64,000 bases of DNA from Bactericera cockerelli (lineage: Eukaryota; Arthropoda; Insecta; Hemiptera; Triozidae), in NCBI GenBank assembly GCA_024516035.1, contig JAMCCL010000143.1:1-64000 (forward strand), in the 5' to 3' direction. Below, piece after piece: positions 1 to 64,000 of the stretch. Within the stretch, counting starts at the first letter, position 1; each line of letters begins with the position of its first letter. The position numbers and the translations under genes were made by a program. The notes under the pieces were generated by a model, which did no database searches, had not been told where the DNA came from, and worked only from the letters and a program-made list of their open reading frames with translations.

Positions 1-184
1 TTTTTTGGGGGTTTTTTTAAAAGTTTTAAATTTTTTCCCCCTGCAAAGCAGGAATATTCAAACCTGCTAACCACCATGTGGAACCCGGGTTCCCACAGAG
101 TCGTTACACGGAGCTCCCCGGGGAAATAATTTGAAATCTTTTTCAAACCAATTTTCACTTGAACTTAATTCCCCCCGCCCCCAG
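1..184. other. Intron sequence with a tRNA-like remnant
   Basis: Low-quality AT/C-rich intron DNA. Around 60-110 there is a weak antisense tRNA-like box (GGAACCCGGGTTCCCAC). No other feature is seen. Confidence 0.3.
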
Positions 185-344
185 AGAGGTGAAGGAGGTG
201 AGAATCAAGACTGACGAGGACGCCAGTGGCGGCAACACCCTAGGCCGCTAGGGTCCCATAGAGGACCCCTACGCCGCCGAGATATCCTTCGTGCCGGCGG
301 CGTGTCCCGCAGAAACAGGTGCTGCATGTGGCGGCGACTTTCCG
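185..344 (+). CDS. Protease-homolog exon upstream of the protease fold (with in-frame TAG)
   Basis: The segment follows a C-rich tract ending in CAG and is followed by GTAAGA. One frame reads EVKEVRIKTDEDASGGN, meets a TAG near 250, then continues as GPIEDPYAAEISFVPAACPA and ACGGDFP, a Cys-containing linker of the kind that precedes the protease domain. The TAG sits in otherwise open, GC-rich sequence, so a base error or a single nonsense mutation are both possible. An alternative donor (AAACAG then GTGCTG) lies at about 318. Confidence 0.5.
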
Positions 345-583
345 GTAAGATCCTTGACTTTAAATCCCTTTACTTGGTTTGATTTATATTTCAAAAGTAA
401 AAACATTTCTTCGAGCTCACTACCGAGAGGAAGCTTGCCTTCCTTGACAAGGAAATTTAAAATATATTATAAGTTCCTCGTCTAGGTAATTAAATTTATC
501 AACAACTTAACAAGAAGCACTATGACTGCTATTGTGGACAGGTGCGGAGAAGTGAACATCTCCTTGTCTGTAATCAATTTAAT

Positions 584-779
584 GAGCCGATCTCCGTGGC
601 TCAGGGGTTAAGAGCATTGTTACTGACCCGGAGTTTGCGGGTTCGAATCCCGACCGGGAAAGCGAAAATTTTCTGACCGAAATTTTTCCGTTTCTGGAAG
701 GGCATGGATGTAAAGGAAAGTGCCCTGAAGTAATGCAAAAGCGGTTCCGGGGCAACACTTACCTTTTTTTTTAAAAAAA
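584..779 (+). mobile_element. tRNA-derived SINE, family A, with 12-bp target-site duplication
   Basis: The A box is CGTGGCTCAGGGGTTAAGAG and the B box GGTTCGAATCCC, followed by a body with TTTTTCCGTTTCTGGAA and GTGCCCTGAA and a short A-rich end. AATCAATTTAAT stands directly before (572-583) and after (780-791), a perfect target-site duplication. A second copy lies at 13453. Confidence 0.85.
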
Positions 780-791
780 AATCAATTTAAT

Positions 792-1235
792 AAACCCCCG
801 AACCAACAAATCTAATCCTGGCCAATCAGAGAGCTGTAGAGGTGGCAAAATTTCAAATATAGATTTGAAAGATATGTTGTTCCGGACACGGAAATATGTA
901 AGTACGTATCATCCTAACCAAAGACCCTCAAAATAGTAGTCGAAATTTCGACAACGGTGACTTCACGTTTTTACTTATGGGGTTTTATTCATGATATATT
1001 TGATATATTTATTCCCGGCCCAAAACTTTAAAATATTTGAAGAGGCCGTAAACAGGCAGAATAAAATAACGAAGGGCCACATTACGAAACAGGATAAAGT
1101 TAAGCGGTGGTTTTTCGGTCCCGAAATTTGTGGCAATTCAAAACGAGAAACCTACCGGGTAAGTAAAAAAAAATAAAACCCCAAAAACGTCCCCTCCCCT
1201 TTAAAAACCACTGAGCCACGGAGGTCGGCATTCCC
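792..1235. other. Intron, no feature recognised
   Basis: AT-rich. An open stretch at 991-1165 ends at a donor-like GTAAGT (KIFEEAVNRQNKI... to KRETYR), but it has no good acceptor and no family resemblance. Confidence 0.3.
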
Positions 1236-1530
1236 CCTAACCTAACCTAAAACCTAACCTAAACCTAATCCAACCTAACCTAACCTAAAAAACCTAACCT
1301 AACCTAACCAAACTAACCTAGCCCAACCTACCCTAACCTAAACCTAACCTAACCCAACCTTACCTTACCTAACCCCAACCTAACCTAACCTAACCTAACC
1401 TAAACCTAATTTCCAACCAAACCTAACCTAAACCTAACCTAAATTAAACCTAATCCAACCTAACCTAGTCCAAACTAGTCCAAACATAACCTAGTCCAAA
1501 CCTAACCAAACCCACCTAACCTAAAACCTG
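1236..1530 (+). repeat. Degenerate CCTAA (TTAGG-type) tract
   Basis: About 300 bp of CCTAA pentamers with frequent variants (CCTAAA, CCAAC, CTAGTCCAAA). It matches the insect telomere repeat in antisense and lies inside an intron, so it is an interstitial tract and not a chromosome end. Confidence 0.85.
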
Positions 1531-1549
1531 CTTGTTTTTCCCCCCCCAG

Positions 1550-1722
1550 AGTGCGGTGTTCAGCCGCCAGGGGCGTAGCCCCAGGGGTGCAGGGTCTGGG
1601 CAAGACGGCGGCCCTGGGGGACTGGCCCTGGCACACGGCCCTGCTCAAGGAGGGTTGCACGTGTGCGACGCGACACTGTGGCCGGGCCAGTGGCTGCTCA
1701 CCAGCGTGTCCTGCTTCCAGGG
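1550..1722 (+). CDS. Protease-homolog exon with His57 region
   Basis: The exon is preceded by a C-run ending in CAG and followed by GTGAGC. It reads GVQGLGKTAALGDWPWHTAL and KEG in one frame, then HVCDATL and GQWLLTSVSCFQG in the next frame, so an indel lies near 1650. The Cys42-Cys58 pair of the fold is kept (VCDATL, VSC), but the residue at His57 is Ser. An earlier shift is needed to join it with the preceding exon. The GC content is well above the flanking intron DNA. Confidence 0.7.
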
Positions 1723-1769
1723 GTGAGCTTTATTTTTCTATTTTTTAAAGAGGTTTAACAGCCTTTTAT

Positions 1770-2016
1770 TCGTAGCCCTGAAAAAAGGAGCTACTGTAGA
1801 CCTTTCGGCTGGTTTTTGCCTGCCCATCCCAGTTGCTCCCCTCTGATGGGCGAGAATGACACAATACTTCCCCTTTTGGTGTTTGGGTAAACCCGGGGAA
1901 GGTATCCCTTACAAAAAATTGAAACCCAAAATAAAAATACAAAAAAAATTCGGTCGGGAACGAATCCGCCCTTCTCCGCATGGCAAGCAGTGCTTAACCG
2001 TTAACCCTGAGCTGTT
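1770..2016 (-). mobile_element. tRNA-derived SINE, family D
   Basis: Read on the minus strand, the head has TTAAGCACTGCTTGCCATGC and a degraded B box. The body contains GGGATACCTTCCCCGGG and ends near TTTCAGGGCTACGAA. It carries many indels relative to the copies at 8286 and 10606. Confidence 0.75.
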
Positions 2017-2645
2017 TATCCAATACATCACACACAGGACACGAAAGGACCAAAGGATATTTACTTCTTTGCACCAGGGGGGGGTTTAAATCCCCTCAAT
2101 CCTTCCCCCACCGTGTCCAACCATCAGGCCCGGGAAAGTAAGTACACAGCGCATTAGGTACGACTCGAGGAACGGTCTGCTTTAATCCCCTATTTGGGGA
2201 ATATTTTAAAGGGTTTTTTCGGGCAATTTTTTTCCCTAATTTTTTAAATCACTAAATAAAAAAACCTTTTAATATTTGTAAAATTTGTATCCCTTTTATT
2301 ATGATTTCCTGTGAAAATTATAAACAAAAAACAACTTAAGTTGTAATATGTTTCATTAAAAAATAAATCTTAACAATCCCCGAAAATGTGAAAACGACTT
2401 CGGGCAAGAAATAGAAACCGAAAATGGGGTGTTTTTTTTTGAGGGGTAGAAAATACTTTCAAGGTCCCAATATAATGCACATTTGTGTTTGGAGCAATGT
2501 GCATTTTTTTTTCCCCCCACATTAAAAAAAAAATGGGCAAAAAAATATTTTTTTTACAAAAACAACACATACTTTTCCCATTTCAATTATAAAGGAATTT
2601 CTGTAAGTAAAATTCCAATGAAAATTCCTCTCCCCCCCCCTCCAG
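2017..2645. other. Intron, no feature recognised
   Basis: AT-rich DNA with long T, A and C homopolymers. Nothing else is supported. Confidence 0.3.
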
Positions 2646-2887
2646 GGGGGCAAGGCTCAATGGACAGCCCCTTCGGGAGTGTGCTCCTTCCCCCCACGTC
2701 GCCATGGCAACAGGACCACCTCGTTGAGGGCATGGCAAGTCGCTTGGAAGGCTCCCCATGGGTGCTACCAAGTTGAACCCCCCTGTAAAGTTCACGGATT
2801 TTCATGGGGCCGTTTGCGGCGTCACCCGCCACTCGGTGTCCAATGTGACCCAGTGCCAGCCCCTCTGGGCTGGAGCCAAAATAGAAA
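2646..2887 (+). CDS. Protease-homolog exon with Asp102 region
   Basis: A pyrimidine tract ending in CCTCCAG precedes the exon; the donor is a weak GTTGTT after AATAGAAA. The reading is FGSV, TSPWQQDHLVEGM, LEGSP, then after a shift KLNPPVKFTDF, then RHSVSNVTQCQPL, and after a second shift GWSQNRK. The last motif matches the Cys-x-x-x-Gly-Trp segment of the protease fold. The usual Asn-Asp-Ile-Ala segment is replaced by Glu-Gly-Ser-Pro, so Asp102 is not recognisable. At least two single-base indels break the frame. Confidence 0.65.
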
Positions 2888-3170
2888 GTTGTTTTTTTTT
2901 TTTCAAATAATCAAATTTTATTTATTTTTTTTACATAAGTTTTTAAAAATTTAACAAATGTTTTTCCCTGGCTAAACGAGAAAAAAAATATTCCCTGTTG
3001 TGCCGATTAGGAGGGTTCGTAACATAAATATTATATAATAAATATATTGTATTTTTTTGAACATTATTTGTTCAAAAGACAAATATTTTGTTAATTAGGT
3101 CAAATACGTATTGATTTGATAATGGGGATTGAAGTTTTTTTTTTTAACTTTTTATACAAAAAGTGTCCCC

Positions 3171-3201
<31 letters not shown>

Positions 3202-3226
3202 TGATGTTTCAAGCCGTTTTTTTTTT

Positions 3227-3478
3227 CGTAGCCATGAAAAAGGGGCTACTGTAACCTTGTGTCTGTGTTTAGCCCTGCCCCTCCCGAGTATGCCTCCCCC
3301 TGATGGCGAGAAGTAACAATAATTCCCAATTTGGTGTGGGGTCAACACGAGCGCCCGGGAAAGGGATCCCTTACAAACAAATGTAACCAAAATTAAAAAT
3401 ACAAATTTTTTTTTGGCGCGGGGGTTTGAACCCGGGACCTTTCCCCATGGCCCAAAGAGCTTTAACCCCTGAGCTAAA
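3227..3478 (-). mobile_element. tRNA-derived SINE, family D
   Basis: Antisense copy: the B-box region is GGGTTTGAACCCGGGACC on this strand, and the body shows CGAGCGCCCGGGAAAGGGAT. Indels against other copies are dense, as in the nearby exons. Confidence 0.75.
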
Positions 3479-3750
3479 ATTTATTTGCTTTTTTTTATTC
3501 CATCAAACCCTTATTTTTATCAAAACCCCAGTATTAAATTGTTGTCTTTTTATTATTTTGTTTAAAGTAAAATAGGGGGTCAACTCGTAAATTCAACTAA
3601 AGGAAATAAAAAAATGTTGTAGGTAATATATTTTTTTTACCATTGCTACCTTACAAATTCCATTCTAAAAAAACCTGTATTAATTTGGAATAAGTTTGAA
3701 TATAAATTTAATTTTTTACAACTTATTAAAAGAAAAGAAACAACATGATG

Positions 3751-3788
<38 letters not shown>

Positions 3789-3916
3789 AACAACAAAACA
3801 CAACAACAACAACACAAAATACTCTTTCCAATGAAACCCTTTTTTTTATTACATTCTTATTTTCAAGTTAAAATTTAATTATCTACATAACTTACCTGAT
3901 TTCTTTTCTCAACGAG
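3479..3916. other. Intron with poly(A) and CAA-rich tracts
   Basis: A run of about 36 A at 3753-3787 is followed by CAACAACAAAACACAACAAC. No gene is seen. Confidence 0.4.
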
Positions 3917-4034
3917 GAGACCCTGCAGAGGATTAGAGGTGAAGGAGATCCCTATGGAGAAGTGTGAGAACATGAGTATAGCCAACGAGAACAGTATGTG
4001 TACGGACTCCGTGTATGAGAGGAGCAAACGTAAG
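3917..4034 (+). CDS. Protease-homolog exon; founder of the 61-bp array
   Basis: The exon reads EVKEIPMEKCENMS, then IANENSMCTDSVYERSKRK, and stops at a consensus donor AAG|GTGAGT (intron starts at 4035). The acceptor is uncertain: AG at 3916, 3919 or 3928. The spacing of its two Cys residues suits the segment between Asp102 and Ser195 of the fold. The last 50 bases of this exon plus the first 11 intron bases are the repeating unit of the array that follows directly, so every copy carries the exon tail and a splice donor. Confidence 0.6.
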
Positions 4035-5203
4035 GTGAGTAGATACGGAGACCAGAATGTGCACGGACTCCGTGTATGAGAGGAGCAACTGTAAGGTGAG
4101 TAGGATACGAGAACAGTATGTGTACGGACTCGTGTATGAGAGGAGCAACTGTAAGGTGAGTAGGATACGAGAACAGAGAGAGGAGCAGCTGTAAGGTGAG
4201 TAGGATACGAGAACAGTATGTGTACGGACTCCGTGTATGAGAGGAGGCAACTGTAAGGTGAGTAGGATACGAGAACAGTATGTGTACGGACTCCGTGTAT
4301 GAGAGGAGCAACTGTAAGTTGAGTAGGATACGAGAACAGTATGTGCACGGACTCCGTGTATGAGAGGAGCAACTGTAAGGTGAGTAGGATACGAGAACAG
4401 TATGTGTACGGACTCCGTGTATGAGAGGAGCAACTGTAAGGTGAGTAGGATACGAGGAACAGTATGTGTACGGACTCGGTGTATGAGAGGAGCAACTGTA
4501 AGGTGAGTAGGATACGAAACAGAGAGAGGAGCAGCTGTAAGGTGAGTAGGATACGAGAACAGTATGTGTACGGACTCCGTGTAGAGGGAGCAACTGTAAG
4601 GTGAGTAGGATACGAGAACAGTATGTGTACGGACTCCGTGTATGAGAGGAGCAACTGTAAGTTGAGTAGGATACGAGAACAGTATGTGCACGGACTCCGT
4701 GTATGAGAGGAGCAACTGTAAGGTGAGTAGGATACGAGAACAGTATGTGTACGGACTCCGTGTATGAGAGGAGCAACTGTAAGGTGAGTAGGATACGAGA
4801 ACAGTATGTGTACGGACTCCGTGTATGAGAGGAGCAACTGTAAGGTGAGTAGGATACGAGAACAGTATGTGTACGGACTCCGTGTAGAGAGGAGCAACTG
4901 TAAGGTGAGTAGGATACAGAACAGTATGTGTACGGACTCCGTGTATGAGAGGAGCAACTGTAAGGTGAGTAGGATACGAGAACAGTATGTGTACGGACTC
5001 CGTGTATGAGAGGAGCAAGGTGAGTAGGATACGAGAACAATAATGTGTACGGACTCCGTGTATGAGAGGAGCAACTGTAAGGTGAGTAGGATACGAGAAC
5101 AGTATGTGTACGGACTCCGTGTATGAGAGGAGCAACTGTAAGGTGAGTAGGATACGAGAACAGTATGTGTACGGACTCCGTGTATGAGAGGAGCAACTGT
5201 ATG
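4035..5203 (+). repeat. 61-bp minisatellite, block 1: exon tail plus 5' splice site
   Basis: About 20 tandem copies of a 61-bp unit made of 50 bases of the preceding exon end and 11 intron bases (GTGAGTAGGAT). About 18 copies keep a perfect AAG|GTGAGT donor; two read GTTGAG. Short variants lacking about 27 bp (GAGAACAGAGAGAGGAGC) occur near 4165 and 4520. The minus strand happens to be free of stops in all frames, which makes long ORFs of no coding value. Confidence 0.9.
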
Positions 5204-5237
5204 TATGTACGAATTTCTTTTGTTGGGAAGCACAAGG

Positions 5238-5507
5238 CCTCTTCACAATTTTTGTGGGTAGCGCAGCATTACTAAAGCCTCCTTTACATTTCGAATTATT
5301 CTATTACATTAATTTCTTTTTACTCTCGGTAATGCCGCCACATGGTCGTTACTCATACAAGTAACTACTCATTTTTCCTCACGAGGTATGAGTGGACCCC
5401 CCAACATCCAAGTACAGAGCAGAAAAAATCCTCCCCCGCTGGGAATTGAACCCAGGTCACCATGTGTGCAATGCCTAGCGCGCTAACTCGCTCTGCCACA
5501 GTGACTA
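5238..5507 (-). mobile_element. tRNA-derived SINE, family C
   Basis: On the minus strand it starts GTAGTCACTGTGGCAGAGCG, has a B box GGTTCAATTCCC and a tail domain containing CTCTGTACTTGGATG and CCTCGTGAGGAAAAATGAGT. Closely related copies lie at 13651, 29668, 43095 and 32622. It splits the 61-bp minisatellite into two blocks, so it arrived after the array had formed. Confidence 0.85.
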
Positions 5508-6577
5508 CTGAGAGGAGCAACTGTAAGGTGAGTAGGATAACGAGAATAGAGAGAGGAGCAACTGTAAGGTGAGTAGGATACAGGAACAGAGAGAGGAGCA
5601 ACTGTAAGGTGAGTAGGATACGAGAACAGAGAGAGGAGCAACTGTAAGGTGAGTAGGTTGCGAGAACAGTATGTGTACGGACTCCGTGTATGAGAGGAGC
5701 AACTGTAAGGTGAGTAGGATGCGAGAACAGTATGTGTACGGACTTTGGTGTATGAGAGGAGCAACTGTAAGGGAGTAGGATACGAGAAAGAGAGAGGAGC
5801 AACTGTAAGGTGAGTAGGATGCGAGAACAGTATGTGTACGGACTCCGTGTAGAGAGGAGCAACTGTAAGGTGAGTAGGATGCGAGAACAGTATGTGTACG
5901 GACTTTGTGTATGAGAGGAGCAACTGTAAGGTGAGTAGGATGCGAGAACAGTATGTGTACGGACTCCGTGTGTGAGGGGAGAAAACTGGTAAGGTGAGTA
6001 GGATACGAGAACAGTATGTGTACGGACTCCGTGATAAAGGAGAACTGTAAGGGTGAGTAGGAGAACGAAACAGTATGTGTACGGACTCCGTGTATGAGAG
6101 GAGCAACTGAAAGGGTTGAGTAGGATACGAGAAACAGTATGTGTACGGACTCCGTGTATGAGAGGAGCAACTGTAAGGTGAGTATGTGCGAGAACAGTAT
6201 GTGTACGGACTCCGTGTTGTGAGAGTAGCAACTGTAAGGTGATGGGATTACGAGAACAGAATGTGTACGGACTCCGTGTATGAGAGGAGCAACTGTAAGG
6301 TGAGTGGGGATACGAGAACAGTATGTGTACGGACTCCGTGTATGAGAGGAGCAACTGTGAGGTGAGTAGGATACGAGAACAAAAATGTGTTACGGACTCC
6401 GTGTATGAGAGGAGCAACTGTAAGGTGAGTAGGATACGAGAACAGTATGTGTAGGGGACTCCGGGGTATGAGAGGAGCAACTGTAAGGTGAGTAGGATAC
6501 GAGAACAGTATGGTAACGGACTCCTTTGTATGAGAGGAGCCAACTGTAAGGTGAGTGGGATACGAGAACAGAATGAG
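5508..6577 (+). repeat. 61-bp minisatellite, block 2
   Basis: This continues the exon-tail/donor array beyond the SINE with about 18 copies, including several short-form units at 5515-5650. Many units have single-base indels (for example near 5990-6120 and 6440-6500). Most retain AAG|GTGAGT. The array ends near 6577, about 590 bp before the next exon. Confidence 0.9.
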
Positions 6578-7168
6578 CGCTCGGTGAACTTTTGACGTGA
6601 CATACACGGCGCATTGCATAACGGGGAAAAAAATAACGGCGTAACTTAGTTTTTTTGGAAAACTGATGTAGGTATTTCCTCAAACCAAGTCACAAAGGCA
6701 CATTATATTTTATTATAATGATTCGTTTGTGTGCATGTTTACCTAGTGATTTGCTTTTCACTAAAGTGTAGTACCTACCTTTTAAACTATAAAAATAATA
6801 ATTAAAAAAATATTTTTACTGACAATCTTTTCATTTTTTTGCCTTTTGAAACAGTACACTGTTTCTAAAGATGTTTTATCACTTGGTCAATGGTGGATTA
6901 TTATGTGATGATGTTGTTTCTACCATTGGTGAGAGTCAATACTAATTAATATTACGTTGTAGTTGTTTATACTTTTGTTTACAAGCGTTGTTTACTGTAA
7001 AGCCTGGACATGAAAGGGAAACCTAGACATTGGATCTGGGCGTCCATATAATCCTCCTACCCCCGGGTGATTTAGGTATCAATACCTACCCACGGACACA
7101 GAATTTAAATTATTTTTATTATACTGAAAAACAAAGCTTGATTGAATTTTGTTTCACATTTCCCACAG
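6578..7168. other. Intron with a SINE-E tail fragment
   Basis: About 6600-7000 is AT-rich with nothing recognised. From about 7003 to 7110 there is the distal end of SINE family E (GGATCTGGGCGTCCATATAA and GTATCAATACCTACCCACGG). Confidence 0.5.
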
Positions 7169-7346
7169 GAAAGGAGCTGGCGGGCAGTCCCATGATTTGT
7201 TCCTCCCCGGGGCTCGATCCTGGACCCTCCTGGGTCTGAGCAACTGGCGCCATTTCCTGCACCCGCCTGGCCTCCAGCGGCCTCGCCTCTACGACAAGGT
7301 GGCGCCAACGTGGGACTGGATCGCCAAGACACTGAGTGAGAAGTGA
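7169..7346 (+). CDS. Last coding exon of the protease homolog (Ser195 region to stop)
   Basis: The acceptor is TTTCCCACAG ending at 7168. The exon reads KELAGSPMICSSPG, shifts frame once near 7210, then continues WTLLGLSNWRHFLH, LQRPRLYDKV, WDWIAKTLSEK and TGA. The GDSGGP signature is reduced to E-L-A-G-S-P, so the nucleophile Ser195 is Ala. The closing W-x-W-I helix is typical of chymotrypsin-fold proteins. Joining it to the preceding exon needs a one-base phase correction, as expected if one more indel lies in that exon. Confidence 0.75.
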
Positions 7347-7797
7347 TTGAGTATCCGCTGGACGAGGCTTGCGCCAAGACACTGAGTGAGAAGTGATTGA
7401 GTAGTCGCTGGACGAGCCTTGCGCCAAGACACTGAGTGAGAAGTGATTGAGTAGTCCGAGGCTGGCGCCAAGACACTGAGTGTGAATTGATGAGTAGTGC
7501 TGGACGAGGCTTGCCCCAAAGACACTGAGTGAAAAAGTGATTGAGTAGTCGCTGGACGAGGCTTGCGCCAAGACACTGAGTGAAAAGTGATTGAGTATCG
7601 CTGGACGAGGCTTGCGCCAAGACACTGAGTGAGAAGTGATTGAGTAGTCGCTAGATCTGCGCCAAGACACTGAGTGAGAAGTGATTGAGTAGTCGAGGCT
7701 TGCGCCAAGACAATTGAGTAAAGTGATTGAGTAGTCGAGGCGCCAAGCACACTAGTGAGAAGTGATTGAGTAGTCGCCAAGACACTGAGTGAGAAGG
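7322..7797 (+). repeat. 50-bp minisatellite containing the terminal codons and stop
   Basis: About 10-11 tandem copies of a 50-bp unit starting CGCCAAGACACTGAGTGAGA. The first copy is the end of the coding exon (I-A-K-T-L-S-E-K-stop) and the rest of the unit is 3'UTR (TTGAGTAGTCGCTGGACGAG). Later copies lose the last 10-20 bases. The array therefore starts inside the coding sequence and runs into the presumed 3'UTR. Confidence 0.9.
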
Positions 7798-7830
7798 CCG
7801 CACGCACGGTGACCTGTAGCGATTTCCCAG

Positions 7831-7836
7831 AATAAA
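7831..7836 (+). terminator. Candidate poly(A) signal of the protease homolog
   Basis: AATAAA lies 34 bp after the terminal minisatellite. Its position after the stop-codon array makes it the natural 3' end signal. A related segment (GCACGCACGGTGACCTGT) recurs at 8733 without AATAAA. Confidence 0.45.
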
Positions 7837-8285
7837 CTTTCCAGTCCCCAAAAATTCCCGAATTTCCCTTTCATTTTGACAGTCATTTTGGCTGGGGGAC
7901 ATTAAACAGTGAGAAGACCATGTCTCGCTAGAGGACTATAAACAGAGAACAGACTAGCCAACCTTACAAGCCGGCTAGCTTGCAGTTTAATCCTAAGGGT
8001 TTAATGGCTTATAAAGAAAAGTTTTATATCCTCATGATGGTTGATCGCACAGAGAAATATGTGGTTCAGAACGAACCAACTTTGAAAATTAAGTTGCCTG
8101 GAGACCATACAGTAGCCAGCTGTAGCCAAGCTGGCTACAACAACAACAACTTTTTCCCTTCTCCAAATCCCCGAATCTCCCTTTTTACTGTCACGCAACG
8201 CACTCTGATTGGTTACTTTGAAAACCCAAAAACACGGAAACCCATTTAAAATTACATAAAACAATAAAAAATTATAGATTTTTAC
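7837..8285. other. 3' flank of the protease homolog with dispersed repeat pieces
   Basis: It contains a GACTATAAACAGAGAACAGACTAG motif related to the repeats at 24725 and 33420, and a CAACAACAAC tract near 8140. No gene is recognised. Confidence 0.35.
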
Positions 8286-8568
8286 GAGCGCACGAATAGC
8301 ACAGTAGTTAAGCACTCGCTTGCCATGCGGGAAGGTCCCGGGTTCGAACCCCTGCGCCGACAAAAATTTGTACTAATTATTTGGTTACAATTGTTTGGAA
8401 GGGATAACTTTCCCGGGGCGCTCGTGTTCATCGAGCACTTAATTGGGAAGTATTGTGCACTTCTCGCCCTCAGATTTGGGGGCATACTACGGGATGGGCA
8501 GGCTACAGCACAGAACACAACGTCTACAGTAGCCCCCGTTTCATGGCTACGAAATGAAACGGCTGTTT
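8286..8568 (+). mobile_element. tRNA-derived SINE, family D (best copy)
   Basis: The head CGAATAGCACAGTAGTTAAG and B box GGTTCGAACCCC are followed by a body with GGGATAACTTTCCCGGGGCG and the terminal CATGGCTACGAAATGAAACG. It matches copies at 1770, 3227 and 10606. Confidence 0.85.
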
Positions 8569-9851
8569 AAGCACCTATCTTTAATTTAAAAAAAAACGGA
8601 GATTTGGAGAATGGAAAGGTTTCTGGAACTGGGCTCGTTTACCAACAGAACAGAAATTGTCTACAGTTGAATTGTCTACAAACATAATAACACAAATAAA
8701 ATCACTGGATAGCCAAAACACTGAAGAAGGCCTGCACGCACGGTGACCTGTTATATAAACCGTTCCAGAAAAACTCCCTTGTACAAAAAAAATAGTGATC
8801 CCATTAAATTTCCTTTTTCATGATAAGGAAAGTAAAAAATGTGGGTATCAACTAGGTGCCTGTGTATGTTGTATATAAATATGATTTGACGAAACCTCAA
8901 GTGTAAAAAAAAAAAAAAAGTTTATATCGTCAGCTGGAAGGTAAAACTGACCATCTGCATTTAGACAATTTTTCAGGAGAGCCCCGCAAGTTCTTTCAGG
9001 TCAAAATTGTCTTTTAGGGAAAATTTGTTTTTTTGCTTTTTTCCCGTTTGTTTGAAATACTACCGAACTTTTTTATTTTTAGCCATTAGTTTTTTGGTTA
9101 GTTTTCCGACCAGAGTAACGAAAAATCGAAAAAAATAAACCAACTGTCACTTGGTCGGTTTTACCTTCTAGCCGACGATTTTGATAAATAATATTGTACA
9201 TTGATAATTATTTTAGTTTGTTCGAGATTATTAGGTAAAAAGAGAGAGGAATTATTACAAGAATGTTGTAAAATAATTTTATTTAAATTTGTCTTTTTAT
9301 TTCATATCTTGTATAAAAATCACTTAATCAGATTTATTATGAAAATTTAGGACCTAAATTTTATGGTCGCCTCACCCCTATTCAACGTTTTCCCGTTTAT
9401 ATGCTTGTAAATATAAATATTATCAATTATCAAATGGTATAATTTTTGTATTCTAATGATTGTAAAATATAATATTTAATATAACAACTAAGTTAGGTAA
9501 AGTTACCTGAATAAAAATTAAATACATATGTACCTAAATGTTAAAAGTAATCAGAACATTATTGTATAAAAATGTTTTTATTTAATTATTTCTACATAGA
9601 TATCTACCTAATTATATAAAATAAGTAAAAATGCGCAATGTCTTTTTTAAAATCTACTCTACCCCCCCCCCCCACCCCCTCCCCCCGACATGGAAAAACC
9701 CTCTTTTAGAAACTGTAGTTTATTACAGAGAAAGAAAAAAAGTCAGGTAAGTTTTGTCAGTATAACCAGTGGCGGAGTTGGGAAACTTTTTGGGGGACAA
9801 GAAAATTCGTGTGATTTTCTTTAATAATAATTCCATACCGTATATTAGTAT
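8569..9851. other. Intergenic AT-rich DNA
   Basis: A short duplicate of the 7797-7850 segment lies at 8725-8780. There are an A15 run near 8906 and a C-rich tract at 9661-9686. Otherwise nothing is recognised. Confidence 0.35.
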
Positions 9852-10165
9852 GTTGTTGTAAGCAACTACTTGGTTGTGACTACTGCCCGTAGTCCAGAGA
9901 TCCTGAGTTCGATCTCCGGTCAGAGCAAACTTGTCACTCAGAAAAATCTGTTCCCTCCGTGAGGCTGGCATTTCCGGCCCTACCCCGGCTGGGTGAAATT
10001 AATGTAGGTAGCTGGTACGATTCCCAGCGAATTAATCAGGACGTTAACACAAATAGAATTGTTGGCGTTAGGAAAGGCATCCAGCCATAAAAATGTGGCA
10101 CAACCAACCAAACTCAACCATGAGGTTTGAACAAAGCCGACCCCAAGTAGGCTTGGGAAAGGGCA
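9852..10165 (+). mobile_element. tRNA-derived SINE, family E
   Basis: The head includes GGTTGTGACTACTGCCCGTA and GAGTTCGATCTCC; the body has GAGGCTGGCATTTCCGGCCC and GGTAGCTGGTACGATTCCC. The end differs from the copies at 19457 and 54990, running into a different distal domain ending GAAGAAGAAG. Confidence 0.8.
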
Positions 10166-10374
10166 AAGTGGAAGAAGAAGATTTTTTTTTTTCTTTCAGA
10201 ATCTAATGAAATTCAACTTTACTTGGATAGTAAAATACCTATTACCTATGCAAATTGTATCGGGGCTTCTACAACATATCTCCTTATAAACTCGACAACA
10301 CAGATTTATTACATAAAAAGAGATGATATAATTACAATACCGTAAAAGTTAATAATTATTCAGAGGCTTGTCGT

Positions 10375-10465
10375 CCATAGAGTAAACTCTTTATTTAAAT
10401 TTATTTACTTAAATCACAGTGGGCGGGATTATTGCCTAAGGCAATCTCTACCATCCAACCCATAA
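10375..10465 (-). mobile_element. Non-LTR retrotransposon 3' tail fragment
   Basis: GTGGGCGGGATTATTGCCTA followed by GGCAATCTCTACCATCCAAC is the recurrent tail seen at 15405, 24783, 35931 and 25377. It probably belongs to the RT element at 21055, whose end has the related motif GAGATTGCCTCAGGCAATAA. Confidence 0.6.
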
Positions 10466-10605
10466 TCTTGCACCACTTAGAAATTATGTGCATAAATAAT
10501 ATTGAAAACAAGAACAACCAGTCTCAGAAATCAGTGCTTTCATTACAGAAAGAAAATTGAAAATGAGAGAAAAACACAATTTTACTACTGGTAGTGTCAC
10601 TAGCG

Positions 10606-10880
10606 AGAGCGGACGATTAGCTCAGTGGTAAGATACTCGCTTGCCATGCGGAAGATCCCGGGTTCGAATACCAGAGCCTACAAAATATTTGAATTGAAAA
10701 TTTGGTTACAGTTATTTGTAAGAGATACCTTCGGGTGCGTTCGTGTGACCCAGCACCTAAATGAGAAGTATTGTGTTACTTTTTTGCCCATCAAAGGGGA
10801 GGCATACTACGTGATGGGTAAGCTACAACACAGACCACAAGTGTCAATAGTAGCTGCTGTTTCGTGGCTACGAAATAAAA
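10606..10880 (+). mobile_element. tRNA-derived SINE, family D
   Basis: The head GACGATTAGCTCAGTGGTAA and B box GGGTTCGAATACC are followed by a body with AAGAGATACCTTCGGGTGCG and the terminal GTGGCTACGAAATAAA. Confidence 0.85.
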
Positions 10881-11042
10881 AAATAAATAGATATATTTGC
10901 TAAAAGTTGAAAAATGTAAATTAACCTGCTAATAATGTACACTTATTTCACTACCCGATTAGGGCTAAACGGTCATTATTCCAGCAATTGAATGCTAACA
11001 TTACGAGGTCCAAGTCTCTGATCAATTGGACAAAAAATAATG

Positions 11043-11122
11043 CAATGCGTGGGATTCGAACCAACCAATCCCTACGCTACCTGGATTAACAGACTAGAGA
11101 CTTAACCACTTCACCACCAATG
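11043..11122 (-). mobile_element. SINE family F head fragment
   Basis: GTGGGATTCGAACCAACCAA and CTACGCTACCTGGATTAACA are the antisense B-box and anticodon-arm parts of family F. Only the tRNA-like head is present. Confidence 0.6.
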
Positions 11123-12126
11123 CGTTTGAACGCCCGAGAAATAGCACGCCACGCCACTAGCATTACAACTATTTTAACGGCAAATTTACATTCCTACCAG
11201 TTAAAACACCTGTTCTATTAATTTGAACATTATAATTATTGCTTTGAATCATGAGATATGGTTTTGGCCTGAGATCAAAAACATAAATTTAAAATATTAA
11301 CCCTGTAATGACCAAGAAGTGAAAAAGACAAGGATTTTTTTTTCTTCTGAAATATTGGTTATATTAGGTTCAAAAATGTATAAAAAATCAACTTCGCCAG
11401 TCACGACCGCCCAAGGGCGGATGTTACGTATATTATGTAACATAAGCTTTTTTTGGGTCTCTAATACCCAATGTTACATAATATATTATGTATAACATGA
11501 AAGTTTGGGGACCTTTCTAGGTAGGAAATGTAGGAGTTTCATACAAAACTTCGTATGATACCGATAGGTGGAACACTCTTCTACACATATATAAAAATTC
11601 TTTATTTAATCTCCTTTATTTAATATTTAAAAAAAAACCTGAAAATAATTGAAAAGAAATTGACCCACTCAGTAGGCGTGCAGGTCCCTCAAAACACTCT
11701 TCTCTAAAATGACGAAAACTCTATGAAATCCCAAGTAGAACCCTACAAGGTTCACTTTTGTAAACAGCTGAGAGCAAGTGCGAGAAGTTAGACTAGGTTT
11801 CAAACGAAAAACACGAAATGAAAGCGAGCAGGAGTCTCTAAAATATCTAGTTACAATTTACATGTATTTTATATAACAAGGGGCATCACAGGGTTAAATA
11901 AATGTTCTTGTTTACTTTGTTGGTAGGTTGTAGGTACATAATGATTGTTTTATTAGGTACCATAGGTACCTACTCTATCATTTTACTATTTTATTCCTGA
12001 AAAAATATATGTATTTATAATTTATACGCATATGCCAGTTATGTAATAGTATAATAGTAATATTCCACTTTTACCTGTATTAAGTTAATTAGGCTGGTAT
12101 CTATCATAATCTTGATGTAAGTGCAA
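11123..12126. other. Intergenic DNA with a palindromic patch
   Basis: At 11408-11510 two adjacent palindromes occur, ATGTTAC...GTAACAT and ATGTTACATAATATATTATG. The remainder is AT-rich without a recognised gene. Confidence 0.4.
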
Positions 12127-12540
12127 TCAAACCTGGACAGAAGAGAACTGGAATTAAGAGAAAACCTGCATATTTATAAAAGAACTGGATTTAAGAGAAA
12201 CCTGGATATAAAAGAACTGGATTTCAGAAAACTGGATTTAAGAGAAAACCTGCATATAAGAGAACTAGATTGAAGAGAAAACCTGGATATAAGAGAACTA
12301 GATTTAAGAGAAAACCTGGATATAAGAGAACTGGATGGAAGAGAACTGCTTTTAAGAGAAATCTAGATACAAGAGAACTGGAATTAAGAGAAATCTGGAT
12401 TGAAGACAACTGGATTTAAGAGAAAACCTGGATAGAAGAAAACTGGATTTCAGAGAACAATTTTACCTCCCTAATTTACCTGCCTATAAGGGAAAAATAA
12501 CCTCTTTATAAGAGCAACTTGGATATAAGAGAAAAAATCC
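12127..12540. repeat. Degenerate minisatellite, GGATATAAGAGAACTGGAT type
   Basis: Repeating units of roughly 24-36 bp built from (A/T)TAAGAGAA and AAACCTGGAT. Similar words recur antisense at 30060-30290 (TCTTATATCCAGGTTTCTCT), so the family is dispersed. Confidence 0.8.
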
Positions 12541-12790
12541 GGTCCCTTGACTTCTCTTATATAAAATTCAACAGTAAAGAACTCTAGGGCCACGGGCCAA
12601 ATAATGGAGAGGATTAAATTTAAAATAAACTAGGCCCTCCCTCAAGTCTGAGTTCAACTAATCAGAGCCAACTATAGCCTGACTAGAAGGAGAGGCTGTC
12701 CTAAGCCATGATATATTTGTCCAGTTATTTTTAATAAGGGAATATGTTTCATTATCTTGTCTTCTTGCTTTCCCGATTTTTAATATTAAT

Positions 12791-12990
12791 AACACGCTTT
12801 AGTGGAAGGTAACCACCAGGCAAGGTTAATGCTCAAAGCATTTTCTACCACCTAACCCTCAGATTCTTATTATTTTGTGGTCACAAACTCAAATTCATGA
12901 GGAAAAATTCATGGGTGGGATTCGAACCAACGCATCCCTACGCTACCTAGATTACCTGACCAGCGGGTTAACCACTGGTCTACCAGTGCA
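12791..12990 (-). mobile_element. tRNA-derived SINE, family F
   Basis: The antisense B box is GGGATTCGAACCAACGC. The distal part has TAACCACCAGGCAAGGTTAA and ends toward AACACGCTTTAGTGGAAGG, the opposite orientation of the copies at 19828 and 27499. Confidence 0.85.
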
Positions 12991-13452
12991 CTTTTCTTGA
13001 AGTTTCGAGAAAAAAATATAACAGTTTAACACAAAATGATAACTTGATACCTATAATTAACAATCATTCATGTGTGGGGCCTCTGAATTTTTTTTGTTTT
13101 TTTTTTTTGTTTTTTGTTTTGAACATTAATTTAAAGAGAGGTCTATAACAATCCAAGTCTTTGCCCTCTGAATATTTAGTAACTGGAAGGACGTTCACTC
13201 ACGTACGCAATTATAATACTCCAGTCGATATTCTGAGAAAAAAACAATCCTTGTCCAGACAGTCCAGACCGAACATTAGAGAACTGGAAGATTTTTTCCT
13301 TATTCGGTCAGAGACCTTTGGCTTGGCACTAATTTTTTTTGGCAAAATATGTTAGGTAATATTTTTGAACAATTTTTTCCTGTATGTAAATTAGGACACT
13401 TCGCAATCTACACTTTTCTAAATGCGAAAGTCACTTCCCTAATAATAATATA
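12991..13452. other. Intergenic, no feature recognised
   Basis: AT-rich, with a TTTTTGTTTT tract near 13090. Nothing further is supported. Confidence 0.3.
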
Positions 13453-13618
13453 CAGCCGACCTCCGTGGCTCAGTGGTTTAGAGCATTGGTTGTTGACCCG
13501 GAGGTTGCGGGTTCGAAACCCGGCTGGAGCGGAAAATTCTAACCGAGTTTTTCCGTTTCCGGAATGGCATAGATGTAAAGGTTAAGTGCCCTGAATGGTA
13601 AGGTGCCGGATTTTTTTA
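13453..13618 (+). mobile_element. tRNA-derived SINE, family A
   Basis: CTCCGTGGCTCAGTGGTTTA and GGTTCGAAACCC give the tRNA-like promoter; the body ends GCCCTGAATGGTAAGGTGCC. It is flanked on both sides by AATAATAATAT, a probable target-site duplication. Confidence 0.85.
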
Positions 13619-13650
13619 TTAATAATAATAATATCGTATTATTTCTTCTC

Positions 13651-13925
13651 GTAGTCACCGTGGCCAAGTAAGTTGGCAAGCTAGGCATTGCAGGCATGGT
13701 GTGCTGGGTTCAATCCCCACCGGGGCAGGAATTTTTCCGCTCTGTACTTGGATGTTCGGGGTCCACTCATACCTTGTGAGGAAAAATAAGTAGCTGCTTT
13801 GATGTGAAGCAGCGACCAGTGGCGGAATCATAGGGGGGAATACAAGATATTGTATTTTAAAAGTGGTAAAATCCTATGATTCTGCGCTACCCACTAAAAT
13901 TGTGACATAATAACACAAAGAAAAA
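13651..13925 (+). mobile_element. tRNA-derived SINE, family C (full copy)
   Basis: It begins GTAGTCACCGTGGCCAAG, has the B box GGTTCAATCCCC, continues with TCTGTACTTGGATGTTCGGG and CTCATACCTTGTGAGGAAAA, and ends ACCCACTAAAATTGTGACAT. Its distal half is shared with the copies at 43095 and 5238. Confidence 0.9.
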
Positions 13926-13943
13926 CATTATTGTTATTATTTC

Positions 13944-14128
13944 TACTGCCCGATTAGGACTAACTATAAAGTCCCATTACTTCAGCAGTAAGTCCAAGAC
14001 ATATTACTATGTGGTAAAAATCCCAAATGGGAAGATAACTTGTCATGTCCCGGCTGGGTTTCGAACCCGCGACCTCTGGAATCTCTGGATTCACAGAGTG
14101 CCGCCTTTACCACTGAGTTACCGGGACA
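13944..14128 (-). mobile_element. tRNA-derived SINE, family B
   Basis: Read on the minus strand it starts TCCCGGTAACTCAGTGGTAA, with B box GGGTTTCGAACCC (palindromic) and distal CTACTGCCCGATTAGGACTA. It faces the copy at 14246, giving an inverted pair about 120 bp apart. Confidence 0.9.
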
Positions 14129-14245
14129 GAAGATAATGAAATACCTACTGATTTATTTTAGGGTCAATGACCCCGCGAAAATTCCTTGCTTTTATCTCAA
14201 ACGCATTCGGAAGTGATAAGTTTATCATTTTAACTGGAAGTTCCT

Positions 14246-14450
14246 TTCCAGGTAGCTCAGTGGTAAAGGCGGCACTCTGTGAGTCCAGAGATTCCAGAGG
14301 TCGCGGGTTCGAAACCCAGCCGGGACATGACAAGTTATCCTCTCATTTGGGATTTTTACCACATAATAATATGTCTTGCGCTTACTGCTGAAATAATGGG
14401 ACTTTAATAGTCCTAATCGGGCAGTATAAATAAGGCGATATTATTATTAT
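14246..14450 (+). mobile_element. tRNA-derived SINE, family B
   Basis: TTCCAGGTAGCTCAGTGGTA and GGTTCGAAACCC are followed by GACAAGTTATCCTCTCATTT and TAATCGGGCAGTATAAATAA, ending in TTATTATTAT. A head fragment of the same family (GTTGCGGGTTCGAAACCC) lies at about 14530-14580. Confidence 0.9.
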
Positions 14451-15404
14451 CTATTAACGAGCTTTGGCTTGCTTCGCTACGGTTTGTACCGGAAAGCTTG
14501 TGAACATACTTTAGTTATTGAATTCTGGTAATCCAGAGGTTGCGGGTTCGAAACCCAGCCGGGGCATGACAAGTTATCGTCCAATAGTGGGTTCTATTAT
14601 ATCCAGGTTCCACTGTAATTGAACTTCTTACTACTAGTGGGAATGTAACTTGATCTAACAAATCAATTTAGTTATTATTATCAATTTAGTTATTATTATT
14701 TTCGGGATGGTTTCCGATTACGTAACCTACAATTTCTTCTTTGGTTTTGGTTTGCGCAGCCAAAATTCCTGCCGGACCAACAAGTCTCTGCAAACCAGTT
14801 TCAGACGGTAAAAAATAGTTCCAATAGTTTTATTCCCATGGTCAAGGAGGTAAAAACTGAATTTTTTGTTCAGAACAACTGGTTTGCACTGAATATTTCT
14901 ATCAAGTCTTTTTTTTTAAGGAGAGGTGGTAAAATCTGTAGACGAACACTAGATTTTACCCTAGTAAACAGTGTGAGTACTGAGCTACTGAGATGCAGAC
15001 AACAGTGCATCATTCTCACTAAAAACCACCTCTCCTGCTAAACGTATGATCCCGGAACCGTTCAAAACATTACATCGGGTATCATATGCTTTTAGGTCTC
15101 CCACTATATGTTTTGGGGGTTTCTCTCGTTCTTTTCTTTCTCGTTTACAATATTCTTCTGATCATTTCTTCGATGTTTTTCCAGCATTCAGGTGAACTTA
15201 GCATTTTTTCAATTATATTTTCCTCGCTCAGTTGTCCTTCGATTTACTCTGGGACATTTTACTCTTAGATAATTGAACCTCTCGCAGAAGAAGACAGTAC
15301 GCGCTGGGTTATCTTTGAGATGTGGACAGTATTTGCACTTTTATCAAGTTTAGGGTTGGTTTTTTCTCAGAACCATCATATTTCAATATCTATTTATTTA
15401 TTTA
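14451..15404. other. Intergenic, one exon-like segment
   Basis: A 48-bp open segment at 14760-14807 lies between TTTGCGCAG and GTAAAA (reads PKFLPDQQVSANQFQT). It is splice-like but I cannot tie it to a gene. The rest is unrecognised. Confidence 0.25.
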
Positions 15405-15575
15405 TTTTAGTTAGAAACTCTTTATTAGTAGAACATATATATACAGACAAATAATGGTAAATTTTCAATATATTATTGACAATATTATTTTAATAATATA
15501 AACAAGAAAAAAATAAACAAAATATATACATATGTCCTAACTAAAGGGCGGGGTTATTGCCTATGGCAATATCAA
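15405..15575 (-). mobile_element. Non-LTR retrotransposon 3' tail
   Basis: TTAGAAACTCTTTATTAGTA opens the copy and CTAACTAAAGGGCGGGGTTA with TTGCCTATGGCAATATC closes it. It is the same ~180-bp antisense tail as at 24783 and 35931. Confidence 0.7.
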
Positions 15576-16147
15576 TTATCAAATTTATGCGTCCTTTATT
15601 TTATTTAAATAATCAAGAACAAATTTATGCGTCCAACTTTGAACCCTCTTTCATCAAATCCCGGCCTCTGATTGGTTCAATTCATTTGAATTTTTTGTTT
15701 ACCTCGTGTAGTGGCGGATAACTAAACATCCCTCATTTCCACGTCAGATACCAAATCTTATATTACTACATAATAAGTAGAAAATAAGGAAAGTAAAAGA
15801 GGAAACAAAGACAAAAATAACTAAAAGGTGGGTATGAAAAAAGTAAAAATATTATTTTAGAAGAATTAGGTAGTTTAAGTACCCACTCCTTCGGGAGAGA
15901 AAAATTACTACAACTCCGGCACTGATTATGAAATCAGCTGATGGTCCCTACTGGACGCAAATCTTGATACATCGGGTTCCCTCTATGTTATATTATGATC
16001 TCAGTGGTTTCATGGCTACGAAATAAAAAGAGCCAGAATAGAATAGAATAGAATAGAATATACCTTGTTTATACTGCCGAGGTAAGACAGAAAAGTCCCT
16101 TTATTCGAGCAGTCAAACAGGTCTTATATATTTTATAGGATAGTTCT
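15576..16147. other. Intergenic with a SINE-D scrap
   Basis: CATGGCTACGAAATAAA at 16010-16026 is the end of a family D SINE, followed by a (GAATA)n microsatellite at 16036-16061. Otherwise nothing is recognised. Confidence 0.4.
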
Positions 16148-16375
16148 GTCACTGAAGTTAACAATGTCCAGCGAGGTCATCAGGACATTGATGGGTGACC
16201 ATTCAAACTGACCATGGAGAACCCTCCAGCTGGTTCTCGTTATTTCGTGCCTCACTCAGGCTGGGTGAGGTATGAATAGCTGATTTTTGAGTTTCCAGCG
16301 AATGACTGGTTATGGTCACGTCGTAAAACATATGTGGCCATGCAGTTTAAAGCTACGTTAAGTCCCCCACCACCC
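16148..16375 (+). mobile_element. Probable 5S-rRNA-derived SINE, diverged
   Basis: GAAGTTAACAATGTCCAGCG and GACATTGATGGGTGACCA follow the order of the middle of 5S rRNA. The body has GGCTGGGTGAGGTATGAAT and ends with a run toward ACGTTAAG. It is related to the clearer copy at 27248. Confidence 0.55.
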
Positions 16376-16426
16376 TGAAAAAGTCAGTGGAATATTCATC
16401 TTATGAACATTATTTCTGGTATACAA

Positions 16427-16562
16427 GCCGACCTCAGTAGCTTGAGTGATAGGGCGGTGGACTTGAGGTCGGTGGTTCAAGTCCCGGTTTCAGAATAGAT
16501 TTAGTAAAGAAAGTTTGAGTTGTTATGATATCACGAAAGTGATTAACACAAATATGATAACT
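16427..16562 (+). mobile_element. tRNA-derived SINE, family G
   Basis: CCGACCTCAGTAGCTTGAGT starts the head and GGTGGTTCAAGTCCCGG is the B box. The body contains GAGTTGTTATGATATCACGA and ends AACACAAATATGATAA. Other copies lie at 18305, 19058, 36554 and 37003. Confidence 0.85.
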
Positions 16563-16779
16563 TCAACATTTTCAGGTAGACGAGTAAACAGTGGTTTTCT
16601 AGTAGTCTAGTTCTCACTTAATATACCGGTTCTGACTGATTTAAAGAGAGAGGTGTGTTCATGCAGATGACGGCAAGAATGTAAATTGAGAACTGATAGA
16701 TGCCTGCCCTAGACACTAGAGAATAAATCAACTCGAAATAGCAACTTTATACAAGTAGGTATGTTCTGATATTCATCTT

Positions 16780-17035
16780 CTTCTTCTTCTTCTTTTACGC
16801 TGTCTTATCCCGCTCAAGCAGGGTCGACGTTGTTCAACCTCAAGGTTGAGGTTGGTTGGTATTGGCACATTTTTTTTAATTCTCGATGCCCTAACGCCAA
16901 CGATTCCATTTGATTTAACGTCCTGGATTAGGACGGGGGTTTTATCCTCGATTCGCTGGGAATCGTACCAGCTACCCACATTAACCTCGCCCAGACTGGG
17001 TAGGGCCGGAAATTGTTCTGCTATTCAATAGGTAC
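16780..17035 (-). mobile_element. SINE family E-related, antisense
   Basis: It carries (CTT)n at its left end, then TGTTCAACCTCAAGGTTGAG, GTTTTATCCTCGATTCGCTG and CAGCTACCCACATTAACCTC. It shares the distal domain of the copy at 9852 and the middle domain of family E. Confidence 0.7.
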
Positions 17036-17038
17036 ATG

Positions 17039-17072
<34 letters not shown>

Positions 17073-17078
<6 letters not shown>

Positions 17079-17222
17079 TTTATTGTCACTTTCAACTGAA
17101 TATCACGACGGGGTTATCCCGGGTGTCACCCTCCATTCGCAGGAAACTCACAAACCTGCTACGCACATTAATCTCACCCAGCTGGGGCTGGGCCGGAATG
17201 CCAGCATCACGAAGTCATCGCA
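17073..17222 (-). mobile_element. 5S-derived SINE body fragment
   Basis: Antisense match to the body of the 27248 copy: CACCCTCCATTCGCAGGAAA, CTCACAAACCTGCTACGCAC, and GCCAGCATCACGAAGTC at the junction with the 5S-like head. A T33 tract stands at its left end (17041-17076), consistent with an A-tail. Confidence 0.65.
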
Positions 17223-17744
17223 CATGCAATTTGTACTTTAAAAAATACACCTAACAGCAAAAATAAGCATGACAATCCAGAGAGTTAATGCTGCCAGTGT
17301 ATTGGGAGCATTACTGCATTACCGTCAGAAGAATTGACATGCATGTTCAATCTGTAAATTTTAATAAACTTAATTCCTCCTTTTATTTGAGGTATAAATA
17401 CACTGCCCTTTGATGTTAAACAGAAATAAATTGATCACACATTTGTACATATTTCTATGGATGGTGAAGATGTAGAACAACATCTCACTTCTTGTTCTGG
17501 CTATTAATTTGACCACTGTTGTCTCGACGGTGGATTTGTTTTTGACCACCCGGTATATAAAGAGTGATAAACGAGAAATGAAATTCCTAGTAGTTTATTA
17601 GGTAACACCGTGTAGCCTTTGTGGAGGCTCTGTGGGCATCACACTAGGCCCTGCGTAATTAAGGGGGGATGTACCTAATTTGCTGAACCAGGAAAAATGA
17701 GAACCAGGAAAAATTGTTATAGTACATGTATTTACTCACATGTA
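17223..17744. other. Intergenic, no feature recognised
   Basis: No coding or repeat signature stands out. Confidence 0.3.
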
Positions 17745-18165
17745 TTGGCGCCCCATGGCCTCAGGAGTACAGAAAACTTAATAAAATTGTGATAGGAGTT
17801 ACCGCTTTTCTGTCGGGCTGGAAAAAATATTTTATGCTATGGATTATCAGCGCGGACCCGCTTGTTATAGTATCTATATCTATGTACATTGTACATGTAT
17901 GACACATATAAAGATACCTACTTCTCTATCCCGGGAATACAAACAACTTAAAAAAAATTGTGACAGGAGTAATGGCTTTTCCGTCCGCGCGGAAATTTAT
18001 TTTGTACAATGGAAAAGCGGCCATACCGGCTTGTTATAGTATTTATATACATATACAAGTATGACAAATGTATGAACGCCCCAGTCTCAGTAATACAGAA
18101 CACATAATAAAATTGTGAAAAAAGTTTCCGCTTTGCCGTCCGCCCGCAAAATTCATTCGGGGTTG
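17745..18165. repeat. Tandem repeat, ~175-bp unit, about 2.5 copies
   Basis: Shared words are AATAAAATTGTGA, GGAGT(A/T)A(C/T)(C/G)GCTTTT, CCGTCCG and CGGCTTGTTATAGTAT, each recurring near 17780, 17950 and 18110. Confidence 0.65.
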
Positions 18166-18304
18166 TGGAGTATCTGTTCTGCAAATTAGTAACAGAAAAC
18201 GCTAACCACAAAAATTGTGTAGAGGTTCTTAGTAATGCTGCGCTACTCACAGAAATTATATAGGGGCTCTTGCTTTAACACAAATAATTCATACTTACCT
18301 TTGC

Positions 18305-18450
18305 TTATCGACCTCAGTAGCTTGATCGGTAGGGCGGCGTACTTTTAACCTGGAGCTCGGTGGTTCAAGTTACGGTTTCAACGTAGATTTCGTCAAGCGA
18401 GTTGGAGTAGTTGTGATATCACGAAAGTGATTAATACAAATATGATAAGT
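18305..18450 (+). mobile_element. tRNA-derived SINE, family G
   Basis: CGACCTCAGTAGCTTGATCG, then CGGTGGTTCAAGTTACGG and GTTGTGATATCACGAAAGTG. Full-length relative to 16427. Confidence 0.85.
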
Positions 18451-19057
18451 TTTTAACTTTACTTACGTTTACTTATTATTATCATTTAATATTTTTTTGC
18501 ATACATGAAACTCTAAATGTGAAAAACCGGGTAGGTCAAATTTTCGACGAATATAATACTTTTCTTAATATAGGATAAGGAAAGTAAGAATGGTATCATT
18601 ATTTCACTTGGAATAAGATTCGTAATTTGATCCTGTGATTGCGGTTTTCTACCTATCAGACGCTAGACAGACAGACAGATGATCTTGTGTAGCTCATACA
18701 GGTGCAAGATTCCGAGATGTTTTTTAGCAAGTAGCTGGTTATTCCTCCTCTTAACCACCGCAACGACATCAAGAAAACAAACTGGAGTTTGTTTTCTTGA
18801 TGTCGTTGTGAACCACATAATTCTGAACCACATAATATTCTCATGCGCGATCAACTATCGTGAGAACTTGGGCTTTTTCTTTATAAGCCGTTACAAGTAT
18901 AATTAGATAATATTATTATTAGATTAAGTTACAATAATTATTTCTTAAGATAGATAGGTAAATTATATAATGTTCATTGTAAATTGTGTTTAATGTTTAA
19001 AACGTTACAATAAAGTAAAATTAAACTCAATTAAGTAAAAATTAATGAAAAAAAGTT
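18451..19057. other. Intergenic
   Basis: It contains the 23-bp hairpin and, at 18840-18897, a scrap related to 26985-27040 (GATCAACTATCGTGAGAACT). No gene is seen. Confidence 0.35.
18761..18808. repeat. Perfect 23-bp inverted repeat with 2-nt loop
   Basis: CAACGACATCAAGAAAACAA plus ACT is followed by GG and then its exact reverse complement. This could extrude as a cruciform or fold in RNA. Confidence 0.95.
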
Positions 19058-19203
19058 GTCATATTTGTGTTATCATATATCACTTTCGTGATATCACAAC
19101 TACTCAAACTCGCTTTACTAAATCTACGCTGAAACCGTGACTTGAACCACCGACCTCCAGGTTACAAGTCCGCCGCCTTATCGATCAAGCTACTGAGGTC
19201 GGT
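19058..19203 (-). mobile_element. tRNA-derived SINE, family G
   Basis: Antisense: ATCACTTTCGTGATATCACA at the left, CTTGAACCACCGACCTCC as the B box, and GATCAAGCTACTGAGGTCGG at the right end. Confidence 0.85.
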
Positions 19204-19456
19204 AATTTTGTTTAATAAATAAAACAAAATGATATCAAATGACTTTTGTCCGAAGCAAACGTAATGCGGCGTAAATTTGGAGAGGAAAAATTGACGCCTT
19301 CTGTCCTTGGGTCTGAGAGTTGGAGGGCAATGTTAAATGCTGGGGGAGTGAGGGGCCATGTCCAGTTACATAACACCAATCAGCCGCATCATTAACTAAT
19401 CAGCTGATTGCTAATTGGCGAAATCGTGGAATTGGATGATGATTATTCCATAATAA

Positions 19457-19802
19457 TAATTCCGTGTCCGTGAGGTAGGTATTGATACCTAAATCACGGT
19501 GGTGAGAGGATTATATGGACGCCCAGATCCAATTTCTAGGCTCCTTTCATGTCCATTGATTCTATTTGGTTTTAACGTCCGGACTAGAGGTAGACAGGAC
19601 GGGGGTTTTACCCTCCATTCCCTGGGAATCGTACCAGCTACCCACATTAACCTCACCCAGTCTGGGTAGGGCCGGAATTGCCAGCCTCATATGTTCGGAG
19701 GGAACAGAATTTTCTGTGCGAAAAGTCTGCTCCAACCGGGAATCGAACTCAGGCTCTTTGGACTACCGGCAGTAGTCACAACCGTTACGCCACGGAGGCT
19801 GG
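19457..19802 (-). mobile_element. tRNA-derived SINE, family E (full), with target-site duplication
   Basis: Antisense copy from CCGTGTCCGTGAGGTAGGTA to GCGTAACGGTTGTGACTAC on the minus strand, B box near GGGAATCGAACTCAGG. GATTATTCCAT stands on both sides (19440-19450 and 19804-19814). Confidence 0.85.
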
Positions 19803-19827
19803 CGATTATTCCATGGTAATAATGATT

Positions 19828-20050
19828 CCTGCACTGGTATGAGTGGTTAACGCGCTGGTCTGGCAATCCAGGTAGCGTAGGGATCCGTTGGTTTGAATCC
19901 CACCCAGTGCATGAATTTTTCCTCATTCATTTGAGTTTGTGACTAATAGGTACATAATAATAAGACTTTGAGGGTTAGGTGTTAAAAAATGCTTTGAGTA
20001 GTAACCTCGCCTGGTGGTTACCTTCCACGAAAGAGTATTATTATTATTAT
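19828..20050 (+). mobile_element. tRNA-derived SINE, family F
   Basis: TGCACTGGTATGAGTGGTTA, B box GGTTTGAATCCC, then CCCAGTGCATGAATTTTTCC and CTCGCCTGGTGGTTACCTTC, ending in ATTATTATTATT. Confidence 0.85.
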
Positions 20051-20127
20051 TGTTTTTCCATTTATGATGATGTTGTAATAATAAAAACTGGAATTATAAA
20101 TTCAATGCACGTACACATATTTTATTT

Positions 20128-20245
20128 CATAGCCAGTGTTGATGGTGCGTTGAATGCATCGGTTCTCGTAAAATCACCGAAGTTAAGTAACGTCCAGCGA
20201 GGTGAAGACTTCGTGATTCTGGCATTCGGGATTCTGGCATGATGA
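20128..20245 (+). mobile_element. 5S-rRNA-derived SINE head
   Basis: TGAATGCATCGGTTCTCGTA, AATCACCGAAGTTAAGTAAC and GTCCAGCGAGGTGAAGAC follow insect 5S rRNA in order. The body is truncated. Confidence 0.75.
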
Positions 20246-21054
20246 GTTATGTCAACTAAGTAGGCCAAAGTTCTCCACTCATTATTTTTGTCAAAAGATC
20301 ACGAAATCTTTCATTGCTTTCTTGCATGAAATTTCAAGAACATCAAAATTTAAATGATGATTTCTAAATGTCGCGGCACCCCTGAAGGTGGCTCTCGGCA
20401 CCCCAGTTGCGGACCACTGCCTTAAGCTTTTGACATAAACCTCGCCCAGCCTGAGTAGAGCCAAAAAGACATTAGAATGGTTTCGAAATGAATTCGTGCC
20501 ATGCAACATGCAACGCCAAGAAAAATAGTTCGTATGGCTTTCAAGCTACATAAACCTCGCCTAACCTCAGTTGAGCCCGAATAACAGCATCACAGAATCA
20601 TCGAATAACAGAATCATCCACAATCATCTATACAAACCTTGAATCATCCCAAGAAACTAAAAAAGAAAAAAAAATGTTTAAAAATGTTTAAAAATGTTAA
20701 AGTTTGTCAGTATTGTGTCTCACAGTGATGTCAGTTTGTAGTAAATAAATTTACTATTTCTCTCTTCTCTTCTCTGCCACATAGCCAGAGGGCACAATAC
20801 CAGTTGCTTAACTTCAGCGTACTTGAGTACTCAGAGGGGGATCAAGTGCATTCATTATAAAGTAAATCAAACTGCATTCCTCTCATAACAGCTCGCGGAA
20901 TCACGCCAAGTGCTAATAGCATAAATAGTATAGCAAGGTAGCTTTTACAGTTCATTTATACACAAGATTCCCAAGAAATACATCTTTGTGGTAAAAAGGT
21001 CGCTGCCAAATCATATTTAGGTAAGTCTGGTAAGTAGGTAGTGACTGGTTCAAT
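20246..21054. other. Intergenic with 5S-SINE body scraps
   Basis: CATAAACCTCGCCCAGCCTG (about 20435) and CATAAACCTCGCCTAACCTC (about 20548) are antisense remnants of the 5S-SINE/E-type body. Nothing else is recognised. Confidence 0.4.
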
Positions 21055-22035
21055 ACCTACCTGATTGACCGCTACCAAAAGACAAAAATTACATCCTTGC
21101 AAAATGAAGTTAAGAAATTCGAACTTTCAGGACCTCAAAGGGTTAAATCTGGTGTCCCACAAGGCTCAACGTTGGGTCCACTTTTATTTCTGATGTATGT
21201 GAATGATCTTGTCAAATGCACGAAGTATGGCAGATTTACCTTGTTTGCTGACGATACCACCATTCTGGTGAGCGGGTTGGATCGCGCGGAGGTCCTCAAA
21301 AACCTTGGCGTGGTCCTGACCGACATCCAGGGGTGGTTCACAGCAAATGGGTTAAATCTGAATGCCAACAAGACAACCTACTTATATTTTAACCCTCATC
21401 GGGAAGAAAACTTGAGCCCTGTAATATCCTCTACTCTAACTGTATCTTCCTCCCAAGAAGTCAAATTCTTGGGAATTACTCTGGATGCAGGGCTCAAGTG
21501 GAAATCCCATGTTGAGGTGTTGCAAGGTAGGTTGTCTTCGGCAATTTTCGCAATCACATCGGTCAGAAAATATGTGGACACTCAAACTGCCTTAATGTCT
21601 TACCATGCATATTTCCATAGCTTACTAAGTTATGGAATAGTGTACTGGGGATTTACCTCCTATGCATCGTCCATCTTCATTTTGCAAAAGCGGGCAATAA
21701 GGGAAATTTTTGGACTTAGGCGTGATGTGTCCTGCAGGACCTTGTTCAGAAAAAACAACATCTTGACTTTATACGGGCAGCTAGCCATGGACTCCTGCAC
21801 TCTAATTCATAAAACTCGCCATTCCTTTCAAAAACATAGTGATGTCCATGGCTATAATACCCGAAATAAAAACAAATTTGTCACCAGTAGGGAGAAAAAA
21901 TTCCAAAGGTCGTACCTCGCTGCTGGCATAAAGATCTATAACAACCTGTCTGTCGATCTCACAACGAAAAACATTATTGTTTGATGGCAGAGATTGCCTC
22001 AGGCAATAATCACGCCCTTTGTCAATATTATTCTT
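21055..22035 (+). mobile_element. 5'-truncated non-LTR retrotransposon (RT C-terminal half and 3' tail)
   Basis: It opens inside the reverse transcriptase and ends after GAGATTGCCTCAGGCAATAA with AATAAAGAG and a (TTA)n tail. The tail motif links it to the many short tail fragments in the window. Confidence 0.8.
21097..21984 (+). CDS. Reverse transcriptase, C-terminal part (295 codons)
   Basis: Open frame without interruption. It has GVPQGSTLGPLLFLMYVNDL (RT motif), the catalytic FADDTTI, then FLGITLDAGLKWKSHV and a thumb/C-terminal region with LLSYGIVYWG and HGYNTRNK. The order fits the Jockey/CR1 group of non-LTR elements. RT motifs before GVPQGS are only partly present (YLIDRYQKTKITSLQNE in frame upstream), so the copy is 5'-truncated. 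The first ATG is probably not a real start. No endonuclease domain remains. It is likely immobile but recent enough to be intact. Confidence 0.85.
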   Translation: MQNEVKKFELSGPQRVKSGVPQGSTLGPLLFLMYVNDLVKCTKYGRFTLFADDTTILVSGLDRAEVLKNLGVVLTDIQGWFTANGLNLNANKTTYLYFNPHREENLSPVISSTLTVSSSQEVKFLGITLDAGLKWKSHVEVLQGRLSSAIFAITSVRKYVDTQTALMSYHAYFHSLLSYGIVYWGFTSYASSIFILQKRAIREIFGLRRDVSCRTLFRKNNILTLYGQLAMDSCTLIHKTRHSFQKHSDVHGYNTRNKNKFVTSREKKFQRSYLAAGIKIYNNLSVDLTTKNIIV

Positions 22036-22607
22036 GTCAATAAAGAGTTATTATTATTATTATATATTATTATTATTATTATTATATTCAGGCAAGTAAT
22101 GAAATCACTATGAAATCCCATTATTAGAATTTTCTTTAATAAAATATTTTCCACTAATGTCGAAACGTATTATTATTATTATAGTATGCTTTATTAGGTG
22201 GAACAAATATATAGGTATACAGTAAAATACAATGAAATTATAAAGAAAAATTAAATAGATTGCTGATACAGAATTTTTCATAGGACCTAGAATGTAGGAA
22301 AAACGGTATTCTACCATATAAAATAAAGTTGGTGTGAACCAATCACGAGGAAGTATTGTGTCCATAATAATTATGGACACAATAGTTATTGTGTATTTAT
22401 ATTTTTATAAAATATTCGTTTCATGCTGGCCAGATTATATGTATACTGTATAGTTATTATAATTGGTCACTTAAAGAAATCAAGATTCATTTCAAAAAGT
22501 TATTTTAAACAAAACTCGAGAAAACATTACAACACATCAAAATTTAGAGTAGGTATACCCAAGAGCTAAATTAATAAGTTACACTGATTGCCAAAATTTG
22601 ACTTGCT
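22036..22607. other. Intergenic with ATT tracts and a hairpin
   Basis: A poorly conserved antisense tail of the non-LTR type lies at 22180-22350, and a perfect palindrome at 22354-22384 (TATTGTGTCCATAAT, one base, then its complement). Confidence 0.5.
22354..22384. repeat. 15-bp perfect palindrome
   Basis: TATTGTGTCCATAAT, one A, and the exact complement. Confidence 0.95.
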
Positions 22608-23510
22608 GGATTACCTACACTTCTGTTCAAAATTCTCCTTGCTGAAGTTCAAAATTCTACTTGCTGAAGTTCAAAATTCTTTTTGCTGATGTTCAAAATT
22701 CTCCTTTCTGAAGTTCAAAATTATACTTGCTGAAGTTAAAAATTCTTTTTGCTGATGTTCAAAATTCTACTTACCAAAGTTCAAAATTCTACTTGCCAAA
22801 GTTCAAAATTCTCTTGCTGATGTTCAAAATTCTCCTTGCTGAAGTTCAAAATTCTCATAGCTGATGTTCAAAATTCTACTTGCTGAAGTTCAAAATTCTA
22901 CTTTCCAAAGTTCAAAATTCTACTTGCCAAAGTTCAAAATTCTCTTTGCTGATGTTCAAAATTCTACTTGCTGAAGTTCAAAATTCCACGTGCTGAAGAT
23001 CAAAATTCTACTTTCTGTTAAAATTCCACGTTCTGAAGTTCAAAATTCTTCTTGCTGTTATTCGAAATTAAAATTCTACATGCTGAAGTTCAAAATTCTT
23101 CTTGCTGAAGTTCAAAATTATACTTGTAGATGTTCAAAATTCCACGTGCTGAAGTTCAAAATTCTCCCTGCTGATGTTCAAAATTCTACTTGCTGAAGTT
23201 TAAAATTTTACGTGCTGAAGATCAAAATTCTACTTTCTGTCAAAATTATACTTGCTGATATTCAAAATTCCACTTGCTGAAGTTCAAAATTCCCCGTCTT
23301 GAAGTTTAAAATTCCCCGTCCTGAAGTTCAAAATTCTACTTGCTGATGCTCAAAATTCCACGTGCTGAAGTTCAAAATTCTACTTGCTGATGTTCAAAAT
23401 TCCACTTGCTGAAGTTCAAAATTTTACGTGCTGAAGTTCAGAATTCTCCCTGTTAATGTTCAAAATTCCACGTGCTAGTTCAAAATTGTTTGTGACTACA
23501 CTGAGTTTCA
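22608..23510. repeat. ~23-bp satellite, CTGAAGTTCAAAATTCTACTTG type
   Basis: About 38 copies in tandem. The AAGTTCAAAATTCT core is invariant in most copies, with alternation of CTGAAG and CTGATG and of TACTTG, CACGTG and CTCCTT spacers, giving a hint of higher-order pattern. Confidence 0.9.
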
Positions 23511-24720
23511 AAATTTGATGTTATGATGACACTGCTTGCCAAACAGTATAACTAACACTAGTATCAAAATTCTCAGGAAACAAGAAATTTATGGAGAAGA
23601 AGAAGAAAAAGAAGAAGATGGCTTTTCTATACTTCAACATAATATATTATGTCACCAAAATAAACATTCTAGATCACAATATTAAAGTTGGAAAAATAAT
23701 ATAATAAAAAGAAAATATTAAAAAAACAAAACAAAACAAAAAATATAAAAAAATCAAAGAAAATACATAGAAAAAAAACAACAATAACACTAGAAACAAT
23801 ATCAGCACATTCCTCAAAATAAAAATTCACAGTAAACAAGAAATTTACGAGAAAGAAGATTTCACAAAGATCCCCTACAGCCAAAAACAGTACTCCCACC
23901 CCAATCTTCCTGATGGAAAGTTAAGTCAAGAAAATAATGGCGTACCTAGCCCGAAGAATCCAAACCTTGTTAAAAACAATGCTTACTGAAAACTGTAGTC
24001 CCAATCCCTGCAGATTCTTTGACTTATAGTTGGCGTTTGCCACTTAAATAAAACATTCTAGGTACAGAAAGTCTTTATTACTTCCTAACAGATCTGCAAA
24101 TGCATTTTGTAGTTAATTACAATTCAAAATACAAGGTTAGCAGTCAACAAAAATCTCAAAATTGCCAATTGTTATGTCCATAATTGAAAGTGTATTTTCT
24201 ATCTTTGCTCTAACGGTAGGTATGTATGGTATTAGGCTGAACTCTCAAAATTGGATGGAAGAGCTCAAAAATTGAAATTCCTGCCACATTAAATAATTCC
24301 AAGAAAAAAATCTTATATTTACGGGCAAATAATTATCTTTTTTTCCTGGCAGGGCGGTGTGTTACCACGCTCTGAAAAAAGTCTGAACTCTGAAGTCAAT
24401 GATCTTAAAAGATATGGCCTGGCTGGCGAATAATTGTTACGTAATATCATCTCTGTCTTGAGGTTCTTGTGGATATGATTATGTAGTATTAACATCCTCA
24501 GTAGATTGATCGATAAGATGGCGGACTTGCAACCTGGGATTTTATTTTTCTATTTTTTCTGCTCTTTTTTTTGCAAGTATAAGATTTCCAGAGTAAGGTA
24601 ATTTTGTTGAGCATAAGAATCTTTTTTAGTTTTAAATGAAATCAAGTACCTCTCTGAAAGGTCTTAATCCAACGAAAAACATTGATGTTCAATATCATAG
24701 AAAATGGACTTTTGGACATT
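23511..24720. other. Intergenic, no gene recognised
   Basis: AT-rich with a GAAGAAGAAG tract at 23598. A partial SINE-G head (CCTCAGTAGATTGATCGATA) is at 24490-24535. Confidence 0.35.
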
Positions 24721-24724
24721 ATGT

Positions 24725-25080
24725 GAGCAGTCTGGCTGGGGGACTATAAACAGGGAGTAGACCAGCATTGGCATGGTTATTATTATTATTATTATTATTA
24801 TATAATTCTTTATTAGATACAAAAGGACATTATGTACATATAAATAATAATTTTAACAGTGAAAAATCAAAAAAACAATATATACAATAAAAATGAAAAA
24901 GAATAGAAAATATTTGAAAACATAAATGTCCTAACTAAAGGGCGGGGTTATTGCCTATGGCAATCTCTTCCACCCAACCCTTTTCTGGGGGCCCTTGTCA
25001 ATTATTAGCCTCCTTGGAAAGACAGAGGTAGAAGTGCTGAGTCATTCCTTCACTGTCTGGCTACCATCGTTCACGATGAC
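24725..25080. repeat. Dispersed repeat J, interrupted by a non-LTR tail
   Basis: GGCTGGGGGACTATAAACAG to AGCATTGGCATGGTT, then after the insertion CTGGGGGCCCTTGTCAATTA to GGCTACCATCGTTCACGATG. The same sequence is uninterrupted at 33420-33620, which shows the pre-insertion site. Confidence 0.8.
24783..24985 (-). mobile_element. Non-LTR retrotransposon 3' tail, 5'-truncated
   Basis: The left end is (ATT)n (the 3' tail of an antisense copy), followed by TTCTTTATTAGATACAAAAG, and the right end is GGGCGGGGTTATTGCCTATG with CACCCAACCC. It sits inside repeat J. Confidence 0.75.
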
Positions 25081-25376
25081 GCCACTCTATGATAATGACA
25101 TACATTTCTTTACCTGAAAGTTGGTAACTAGTACTCAATGGTTCTAACTTGAACATGAATGACAGCTTGCATCCTCCTATTCCTAATTATTGACAAGATG
25201 AGGAATCGCAAAGTTACTTGAGGAATGTCCTACTATTCTTTCAAAAGAGCTTGTTAGAGATCGAAGTGATTCTGGATAGACGACTTTTGTGCTGGGACTC
25301 GATGTTTTAACACGAGGTTCGAACCAATTCCTCATTGACAAGATCCGATGAGGTTTTACATCTTTTTTTTCCAAGG

Positions 25377-25565
25377 GTTGGGTGGAAGAGATTACCATAG
25401 GTAATAATCCTCCGTTTTAGGTAGGACATTAGCTTTATTCTCTTTTTTTGTTATTGGTTTCTTTGTTCAATCTATTTACTATTTCTTTATAATTTCGTTT
25501 TATTGTACTGTTAATATTGTACTCTGTGTTTACCTAATAAAGAGTAATATGTATTATAATAATAA
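25377..25565 (+). mobile_element. Non-LTR retrotransposon 3' tail, sense copy
   Basis: GGGTTGGGTGGAAGAGATTA to TACCTAATAAAGAGTAATAT and a (AAT)n tail. It starts at the same point of the tail as several other copies. Confidence 0.7.
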
Positions 25566-26696
25566 TAATAATACATGGTTTCTGGCGGAATTAAAGTGAC
25601 TTCCTCATCTCCAGAGTTCCAAAACTCTCCAAACAACACCGACACCTACGTTTGAGATTTCCGCAAGAACAGGTCGTGTAGGTATACTGTTTTCAGATAA
25701 GAGGCTTTCTGTTTTCTATTTTTTTTATTTTTTATTACAGATAATATATTTCTGTCATTTGTAATCCAGAGGGCAAAGTACTCAGAAAACTTGAGCACAA
25801 TATCCTCTCTGGATTACAAGTGACATTTTTTAGAATAAGTATGGTAGTGCCTTCTGTTCTCAAAAAGAAAGAGGCTTTCTGTATTTCAACGATAAACTCA
25901 ATTAAAAATCAAAGGTAAATAATTCAATTCAACTCAAAACTGAATCTTATGGTCAACAAAATTACCTTTCCCTGAATTACACAATAAGAAAAAATAAGCT
26001 GAAAAAAATTAGAAAAATCAAAAACTTGAAAAAAATTCTTGTCCTGTATTTTGTGACGTTAAGTGTAGCTGGGACCTTGCCGTATTATAAGCCCTGTAAA
26101 CACCCTGTATACAATAGTTGGTATTACCTACTATGAATAGCTAAAGGTAACACATTGGTAAGTGCCTACCACATACGTGTCTGTCGATGGAAGCTTGGAA
26201 GCTTCACAGAGAAAGACGCATGGTTTGTTATTCAGTAGCAAAGTGTTTGGTTAACTTACTAGAGTCAAAGTTCTGTAAAATTGCTAGGTACTCAGCTTAC
26301 ATCTAGTTCAATTACAAGTCTTCCTACTGCACGAAATCCGTCGGCCATTTTATCTCTGGAGAGCTTTGTGGAACTTTAGCGTGGTCAGGTAGCTCTTTCC
26401 TACTTCGGGTTTCGAAGCAAAAAGACGTCTTTCCAACAGCTATATTTTCTACCAAAATTCCTTAACTTTATTTTTTTAAAGTGCTTATTTTTTAAAACTT
26501 ACTTTTACTTCAAACTTTTATTTTAATCTTCATTTTCTTTCTTTTGAAAAATATAAATCCCCACAATTGACTGTTTTGATTAATTATTTGAATGCGTTCA
26601 TTTTTCTAGCACTCTACTGTTTTGCTGTTATTTTATTTATTTAGTTTTGCACACTTTGAAGTTTTTTATATTTTTAGAGAAGTGCTTTTATATCCA
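25566..26696. other. Intergenic / 5' region of the PNPO-like gene
   Basis: A near-perfect 19-bp inverted repeat lies at 25753-25771 and 25807-25825 (TTTGTAATCCAGAG against CTCTGGATTACAAG). The transcription start of the PNPO-like gene is expected here or further upstream, but no promoter is recognisable. An acceptor-like TTTTTAG at 26677 suggests a 5'UTR intron. Confidence 0.35.
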
Positions 26697-26711
26697 ATGG
26701 CAAATGTCAAG
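26697..26711 (+). CDS. PNPO-like exon 1 (start codon, MANVK)
   Basis: ATGGCAAATGTCAAG is followed by GTAAGA. It is chosen as start because it ends in phase 0, exactly what the next exon needs, and gives a total length divisible by three. It is short, so a different first exon cannot be excluded; transcript data would decide. Confidence 0.55.
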
Positions 26712-26853
26712 GTAAGAAATAGCCGATATAAATCCTTTATAATGGTTTCGATTGAGCATTTATTATTCACTGTCACACATCATGAAAAAGAAATTCTATA
26801 CATAGTATAGAATTTCTTTACACCTTCTACACATTACTAATATTGTTGTTGTT

Positions 26854-26899
<46 letters not shown>

Positions 26900-29800
26900 A
26901 ACCAGCTTGACTACACCAGGGGGAGAGATGATCTCCAGCCAACTTAAGTTGAGAAGTTGGCTTGTCCTGAACCACATTTTTCTAGGTGCGATCAACCATC
27001 GTGGCATCGTGAGAACATGGGATTTTTGTTTATAAGCCATTAAACCCTAGGAAGCCAGGTAAGCCTGACTCCTTATGTACCTACTATAGCTATTCATTCA
27101 GAACCAACATAGATGAAAGAAGTTCAAGCTGGAAAATTTGAAATTCGGGTAGATCGCTTTTTCCAGGTAGGCAGCATAATTTCTTAACAGGTTTTACGGC
27201 ATTGTGTTGACCCAAAAGTTCAAGGTAGTAGAAAGAAAAAACCCGGTGCCAGAGTCAATGGCGCGTTGAATGCACCGGTTCTCGTAAGATCACCGAAGTT
27301 AAGCAGCGTCCAGCGAGATGGAGACTTCGTGGTGCTGGCATTCTGAACCCACCCAGGCTGGGTCAGGTTAATGTGGGTAGCAGGTTTGTGAGTTTCCTGC
27401 AAATGGAGGGTAATACCCCCGTCGTGATATAACTATATAGTTGAAAACGACGTTAAACAAAAATTAATAAAACCTTAGGGAAACATACAAGCTAGCCATG
27501 CACTGGTAACTGGTAGTCAAGTGGTTAACGCGCTAGTCTGGTAATCCAGGTAGCGTAGTAATCCGTTAGTTCGAATCCCACCCAGTGCATGAATTTTTCC
27601 TCATTAATTTGAGTTTGTGACCACAGAATAATAAGACTCCGAGGGTTAGGTGATAGAAAATGTTTTGAGCATTAATCTCGCCTGATAGTTACCTTCCACT
27701 AAAGAGTATTATTATTATTATTATAGACTGACTTGACAGGGTTGTCTAATCCGTTTTTGTTCTTTTTTTTAATGTCTGGAACTTAAGGAACCAAAGATTG
27801 AGTACCTTGAAAACATTGTACAGAATATTTTCTCATTACCTATCAGTTTCACTTTTCTTTGAATTGTCTTGGATGCACTTGTTAGTCAAGTGGTTCACGC
27901 GCTAGTCTGGTAATCCAGGTAGCAAAGCGAAGGGAGTTGGTTCGAATCCCACCCAGTGCATGAATTTTTAGGACGAAGAGAGAATTAATTTTGGAAAAGT
28001 CAGAATTAAGTCCTAGATCACATCACACAGAAAAACTTAGGGCGAAATTAATAGACGTTATTGTAATACCTCTGTGGCGCTAAGTCACGGATTGCGTACT
28101 GTGAAAGATAGGGAAAACTGACACTTACCAACGACTTAAGTTTATTGATGTTGTCTATTAATTCCGCCCTTAATGTTCAGTATGATTCATCCCTGTGGAT
28201 CAGATCCTTCCCAATCTCTCTTTATTTTTAGTAGGTATATGACCACATAAAAAGACTCTGAGGGCTAGGTGGAAGAAACTGCTTCCAGCATTAATCTCGC
28301 CTGGTGGTTATCTTCCACTAAAAAGTGTTATCATTATTATTTGGCATTAGATAATACCTACTTCCTTTTTTATTAGCGTTTCAAAATTAGGAAATAGGAA
28401 CTTCACGGGCCACATCTGTGCCCTCTGGCCAAATCTTAACAAAAACTTTGATAACGAACGTTACGTAAAGTTCTTCAACCCATGCAACGCTTGTGATCAA
28501 GTTCAGTGCATCTTGCCAATAACTTATCGCTAGGCACTGCATTAAAAAATCACCTTATCATAATATTTTTAATGTACACTCTGCACTATTCTACAGTCAA
28601 CACTATTGTACAGGGTTGATCACAAACTTCAGTACAGTCGAAACTGGACATAAGAGAACTCAAGGGATCTATTTTTCTTTTATGAAGAGGTAATTTTCCA
28701 TTTTTTTAAAAAGTAAAAAAAGTATGAATATCAGTCAACTCAAGTATAATCACTAATCAGTATAAACAGAAAAGTGAGAAGTTGTACTAGATGTATTAGA
28801 ATCTATTTCCTTATTGTACATTGCCGGTAGATAATTTAGTTTAATGTACATTGCCGTATAATAAGCCCGGTAAACACCCTGTATAAAATAGTTGGTATTA
28901 CGCATTATGAGTAGCACTTTCCGACAAGACTCAGGATGGGTGAGGATAGTCTGATTTTTTGAGACGCCAGCGAATGGTGGGTATATGAGTGCCAGCTGCC
29001 AGGTAGAGCACTTAGAATAATCAAGAAAAATTACAATTATTTTTCAATAAAAAATGCAAGTTATTTGCGAACCTATTAAAATTTATACTGATAACCCTGT
29101 AATAAAAGTTCTAGCAATAAAAGTTCCAGGTTCCAGCATCGCTATAATAATAAAAGTTCCAGCACACAGAATAATCAAGAAAAATTACAATTTTTCAATA
29201 AAAAATGCAAATTATTTGCGAATATATTAAAATTCATACTGATAAGAGATAAAATTTCTAATAATAAAAGTTCCACGTTCCAGCATCTCTATAATAATAA
29301 AAGCTCCAGCAACTCTATAATAATAAAAGCTCCAGCATTTCTTTGGTCCTTGACTTTTAAAAAATTCCTAAATCTCTCAACATGCATGCGAATAGTTTAT
29401 TATGTAACAATCAGATTGAACGAGTACCGTGTAACCTAACATCATAAAACCGATGTAAAAAATTTAGTGTACGCGTTACGTAATGAAAATATAGTGGAAA
29501 AGATTGTGGATTTTTTACTTAACAAGGATGAAAAAGAAAATTTTGTGACTTAAGATAAAAAAGTACAATAAAATATGGAAATATATATGTATATATAGAA
29601 CTTATATATAAGTTCTCAGGAAAATTTAAGTAAAACAAAATGGCCAAATGTTTTTTATCTTCAAAGTAGTCACCGTGGTCGAGTGAGTTGGCGCACTAGG
29701 CATTGCACGCACAGTGACCTGGGTTCGATCCCCAGCGGGGCAGGATTTTTTCTGATCTGTACTTGGGTGTTCGGGGTCCACTCATACGTCGTGAGGAAAA

Positions 29801-32800
29801 ATGAGTAGCTGTTTTAATGTTAGCAGATTCTGGTGGAGGTGGAAATATGAGGTTTCTCCTAGGAGACGGATGTTTTTCCTTTAGTTGAGTGTATACGTCA
29901 CTTTTCTCTGCAAGTGTATCAGATGAAAACAAAATCTTGACAGCACCACGTACTGATTAAATTGAATTATTTTTCGAACATTAGAGATGAGTCAGTCATA
30001 CGACGGGATCGACAAACGAAAACACAGAACATAATTAAGTATATTAGCTACTGAGTGTCTTATATCCAGGTTTTTCTTAATTAGAGGACATTACCTTAAA
30101 GAGAGGTAAATTTGACCCAGAAATGGTTCTCTTATATCCAGGTTTCTCTTTATTAGAGGACATTACCTTAAAGAGAGGTAAATTTGACCTAGAAATGGTT
30201 CTCTTATATCCAGGTTTCTCTTTGTTAGAGGACATTACCTAGAAAGGCAAATTTGACCTAGAAATGGTTCTCGTATATCAAGGTTTCTCTTATATCTCAG
30301 TTTGACTGCATTTATGTAATTATGCATTAACATAATTAATTTTTTAATTTATATTAATTGGTCCTTGAGATGAAGGACAGACGTGCCGGGGAATATTTCA
30401 GGCAACGGGATAGTTTCGCTGTTCAGAGAGGTAATGTTGCCTCAGTGCTGAGTACACTGCCTCGGAAAAATGTCCTTGGAGAAGAATTTATATGTTTTAT
30501 TTAATTAATTTCTGTATCCTCAGAAAATCAACGGGACGAACGGCACGAAGGAGACCAACGGGACCAACGGACACAGCTTCGACCTGGAGCCCTCGGACTT
30601 GTCGAAGATTGACAACCCGCCCGACAACCCGTACCAACTGTTCCAGGAGTGGTTCAGCACCGCCAAGGAGGCCGACCTAGTGCTGCCCCAAGCCCTCATT
30701 CTGTCCACCGCAACTCCGTAAGTTCAATAGTTGGCAGTGTTGGCACTGTCAATAGTTGTGAGTTCATTTGTTGGCACAACCAAAACATGTAAGAGGTTTC
30801 TAATTAGTGCAGCTACGTAAGTTCAATTTTTGGCACCGCCAATATTAATTTGTAAGTTCATTTGTTTTCACAACCAAATAGTTGGTAGTGTTAATACTGT
30901 CTATAGTTGTGAGTTCATTCGTTGGCACAACCAATTCATGTAACACTTTTTTGATTAGTGCAACTACGTAAGTTCAATTTTTGGCACCGCCAATATTAAT
31001 TTGTAAGTTCATTTGTTTTCACAACCAAATAGTTGGTAGTGTCAATACTGTCGATAGTTGTGAGTTCATTTGTTGGCACAACCAAATAGTTGCTAGTGTC
31101 AATACTGTCGATAGTTGTGAGTTCATTTGTTGGCACAACCAAATAGTTGGTAGTGTCAATACTGTCGATAGTTGTGAGTTCATTTGTTGGCATAACCAAT
31201 TTTTGTAACAGTAATTTTGACAATGCCAATGTCTTTCAGTTAATTTGTAGCACTGCAACTATTAGTAAAAAAATCCGAAAATACCTTTGCTTAAGTTCAT
31301 TTGTTGGCACTGCGAATATTTGTAAGTTTATTTATTCATTGTTGACAACCAAATTTCGGAAACACATAGTACCCTTGTGAGGGTCTTAGGTGAGATTAAA
31401 ATTAGCGCTGGGTTAGACCGGGTCGCTACTATCTCTTTCATCTAGTGTTTTTAGAATATACAAATTGTATGTATTGTCTATAGAGTTCCTCACTGGTAGA
31501 GCTTTTCATAGGGTGGGTCAACTGAGCCCAAATTCCCTAGGTTGAGGCCCACCTGATGAGCCAAAATGTTTACTGGGGGCACAGAATAGAATCTAGACTC
31601 AGGGTACAACAATCTTGTGTATGGCCCTGTTCGTAGACATAGTTTGAAACAATGTAATAACTGTTCACTGGTTATGTAAAAGAATTAATTCATAGCTCGA
31701 TTAAAGAAACATATAGATAAATCAATGGAGTAACTTGCTTGTTATATAAACCTTGCAATAACTTCAGCATTGCAACATTGTTGCAAGTTGGATTTTTCCA
31801 TCAATATCGATGGATTAATAATTACAGAAGCTCTTTAGTTCTACTGCGCCGGCATAGATAAAATGTTTTTAGTTTTCAATCAATTGCAGGGGATTTTTCT
31901 GGCGAGAAGATTGATGACTTCTCACTTTTCTGTTTCTACTGATACTGATTCGGTACCCGATAGAACAGGAGTTTAGTCTACATGGTAAAGCCAACATGTT
32001 TCCTCGTTAATTTGAGTTTGGGACCACATAATACGAGTGATAAGGCTCTGAGGGTTAGGTGGTGGAAAATGCTTTGGGTATTCACCTCGCCCGGTGGGTG
32101 CTTTCCAGTAAAAATAATTATTATTATTCATTTTTTAGAAAAAAACATTCATAGTTCAAACTTGTGGTACCTGTCCCGGTAGCTCAGTGGTAAAGGCGGC
32201 ACTGTGTGATTCCAGAGATTCGAGAGGTCGTGGGTTCGAAACCCAGCCGGGAAAAGACAAGTTATCCTCCCATTTACCACATAATAATACGTCTTAGTCT
32301 TACTGCTGGAATAATGGGACTTAATAGTCCTAATCGGGCAGTATAAATAAGGCGATATTATTATTATTATTATTACCTAACGACCCTGATAGTCTTGAAC
32401 TATATGCAGGTAGATACACCTAATAAGTATGTTTTATTCTTGTATTTTTTATACATATATTATATAAAAAGGGTACTTTAAATTAAAGATATTAATATTC
32501 AACAATTCTGATCAATCTTTATTTACATTTTTTTATATACAGGTGCAGATAAACAAAGTTTGATCAAGGGTGGTGATAATGCCTTTGGCATTCTCTTCCT
32601 AAAGAGGTAGTTATTTGTGTTATGTCACAGTTTTTAGTAGGTAGCATCGAAATTACAAGAAGTACTAATTCTAATGCATCATATCAATCTCGTAATGCCG
32701 CCACTGGTCGTTGCCCACTCTACAACTACCCCAATTGTCCTCACGAGGATCGGGTAGGCCCCGACATCCAAAGTACAGGGCCGAAAAAAATTCCGACCCC

Positions 32801-35800
32801 TCCGGAACTCGAACCTGGGTCACCTGGAGTGCAAGCCGAGCATGCTACCGCTAGGCCAAGGTGACTACCTAGCTGTTGATGATTGAAAACAGACGGTCGA
32901 TTTATTTCTAATTAAAAAGAAAAACAGTCATGAAAATTTTATTCCTGTAAGAAAATAAACACTGCTGCTAACAGAAATATAGAAAAAATACCGAACCAAT
33001 TAATTGTTATGTACAGCTCATTTACATGATATTCCTAATTAAATGTAAGTACATACACAATAAATTTATAACTGATTTTGTACAAGATGCCCATATACTA
33101 TGTATTTATGTGGTGTGTAAATTTAATTGTACAAATAAAGGCTACATTACATACACAATTACTGTTTCAAATAGGTACATGTTGTAAAAGTATACATCTA
33201 GATTCTATATGTTATAAAAGAGCCTATTTACATGCTATAAATTATTGATGCATCAGTTGAGATAAAATGCGATGAATTGCATTGCAAATGCATGGTTTTA
33301 AATGAAGGTACCTGCCATTATTTAACTGGCAGCAAAAAGTGGTTACACTTGATTTTTTTTTCTTCCCCATCAGGACTAGATTTTTTCTGCTCTGTACTTT
33401 CTGGGGGACTATGAACAAGGAGTAGACAAGTAGTCTGGCTGGGGGACTATAAACAGGGAGTAGACCAGCAGACTGGCTGGGGACTATAAATAGGGAGTAG
33501 ACCAGCATTGGCTTGGTTCTGGGGGCCCTTGTCAATTATTAGCCTCCTTGGAAAGACAGTGGTAGTAGTGATGAGTCATTCCTCCACTGTCTGGCTACCA
33601 TCGTTCAAGATTACGCCAACCTATGATGATGATGATGTACCTACGTAGATTTTAATTGTGTCTCCTATTTCTAGACGTTTGGCTGTCTGTCCGTTTTTGG
33701 TATTCCTTGTAACGCGTAAATCTGTGAAACTACTGAACGGAATTCAACGAAATTTCGTACATAATAGATGACGTATTGTATGTAGATGGTCTCATTTTTA
33801 AATTCATCAACTTCGAACTAGCGGATCTTGGAGATAAAGACGCACAGTTAGAGGTCAGGCGCCTTTAACTGTTTACTTAAACGCTTTTATCTCGTGAACG
33901 GTACGCAGAGGTTCGAACCCGGGACCTTCCGCATGGCAAGCGAGTGCTTAACCACTGAGCTATTCGCGCGTTTTCTTTGTAATCATGATGTTTAATGTAA
34001 TGATAGTGATGGGTGGCAGCAGCAGTATATCGGTTGTTGATGCAGTCCGGTTGTCTTGCCACTGAAAGATCTGATGAATCGGCGAATACTTGTTTTGTTT
34101 TTTTATTTCTTTAAAATTTTTTTTGTAAAGTCCTTGAGTTTGAAGGGCAATAAAGTCCTTGAGTTTGAAGGGCAATGTTAAAAGCTGGGGGAGGTGAGTG
34201 ACCATGTCAAATTACATAACCACATCAATCAGCCGCATCGTTAACTTATCAGGTGATGTCTAATTGGCGAATTTATTAAAGTTGATCATGATGATGATGA
34301 TTTTATTGATTTTCATTCCTAATGATAATAATTGGAAATTCCTCATGATAAATGAACCGTAAATGTCGATGGAAAGGACACATGTAAACTCCCCCGGTTT
34401 TTTGAAAGGTTCGTATTTCCGGTTGTAAATTCCCCCGGTAAAATATTTGATTACCTGAGGGTTTCATGGTAAATTCCCCCGATTCTGTACGTACAGGTAT
34501 AAAATTGTATATTGTAGGTATGTAGGCAATCTTTTTTTCCTTATAGGCATAGCCTTCAATTAATGAACCGAGGCATGGCCTACATTGTATTTTACCTAAC
34601 CCTACTATAAACCCAAGGCATGGCCTTCATTGTATTTTACCTAACCCTGCTATATAAACCCAAGGCATGGCCTTCATTGTATTTTACCTAACCCTACTAT
34701 AAACCCAAGGCATGGCCTTCATTGTATTTTACCTAACCCTACTATAAACCCAAGGCATGGCCTTCATTGTATTTTACCTAACCCTGCTATATAAACCCAA
34801 GGCATGGCCTTCATTGTATTTTACCTAACCCTACTATAAACCCAAGGCATGGCCGTCATTGTATTTTACCTAACCCTACTATAAAGCCAAGGCATGGCCT
34901 TCATTGTATTTTACCTAACCCTACTATACACCCAAGGCATATCGAAACTTGATTACAAATATTCAATAAACATCATCGGGGGAATTTACATTATACCTTT
35001 TTTTTGCAATCGGGGGAATTTTCATGTACCTTTTTAAGTCCCAAATTTGCAATCGGGGTAGTTTGTATGAAAGCGGGGGAATTTACAATCGCCCGATGGA
35101 AATATCGGAAGCATAAAATAATTACATAAATGAATATACATAGAAAGAGTGTAGGTTTTTTTTTTAGCATTGGGCAAAAACAACCCATACAGGCATAAGT
35201 GTATGTTAGGTTTGTACATATTGATTACATACTTACATAGGCCATCATATATACTAAAGAGTAGGTAGTTAGTAGTTATCACTTACCGTAGACAAGTAGA
35301 TGGTGCACTGACTAGCAACTTGCGTGACCCGGGTGCGAATCCCAGCTGGATTCAAAATTGTCAATTATTATTTCCACTTTCTCTCTTTTGGAAGGTAATT
35401 ATTACCTTTTAAAGGGTATTACACCAGGATCGGATCATATGATCAAGTCTCCTGGTGTTGTAACTTCAGGAGCGGATCCGAAGATCAAGTCTCCTGAAGT
35501 TGTTAGGTTCATAATGTGGGGAGGTTATTTTATGATGGACTTTGTGTAGTCCATCTTTTTCTCTCCCGTGGCTATCCCTCTTGGTGGTCCAATGGATTTT
35601 TCCATAGGAAAACACTTTCGGGGGTACGGATGGATCCGAACAGCCACTTGGTCACATTATGAACCATTAGGTATGTCAACAGAATTTTCATGAGGACATG
35701 CCTCACTACTTTTAGAGAAGGTGTCTCTATGCTTCTGTTGACATACCTCGCAGTCAGTGTTCATATGGTATTGTGAATTACCATACTACTTCCTGGGACG

Positions 35801-38800
35801 TTGCTGATACTTGCAACCATCCAGGGATCACTGACCACTTGCTCGGGTGCCTCGGGAACGCCAAATCCCGTATGACCATTTATTGCTAAATAGTCATCCC
35901 TGAGGTATTATTATTATTATTATTATTATTAAACACTTTTTTAGATATAAAAAGACACTGTACGGTACAAATAATTATGAGAACAATTAAAAAAATGGAA
36001 ACAATATATACAATAAATAGTAAAAAGAATAGAAAAATATATATAAACATATGTCCTAACTAAAGGGTGGGGTTATTACCTATGGCAATCTCTTCCACCC
36101 AATCACTCAATTCTGTATCTTTAGAATCTTCAGAAGTCCGAGGTCTACTCAGACTCTCGTGAGGACATATGAGTTGCTTCTTTTTATTGTAGCTTCTCTT
36201 TAACATGTAAGTCATTCGAGACCGGGGTTTTACTCCCCATTGGACCGGAATGTCATCAGCATAACTGAGAATCCAACAAATGTTTCAGAGGCTTTTTTTA
36301 ATTTGGGTTTAACGTCGCTTTCAACAGCATGGTCATATCACAACAGGGGTGTTACCCTCCATTCGTTCGCAGGAAACTCACAAACCTGCAACCCACATTA
36401 ACCTCAGTCAGCCTGGGTATGGCCGAAATACCAGCATCACAAACTATTCACCTCCCTGGTCGTTGCTTAACTTCGATGAGCCTACGAGAAGCGGTGCATT
36501 CAACGCGCCATCGACGCTCTATTAAATAATTATAGTTCGTTAGTTAACATAATTATTGAGTTAATCACTTTCGTGATATCGCAACTACTCAAACTCGCTT
36601 TACTAAATCCACGCTGAAACCGGGACTTGAATTACCGACCTCCAGGTTACAAGTCCGCCGCCTTATCGATCAAGCTACTGAGATCGGTGAAAATTGCATC
36701 ACGAAAAAAACAGCCACAAACTTTTGTTCGCACACAAACGCAAGTGTGTCCATTACATAACCTGCTCGTTGTTGTGTAATAAGCACATCCTCAGAGATAT
36801 GGAGCCAATGCTGCTGAGCTGGGGTTCTGAGAATAGAGCACTTTTCCATGAGGTTGTGAGCAATTAGCAAAAGCGGTCGTTGCTATTCAATGGTTCAAGC
36901 CTATGCGACCATACAGGGTGGTCCATTATAAAGAACACACTCAAATATCTCGGAAACGCAAAATCTTAGTAGTCATTCAATAGAAAATAGATCAATCCTG
37001 TGACCGACCTCAGTAGTTTGAACGATAAGGCGATGGACTTGTAACCTGTAGGTCGGTGGTTCAAGTCACGGTTCTAGCGTGGATTTAGTAAAGCGAGTTT
37101 GAGTAGTTGTGATATCACGTAAGTAATTAACACAAGTATGATAAGTTAAAAAAAAAACTTTTAGATCAATCCTGTGTGACTATACAGGGTGGTCCATTAT
37201 AAAGAAGCCACTCAAATATCTCGGAAAGGAAAAATCTTAGTATTCATTCAATAGAAAATAAATCAATCCTATGCGACTATACAAGGTGGTCCATTAAAAA
37301 GAACACACTCAAATATCTCGGAAACGCAAAATCTTTGTAGTCATTCAATACAAAATAGATCAATCCTATGCGACTATACATACAGGGTGGTCCATTAAAA
37401 AGGACACACTCAAATATCTCGGAAACGCAAAATCTTAGCAGTCATTCAATAGAAAATAGATTAATCCTGTGTGACTATACGAGGTGGTCTATTATGAAGG
37501 ACACACTCAAATATCTCGGAAAGGAAAATTCTTAGTAGAATTTCAATAGAGAATAGATCAATCCTGTGTGCCTATCTGACTATATACAGGGTGGTCCAAT
37601 ACAAAGAACACACTCAAATATCTCGGAAACGCAAAATCTTAGTAGTCATAGTCATTCAATAGAGAATAGATCAATCCTATGCGACTATACGAGGTGGTCC
37701 ATTATGAAGGGCACACTCAAATATCTTGGAAGCGCAAAATATTAGTAGTCATTTAATAGAAAATAGATCAATCCTGTGTGACTATATGGGGTGGTCCATT
37801 ATAAAGAACACACTCAAATATCTTGAAAAGGTAAAGTCTTAGTAGTCATTCAATACAAAATAGATCAATCCTGTGTGACTATACAGGGTGGTCCATTATA
37901 AAGAACACACTCAAATATCTTTGAAAGATAAAGTCTTAGGAGCTATTCAATACAAAATAGATGAATCCCATGCGATACAGGGTGGTCCAATACAAAGAAC
38001 ACACTCAAATATCTCGGAAAGGAAAAATCTTAGTAGAATTTCAATAGAAAATAGATCAATCCTATGCGACCATACAGGGTGGTCCATTATAAAGGACACA
38101 CTCAAATATTTCGGAAACGCAAAATCTTAGTAGAATTTCAATAGAGAATAAATCAATTCTGTGTGACTATACATGTGTTCAGACGCGATTTTCATTCCAA
38201 GAATAGTTCACTTTTCCAAGAGGTTGTGAGCAATTATTAAAAGCGGTCGTTGCTATTCAATGGTTCAACCATAGCATGTAGAATTCAGAGGTGAGGAAAC
38301 GAACCCCAGTTGCATGGAAACGCCACATAGCGCGACACCATCGCAAAGGAGTAGAATATTTCTCGCGGTCTATATTTATGTTTATGTTTACATTTGATAC
38401 GGGGGAAGAAATTTTGTGAGGGACGAGGAGAGGAGACTCCTTTGAGGTACTAGCGCTGAGGACGCCACGATGTAGGCCGGCGGGGGTGGTTTCTACACCT
38501 CTTAATCCTACACGCTATGGTTCAATCTTATGCGACTATACAGGGTGACATGCGCAGAAACCAGTTTGAGTATAAAAAAACATATTGTTTTGTTTCAGAG
38601 ATGGGAAGGTATCCTCCAGGACTCTGCTGCTCAGGCGACTAGAGGAGGATGGATTCGTCATCATGACAGACAACAGAAGTCGCAAACATGCTCAGATAGT
38701 AAGTCGCCATATTTAATAGCCACGGCAAACATGCTCAGATAGTAAGTCGCCATATTTAATAGCCACCGCAAACATGCTCAGATAGTAAGTCGCCATATTT

Positions 38801-41800
38801 AATAGCCACCACAAACATGCTCAGATAGTAAATCGGCATATTTAATAGCCACCGCAAACATGCTAAGATAGTAAGTCGACATATTTGATAGCCACCGCAA
38901 ACATGCTCAGATAGTAAGTCGCCATATTTGATAGCCACCGCAAACATGCTCAGATAGTAAGTCGCCATATTTTTTTTTTTTAATATTTATTATGTAAAAC
39001 GTTCAATTGAAATATTTCCTTCACAGTCAGTACTCTCTTTTCCAATGATCAATTCCATCTTCATACCCCAACAACGACTCTCCACTCCTCCATCTTCTCC
39101 TAGCTCTTCTTATGCACATACTCGCTGAACGCTCCGCAGCAATGGAAATTTTGGCTCGAACCCATTTTAATAGCCACCACAATAGCCAAAAAAACATGCT
39201 CAGATAGTACCTAAGTGGATAGCCGCCATATTGGATAGCCACCATCGTAGGTGTGTCGATCTCGTGTCACCACCATACAAGCCCAGTGCGCATGCTCTTG
39301 TCTCGGTATCTCAGTAGTCAAGGTGTCGATCTGTATTCCAGAGGTTGCGGGTTCGAGTTGGGACATGCGAAGTGACAAGTTATCCTATCATTTTTGATTT
39401 TGACCACAAAATAATACCTCTATGACAGATGGCATTACTAAAGTAGGTATTATAAATATAACCAACCGCAGAAGCTCGATTGATAAGGCAATGGACTCGC
39501 AACCTGGAGTTCGGTGGTTTGAGTCCCGAGAACGGCGAATATTGTATTCCCAAATTTCTGTTCTGCATTTTAAAAACAATCACATTTTCTACGATAATAT
39601 TAATAGTTATGGACAGATTTTTAAGTCAAAGTCACCCGTACATTACCTGCTTAATTATCTATGAGGTTTTGTTTGAGGACATACCTTATCTTTATCGTGT
39701 TCCATCTCACAGAGAATTTTGTTTCATACACCAGGAATTTTGTTTCATACATCAGGAATTTTGGTTTACTTCAGGAATTTTGCTTCATACATCAGGAATT
39801 TTGGTTTACTTCAGGAATTTCGTTTCATACATCAGGAATTTCGGTTTACTTCAGGAATTTTGTTTCATACATCAGGAATTTTGGTTTACTTCAGGAATTT
39901 TGCTTCATACATCAGGAATTTTGGTTTACTTCAGGAATTTTGTTTCATACATCAGGAATTTTGGTTTACTTCAGGAATTTTGCTTCATACATCAGGAATT
40001 TTGGTTTACTTCAGGAATTTCGTTTCATACATCAGGAATTTTGGTTTACTTCAGTAATTTTGTTTCATACATCAGGTATTTCGTTACTTACATCAGGAAT
40101 TTTGGTTGACATCAGGATTTTGGTTTGCTTCAGGAATTTTGGTTTACTTTAGGAATTTTGTTACATCATCAGGAATTTTGGTTTACATCAGGAATTTTGT
40201 TTCATACATCAGGAATTTTGGTTTACTTCAGGAATTTTGTTTTACTTCAGGAATTTTGTTACATACATCAGGAATTTTGGTTTACTTCAGGAATTTTGTT
40301 ACATCATCAGGAATTTTGGCTTACTTTGGGAATTTTGTTTCATACAACAAGAACAAGAATTTTGGTTTACTTCAGGAATTTTGTTTCATACATCAGGAAT
40401 TTTGGTTTACTTCAGGAATTTTGTTTCATACATCAGGATTTTGGTTTATTTCAGGAATTTTGGTTTACTTCAGGAATTTTGTTACATCATCAGGAATTTC
40501 GGTTTACTTCAAGAATTTTGTTGCATCATCAGGAATTTTGGCTTACTTTGGGAATTTTGTTTCATACGACAAGAATTTTGGTTTACTTCAGGAATTTTGT
40601 TACATCATCAGGAATTTTGGTTTACTTCAGGAATTTTCGTTTGCATCAGGAATTTTGGTTTACTTCAGGAATTTTTTTTCATACATCATGAATTTTGGTT
40701 TACTTCAGGAATTTTGTTTCATACATCAGGAATTTTGGTTTACTTCAGGAATTTTGCTTCATACATCAGGAATTTTGGTTTACTTCAGGAATTTCGTTTC
40801 ATACATCAGGAATTTCGGTTTACTTCAGGAATTTTGTTTCATACATCAGGAATTTTGGTTTACTTCAGGAATTTTGCTTCATACATCAGGAATTTTGGTT
40901 TACTTCAGGAATTTTGTTTCATACATCAGGAATTTTGGTTTACTTCAGGAATTTTGCTTCATACATCAGGAATTTTGGTTTACTTCAGGAATTTCGTTTC
41001 ATACATCAGGAATTTTGGTTTACTTCAGTAATTTTGTTTCATACATCAGGTATTTCGTTACTTACATCAGGAATTTTGGTTGACATCAGGATTTTGGTTT
41101 GCTTCAGGAATTTTGGTTTACTTTAGGAATTTTGTTACATCATCAGGAATTTTGGTTTACATCAGGAATTTTGTTTCATACATCAGGAATTTTGGTTTAC
41201 TTCAGGAATTTTGTTTTACTTCAGGAATTTTGTTACATACATCAGGAATTTTGGTTTACTTCAGGAATTTTGTTACATCATCAGGAATTTTGGCTTACTT
41301 TGGGAATTTTGTTTCATACAACAAGAACAAGAATTTTGGTTTACTTCAGGAATTTTGTTTCATACATCAGGAATTTTGGTTTACTTCAGGAATTTTGTTT
41401 CATACATCAGGATTTTGGTTTATTTCAGGAATTTTGGTTTACTTCAGGAATTTTGTTACATCATCAGGAATTTCGGTTTACTTCAAGAATTTTGTTGCAT
41501 CATCAGGAATTTTGGCTTACTTTGGGAATTTTGTTTCATACGACAAGAATTTTGGTTTACTTCAGGAATTTTGTTACATCATCAGGAATTTTGGTTTACT
41601 TCAGGAATTTTCGTTTGCATCAGGAATTTTGGTTTACTTCAGGAATTTTGTTTCATACATCATGAATTTTGGTTTACTTCAGGAATTTTGTTTCATACAT
41701 CAGGAATTTTGGTTTACTTCAGGAATGTTGTCTGAAAAGAGGCGAGCAATGATGTTAAGTAATAATGTGTGCTTGATGTTACTAAAAAATAAAATCAATG

Positions 41801-44800
41801 ATCATCGAACCAAAGAGATACAACTCATTCGTAAAAGACAAGCCATTAATAAAGTAAAATCCTTAAGCAAAAATACAGTGCTCAGATTCAAAGAATTTTT
41901 TTTTTTTTTTTTTTTTCCTTATTGAAATTTCTTAAATTTACCTACATATAGGTACCTACTTGGGTAATAGTATTAATAGGTACATTTATTATACTTACAT
42001 TTTTAAGAAGAATTTGCTGAAAAAGAAATTGGAGATTATCGATAGGTTTGTCATAAAAATCTGTCCAAAAATTGTAATTTCAAAAGCCAAAAAGAAAAAA
42101 ATATAAATCCCTCTCTCTTATTTTCCTTTCACCCAGGAAATTTCCTCTCAAAAATCCTTTAACCAGGTTTTTCTCTTTAAAAGTAATATCTTTGTGCTTT
42201 CTCAATGGGTAGAAAAAAAATCGTTGTTGTTGTAAAGAAAAGCTTGGCTACAGCTGGGGGGGGGGGGGTGATGGTCACAATACATCTTCAGGAGGCCACG
42301 TATATTATTCTGATGGGCGATCTTTGACGTTGCTGCAGGGTGTTGTCTTTCGGCTACCGCCAGGTCGACACGACAGATCAGTTGAACATCTAGACATCTA
42401 GAATTGACCAAGGAGGGTGACAGAGGCGCCAAGTTGTGTAGATACTCACAATTTTTCATATCAGAATAGTAAACTTTTGTTAAAATTAATTTAATTGTAT
42501 TTTCAAATTTTGAATGTTTTAAAAATTTACTGGTTTATAATGGAAAGATAAATAATTGATATACAGCCAAGTTCAATGAATTTATTTAATTTATTATTGT
42601 AAGTGACCTTAATCAATCGGAAATTATTTTTTTTGTATCTCAGAGCTGGTTGATAACTTCTCATCAGCTTGCCACAGAGCTCAATTTGTCGTACGAGAAA
42701 CCCTTGAGTCTGGAAGGCAGTCTACAACTTCGGCCATGCCTCTGATGACTAATTCGAGTAGTATGATCGCTTTCGAGTAGCGGTTTATGTGAAGGTCGGC
42801 TCGTGTCAGATTTTGTCTATCTGTCACCGTTTCGGAGGTTGTAGAAGCATTTTACGGCGGAACATACGACTCACATCCTATTAAAATCAGAAGTCGACGC
42901 GAACGACCTGTCTGTCGACAAGGTTTAAGCGCTTTAAAAAAAAAAAAATCAGAATTTTCTGAATAAAATTTCAAATCAGGAACATCTAGAAGTTCCTAAG
43001 CGTTCTCGGAACAACTAGAAGTTTTTAGGAACTTCGCGATATTCCTAGAGCACTCAGAAATTTCTGGAAGTTAATAATATAATATAATAATGCTTTTTCT
43101 TTGTGTTATTATGTCACAATTTTAGTGGGTAGCGCAGAATCATAGGACTTTACCACTTTAATTTACAATATCTTGTATTATTTTTTTTGCCTAAGATTCT
43201 GCCACTGGTCGCTGCTTCACATTAAAGGAGCTACTCATTTTTCCTCACGAGGTATGAGTGGACCCCGAACATCCAAGTACAGAGCAGAAAAAATCCTCCC
43301 CCGCTGGGAATCGAACCCAGGTCACCATGTGTGCAATGCCTAGCGCGCTAACTCGCTCTGCCACAGTGACTACTTAAGTTCCTGGAAGTTCCTGCAACGT
43401 AACCACTTGACTGTTTGCTCCACTAGGGCGACAGAAGTAGTTTCGGGAGAAGCAGGTCGTGCCACCAAAGTCTCACTCGTCGTTATCTGGCAGTAAGCCA
43501 TGTGTAGCCATGCCATGGCTAATAATAAGCCATGCGTTGTAGCCAGGGCCGTATTTAGGGGGGGGGGGGGGGGGCAGGGGCTCGGGTTCCTCCCTCCTCC
43601 CCCCTCAAGCTTGCCCCCCCCCCCCCTCGACATTCTCTCTTGAACGCACGCTCTCATCCCGGGCCCCCCTGGCTTTGGATTTTTATACTATTTGGGCCCC
43701 CCCTGACGAAAATCCTGGATACGGCCCTGCTATGACTTACTCCTGAAATAATGGGACTTCTTAGTCCTAATCGGGCAGTATTTAATAAGGAAATAAGGCG
43801 ATATTATTATGTATGTACATTATTTTTTTTAAGAAAGGGCGGAGAAAAATCTTTTAAAGACACCCAGGTCTTAGCCTGGGGTGTGGGATTTCCACCCACT
43901 AAAAACCCACCTTTAATGATAGCACTTGGAACCGAATTTTTTTCATTACTTTAGGTAGGTAGGTACATTGTGTGGTTTTTTCAGCATTACGAAATTCCAA
44001 ATTTTATCGTTTCCTTTTTTCTCTTTTCCTTATCTTACAATAATATTCTTTTTTTTTCCCCTAACATCCATTTATTTTCGTTCTCTTGATGCCGCCACTG
44101 GTCAGTGTGCATGGAAATATCTACTCAATTTTCCTGATTATTCTCTAAAATCTAAATACAAACTAATTATTAAACGTTTCATATCATTCATAGTTCCCTA
44201 TGAATGATATGAAATTCATAGTTATTCATAGTTACGAAGAAACAGTTAGTTTTTGAATGGAGATAAGAAAGAAAAGCTTAAATGGAAAAAGAGGAAACCC
44301 CCGTGATAACCCGTGTTGGGTGATTAACTACTTTGTATTTCTCTTATCAGTGATAAGAGATAGCCCTCGGTACATGAGGTTGAGAAGTGTTCCGAGAAAT
44401 ATCAATAGATTTACATAATAAGTGGAAGATAAACTTGCGAAAATCAAAGCTACAAAACTGTATGTAGATTATTGTAGATACATACGAGTAATACGAGTAT
44501 GTACTAACTATCACTACTCTTTTTTTTTTTTTCTTCTTTTTTTTTGCTTTCTTTAAAGGGGCAGGGTTCTCACATGTGAGCTCTTCTCAACCACAAGTCT
44601 TCACCTCGCTGGACGTTGCTTAACTTCGGTGATCCTACAAGAAACGGTGCATTCAACGCGCCATCGACGCTGGCTTTATTTTTTAGATATATGTACAATT
44701 GTACATAGGTATTAATTGATTAATTTCTATTGATGTGATGTTCTGTTGTTTTCCTCGACAATTAAATTTCATATTATCATTATACATATTTTTTTAGGAA

Positions 44801-47800
44801 ATAAGTAGGTACCGTATATATTTATTTATTTACAAATAAAAAACTTCCTCCATTCCGCGTGACCTTCTGGTATCGACCCAAGGATACATGCAGCATTACC
44901 CTTCTGAATGGCCAGACCCATTCTTTGGGCAAGAAATTGTTTAGATCGGGGTTCACCCGTACATCAGCCATTCCTTCGAGGCAACACTCCACGCACCCAT
45001 GGTCTCTACCGCCAAAGGTTGAAATATATAGCCTACATTCTTAATGTTTGTACATTTCAGTTTGTACTTTTTATATTTTTTACTATACATATTTAATTAT
45101 TTCCTATATTTTTTCGCCAGAATGAGAATGTACATTTCAGTTCTTTTTATATTTTTTACTATACATAATTAATTGTTTCCTATATTTTTTCGCCAGAATG
45201 AGAACAAGAACGCCGCCATAGTGTTCCTCTGGCTGTACAAGTCAGGGAATGGGGACCAGTGTGTCAATCGACAGGTGAGGCTCTTTATTCAAATGGTTGC
45301 TTGAATTTTCTTATTTAAAAGTAGATACTGTTATAAACCTAGAGGCTCTTTGTTCAAATGGTTGCTTGAATTTTATTATTTGAAAGTAGATACTGTTATA
45401 AACCTTGTTGTAAAATACATCTATGAAATTTTGTTTAAAAAAAGTAGATACAGTGGCTGAATATTTAGTCCAAACATCTCGTCTCGAGAAAGTTGATGGG
45501 GCAGTGTGCCTCTTACAAAAACAACTTACATTTTTTTTGTCCAAAAAACTTACAGTGTGAGATTTAAGTAATTAAGTTTTTCTTATCTCTTAACGTTTTC
45601 TTCAATATCCGATACGTAACTATAAAGTTTTCCTTAGTTAAAACTTAAAAGCTTTTAATCTTGTTATGAATTAGTCCAGATGCCAATGAATCCCTAGTTT
45701 CATTTTATGAATAAATAATTGTTACATATTGGATGTCAAACAAGTTGAATTTATAAAGTTTTTCTTGTCAAAAAAGAAAATGTATTAAATTCTCAATCTC
45801 CGAAAGTAATTAGATCTCTTTTATTGGTACACTTCAAGAAAATTAGAATAAACAAATAAATATCTGTTGAAACCAATGGACAAACTATCTAAAATCTACA
45901 CAGTTCACAACGTCCATTTTTTTAAGAACTTTGATCGAACTAAAATTTATTTTATGTCATCATCTCTTTAAGAAAAATAAATTAGAGGTAAAATTACCAC
46001 CCTAATTCTTTGTAATTTTGGTGATTGTAAATAGATAACTATAAGCAATTTTGTAATTTTATTGTAAATGTAAGGGTTGGGTGGAAGATATTGCCATAGG
46101 CATATGTCGTGAATTCGCCTGGTGCGAACACGTGGAAGATAACGACAGAGAAAATAAAAACTAATTGTTTGTGGATCTAAAGGGGGGATTCTAAATGTTT
46201 TGGTTATATATTTATTACTTTCACAATGTACTTATATAGTTATGAATTAAACATAGATAATAGGTTTATTAAGGCGAATCAATGTCACTTGGCAAAACTG
46301 TTTATCTTACTAGATTATGCACTATTGCAAAAATCAGACTATAATAAAATTACTTTGTATTATATCAAAATGAAAGATTGACTATTTGAATCACTACTAT
46401 TTAACTTCACTAATTTAATCAAATATCTAAATGTCACTCTATTGAAACTACTAATGAACTCGGTACTCCTCTAGTCGGAGTCTAAATTACTTGCCACACC
46501 TCTAGTCGGTGCAGCTTCTAGGAAAACTTGAACTTCCGCCCTCGTCGGCGTCTCAATTGCAACTAACTTTAGGCCTCTTTCCTAAAGTTTAAAATGTCTG
46601 TCATATGTTTACAAAATGTCTGTCATGTTTACAAAAGTTATTAATTAAATATTTCAGACTAGTAATTAAAAACACCTCGCGTTCGCGACATTCCCCCCCA
46701 TAAAAGGAAATAAGGAATTATAAGAGAGAAATAAATATCATAATAAGTTACAGAATGAAGTACTAATAAATAATAAACCTTGGTTTTATAAACAACTAAA
46801 ATAATCTTCTGTAACTTGAAAGTTCCTAATATTCATAATTACTTATGATTGCTTGGAATGCTAACATATTGAATAAGTACAATAAAAGACTGCATTTTAC
46901 TTTATTTTTTAAAAACAAAAATATTGAACATAAATATTTCATGACATACCTATGAAAAGAAAAATAAACTGCTATCGAATCTCTGAAAATTGGAAAGTTT
47001 TAACATAATTTTTTTTAACTTCTTCAGAGGAATAAAAATCAATAAATAACATTTTATAATAATAATAATGATAATGAACAAATGTAAAACTTCAGAAATA
47101 TTAACTTGTTCCTCAATAACCTTTTAGTCCATTTCCATTGGGTAGAGGGAGCTAACAGGACGAGTAATTATGTTACCATTGGAAACTTGAACATCAACGG
47201 TACCTACTTTATTATGACGATTATAGTAGAGTTTCCGTATTATACCATACGGCCAATTTGATCGTTTTGTTTTACCTTCTCTAATTAAAACAACCTCGCC
47301 TAGTTTTGGTTCTACACTCGTCACTTTACCCTGACGAAACATGGTGACTTTACGTTCACGTAGGCAAGACACATATTGTTTTGACCAATGTCTCCAAAAC
47401 ATATCTAAATAAGAATGACCTTTCTTCCAAAGATCAACAACCTTTCTGAAAGTTACACTTTGAGACTTGTCCTCTGTATAGTCTCCGTCTTGACTGTTGA
47501 GAGCATCTCTCTTGAGACCTAGGAAATGATTGGGAGTAATGATGAGGTCTTCTTCCCCATAGTATCCCAGTGGTCGTGAGTTCACAATACTTTCTACTTC
47601 TATCAGTATTGTATTCAGCTGATTAGTGGTCAACAATAGCTTACCTATTGTCTTTTTTAAGCATTGTTTCACGACTCCTACCATTCTTTCATAAGCGCCT
47701 CCTTGCCATGGATGAAGTGGACTTATGTAGTTGAACTTGATTTTCTTATTATTCAAGTTATCATAAAGGCTATTGATGACGTTTTCCGCCAATTTGAATG

Positions 47801-50800
47801 TCATAGCGTTATCACACAGGATATGTTTGACATTTCCTCGACGTGCTATAAACCGTCTTAAAGCTAATATACGAGTATAGTCAGTACCCCCTAGAGTTTG
47901 TGTAAGCTCTAAGTGCACTGCACGGGTAGTTAAGCAACAGAAGATCAATCCATACACAGGAGCCTTTACTCCGCTTTCCTTAACATATAAGGGACCAAAA
48001 TAGTCTATACCTACGTATTCAAAAGCAATATTTTTGTTCACGCGAAAATTAGGCAAGATAGAGAAATCCGGCATTTTATATGGATTCACATTTTGTCTTT
48101 TACAAGTGTCACATTTACTAAGAACACTTCGTACTTCAGTACGACCTTGAGACATCCAATATTCTTCCCTTACCAAGGCTAATGTGTGTGATACACCACA
48201 ATGTAAGCTTTTATTGTGTATATCTCTAATAATAAGTCGAGATAAGTGATTATGTCGGGGTAGGTATATAGGAAATTTTCCACTAGAGTTACTATCTACC
48301 TCTATGAAACGACCCTTACAAATAAGTATTTTGTTATCACTCAGCTCTAAGCCTAGCTGTTTACACAAATTGTCTCGTTGGCCCGACAAGATGCACTCGA
48401 TTTGTGCGGCGCTACTTTCGTATTGCAAATACAATATCCAAGACAGTCTACTTGAAGAATACTCATCATAACTGATTGGACCTTTAACATCCTTGTCTCC
48501 TCGACATGATCGAATGAATTTTTTAACATAACAAGTTACATTCACAAGCGTGTGAAATGAGTTGAATTTTGATTCATCAATGGGTAAGGGTTTTGTTACC
48601 TTATATTTATGTTTATTTGTCAACAAAGCCACACCTTTCTCTTCGGCTACTTGTATTTCCTCAGGGGGCATGCTGGGAAAGTCGAAATCAGGTACTGTAT
48701 CAGTGGAGAGGAATGAGGGCCCTTTCCACCATAGAGTGTTGCTAACTAGGTTCAAGGCATTAGAACCTCGGCAAGCCATATCGGCTGGATTACTTCCTGT
48801 AGGTACATATTTGAATGTAATTTGAAAAGGTGCTGACTTGATTTCCTTCACTCTGTTGTTAATAAAAGTAGGTAAGACTTTATTACCTGTGATCCAATGA
48901 AGAACACATTGATTATCACTCCAGAGGAGACATTTATCAATTTTTAACTGGAGTCCCTCTCGGACAAATTTTAAACTACGATACGCTATTAAGGCGCCTA
49001 GTAGCTCTAGCCGCGGTAGAGTTGGCTTATCCATAGGGGCAACTCGCGACTTGGCAAATACTATGTTACTTGTAATCCTACCTGATGAGGATATACTTTT
49101 AAGATATACCACCGATGCATAGCTATATGCGCACGCATCAGAAAATGAATGAAGCTCGTAGTATATATCATCACCATCGCTAGTGTCTAAGTATCTCGAT
49201 ACAGGAATAGACTGAACATAGTTCATACTGTCTACAATTCTCAAGAATTCACTCTTATCCTGTGATTCTAGCTCATCGTCCCAATCTTTCTTCTGAATCC
49301 AGGCACTTTGCACCAGAAGCTTGAGGGACATAATAATCGGCGTCCAAAGTCCCAAAACATCAAAGAAGGATGCAAGTACACTCAATAATAATCTTTTGCA
49401 AATTAGTTCTTTTTTGTATGTAAAGTTGAACTTCAGACTCAACTTATCGTTCTGAGTGTCCCAGAGCATACCCAGGGGGTGTTTTGTACTTTTTTAACAT
49501 TACAAAGCTCAGGATTTAAATCAATAGGATGGTTCGATGCCCATTCTCTAAGATTTAAAGAAGCGTCAGAAAATACCTTTCTGGCTTTCTGAACGAATTC
49601 TTCGACATCCTTTTCACAGTTAACACCACATAGAATATTATCCATGTAAATATTTTGTCGTAACTGTTCTACAACAGAATCATTCGGATACTTGGCTAAG
49701 TGTGTACGAATAACACCACTTAACAAGAATGGACTAGACACCACACCAAAGGGCAGACGGGTATGGCGTAACACTAATATATTATCGGGACTTACTGGCT
49801 TGTTTACATCCCTTAACCATAATATTCGGGTGAAATCTCGTTCACCTTCATTTAGCCCAATATTAAGGAACGCTTTCTCAATATCGGCTATAAGTCCATA
49901 CTTAGGTAATCTAAATCTCAATAACAATGAGCACAAGTTCTCTAGTAACACGGGGCCTCGATATAATAAGTCATTGAGGCTTGGCTTAGAACGATTTTGA
50001 CGGGCCGAAGCGTCCATCACAAATCTTACCTTCGTAGTATTACTGTCCTTTTTAATGACAGCATGGTATGGAAAATAACATGAACTTCTATCCAGCTCAT
50101 CATTTGGAACTTCTTCTAGAATTCCATTACTCAACTGTTCGGTCAAAGTTTCCTTGCATACCTGCAGGACACCGTCGTCAGTATGTCTTTTGATCAATGA
50201 CTTTAGTCTCCCTATGGCTAAGCCGTAGTTGGACTGAACGTCTCTAGTATCATTCTTCCATGGGAAATCTACATAATATCTACTATCTTTATATTGCAGA
50301 CTAGACTCAAAAGTCTGCAAGGCAAGATCGTCATCTACAATAGAACAATTGTCCTTTATTCCGATGGTTTGCAATTCCCATAACTTACGTACATCATCGG
50401 TTGAATCTAAACCTATCTCAGTTCTAGTATACAAAGAAGAAGAAGCGATATTTTGATCTTCTGATAACTTACTTTCTGTGGTGGTTCCACTAAATACGTA
50501 TCCAAATACAGTGTTGAACAGATACAAATTATCTTTCACTTTAATTTTCTCTGGCAAGAAAAACTGGGCATAATAATCAACTCCTAAGAGTATGTCAAAC
50601 TGCATTTCAGGATTATCTAATAAGTACCGGTCAGCTAAGCTATAGTTTTCATTTAACTTCCTAATGAACTCCCGGTCACATAATAGTTTATTATCAGCAC
50701 TAACAATTGTAGGTACTACCAATAATTTCAGTTCAAAATTTGAATCACTTGTAACCATGTCTAGAGACACTTCTGGAGCTTTCATGTGCTTGGGTTCTAA

Positions 50801-53800
50801 AGCCCCAAATGTATAAACATTCATTGGCATTACTTTACCAGTTTCTAATCCCAGTAACTTCTGCAGCCTTTCACTTACGTACGAATGGCTACTAGCTGTA
50901 TCTAAAATAGCCCGAACTTTAATAGTTTCATTGCTATTCTTGCCCTTTACATGAAGTACAGCAGTTTGCATAAAAACTACAGTATTTACGGCGCATGCCG
51001 TTGTAGCGGAAAACTCTTGCACATTTTCCTGGCCTGTTAATGCACTATTAGTACTAATATCTACCTTCTTATCACGCACAGAACTAGATCTGGGCGCAGA
51101 GTTAGACCTAGGTTTACTTCTAATGAGGTCCCAATTTCTGTATTCTGAATGCTTATCAGGTCCATGACCTTTAGAAAACTTGTCTGGACAAAGTGCCCTA
51201 TAATGATGTCCAATTTTTCCACAGTGCCAACACTTGGTATAATTTTTACAATCACGAGTAGGATGAGATAAGCTCAGACAAATATAGCAACGCCCATTTA
51301 GTTTCTTTTTTCTTTCAATCAGAGTAGAATAAGTCTGGCACTCATCACTAAAGTGATTTCCCTCACAAAAAACACATTTATAATTATTATTACGTCTAAC
51401 TGTGTTTGGACTAGAATTTTTAATACCACTGTTCTTATGCTGTTGTCTATCGACTATTAATAGAGACTCAGCGGTATAAGGTTTCTTCTCATATCTCATA
51501 GGAGTAATGGGTGATTTAAATTGAAACTCACCTGACCTAGCAGTGTTAGACTTTTCCGTGGAGCCTAGAGACTTCATGACACTCTCTACTTTAAGCTCAT
51601 CTTTCATTTGTTTCCTAATGATCTCTACAGATATATTTTCCCCATTTTTTTCTACTAACTTATATTGGGTGCCTGTAGTCAATTTATTGTACACCACGGA
51701 AGCTAAAATTTTGTTCTCTACTACATCTCCTAAATTCTCTAACAACTTAAGTTTTACTTCTAGCTCGGTATAAAACTTGTGAACATCTTCCTTTTTGTTA
51801 GAGGGAAGTGTCATTTTCACTATGTCATTGTAAAGTTTATTTGCAACAATGACTTCGCTACCATATGCTTCGTGCAATATTTCCTTTGCTAGTTTGTAAT
51901 TAGCACTGGTCATTTTTACACCATCTAACAATTTAGACGCTTTACCTGTAAGCTGCATTTTGAGGTATTGTAACTTTAGACTATCAGGAATATTTGTCTT
52001 ACTATCTATGATTTGGACAAAACATTCCCAAAACTCACTGTACCTCTCGGGTTCCGAACCATCAAATTTAATAAGTTCTACCTTTGGCAGAAAACTATAA
52101 CTGGAGCTGTCCATTGGTTGAGCTCTTTGGACACTAGGATTGGCTAACTCTAATTCCATCTTCTGAATTCGTAATTCTTCTACCTTAATACGATCTCTGT
52201 ATTCTAACTCGACTAGCTCAATATCCTTTGCCTGTTTTTCTAGCAAAAACTTACGCTCATTTTCTTCTTGCTCAATATCCTTTGCCTGTTTTTCTAGCAA
52301 AAACTTACGCTTATTTTCTTCTTGCTCAATATCCTTTGCCTGTTTTTCTAGCAAAAACTTACGCTCATTTTCTTTGTATTCCAACTGGCGATCAATTCCT
52401 AACTTCACGGACTCATAATCAGCTATCCTAGCCTCTACTTCTGAAATCTCCTGGGTCAATCTATCATGCAGCTCATCGCTAGCTGTTGTGTCTAGGCTTT
52501 CTAATTCTGACTCATTTTCACTTAATGCATTTTCTAATAAATCTCTTCTAGTGATATAAAGGGCTAATATCTCTTTAACATAATTGATTTGACTGATTGA
52601 GGCTTTCACAAAACCTTCAGTAAAAGCAGACCTTTGAATTACGTGTATCTCTGATACAGTAGATTCGACCTTACTAAGTTGATTTTTACTTCTAGTAAAG
52701 TTACGTTTTAAAACAGTAACTGAAGCCATTATAATCTAAGATAAGGAAAAAAAATAAGGGAGAAAAATATTTAAATATGTCAACTAAAATAAGAATAATC
52801 AGGCTAATAAAATTACATACTTACTAATTCATAGCTATCTAACTACCTACGTAGTATCTAATAAGTAATAAGAAATTACTCAATTACTATTGACTGTTGT
52901 TTTTATGATGCTAAAAAATTGTACCTGGTAACCTATTTCCTACGACAATAGGTACTGCTAAATTTAAATAAGTAAAGAATCTACATAAACACTTTATCTG
53001 TAGATAAATATAAAAGGATCATTAAATCAAGCTACTCACTAACTCAAATTATTAAAGGCTTGAAATACTTTAATCCTAATTGAATAATAATAATAATAGT
53101 TATAGCAGAATACCAATTAAATTGTCATCATAACGATTCATAAAAAATGGTAACACCTGAAGTGTTTTTCCATATGACTTAATTAATCAATCCTTTAATT
53201 AAATTTGAATATCCATCAAAACAATAAACAAAAGAAAAGTGAGAAGTTTAAAAAATAATAATTAGCAACTTATCAGCTGTTTGAAAAGATGTTCTGTGTG
53301 CAACTTCACTTCTCAACCGGGTTGACTAGATTGCCGCTATCCTCTCTCTAGCGCTGCTGTCGCTGTAGCTGTGATTACAAGATGTCTGCCAACGCGCGCA
53401 TGAATATTGAAGGCTGGCGTCCTTGCGTCTGGTAATCCCAGAATCCCTTGCGTGAACTATGCCTTTGACGATACACTGCACCGGAAGTAGTTCGGTTTTT
53501 AACTTCAAAAAATATTGATTTTCCTCGTACTTTTTACGATAAAACTATTGAAATTATGTTTAAATCACTTTATTAAAACTTTATTATAGTAGTTTTATTG
53601 TAAACCACGCTCTGCTACCAAATTTTTTTTCTGTCGTGAATTCGCCTGGTGCGAACACGTGGAAGATAACGACAGAGAAAATAAAAACTAATTGTTTGTG
53701 GATCTAAAGGGGGGATTCTAAATGTTTTGGTTATATATTTATTACTTTCACAATGTACTTATATAGTTATGAATTAAACATAGATAATAGGTTTATTAAG

Positions 53801-56578
53801 GCGAATCAATGTCACTTGGCAAAACTGTTTATCTTACTAGATTATGCACTATTGCAAAAATCAGACTATAATAAAATTACTTTGTATTATATCAAAATGA
53901 AAGATTGACTATTTGAATCACTACTATTTAACTTCACTAATTTAATCAAATATCTAAATGTCACTCTATTGAAACTACTAATGAACTCGGTACTCCTCTA
54001 GTCGGAGTCTAAATTACTTGCCACACCTCTAGTCGGTGCAGCTTCTAGGAAAACTTGAACTTCCGCCCTCGTCGGCGTCTCAATTGCAACTAACTTTAGG
54101 CCTCTTTCCTAAAGTTTAAAATGTCTGTCATATGTTTACAAAATGTCTGTCATGTTTACAAAAGTTATTAATTAAATATTTCAGACTAGTAATTAAAAAC
54201 ACCTCGCGTTCGCGACAGGCATAACCCCGCTCTTTAGTTAGGACTTTATTTTATCAATGTTATATTGTTATCCATGTTGTTTATATTTTATTTTCTTGTT
54301 TATATCATTCTATTATTTTATTTTTTATAATTACTTGTTTGTACGTAGGTATGTCCTATTAATAAAGAATTAAATAATAATAACTTATAATTAGTTCTGG
54401 GCTTAATAGCTTTACTTATAAAACTTTGCCCTTGTAAGATTTTCTATTATTATTATTCAGTGTAAACAGAAAAGTGAGAAGTTGTACTAGATGTACATGA
54501 ATATCAGAACATACCTGGACAGCTGTTTCGAGCTTATTTGCTCTCATCAGCAGATAATAGTTCTGAATACACATGCCATCAACTAACCTCTCTATTTTAA
54601 TCAGTATAAACAGAAAAATGAGAAGTTGTACTAGATGTACATGAATATCAGAACTTGTTTGTACGTATGTCCTATTAATTAAGAATTAAATAATAATAAC
54701 TTATGAATACTTTTCCTCCCCTCCAGGTGAGGATAGAGGGGGAGCTGGAGATTCTGGACAAGCCGCAGTTCCAAGACCTCTACGATAGAGAGCCTCTCTA
54801 CTGTAAGATCCGTGCACACTTGTGCCACCAGGACCGTACCACAGAGTGGGAAGACGCCAAGGCTCTGCACGATGAGATGTATGACAAGTGTAAACGCTCC
54901 GGCGTGGACCTGCCCATGCCTGACCACTTGTGAGTACAGAGATAAGTACCTACATACGTGATACACTTGGTACAGAGATGTAAAAATATAATAATTCCGT
55001 GTCCGTGAGGTAGGTATTGATACCTAAATCACGGTGGTGAGAGGATTATATGGGCGCCCAAATCCAATGTCTAGGCTCCTTTCATGTCCATTGATTCTAT
55101 TTGGTTTTAACGTCCTGACTTGAGGTAGACAGGACGGGGGTTCTACCCTCCATTCGCTGGGAATCGTACCAGCTACCCACATTAACCTCACCCAGCCTAG
55201 GTAGGTCAGTCTCACATGTTCGGAGGGAACAGAATTTTCTATGCGAAAAGTCTGCTCCAACCGGGAATCAAACTCAGGATCTTTGGACTACGGACAGTAG
55301 TCACAACCGTTCCGCCACGGAGGCTGGCTATAATAATATATTACTTCCGATAAATTTGTTGTACTCGTATTTTTAACTTGCGGCGTTCATAATGTTGGTA
55401 ATTTCTTAACTATAAGTTCATATTAATGAAGATAAAATAATATTTTTTTTTTTTTGAGTAGCCAGATAGAAATTTAAAATGACGTTTTCGTCGTAGGGTG
55501 GAAATTTGTATGTACGCCTGGTATTTGTTTTTAGTTAAGCAATGTGCAATACACTCAAGATTGTGCAATACCTCTATTGGGGTTTATTTATTATTTTATA
55601 CCTAGGTATTTTAACTTTTTTTCTTTAGAAGAATTGAGGTGTATCAGAAAAAACGCCCTATTGTAGTAAATAGTACGCTAGTTTTACAGAAAACTGGTTT
55701 TTTTTATAGAACATGGCTTTCCAACAACCCACAGGTCAAAATGTGAACGGTGGCAGTTTCCCTAAGTCAGTAAAATAAATTACATTACCCTCTGTTCTCT
55801 GAATCAAATTGATCTAAACTCTAGAGGTCGACAGTCTTGATCAATTAGTTCTAGATTTCAGACAAAGTTTCAAAAAAATACCATCTACGGCTCTTTAATG
55901 GTGGATAAAATTAGGTTAAGATAATTTATTAACCGGCGGTCAAAATTAATTTATAAATAATTTTATGCCCCTTTGATGGTACATACTCGTATTATTATCT
56001 AGTAAAAAGGCCTTCCCCATTTCCGATAGAATGTTTATAATAATAATTATATCGCCTTCTGCCCGACTAGGACTATTTAAGTCCCATTATTCCAGCAGTA
56101 AGCCCAAGATATATTATTATGTGGTAAAAACCCCGAATGGGAGGATAATTTGTCATGTCCCGGCTGGGTTTCGAACCCGCGACCTCTGGAATCTTTGGAT
56201 TCACAGAGTGCCGCCTTTACCACTGAGCTACCGGGACATGTGTAATGTTTCAAAAGTACTCCCGAAGGTGCTATAACTTTGGAACGGCTTGGAATTTTGA
56301 AGTTGTTTTTTCACAAGGATAGTAAAAGGCCCATGACCAATTCGCTGGTGAAGTTAAAATCCAGATTTCCGGGTTTAACTCGGAAAGGTCTTTTAATGGG
56401 AAAAATTCAAGTCCTCGATTAACATAATTTTGTTCTCTGTTTCAGCATCGCGTACAAAATGCATCCCCGTATGATAGAATTCTACCACGCCTATTCCGAC
56501 CAGATTGGGGACCGCATGCACTACAGCAGACCCAGTCTGACCGCAAGTAAATGGAAGAGAGATCGACTGTACGCCTGA
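26697..56578 (+). CDS. Pyridoxamine 5'-phosphate oxidase-like protein, six exons, 240 codons
   Basis: Exons at 26697-26711, 30524-30717, 38599-38698, 45197-45274, 54727-54929 and 56446-56578 join in phase with GT-AG borders into 723 nt ending in TGA. PNPO makes pyridoxal 5'-phosphate with FMN in the cytosol. Seen here: a Gly/Thr/Asn-rich N-terminus, DNPYQLFQEWF (about 45-55), STATPDGKVSSRTLLL (66-81), SRKH (97-100), NRQVRIEG (127-134) and DQIGDRM (215-221). These follow the FMN-binding split-barrel order, and length is close to known PNPOs (about 220-260). Odd: the Arg-Leu-His-Asp-Arg substrate motif reads Q-I-G-D-R, the Ser-Arg-Pro segment reads R-E-P (150-152), and the active-site Lys after LLL is Arg82. 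Cofactor contacts R77, R98-K99, Q129 and R220 appear kept. A changed substrate or a non-catalytic role is inferred. Confidence 0.8.
26787..26819. repeat. 15-bp hairpin just after PNPO exon 1
   Basis: AAAGAAATTCTATAC, ATA, and the exact complement; 76 bp into the first intron. Confidence 0.95.
26848..26898. repeat. (TTG)n microsatellite
   Basis: TTG repeats at the left end of a repeat (about 26900-27045) that resembles 18840-18897. Confidence 0.9.
27248..27475 (+). mobile_element. 5S-rRNA-derived SINE (SINE3-like), best copy
   Basis: The head TGAATGCACCGGTTCTCGTA, GATCACCGAAGTTAAGCAGC and GTCCAGCGAGATGGAGACTT follows insect 5S rRNA through its internal promoter. The body has CCCAGGCTGGGTCAGGTTAA, GTGGGTAGCAGGTTTGTGAG and ACGTTAAACAAAAATTAAT. 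Copies or parts lie at 20128, 36298, 44575, 17073 and 16148. Part of the body (GGCTGGG..GTTAATGTGGGTAGC) is shared with SINE family E, so the two have exchanged body domains. Confidence 0.85.
27499..27722 (+). mobile_element. tRNA-derived SINE, family F
   Basis: TGCACTGGTAACTGGTAGTC, B box TTCGAATCCC, CCCAGTGCATGAATTTTTCC, ending ACTAAAGAGTATTATTATTA. Confidence 0.85.
27873..28340 (+). mobile_element. SINE family F split by a foreign segment
   Basis: The head (27873-27968, ending CCCAGTGCATGAATTTT) and the tail (28238-28340, ACCACATAAAAAGACTCTGA to ACTAAAAAGTGTTATCATTA) are separated by about 270 bp that carry inverted repeats. Confidence 0.75.
28037..28173. mobile_element. Possible MITE with ~20-bp terminal inverted repeats
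   Basis: TTAGGGCGAAATTAATAGAC at the left and GTCTATTAATTCCGCCCTTA at the right are inverted copies with one mismatch and one indel. The 137-bp element lies inside the split family F SINE. No second copy is in the window. Confidence 0.4.
28341..29014. other. Intron, no gene
   Basis: A short dispersed sequence GAAAAGTGAGAAGTTGTACT at 28766-28795 recurs at 54470 and 54610. Otherwise AT-rich. Confidence 0.35.
29015..29335. repeat. ~150-bp tandem duplication
   Basis: AATAATCAAGAAAAATTACA to AAAAGTTCCAGCA occurs twice (from 29016 and 29169), followed by extra copies of CTATAATAATAAAAGCTCCA. Confidence 0.75.
29668..29822 (+). mobile_element. tRNA-derived SINE, family C, 3'-truncated
   Basis: GTAGTCACCGTGGTCGAGTG, B box GGTTCGATCCCC, then GTGTTCGGGGTCCACTCATA and ATGAGTAGCTGTTTTAATGT. 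The distal half is missing. Confidence 0.85.
30060..30295. repeat. ~86-bp tandem repeat, 2.7 copies
   Basis: CTTATATCCAGGTTTCTCTT, AGAGGACATTACCTTAAAGA and TTTGACC(C/T)AGAAATGGTTCT recur three times. It is antisense-related to the TAAGAGAA family at 12127. Confidence 0.8.
30524..30717 (+). CDS. PNPO-like exon 2
   Basis: CTGTATCCTCAG precedes it. The frame reads KINGTNGTKETNGTNGHSF, DLEPSDLSKIDNPPDNPYQL, FQEWFSTAKEADLVLPQA and LILSTAT, ending in the first two bases of a Pro codon before GTAAGT. It holds the low-complexity linker and the first helix and strand of the barrel. Confidence 0.85.
30718..31225 (+). repeat. Minisatellite anchored at the exon 2 donor
   Basis: The array starts at the splice donor itself. 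GCAACT(C/A)C|GTAAGTTCAAT occurs at the exon border and again near 30819 and 30963 (GCAGCTAC and GCAACTAC before GTAAGTTCAA). Between these lie 45-55-bp subunits with GT(A/G)AGTTCATTTGTTGGCAC. The last 250 bp are cleaner copies of AATACTGTCGATAGTTGTGA. Many units keep GTAAGT or GTGAGT. Confidence 0.8.
31226..31997. other. Intron, no gene
   Basis: No coding or recognised repeat signature. Confidence 0.3.
31998..32128 (+). mobile_element. SINE family F tail
   Basis: TTCCTCGTTAATTTGAGTTT to TTCCAGTAAAAATAATTATT. The tRNA head is absent. Confidence 0.65.
32171..32372 (+). mobile_element. tRNA-derived SINE, family B
   Basis: TGTCCCGGTAGCTCAGTGGT, B box GGTTCGAAACCC, GACAAGTTATCCTCCCATTT, CTAATCGGGCAGTATAAATA and an (ATT)n end. 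Confidence 0.9.
32440..32612 (-). mobile_element. Diverged non-LTR 3' tail
   Basis: GGTGGTGATAATGCCTTTGG with CATTCTCTTCC is a diverged form of the recurrent GGGTTATTGCCTATGGCAAT tail. Confidence 0.45.
32622..32868 (-). mobile_element. tRNA-derived SINE, family C variant
   Basis: Antisense: CACAGTTTTTAGTAGGTAGC, TGCCGCCACTGGTCGTTGCC, and the B-box GAACTCGAACCTGGGTCACC next to CTAGGCCAAGGTGACTA. Confidence 0.8.
32869..33419. other. Intron, no gene
   Basis: AT-rich. It ends in a scrap of family C (TTTTTTCTGCTCTGTACTTT at 33380). Confidence 0.35.
33420..33620. repeat. Dispersed repeat J, uninterrupted copy
   Basis: GGCTGGGGGACTATAAACAG is present in three short tandem variants, then AGCATTGGCTTGGTTCTGGG and GTCTGGCTACCATCGTTCAA. 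It shows the state of the 24725 copy before the non-LTR tail inserted. Confidence 0.8.
33621..34559. other. Intron with a SINE-D head fragment
   Basis: At 33900-33970 there is an antisense family D head (GAGGTTCGAACCCGGGACCT, GGCAAGCGAGTGCTTAACCA). A 22-bp direct repeat (AAAGTCCTTGAGTTTGAAGG) is at 34127 and 34151. Confidence 0.5.
34560..34945. repeat. 45-49-bp minisatellite
   Basis: About nine copies of AACCCAAGGCATGGCCTTCA plus TTGTATTTTACCTAACCCTA. Two variants differ by a 4-bp ATAT insertion (CTATATAAACC). Confidence 0.95.
35283..35906 (+). mobile_element. Highly structured element with tRNA-like head
   Basis: The start has a tRNA-like B box (GGGTGCGAATCCC at about 35330). From 35421 to 35905 there is a series of helices: 9 bp (35421-35429 with 35450-35458), 11 bp (35462-35472 with 35491-35501), 13 bp (35506-35518 with 35653-35665), 8 bp (35534-35541 with 35548-35555), 16 bp (35669-35684 with 35733-35748), 7 bp (35753-35759 with 35829-35835) and 8 bp (35850-35857 with 35897-35905). 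Several enclose further hairpins, so three-way junctions are predicted. All are exact or nearly exact. No protein frame is found. It borders (ATT)n, which may belong to the next element. Treated as a possible structured-RNA retroposon; the family is unknown to me. Confidence 0.5.
35931..36105 (-). mobile_element. Non-LTR retrotransposon 3' tail
   Basis: (ATT)n at the left, then AAACACTTTTTTAGATATAA and at the right CTAAAGGGTGGGGTTATTAC with CAATCTCTTCCACCCAATC. Same family and orientation as 24783. Confidence 0.7.
36298..36520 (-). mobile_element. 5S-rRNA-derived SINE, antisense
   Basis: Body words CCATTCGTTCGCAGGAAACT and CAACCCACATTAACCTCAGT; head words CGTTGCTTAACTTCGATGAG and GCATTCAACGCGCCATCGAC at the right. 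Confidence 0.8.
36554..36688 (-). mobile_element. tRNA-derived SINE, family G
   Basis: TCACTTTCGTGATATCGCAA at the left, TTACCGACCTCCAGGTTACA, and CGATCAAGCTACTGAGATCG at the right. Confidence 0.85.
36905..38175. repeat. 95-100-bp satellite with TACAGGGTGGTCCATT motif
   Basis: About twelve copies: TACAGGGTGGTCCATTATAA, GAACACACTCAAATATCTCG, AAATCTTAGTAGTCATTCAA, TAGAAAATAGATCAATCCTG, TGTGACTATA. The GGTGGTCCAT motif recurs every 94-108 bp. One copy is interrupted by a SINE. Confidence 0.9.
37003..37161 (+). mobile_element. SINE family G inserted in the satellite, 15-bp target-site duplication
   Basis: ACCGACCTCAGTAGTTTGAA to TATGATAAG and an A10 run. TAGATCAATCCTGTG flanks it on both sides (36988-37002 and 37162-37176) and restores a normal satellite unit when one copy is removed. 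Confidence 0.9.
38176..38598. other. Intron, unrecognised repeat-like DNA
   Basis: GC-richer than its surroundings between 38280 and 38500, without a usable frame. It ends with the acceptor TTTTGTTTCAG of exon 3. Confidence 0.3.
38599..38698 (+). CDS. PNPO-like exon 3
   Basis: Reads DGKVSSRTLLLRRLEEDGF then VIMTDNRSRKHAQI, phase 0 at the end, donor GTAAGT. It carries the SxR and SRK segments that bind the FMN phosphate in PNPO. The Lys expected after the LLL strand is Arg. Confidence 0.9.
38683..39240 (+). repeat. 43-bp minisatellite: exon 3 tail plus donor
   Basis: CAAACATGCTCAGATA|GTAA and GTCGCCATATTTAATAGCCA followed by CCG repeats seven times from the exon end to 38970, resuming at 39168-39240 after an insertion. 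The first 16 bases are the last codons of the exon (K-H-A-Q-I) and each intact unit holds GTAAGT. Confidence 0.9.
38971..39167 (-). mobile_element. Short polyadenylated retroposed fragment (LINE 3' end)
   Basis: Antisense insertion within the 43-bp array. On the minus strand it reads ARRRWRSGESLLGYEDGIDH and WKREY, a stop, an AATAAA and a terminal A-run. This looks like the C-terminus of a non-LTR pol, but the family is not certain. Confidence 0.55.
39301..39418 (+). mobile_element. SINE family B fragment, diverged
   Basis: TCTCGGTATCTCAGTAGTCA, GTTGCGGGTTCGAGTTGGGA and GACAAGTTATCCTATCATTT. Immediately after it, 39462-39530, lies a diverged SINE-G head (CAGAAGCTCGATTGATAAGG). Confidence 0.6.
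39725..41730. repeat. Higher-order satellite, 39-bp subunit in 974-bp blocks
   Basis: Subunits TTTTGTTTCATACATCAGGA and ATTTTGGTTTACTTCAGGA alternate. The whole variant pattern from about 39735 to 40680 is repeated from about 40709 to 41655 with an offset of 974 bp. 39 is a multiple of 3, so forward frames stay open for up to 325 codons; these are not genes. Confidence 0.95.
41731..43094. other. Intron, no gene
   Basis: Includes a T20 run at 41895, a G13 run at 42258 and an A12 run at 42937. A small palindrome-rich patch at 42980-43075 repeats AGAAGTT(C/T)(C/T)TA. Nothing coding is recognised. Confidence 0.35.
43095..43373 (-). mobile_element. tRNA-derived SINE, family C (full, antisense)
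   Basis: From ATGTCACAATTTTAGTGGGT to GCTCTGCCACAGTGACTAC, with B box GGGAATCGAACCCAGG. Nearly the same as the copy at 5238. Confidence 0.9.
43374..44574. other. Intron with fragments
   Basis: G/C homopolymer tracts at 43558-43627; a sense SINE-B tail at 43736-43813 (CTAATCGGGCAGTATTTAAT). A 17-bp hairpin lies at 44177-44214 (TTTCATATCATTCATAG, TTCC, complement). No gene. Confidence 0.5.
44177..44214. repeat. 17-bp perfect hairpin
   Basis: TTTCATATCATTCATAG, TTCC loop, exact complement. Followed by further partial copies (ATTCATAGTTATTCATAGTT). Confidence 0.95.
44575..44672 (-). mobile_element. 5S-rRNA-derived SINE head, antisense
   Basis: GTCTTCACCTCGCTGGACGT, TGCTTAACTTCGGTGATCCT and TGCATTCAACGCGCCATCGA. 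Close to the 5S-like head at 27248. Confidence 0.8.
45049..45204 (+). repeat. 76-bp duplication of the acceptor side of exon 4
   Basis: TACATTTCAGTT to TTTTTTCGCCAG|AATGAGAA occurs twice. The upstream copy gives a second perfect acceptor at 45120, the real one is at 45196. The repeat includes the first eight exon bases. Confidence 0.85.
45197..45274 (+). CDS. PNPO-like exon 4
   Basis: 78 bp, phase 0 at both ends: NENKNAAIVFLWLYKSGNG and DQCVNRQ, donor GTGAGG. It corresponds to the strand NP-A-A-L-x-F-Y-W of PNPO and ends in the conserved N-R-Q that leads into V-R-I-E-G of the next exon. Confidence 0.9.
45277..45405 (+). repeat. 65-bp duplication starting three bases into the intron
   Basis: GAGGCTCTTTATTCAAATGG to GATACTGTTATAAACCTA occurs twice in tandem (45277-45341 and 45342-45405). 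Confidence 0.85.
45406..46025. other. Intron, no gene
   Basis: AT-rich. Nothing recognised. Confidence 0.3.
46026..46104 (+). mobile_element. Non-LTR tail, part 1 (split by the BEL element)
   Basis: GGGTTGGGTGGAAGATATTG then CCATAGGCATA, continuing after the BEL element at 54218 with GGCATAACCCCGCTCTTTAG. Joined across one copy of GGCATA it is a normal sense tail. Confidence 0.75.
46099..46104 (+). repeat. Target-site duplication of the BEL element, left
   Basis: GGCATA directly before the left LTR; the same six bases follow the right LTR at 54218-54223. Confidence 0.85.
46105..46690 (-). repeat. BEL 3' LTR
   Basis: 586 bp, TGT...ACA ends. Internal short repeats CTCTAGTCGG(A/T)G and CCTCGTCGGCGTCT sit in the middle. 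No difference to the other LTR was found by eye. Confidence 0.95.
46691..46699 (-). promoter_or_regulatory. Polypurine tract of the BEL element
   Basis: TTCCCCCCC on this strand, i.e. GGGGGGGAA directly before the 3' LTR in element orientation: the expected plus-strand primer. Confidence 0.75.
47124..49469 (-). CDS. BEL pol, C-terminal part: RNase H and integrase (781 codons)
   Basis: The frame starts in the region linking reverse transcriptase and RNase H. RNase H-like acidic residues are in FSDACAYS (about 110), LELLGAL (155), WSDNQCVLHW (185) and NPADMACRG (230). The integrase zinc-binding part is HNKSLHCGVSH to CDTCKRQ (418-458); the catalytic core has D489 (VGIDYFGP), D553 (LCDNAMTF) and E594 (GGAYERMVG). 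A C-terminal DUF5641-like domain (GEVVLIREG, NWPYGIIRK) follows. It overlaps the upstream ORF by 31 bases in another frame; the ATG is probably not a real start. It functions in cDNA synthesis and insertion in cytoplasmic particles and the nucleus. All core residues are present. Confidence 0.93.
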   Translation of the reverse strand: MLWDTQNDKLSLKFNFTYKKELICKRLLLSVLASFFDVLGLWTPIIMSLKLLVQSAWIQKKDWDDELESQDKSEFLRIVDSMNYVQSIPVSRYLDTSDGDDIYYELHSFSDACAYSYASVVYLKSISSSGRITSNIVFAKSRVAPMDKPTLPRLELLGALIAYRSLKFVREGLQLKIDKCLLWSDNQCVLHWITGNKVLPTFINNRVKEIKSAPFQITFKYVPTGSNPADMACRGSNALNLVSNTLWWKGPSFLSTDTVPDFDFPSMPPEEIQVAEEKGVALLTNKHKYKVTKPLPIDESKFNSFHTLVNVTCYVKKFIRSCRGDKDVKGPISYDEYSSSRLSWILYLQYESSAAQIECILSGQRDNLCKQLGLELSDNKILICKGRFIEVDSNSSGKFPIYLPRHNHLSRLIIRDIHNKSLHCGVSHTLALVREEYWMSQGRTEVRSVLSKCDTCKRQNVNPYKMPDFSILPNFRVNKNIAFEYVGIDYFGPLYVKESGVKAPVYGLIFCCLTTRAVHLELTQTLGGTDYTRILALRRFIARRGNVKHILCDNAMTFKLAENVINSLYDNLNNKKIKFNYISPLHPWQGGAYERMVGVVKQCLKKTIGKLLLTTNQLNTILIEVESIVNSRPLGYYGEEDLIITPNHFLGLKRDALNSQDGDYTEDKSQSVTFRKVVDLWKKGHSYLDMFWRHWSKQYVSCLRERKVTMFRQGKVTSVEPKLGEVVLIREGKTKRSNWPYGIIRKLYYNRHNKVGTVDVQVSNGNIITRPVSSLYPMEMD
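49439..52729 (-). CDS. BEL gag, protease and reverse transcriptase (1096 codons)
   Basis: The N-terminus is helical and contains three tandem 18-residue repeats (ERKFLLEKQAKDIEQEEN type, 121-171) likely forming a coiled coil. A DUF1759-like gag domain spans about 215-380. Three CCHC-type knuckles follow (CVFCEGNHFSDEC, CYICLSLSHPTRDC, CWHCGKIGHHYRALC; 452-514). The aspartic protease has AILDTASSHS (D610). The reverse transcriptase has KVRFVMDAS, LIADIEKAFLNI and IYMDNILCG near 1028, where the second Asp of the usual YxDD is Asn. The frame runs into a stop just after a run of five C, 31 bases inside the next ORF. One base lost in this run, or a frame change in translation, would explain the split. 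Confidence 0.93.
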   Translation of the reverse strand: MASVTVLKRNFTRSKNQLSKVESTVSEIHVIQRSAFTEGFVKASISQINYVKEILALYITRRDLLENALSENESELESLDTTASDELHDRLTQEISEVEARIADYESVKLGIDRQLEYKENERKFLLEKQAKDIEQEENKRKFLLEKQAKDIEQEENERKFLLEKQAKDIELVELEYRDRIKVEELRIQKMELELANPSVQRAQPMDSSSYSFLPKVELIKFDGSEPERYSEFWECFVQIIDSKTNIPDSLKLQYLKMQLTGKASKLLDGVKMTSANYKLAKEILHEAYGSEVIVANKLYNDIVKMTLPSNKKEDVHKFYTELEVKLKLLENLGDVVENKILASVVYNKLTTGTQYKLVEKNGENISVEIIRKQMKDELKVESVMKSLGSTEKSNTARSGEFQFKSPITPMRYEKKPYTAESLLIVDRQQHKNSGIKNSSPNTVRRNNNYKCVFCEGNHFSDECQTYSTLIERKKKLNGRCYICLSLSHPTRDCKNYTKCWHCGKIGHHYRALCPDKFSKGHGPDKHSEYRNWDLIRSKPRSNSAPRSSSVRDKKVDISTNSALTGQENVQEFSATTACAVNTVVFMQTAVLHVKGKNSNETIKVRAILDTASSHSYVSERLQKLLGLETGKVMPMNVYTFGALEPKHMKAPEVSLDMVTSDSNFELKLLVVPTIVSADNKLLCDREFIRKLNENYSLADRYLLDNPEMQFDILLGVDYYAQFFLPEKIKVKDNLYLFNTVFGYVFSGTTTESKLSEDQNIASSSLYTRTEIGLDSTDDVRKLWELQTIGIKDNCSIVDDDLALQTFESSLQYKDSRYYVDFPWKNDTRDVQSNYGLAIGRLKSLIKRHTDDGVLQVCKETLTEQLSNGILEEVPNDELDRSSCYFPYHAVIKKDSNTTKVRFVMDASARQNRSKPSLNDLLYRGPVLLENLCSLLLRFRLPKYGLIADIEKAFLNIGLNEGERDFTRILWLRDVNKPVSPDNILVLRHTRLPFGVVSSPFLLSGVIRTHLAKYPNDSVVEQLRQNIYMDNILCGVNCEKDVEEFVQKARKVFSDASLNLREWASNHPIDLNPELCNVKKVQNTPWVCSGTLRTIS
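53602..53620 (-). promoter_or_regulatory. Primer-binding site, initiator tRNA-Met type
   Basis: In element orientation TGGTAGCAGAGCGTGGTTT starts 11 nt inside the 5' LTR. It is complementary to the 3' end of an initiator tRNA-Met (acceptor AGCAGAG, CCA end). The tRNA assignment is from memory of that tRNA. Confidence 0.7.
53632..54217 (-). repeat. BEL 5' LTR
   Basis: 586 bp, same sequence as 46105-46690 as far as read. The element leader (about 870 bp, 52730-53601) lies between it and gag. Confidence 0.95.
54218..54375 (+). mobile_element. Non-LTR tail, part 2, with BEL target-site duplication
   Basis: GGCATA (54218-54223) repeats the left flank. CCCCGCTCTTTAGTTAGGAC to CCTATTAATAAAGAATTAAA completes the tail begun at 46026. 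A second near-copy of its end (GTACGTATGTCCTATTAATT) is at 54660-54700, next to exon 5. Confidence 0.8.
54455..54655. repeat. Duplicated 53-bp segment before exon 5
   Basis: GAGAAGTTGTACTAGATGTA with CATGAATATCAGAAC occurs at 54476-54512 and 54618-54653; a third related copy is at 28770. Confidence 0.75.
54727..54929 (+). CDS. PNPO-like exon 5
   Basis: Acceptor CCCTCCAG, donor GTGAGT. Reads VRIEGELEILDKPQFQDLY, DREPLYCKIRAHLCHQDRTT, EWEDAKALHDEMYDKCKRSG and VDLPMPDH. In PNPO this region holds S-R-P-x-S-x-Q-I-G and the H-Q-S cofactor contact. Here it reads R-E-P-L-Y-C-K-I-R and C-H-Q-D, so most substrate contacts are changed while the Gln (164) is kept. Confidence 0.88.
54990..55331 (-). mobile_element. 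tRNA-derived SINE, family E
   Basis: ATTCCGTGTCCGTGAGGTAG at the left, GTTCTACCCTCCATTCGCTG, and CAACCGTTCCGCCACGGAGG at the right. Flanked by ATAATAAT on both sides. Confidence 0.85.
55332..56050. other. Intron, no gene
   Basis: Nothing recognised. Confidence 0.3.
56051..56238 (-). mobile_element. tRNA-derived SINE, family B
   Basis: ATCGCCTTCTGCCCGACTAG, GGGTTTCGAACCCGCGACCT and CTTTACCACTGAGCTACCGG. Confidence 0.9.
56446..56578 (+). CDS. PNPO-like last exon (C-terminus)
   Basis: Acceptor CTCTGTTTCAG. Reads IAYKMHPRMIEFYHAYSDQI, GDRMHYSRPSLTASKWKRDR and LYA, stop TGA. The PNPO C-terminal pattern is P-x-x-M-E-F-W-x(8)-H-D-R...W-x-x-x-R-L-x-P; here Trp is Tyr210, His is Gly218 and the end is KRDRLYA. 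Confidence 0.9.
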
Positions 56579-56792
56579 TCGAAGCCCGGAGTGAGAAGAA
56601 TATTCTGAGAAAACGATTTAATCAATTTGCTTTGAAAGCAGTCTTTAATTTTACGTCTTAAATTATAATTGAATTATAAAGTATCTTTTTTTACGTATTT
56701 ATAAAAGTATCTGACAGCAAGAGATGAGAATATTTATTTAACACTCGGGGTCGTTTTAACGATAAAATGAAATGATTTTTCTAATTTTATTT

Positions 56793-56798
56793 AATAAA
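56793..56798 (+). terminator. Candidate poly(A) signal of the PNPO-like gene
   Basis: AATAAA 215 bp after the stop codon, in AT-rich 3'UTR sequence. Confidence 0.5.
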
Positions 56799-57224
56799 GC
56801 AAGCTTATTTATATTTTGTAGGGAGATTATAAAATATTTTTTCATTTCATGATTAAAGTTTTGTGATTGTTGAAGCTAAGGGGCCGCACTGTGGCCAAAA
56901 AATGAAAAAGGGCCGGTTGATATTTTTAATTAAAACTCATCGAGTGGGATATTGAATCAAAAGTCTCAATCTTCTCAAGCTTGATATGACCATCAGAATT
57001 CTATGAGAGAATCTGTGTGAGGTTTACAGTTCACAGAGCTACTAGTTGTTGCGTTCAAATTAACCAATCAGTGTTGGTTGACCGTTGAAAGGGTCTCCCT
57101 TTACTTTGCTGTATCCTTATATCTTGAGGTTTATGTAAATAAATATTGAGATTACATATTATTTCAGAACTCTTTGTAAGGATCTTTATTTTTCACAATA
57201 AAAATGGTCGTAGGCTTATTAATA

Positions 57225-58358
57225 ATAATTTTTTTTTTTTTTTTTATAAACAGAGTCCTTGGGGACTAAATTTATTAATACAATCTAGTTCTTAAAACTA
57301 ATAAGTATTTTTATTCTAATCTTAAACTACTAAATGTAAATTAAAATAACTTATGTACATGGACATAAGCAGACTCGGCTGTTGGGTGGTTACCAGAGGA
57401 AAGTACCTAATTAATTAGTTCATGTGGTTTTATCCGCTTCAAACGTCTGGTGAGGTCTTCAATCCTAAGAAGATGGACGGTCTCGGGATTGGGGTGCTCC
57501 TCTAGCCTTTTTTGATGACTCAAGGCAAATCTATTCATACAGTCTTTGACTGTCTCAATTTTCAGGTCCCGATGTAGGTCATCGTTTCGTATGTACCATG
57601 GAGCATTGACTGAGCTCCGTAGAACTTTATTTTGGAATCTTTCTATTATGAGTCGGTTGGATGGACTTGTGCACCCCCATAGTTGGATACCATAGGTCCA
57701 TATAGGTTTAAGTACCTGTTTGTAAAGCAAGAGCTTGTTTTCTATTGGTAGGGCTGAACCTCTACCGAGAAGCCAGTGCATTTTTCTGAATTTTATATTT
57801 AATTGTTCGCGTTTTTTCTTAACATGTTCCTTCCATTTTAGTTTTGCATCTAGGGTCATACCCAAATACTTAGCTTGATTGGAATATGGAATCACTGTGT
57901 TATTTAAGTAAATTGGCATGTAAGGCAGATTTCTATTCGTGAAATCTACATGAACTGATTTGCTTTCATTGATTTTGATTCTCCATTTTTCCGTCCATCT
58001 TTGAAATTTGGAAATGGTTTGAGTCAGTGCTGAAGTAGTATCTTGTGTATTATCACCAATAGCTAAAAATGCTGTATCATCAGCAAAAGTGGCAATTGTG
58101 TTAATGTTGTCATTTGGCATGTCACTTGTGTACAAAATATAAAGGATAGGTCCTAGGACACTCCCTTGTGGTACAGAGGCTTTTACACTCATGAGATCAG
58201 AGTAACTGTCGTCTTGCTTAATTCTGAAGTACCGGTCTGATAAGTACGACTCGAGAATTTCAGCAAGATTTTGAGGAAGAATTTTCTTTAGTTTGAAGTT
58301 CAGACCTTCATGCCAAACTTTATCAAATGCTTGAGAAACGTCAAGAAAAATTAATAAT
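57225..58358 (-). mobile_element. 5'-truncated Jockey-type non-LTR retrotransposon
   Basis: The T17 run at its left is the poly(A) tail. The 5' end lies within the reverse transcriptase (IFLDVSQAFDKVWHEG in frame at 58300-58355) and abuts a SINE-B tail. Confidence 0.85.
57407..58192 (-). CDS. Jockey-like reverse transcriptase, C-terminal part (261 codons)
   Basis: Uninterrupted frame with SVPQGSVLGPILYILYTSDM, TFADDTAFL (catalytic Asp pair), KYLGMTLDAKLKWKEH and YKQVLKPIWTYGIQLWGC, typical of Jockey-clade pol. The frame is open further upstream to about 58355, so the ATG is internal. The endonuclease and ORF1 are lost by truncation. Family known to copy its own RNA by target-primed reverse transcription; this copy cannot do so alone. 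Confidence 0.9.
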   Translation of the reverse strand: MSVKASVPQGSVLGPILYILYTSDMPNDNINTIATFADDTAFLAIGDNTQDTTSALTQTISKFQRWTEKWRIKINESKSVHVDFTNRNLPYMPIYLNNTVIPYSNQAKYLGMTLDAKLKWKEHVKKKREQLNIKFRKMHWLLGRGSALPIENKLLLYKQVLKPIWTYGIQLWGCTSPSNRLIIERFQNKVLRSSVNAPWYIRNDDLHRDLKIETVKDCMNRFALSHQKRLEEHPNPETVHLLRIEDLTRRLKRIKPHELIN

Positions 58359-58452
58359 AATATCGCCTTATTTATACTGCCCCATTAGGAATAATGAGTC
58401 CCGTAATTCCAGCAATGAGCCCAAGACGGTATTATTATGTGGTCAAAATCCA
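58359..58452 (-). mobile_element. SINE family B tail
   Basis: TATCGCCTTATTTATACTGC to GGTATTATTATGTGGTCAAA; only the distal part. Confidence 0.7.
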
Positions 58453-58462
58453 GTGTTGTAAT

Positions 58463-58617
58463 GTACCCGGGTACTTGTACCCGGGTACTGTACCCGGGTA
58501 CAGTTTTGAGTACCCGATACCCGTACCGGGTACAGATTGTGAATTGGTACCCAATACCCGTACCGGGTACTATTTTTCTGTACCCGGTACCCGAAAAGCG
58601 GGTACTTTACGGGTACT
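58463..58617. repeat. Cluster of GTACCCGGGTAC-type palindromes
   Basis: Three adjacent GTACCCGGGTAC palindromes are followed by TACCCGATACCCGTACCGGG, TACCCAATACCCGTACCGGG and GTACCCGGTACCCG. It is GC-rich in an AT-rich surrounding and both strands repeat the same words. Confidence 0.9.
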
Positions 58618-59082
58618 TTTTTGTTCTTAAGTAGCAAGAATTTGTTCTAAAAAATTGAAACCTTGTTTTTCATTTTGGAACGTTTTTCAAAAAAAAAGTT
58701 TCACTTTTTTTAAACAAATGACATCATATCCACTACTTCCTACTTCCATGCGAGCGATTGGCGCGGCAAATTTTCAATTCTAGTAAGTCATGTTGGTCAT
58801 GAACATTTTAATTTTTAATACTATAAATAAATAATGTAATTTTAATTTAGTTGCTAGACTTCTTCTTTTAGTTTTTGTCCGATCAATATTTTTTTTTTTT
58901 GCTGCAATAATAATAATAATTTTGCTTCAGTAATAAAAAAAATACCAACCTAAATATTTAATAAGGTTTCCTTTAATGAAAGGCATCTATTTATTTATTA
59001 TTATTATACAATGCTTTATTAGGTATAAATGGACATTATGTACATACAAATAATTAATTTAACAATGAAAAAGAATAGAAAA
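58618..59082. other. Intergenic with a non-LTR tail piece
   Basis: 58998-59080 resembles the antisense tail (ATGCTTTATTAGGTATAAAT, GGACATTATGTACATACAAA). Otherwise nothing. Confidence 0.45.
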
Positions 59083-59650
59083 TACAGGGTGTCCCACCAA
59101 ACTTGGACACCTCAAATTCCTCGGCCCCTGAAAGAGTTTTTGAAAAATAAAAAATTCTAGGGTACATGTGCTAATTATGCGGTTTCAGTTATGAAATTTT
59201 TTTTATACAGGGTGGTTCAAAAGTCAGAAATTGGGGTGTCAACTTTCGATTTTTAAATGGATCGACCTGAATTTTATTTGATAATTTTACTTTTAAATGA
59301 TTCCTGAGTACTTTTTTTAAACAAAAATATTACATACAGGGTGGTTTTTTTTCGACCAATTTTTTTTCTAAATCTTGAATAACTCAAGTTCGGTTAATTT
59401 TTTCGATAACAAGAAGAGAATGTTTTTGTGCAATGAATACACGCACTTTCAATTGGCATCAAAAAATTTTATACAGGGTGGTTCACAAGTGAAATAATGA
59501 CTTGATTTTTTTTAAAACCGAGTTTTTTTAATTTTTTATTTAGGATTATTAATTCTCGACTAATTTTACACATTTTTCGTTAGTCATATCGAAAAACAAA
59601 ACTAAAGTGTTGTACAGGGTGAGACATAATTTTTTTGTAACACCCTGTAT
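59083..59650. repeat. Irregular repeat with TACAGGGTGG motif every 119-142 bp
   Basis: TACAGGGTG at about 59083, 59202, 59334, 59472 and 59614, closing with the inverted CACCCTGTAT at 59641. Sequences between the motifs are otherwise dissimilar. The motif is shared with the satellite at 36905. Confidence 0.75.
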
Positions 59651-59700
59651 ATGGGCAGTCAAAGAGACGCAAAATTAAATATAAAGACTAAATATGCAAG

Positions 59701-60125
59701 AAAAACTTTGATTTTTAATTAAACTAAAAAGTTATGGTGTTTTTAACTAATATTGTCGCATGGACCACCTGTAGATATTTTCTTAAACTATCATGTAGGT
59801 ACTCTAAGTTGTATAAAATTCAACGAACACTTCGAATCATGTGGGCAAAACAAGTAAAAAACACGAATTTGAAGCCATTTTCAATTTGGTGTCCACACTG
59901 AATGATTTTAAAACTTGAAATATAAAGTAGGTAGGTGTAGACACAAAATTGAGCATGGCTTTTTGAATTCATTTTTTTTTCTTTCAGATTTGGACTCCTC
60001 GTTGATTTTTAGACAGTTTCCACTACCCATATGATGGTTTAAGAAAATATCTACAGGGTGGTCCATGCGACAATATTAGTTAAAACACCATAACTTTTTA
60101 GTTTAATTAAAAATCAAAGTTTTTT
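59701..60125. repeat. Fold-back element with ~90-bp arms
   Basis: The left arm AAAAACTTTGATTTTTAATT to GGACCACCTGTAGATATTTT is matched in inverse at 60035-60125 (AAAATATCTACAGGGTGGTC to TTAATTAAAAATCAAAG). Inside, TCAATTTGGTGTC and GACACAAAATTGA extend the symmetry. Probably a non-autonomous DNA transposon. Confidence 0.85.
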
Positions 60126-60310
60126 TTTTTTTTTTTTTTTTTTTTAATTCCGTTTGCACGCAACAATTAATGTTGCAATTACGCAAATAAAATATTCCTA
60201 TCTAAATTGATCCTACTTTGTATCTAAATTGAGTTTTTCCCTACACCTACATCTGTATTCCTCACTACCTAAGGCAAGATCTAGAAAGGAGTGATAATTA
60301 TTGAATATTA

Positions 60311-61140
60311 CTAGGGAAGATAGAAGGGGTGAGTCAAAAGCCACAGGACAATGCCCACTCGGTGTGTCGAAGTATTTGGTGCTGACCTTTGTCTCAGGTT
60401 TATATTGGGAACTTTAAATTTTATTTTGCTAATTATGTCTGGACAAATAATGTTGTTGTTAATGAGGTCATGTACGAATGTTAGTTGGTAATATATTCTA
60501 CGGTTGTTTAAACTACCCATTGGCAATGCTTCAAGTAATAATTTGTATGAAATTGGTGTAGGATAAGCAGGGTAGAAGCCGTTAAGTTTTAAAAACAATA
60601 CTCTAATGAAACGCTTTTGGACTTGTTCTATAATGTTTGTAAAAAATTGTTGCTTAGGTGTCCATATTATTGCAGCATACTCGAGCTTACTCCTCACGAG
60701 GGCTGTGTATAGTGTTATGATGGTTTTGCAATCATTAAAGTATTTTGAGTGTCTCAAGACAAGACCCAGGGTTTTATTTGCCGCTGATATTATGAAATGC
60801 ATGTGTTGATCAAACTTATAGTTGGCTTGGAAGATAACCCCTAGGTCTTTTTTCGAGTTTACTCTTCTAAGCTGATTGTTGTTAATGAAATAAGAGTTCT
60901 CTATGTGTGTTCTTTTCCTAGTGATGGACATTATCTCGCATTTATCAGGATGTAGAGTTAGTTTGATATTTGAAAGCCATTGACACACCGAGTCCAAATC
61001 ATCCTGTAAAAGTTGACAATCAGTCATTGAGTCTATGCGCTTGAATAGCTTAAAATCGTCTGCAAATAGGAGATATTGGGAGTGGTTGATTGAGCTCCCT
61101 ATGCCGTCTATAACAATGGCAAAAAACAGACTGCGTGTTT
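60311..61140 (-). pseudogene. Non-LTR pol: RT palm/thumb and C-terminus
   Basis: In frame from about 61140: AIVIDGIGSSINHSQYLLF and ADDFKLFKRI (catalytic FADD kept), then WLSNIKLTLHPDKCEIMSI, KKDLGVIFQANYKFDQH, YTALVRSKLEYAAIIW. Upstream the frame is shifted by one base near 61141, within the normal G-x-P-Q-G-S motif region (here S-V-I-Q-G-S). Confidence 0.85.
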
Positions 61141-62267
61141 TGATCCTTGAATTACAGATGAGGTTGGGTAATAAGGGACTGAGAGTTTGTTTTTGAATCG
61201 AACCCTAAGTTCTCTATTCCGCAGGTATGACGCGATAAATTGCACAAAATTTGGGTCGAATCCAAATGTTAGTAATTTGGTCAGGAGGACGTCATGAGAC
61301 AATTTGTCGTACGCTTTAAGGATATCTGTGTAGATAACGTCCACCTGGGCAAATCCTTCTCCTAAATTTTTAGCCATATAATCACCAAAAGATACAAGGT
61401 TGGTGACTGTAGATTTTTTCTCCATGAAACCGTGTTGCTCTGGCGAGATTTTGGAGTTCACAAATTTTGGCAAAGAGATTTTGGAGTGATATTTTGGCAA
61501 AGATGCAAGACTCAAAGACTTTGGAAAATGCATTTTGAGAGCAAATCGGCCTAGTGTTGGAAATTTCTTTTGGTCCTTTTTTAGGTATAGCAGTAACTAT
61601 AGTTGTTTTAAGCTGATCAGGAAAGTTTTTTTGTTGGAGTGAACTATTGAATATATGTGTTAAGCATTGCTTTACGATTGGAGAAAATAATTTTAGCAAT
61701 TTTGGCGGAATACCGTCTATACCCGGGGCTTTATCAGGTAGGGTCTTAATGGCTTCCTCAATATCAGACTCAGTAAGATAGAAGAAGGGTAACTCAATAC
61801 AGCTGTCCACACCAGAGGCACATACGTCATAGGAACTAGGGGCAGGAGTGTACACAGATGTAAAGTGCTTTGCCAACTCATTGCATATAACTTGATGATC
61901 TGTAAGTACCACACCATCCAGCATGTATTCGGCATTACTCAAACTTTTATTTTTAGATTTTATAAAGTTCCAAAATTCTTTTTTACTATTACTAACTAAT
62001 TTAAGTTGGAGTTCTATTATGTATGTTTTTAGATCAGATTTAATCAACTTCTGGCATCTTTTTTTCAATTGTTTATAATTGTATTCGTTGGTAATTTTTA
62101 CATTTTCTAATCCTTTCTTTTTCTTTAACTTTGTCTTTTGTTTGTTGACTCCACCACTTTGGGTATTTCTTATTCATGTTTTGTGTATTACTTTGTCTAT
62201 ATTTAGGTACTTGCTGCTCTATACAAGAATATAAGATATTATAAAAACTCTCTAATGAGTTTTCCAC
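61108..62267 (-). pseudogene. Non-LTR pol: linker and RT fingers
   Basis: KEFWNFIKSKNKSLSNAEYM, AIKTLPDKAPGIDGIPPKLL, TAIPKKGPKEISNTRPICS and, in the next frame, SPEQHGFMEKKSTVTNLVSF and VDVIYTDILKAYDKLSHDVL. The two frames overlap because of a local duplication of TTTTGGCAAAGA-type words and an indel. Confidence 0.85.
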
Positions 62268-62301
62268 TTTAGTGGATTCAAAAACGGATGTAAAATCTAA
62301 A

Positions 62302-63170
62302 TTATTTTACTTGATCCGCCAAAAAGTTAAAATCGACTTTTTTGTAATAGAAATTTTTATTAGCAAAGAAGTTGTGAGTCATTTTGGAGTTTGATGGTCT
62401 AGGGATCTCCTGTTTATAATTGGATTTTTTATTATTTGTCTTATTTTTGTTTAAATAAAAGTTTATTTCTAATGCTGGATGGTCTGGCACCTCGTTCACA
62501 ATGGGTTCCCCTCTTTGTACATCTATGGATAAACCTCTCTTACATTAGGATTATTATGATTTTTGTATAACACTAGATCTAAAATCCTATCATGTTCATT
62601 TCGAACCGCATTATGAGACTCAAGATCAAAAAAATTACAAGTGGTTCTCAAAATATCCTCTCGTGTATAGGAATGTTGAATCATCTATAGTTTGAGGATT
62701 ACTGAAAGAGTGTAAGTTGAAATCACCTACGATTAGTAAGTTTTTATTATATTCTACTTTTTTTATGTTGTAAGAGATGGTTGTGGAAAGTTTCAAGGGT
62801 ATCTCTCTTCACTGGGGGTGGCATATAGATTAGGCATATTAGCACTGTCGTGTATCTGACTTTCACTTCCACCCATAAACATTCTAGGCTGGGCGTATTT
62901 AAATTTTAGCTCTATTTTTTCATTATTTTTGAACCCCTTTTTAATTGCTAGAACTAACCCACCTCCTGTTTTTTTATTACTTTTAGTTAAATCTCTGTCT
63001 TGTCTATAGATTTCATAGTTGTTATCAAAAATTTCAGCATCCTGGATGTTATCTTGTAACCAAGTTTTCAGTTAAAGTAAGTATGCATAATCTTGATTGA
63101 TAAAGTTTAAATGGAATTGCTTTGTTTTAGAATTTAGACCATTTACATTCTGGTGAAAAATTGAGATTGT
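62302..63170 (-). pseudogene. Non-LTR pol: apurinic-like endonuclease
   Basis: IFHQNVNGLNSKTKQF, KTWLQDNIQDAEIFDNNYEI, YRQDRDLTKSNKKTGGGLVL, LIVGDFNLHSFSN and VPDHPALEINFY are the ordered motifs of the endonuclease, with the catalytic GDFN and S/DH-type (D-H) ends visible. Stops and frame changes interrupt it. Confidence 0.8.
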
Positions 63171-64000
63171 TAGTTTCTTTTTTTGTGAACAAACTTTTAC
63201 TATAAATTAAAGATTTTTGTGTAGGATCGGACTCATAATGCGGTTTAGGTTGATCAATGATATTGTTGATATTAGTAATTGAAGAAGAGGGTAAATTTGA
63301 GTCGTCAAAGTTAGACTCATTATTACTAGAAATATTATAGCTCACTGTTGTCACATTATGATCTATAAGATTAAGTGAATTTCGCTTGTTGCTTAAAGGC
63401 AAACAATTGTCGTACATTAGTAACAAATTTGGTAGAGGGTGTGGTTTGGAGTATGAAACTTTCCCAGTTTGCTCCGTTATTATGTTACAGATAGTTCTAG
63501 CTAACACCTCTTTCCTAAATTGTTCAGGTGGTACATGTCAAATTTATAGTATTTAGGGATATATACAATATTGTTGGTATCAATCAATTTTACATTTCTT
63601 TCATTTCTTAAATTATCAAATATGAACTTATTCAACTTGAAAGCATTGATATTGAAAAAACGGTCATTAATACTGTATGGAATTAGAAAAATAGTAACAT
63701 GGTTATTTCTCGCTAATCTGCTTTATTTTTCTGAATGGTTTGCTTAATACTTATCCATCGGAGGTTATGGAAGCAGTCTATGGTCCCCGCAAAGATAACA
63801 AGTTGATTTTCTTTTTTCTCCGCAAGTTCCTCCTGCCAGCATCCCAGTCCTCCCTCCATTACTTTGGCCATATCCGCACCCGTCCGACGTAGGATTTGAC
63901 ACTGAGCTGATCATTCACGCTGATGTTCTCCATGTATTTTCCAATGTTCCTTGATTGGCTGTCACCCAGGATTATTGCAGGTTTTTCTTATTAATTTTCT
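63127..64000 (-). pseudogene. Non-LTR ORF1 with SGNH lipase/esterase-like domain
   Basis: ILGDSQSRNIGKYMENISV (block I, catalytic-type Ser) at 63890-63970, LVIFAGT followed by D-C-F-H-N (block III) near 63770-63800, NINAFKLNKFIFDNLRNERN at 63605-63660, and a C-terminal Ser/Asn-rich tail ending NNLNFSPECKWSKF at 63127. Esterase-type ORF1s are known from CR1-like elements. Frame breaks occur after block I. The N-terminus lies outside the window. Confidence 0.7.

Follow-up and report, generated by a model that had tools for sequence, protein, structure and literature searches.

Genes and repeat arrays at the locus

The stretch of DNA analysed here (the window, 64,000 nucleotides) comprises bases 1-64000 of the unplaced contig C92 in a psyllid assembly of 565 Mb and 1032 contigs, and holds exons of two genes on the forward strand, PNPO and a gene referred to here as gene 1. 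Interspersed repeats make up much of the locus. The PNPO coding sequence lies in six exons: the first coding exon (26697..26711, encoding MANVK), three exons at 30524..30717, 38599..38698 and 45197..45274, each equal to part of the protein P0001, a fifth at 54727..54929 and the last coding exon at 56446..56578. The donor of the first exon, both edges of the fifth and the acceptor of the last carry no array. Translation of the six joined exons gives exactly the 240-residue protein P0001. Since P0001 is encoded by contigs of at most 1536 bp and the PNPO gene itself spans 26697-56578, this protein reflects a spliced message. The nearest named relatives of the product are psyllid proteins, from Cyamophila (71% identity), Cacopsylla (70%) and Diaphorina (67-75%).

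The last coding exon of gene 1 (7169..7346, forward strand) encodes a C-terminus with only a weak match to trypsin-like proteases (E 0.56), and the gene may be nudel. Its reading frame is broken on C92 and open on the large contig C11, where a counterpart of the window was found near 21.41-21.47 Mb. Another gene 1 exon has its last base at 4034, followed by a GT donor (4034..4036, forward strand), in a phase that matches the next exon on C11; a donor at 4029 was rejected because the frame on C11 fits 4034. The frame breaks lie within 1-7800, where either poor contig-end sequence or real decay may account for them. A (CCTAA)n block, which resembles the insect telomere repeat, occupies 1236-1525 and ends 24 bp upstream of a gene 1 acceptor.

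The C11 counterpart, roughly 84-99.8% identical to C92 across aligned pieces longer than 400 bp (arrays excluded), is taken as the other haplotype, although it may instead be a recent duplicate. A partial third PNPO copy lies at C11:21.67 Mb. Amongst the other differences between the copies, an element at 46105-54217 on C92, flanked by 586-bp end repeats and presumably BEL/Pao-like judging from its open frames, is absent at the matching place on C11, and the segment 16216-19204 matches C11 in pieces in the reverse orientation, which looks like an inversion between copies.

The earlier note on this DNA described arrays at exon ends whose units contain the exon tail, the donor and the start of the intron. 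This description holds for two of them. The 61-bp minisatellite of gene 1 (3985..6575, forward strand) begins inside the exon and covers its last 50 bases; its unit consists of about 50 exon bases plus GTGAGTAGGAT, and the units bear AAG|GTGAGT, spanning 4034. It has roughly 31-39 copies on C92, including 40-bp short units, and 9.2 on C11. An interspersed repeat, which we assume to be SINE-like, lies inside it at 5202..5509 (no strand assigned); the array is older than this insert, because the C11 array carries none. In PNPO, the 43-bp array (38681..38972, forward strand) has a unit of 18 exon and 25 intron bases spanning ATA|GTAAGT at 38698, with GTAAGT kept in 6 of 7 units, and counts 6.8 copies on C92 versus 13.8 on C11. 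A degenerate remnant of it, judged by eye, follows past an insertion at 39165..39240 on the same strand.

For the third array named in the note (57/151 bp, 30718..31199, forward strand), only part of the description stands: it does begin at the PNPO donor 30717, but a clear exon part could not be demonstrated, as at most 7/8 exon bases recur, in some units, in the window copy, and the main 57-bp array of the C11 copy has no exon part at all, its start lying 21 bp inside the intron. The 50-bp array at 7322..7796 (forward strand) was confirmed as having a unit that contains the last codons of gene 1 and the stop TGA.

Three features go beyond the earlier note, and with them arrays are seen at acceptors as well as donors. 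A two-copy 76-bp duplication (45049..45204, forward strand) repeats a polypyrimidine stretch, a CAG acceptor and 8 bases from the start of PNPO exon 45197; a two-copy 65-bp duplication (45277..45405, forward strand) starts at the third intron base after the PNPO donor 45274; and on C11 only, a 63-bp unit is repeated four times over another gene 1 donor. The 50-bp, 76-bp and 65-bp units are tandem on C92 and single on C11, the latter two being single in the third PNPO copy as well. By eye, the junctions of the 76-bp and 65-bp duplications share little sequence. The separate origins with the same geometry that had been proposed for the arrays were supported, in that the unit sequences are not related to one another and a single DNA search placed the 43-bp unit nowhere but in the two locus copies.

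Splicing of the PNPO message

The arrays had been expected to present dozens of equivalent donors to the spliceosome. Use of many such donors was not seen in the one mRNA-derived protein available, P0001, in which the PNPO message is joined at exon-adjacent sites, including donor 38698 and acceptor 45197. In-frame stops would follow use of either of the two donors that come next in the 43-bp array, and likewise of one later donor of the 30717 array or the upstream acceptor copy. No new intron between two copies of a duplicated site was seen in the PNPO message. For this one gene, then, a regular mRNA is made despite repeated splice signals, as in the amphioxus arrays discussed below.

Array edges and exon edges in the window and in exon samples

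In PNPO, an array edge lies at 3 of 5 donors and 1 of 5 acceptors, against 0.18 expected when 14 arrays were placed uniformly (p = 3e-5), and stricter settings gave p values of 1e-4 to 2.5e-4. The enrichment also holds if interspersed repeats are barred to array starts (p = 1e-4, 60/10 setting). An earlier uniform-placement test over the whole window, based on first estimates of the exon edges, had found 4 donor-start arrays versus 0.15 expected. Coverage of boundaries, counted within 10 bp of any array, was unremarkable (5 seen, 2.5 expected, p = 0.13). Chance within the window alone was rejected on the uniform placement with the checked PNPO edges. As the window was chosen for the pattern, the real test comes from samples elsewhere and from whole-genome word counts, and both agree with the enrichment in the window.

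The comparison of exons with random placement suggested in the earlier note was run on kinase exons, with a result in its favour. The sample consisted of 61 partial single-exon hits at 57 loci, out of 134 kinase matches, chosen blind to repeats after whole-domain hits, frame-broken hits and apparent haplotype duplicates had been excluded by eye. Arrays had a period of at least 15 and a span of at least 55, and were counted when they started between -60 and +10 of the 3' edge (donor side) or ended between -10 and +60 of the 5' edge (acceptor side). Edge arrays were found on the donor side of 8 of the 61 exons and on the acceptor side of 6, or in 13 exons overall, whereas 1.86 and 1.87 were expected with arrays placed at random in these loci (p = 2e-4 and 8e-3, joint 1e-4). 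The two batches were uneven, with 2 of 22 exons in the first and 11 of 39 in the second. Sample exon edges are edges of profile hits, accurate to a few codons. The density of array edges peaked in the last 50 bp of exon hits (2.3/kb at donors, 1.6/kb at acceptors) and averaged about 0.3/kb at 50-550 bp into the intron; the donor-side intron profile was itself uneven, as 4 arrays start 200-250 bp in (1.3/kb). No counted array in the kinase sample starts 50-100 bp inside an exon hit.

Exon tail plus donor, or acceptor plus exon head, is repeated at L046, L060, L065, L066, L074, L075, L078, L081, L083 and L091; L060 has arrays at donor and acceptor alike, and L083 lay 2 bp outside the edge criterion and was not counted. 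The counted edge arrays at L052, L061, L062, L064 and L106 have few or no clear exon bases. Amongst the array units of the exon samples (n = 41), a strong donor motif occurred in 8 on the gene strand and in 1 on the other strand, compared with 4.9% and 1.4% of random windows. At L066, the intron holds a further array, about 200 bp in (972-1226 in gene orientation), which repeats the exon tail with its donor and resembles a series of exon ends placed at a distance from the exon.

A myosin sample (20 of 77 matches, with 130-bp flanks and no flank control) contained 4 of 20 exons with an edge array, 2 at donors and 2 at acceptors. The AMP-binding profile had 17 matches, none of which entered the exon samples. 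Roughly one in five of the sampled exons (17/81) thus has an edge array.

Differences between locus copies

Six pairs of kinase locus copies, whose haplotype status is inferred, were compared. In the pair L060/L095, the donor array has 5.7 versus 3.2 copies and the acceptor array 7.0 versus 3.0, and in L046/L096 the exon-adjoining array has 11 versus 2. The pairs L065/L097 and L062/L098 also differ, with arrays that extend past the sequence compared; L064/L099 and L061/L100 have nearly identical arrays. Units at L060, L065, L066 and L081 are 97-100% alike, and several edge arrays look young on such sequence likeness. Many kinase exons (G000 list) occur twice on one contig at some distance, which looks like unmerged haplotypes.

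Whole-genome word counts

The tandem pair CAGGTAAGT N20-50 CAGGTAAGT occurs 846 times genome-wide, versus 16 for the reversed-word control. The single CAGGTAAGT word was found 8137 times versus 4347 for its reverse, and the share of words that open a pair was 10.4% versus 0.37%. For AAGGTGAGT, pairs numbered 1163 versus 253 reversed, with near-equal single words (6828 versus 6888). These pair counts are not independent, being inflated by long arrays, one of which (C1:25.2-25.3 Mb, 21-bp unit) is not evidently at an exon. Among the matches listed, the CAGGTAAGT pairs belong to at least 7 arrays on C1, and three of these arrays are copies of a single one. When the first 100 single sites listed were searched for clustering within 300 bp, 5 of 86 loci were clustered for CAGGTAAGT (0.3 expected) and 7 of 79 for AAGGTGAGT (0.2 expected). 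The acceptor word pair gave a weak signal, 53 versus 22, and two related arrays on C7 account for the majority of the 53. A 48-bp donor array was seen three times within 0.25 Mb, at G000:C1:29.18, 29.31 and 29.42 Mb, with differing copy numbers; haplotypes left unmerged, or recent copies of a gene, may explain this.

Relation to known systems

With the same anatomy, the arrays described here are boundary minisatellites, of the kind named mirages in amphioxus, for whose Adh gene the original paper is said to be that of Canestro in 2002. As summarized in their reports, amphioxus mirages are minisatellite-like tandem duplications across exon-intron boundaries in globin, Adh and troponin C genes (PMC3087553, PMC3902484); in Adh3 and globin they occur at both boundaries and differ in copy number between haplotypes, with splicing intact (PMC3087553). 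On these accounts, mirages and psyllid arrays are alike in that the unit spans the boundary, at 5' and 3' ends, with the splice signals, that length varies between haplotypes (inferred ones in the psyllid) and that splicing is normal (in the psyllid, for PNPO). In contrast to the amphioxus reports, which in the parts available concern single genes, the psyllid arrays occur in an insect, in 17 of 81 sampled exons and with a measured edge bias.

Related duplications have been outlined in other systems. Human segmental duplications contain internal tandem repeats with minisatellite units at exon-intron boundaries and variable copy number (PMC2812944); according to that summary these modify paralogs and can create introns, whereas psyllid PNPO keeps an ordinary intron. 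Vertebrate repair-mediated duplications are short and local, some including intron splice sites (PMC2671141), and the abstract describes no arrays at exon edges such as those in the psyllid. Donor duplication in the stwintrons of Lipomyces (PMC7138796) and tandem duplication of proto-splice sites in Drosophila (PMC2891723) share with the psyllid a splice site copied in tandem by a short duplication; as abstracted, however, they involve 4-7 nt copies or within-exon duplications that yield new intron structures, and arrays are not described. Boundary minisatellites in insects, or estimates of their frequency, did not appear in the literature searched, which comprised titles and abstract openings, most subscription papers lying outside it. 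The insect occurrence, the frequency and the border bias look new.

Origin and meaning of the arrays

Given the observed anatomy, the differences between locus copies, the edge enrichment in the samples and the normal splicing of one gene, the arrays are probably mirage-type boundary duplications that are mostly neutral passengers and several times likelier at the edges of exons than deep within introns. The first step would be a tandem duplication, roughly 20-100 bp long, with its start or end up to about 50 bp into the exon, by which the splice site is copied intronward, and the duplicate would then expand or contract through unequal exchange or slippage. The strand slippage, R-loops and link to exon shuffling put forward in the earlier note are conjectural as causes. 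Edge duplications would arise, or persist, several times more often than intron-interior ones. The little sequence shared at the junctions of the two-copy cases would suit repair-type duplication. As one copy of the site next to the exon still functions, arrays would be tolerated and for that reason mostly neutral; since alternative sites lead to in-frame stops and the donor core is not consistently better conserved than the remainder of its unit, the copies look like passengers.

Boundary minisatellites have been reported, as far as the published summaries go, from a few lancelet genes (PMC3087553, PMC3902484). If they are common in an insect genome, it would offer many natural cassettes, each a row of several near-identical splice sites, so that ordinary RNA data could show how such sites compete and how introns are born, and the question would arise as to why exon edges are prone to duplication. 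Borders in this lineage may be mutational hot spots at which a process linked to transcription, splicing or chromatin keeps seeding duplications, leaving about one-fifth of exons arrayed, a tentative reading to which we give somewhat less than an even chance. Were it true, many genes would be a shifting test of the spliceosome's choice among equal sites.

The bias might also reflect survival instead of mutation. Duplications would then be born evenly, those deep in exons being purged and intronic ones eroded or overwritten by transposons, so that edge duplications last. The absence of array starts deeper inside exon hits and the large share of interspersed repeats at the locus fit this account, which we nevertheless consider unlikely: the young-looking arrays of L060, L065, L066 and L081, and the lack of some edge arrays in one locus copy, leave uneven erosion little time, the window enrichment survives the avoidance of interspersed repeats, and, with several edge arrays looking young, more frequent hits are favoured over longer retention. 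More improbable still is selection for the extra splice sites, for example as backup donors or for slower splicing. One half of the 61-bp array does have fewer substitutions per site in the donor core (0.021) than in the rest (0.054), but the other half shows no such difference (0.013 versus 0.011-0.015 in exon-derived parts), and with rates so mixed between halves selection on the copied donors was dropped; additionally, in-frame stops follow from the upstream acceptor copy of PNPO and from those of its later donors that were tried, and array presence and copy number vary between locus copies. An assembly or sequencing artefact has very little to recommend it. The start of C92 does have gene 1 frame errors that the C11 copy lacks; nevertheless, the arrays recur with differing copy numbers on separately assembled locus copies, one of them contains an inserted repeat, and sampling covered all 13 large contigs, 9 of which hold the 17 exons with edge arrays.
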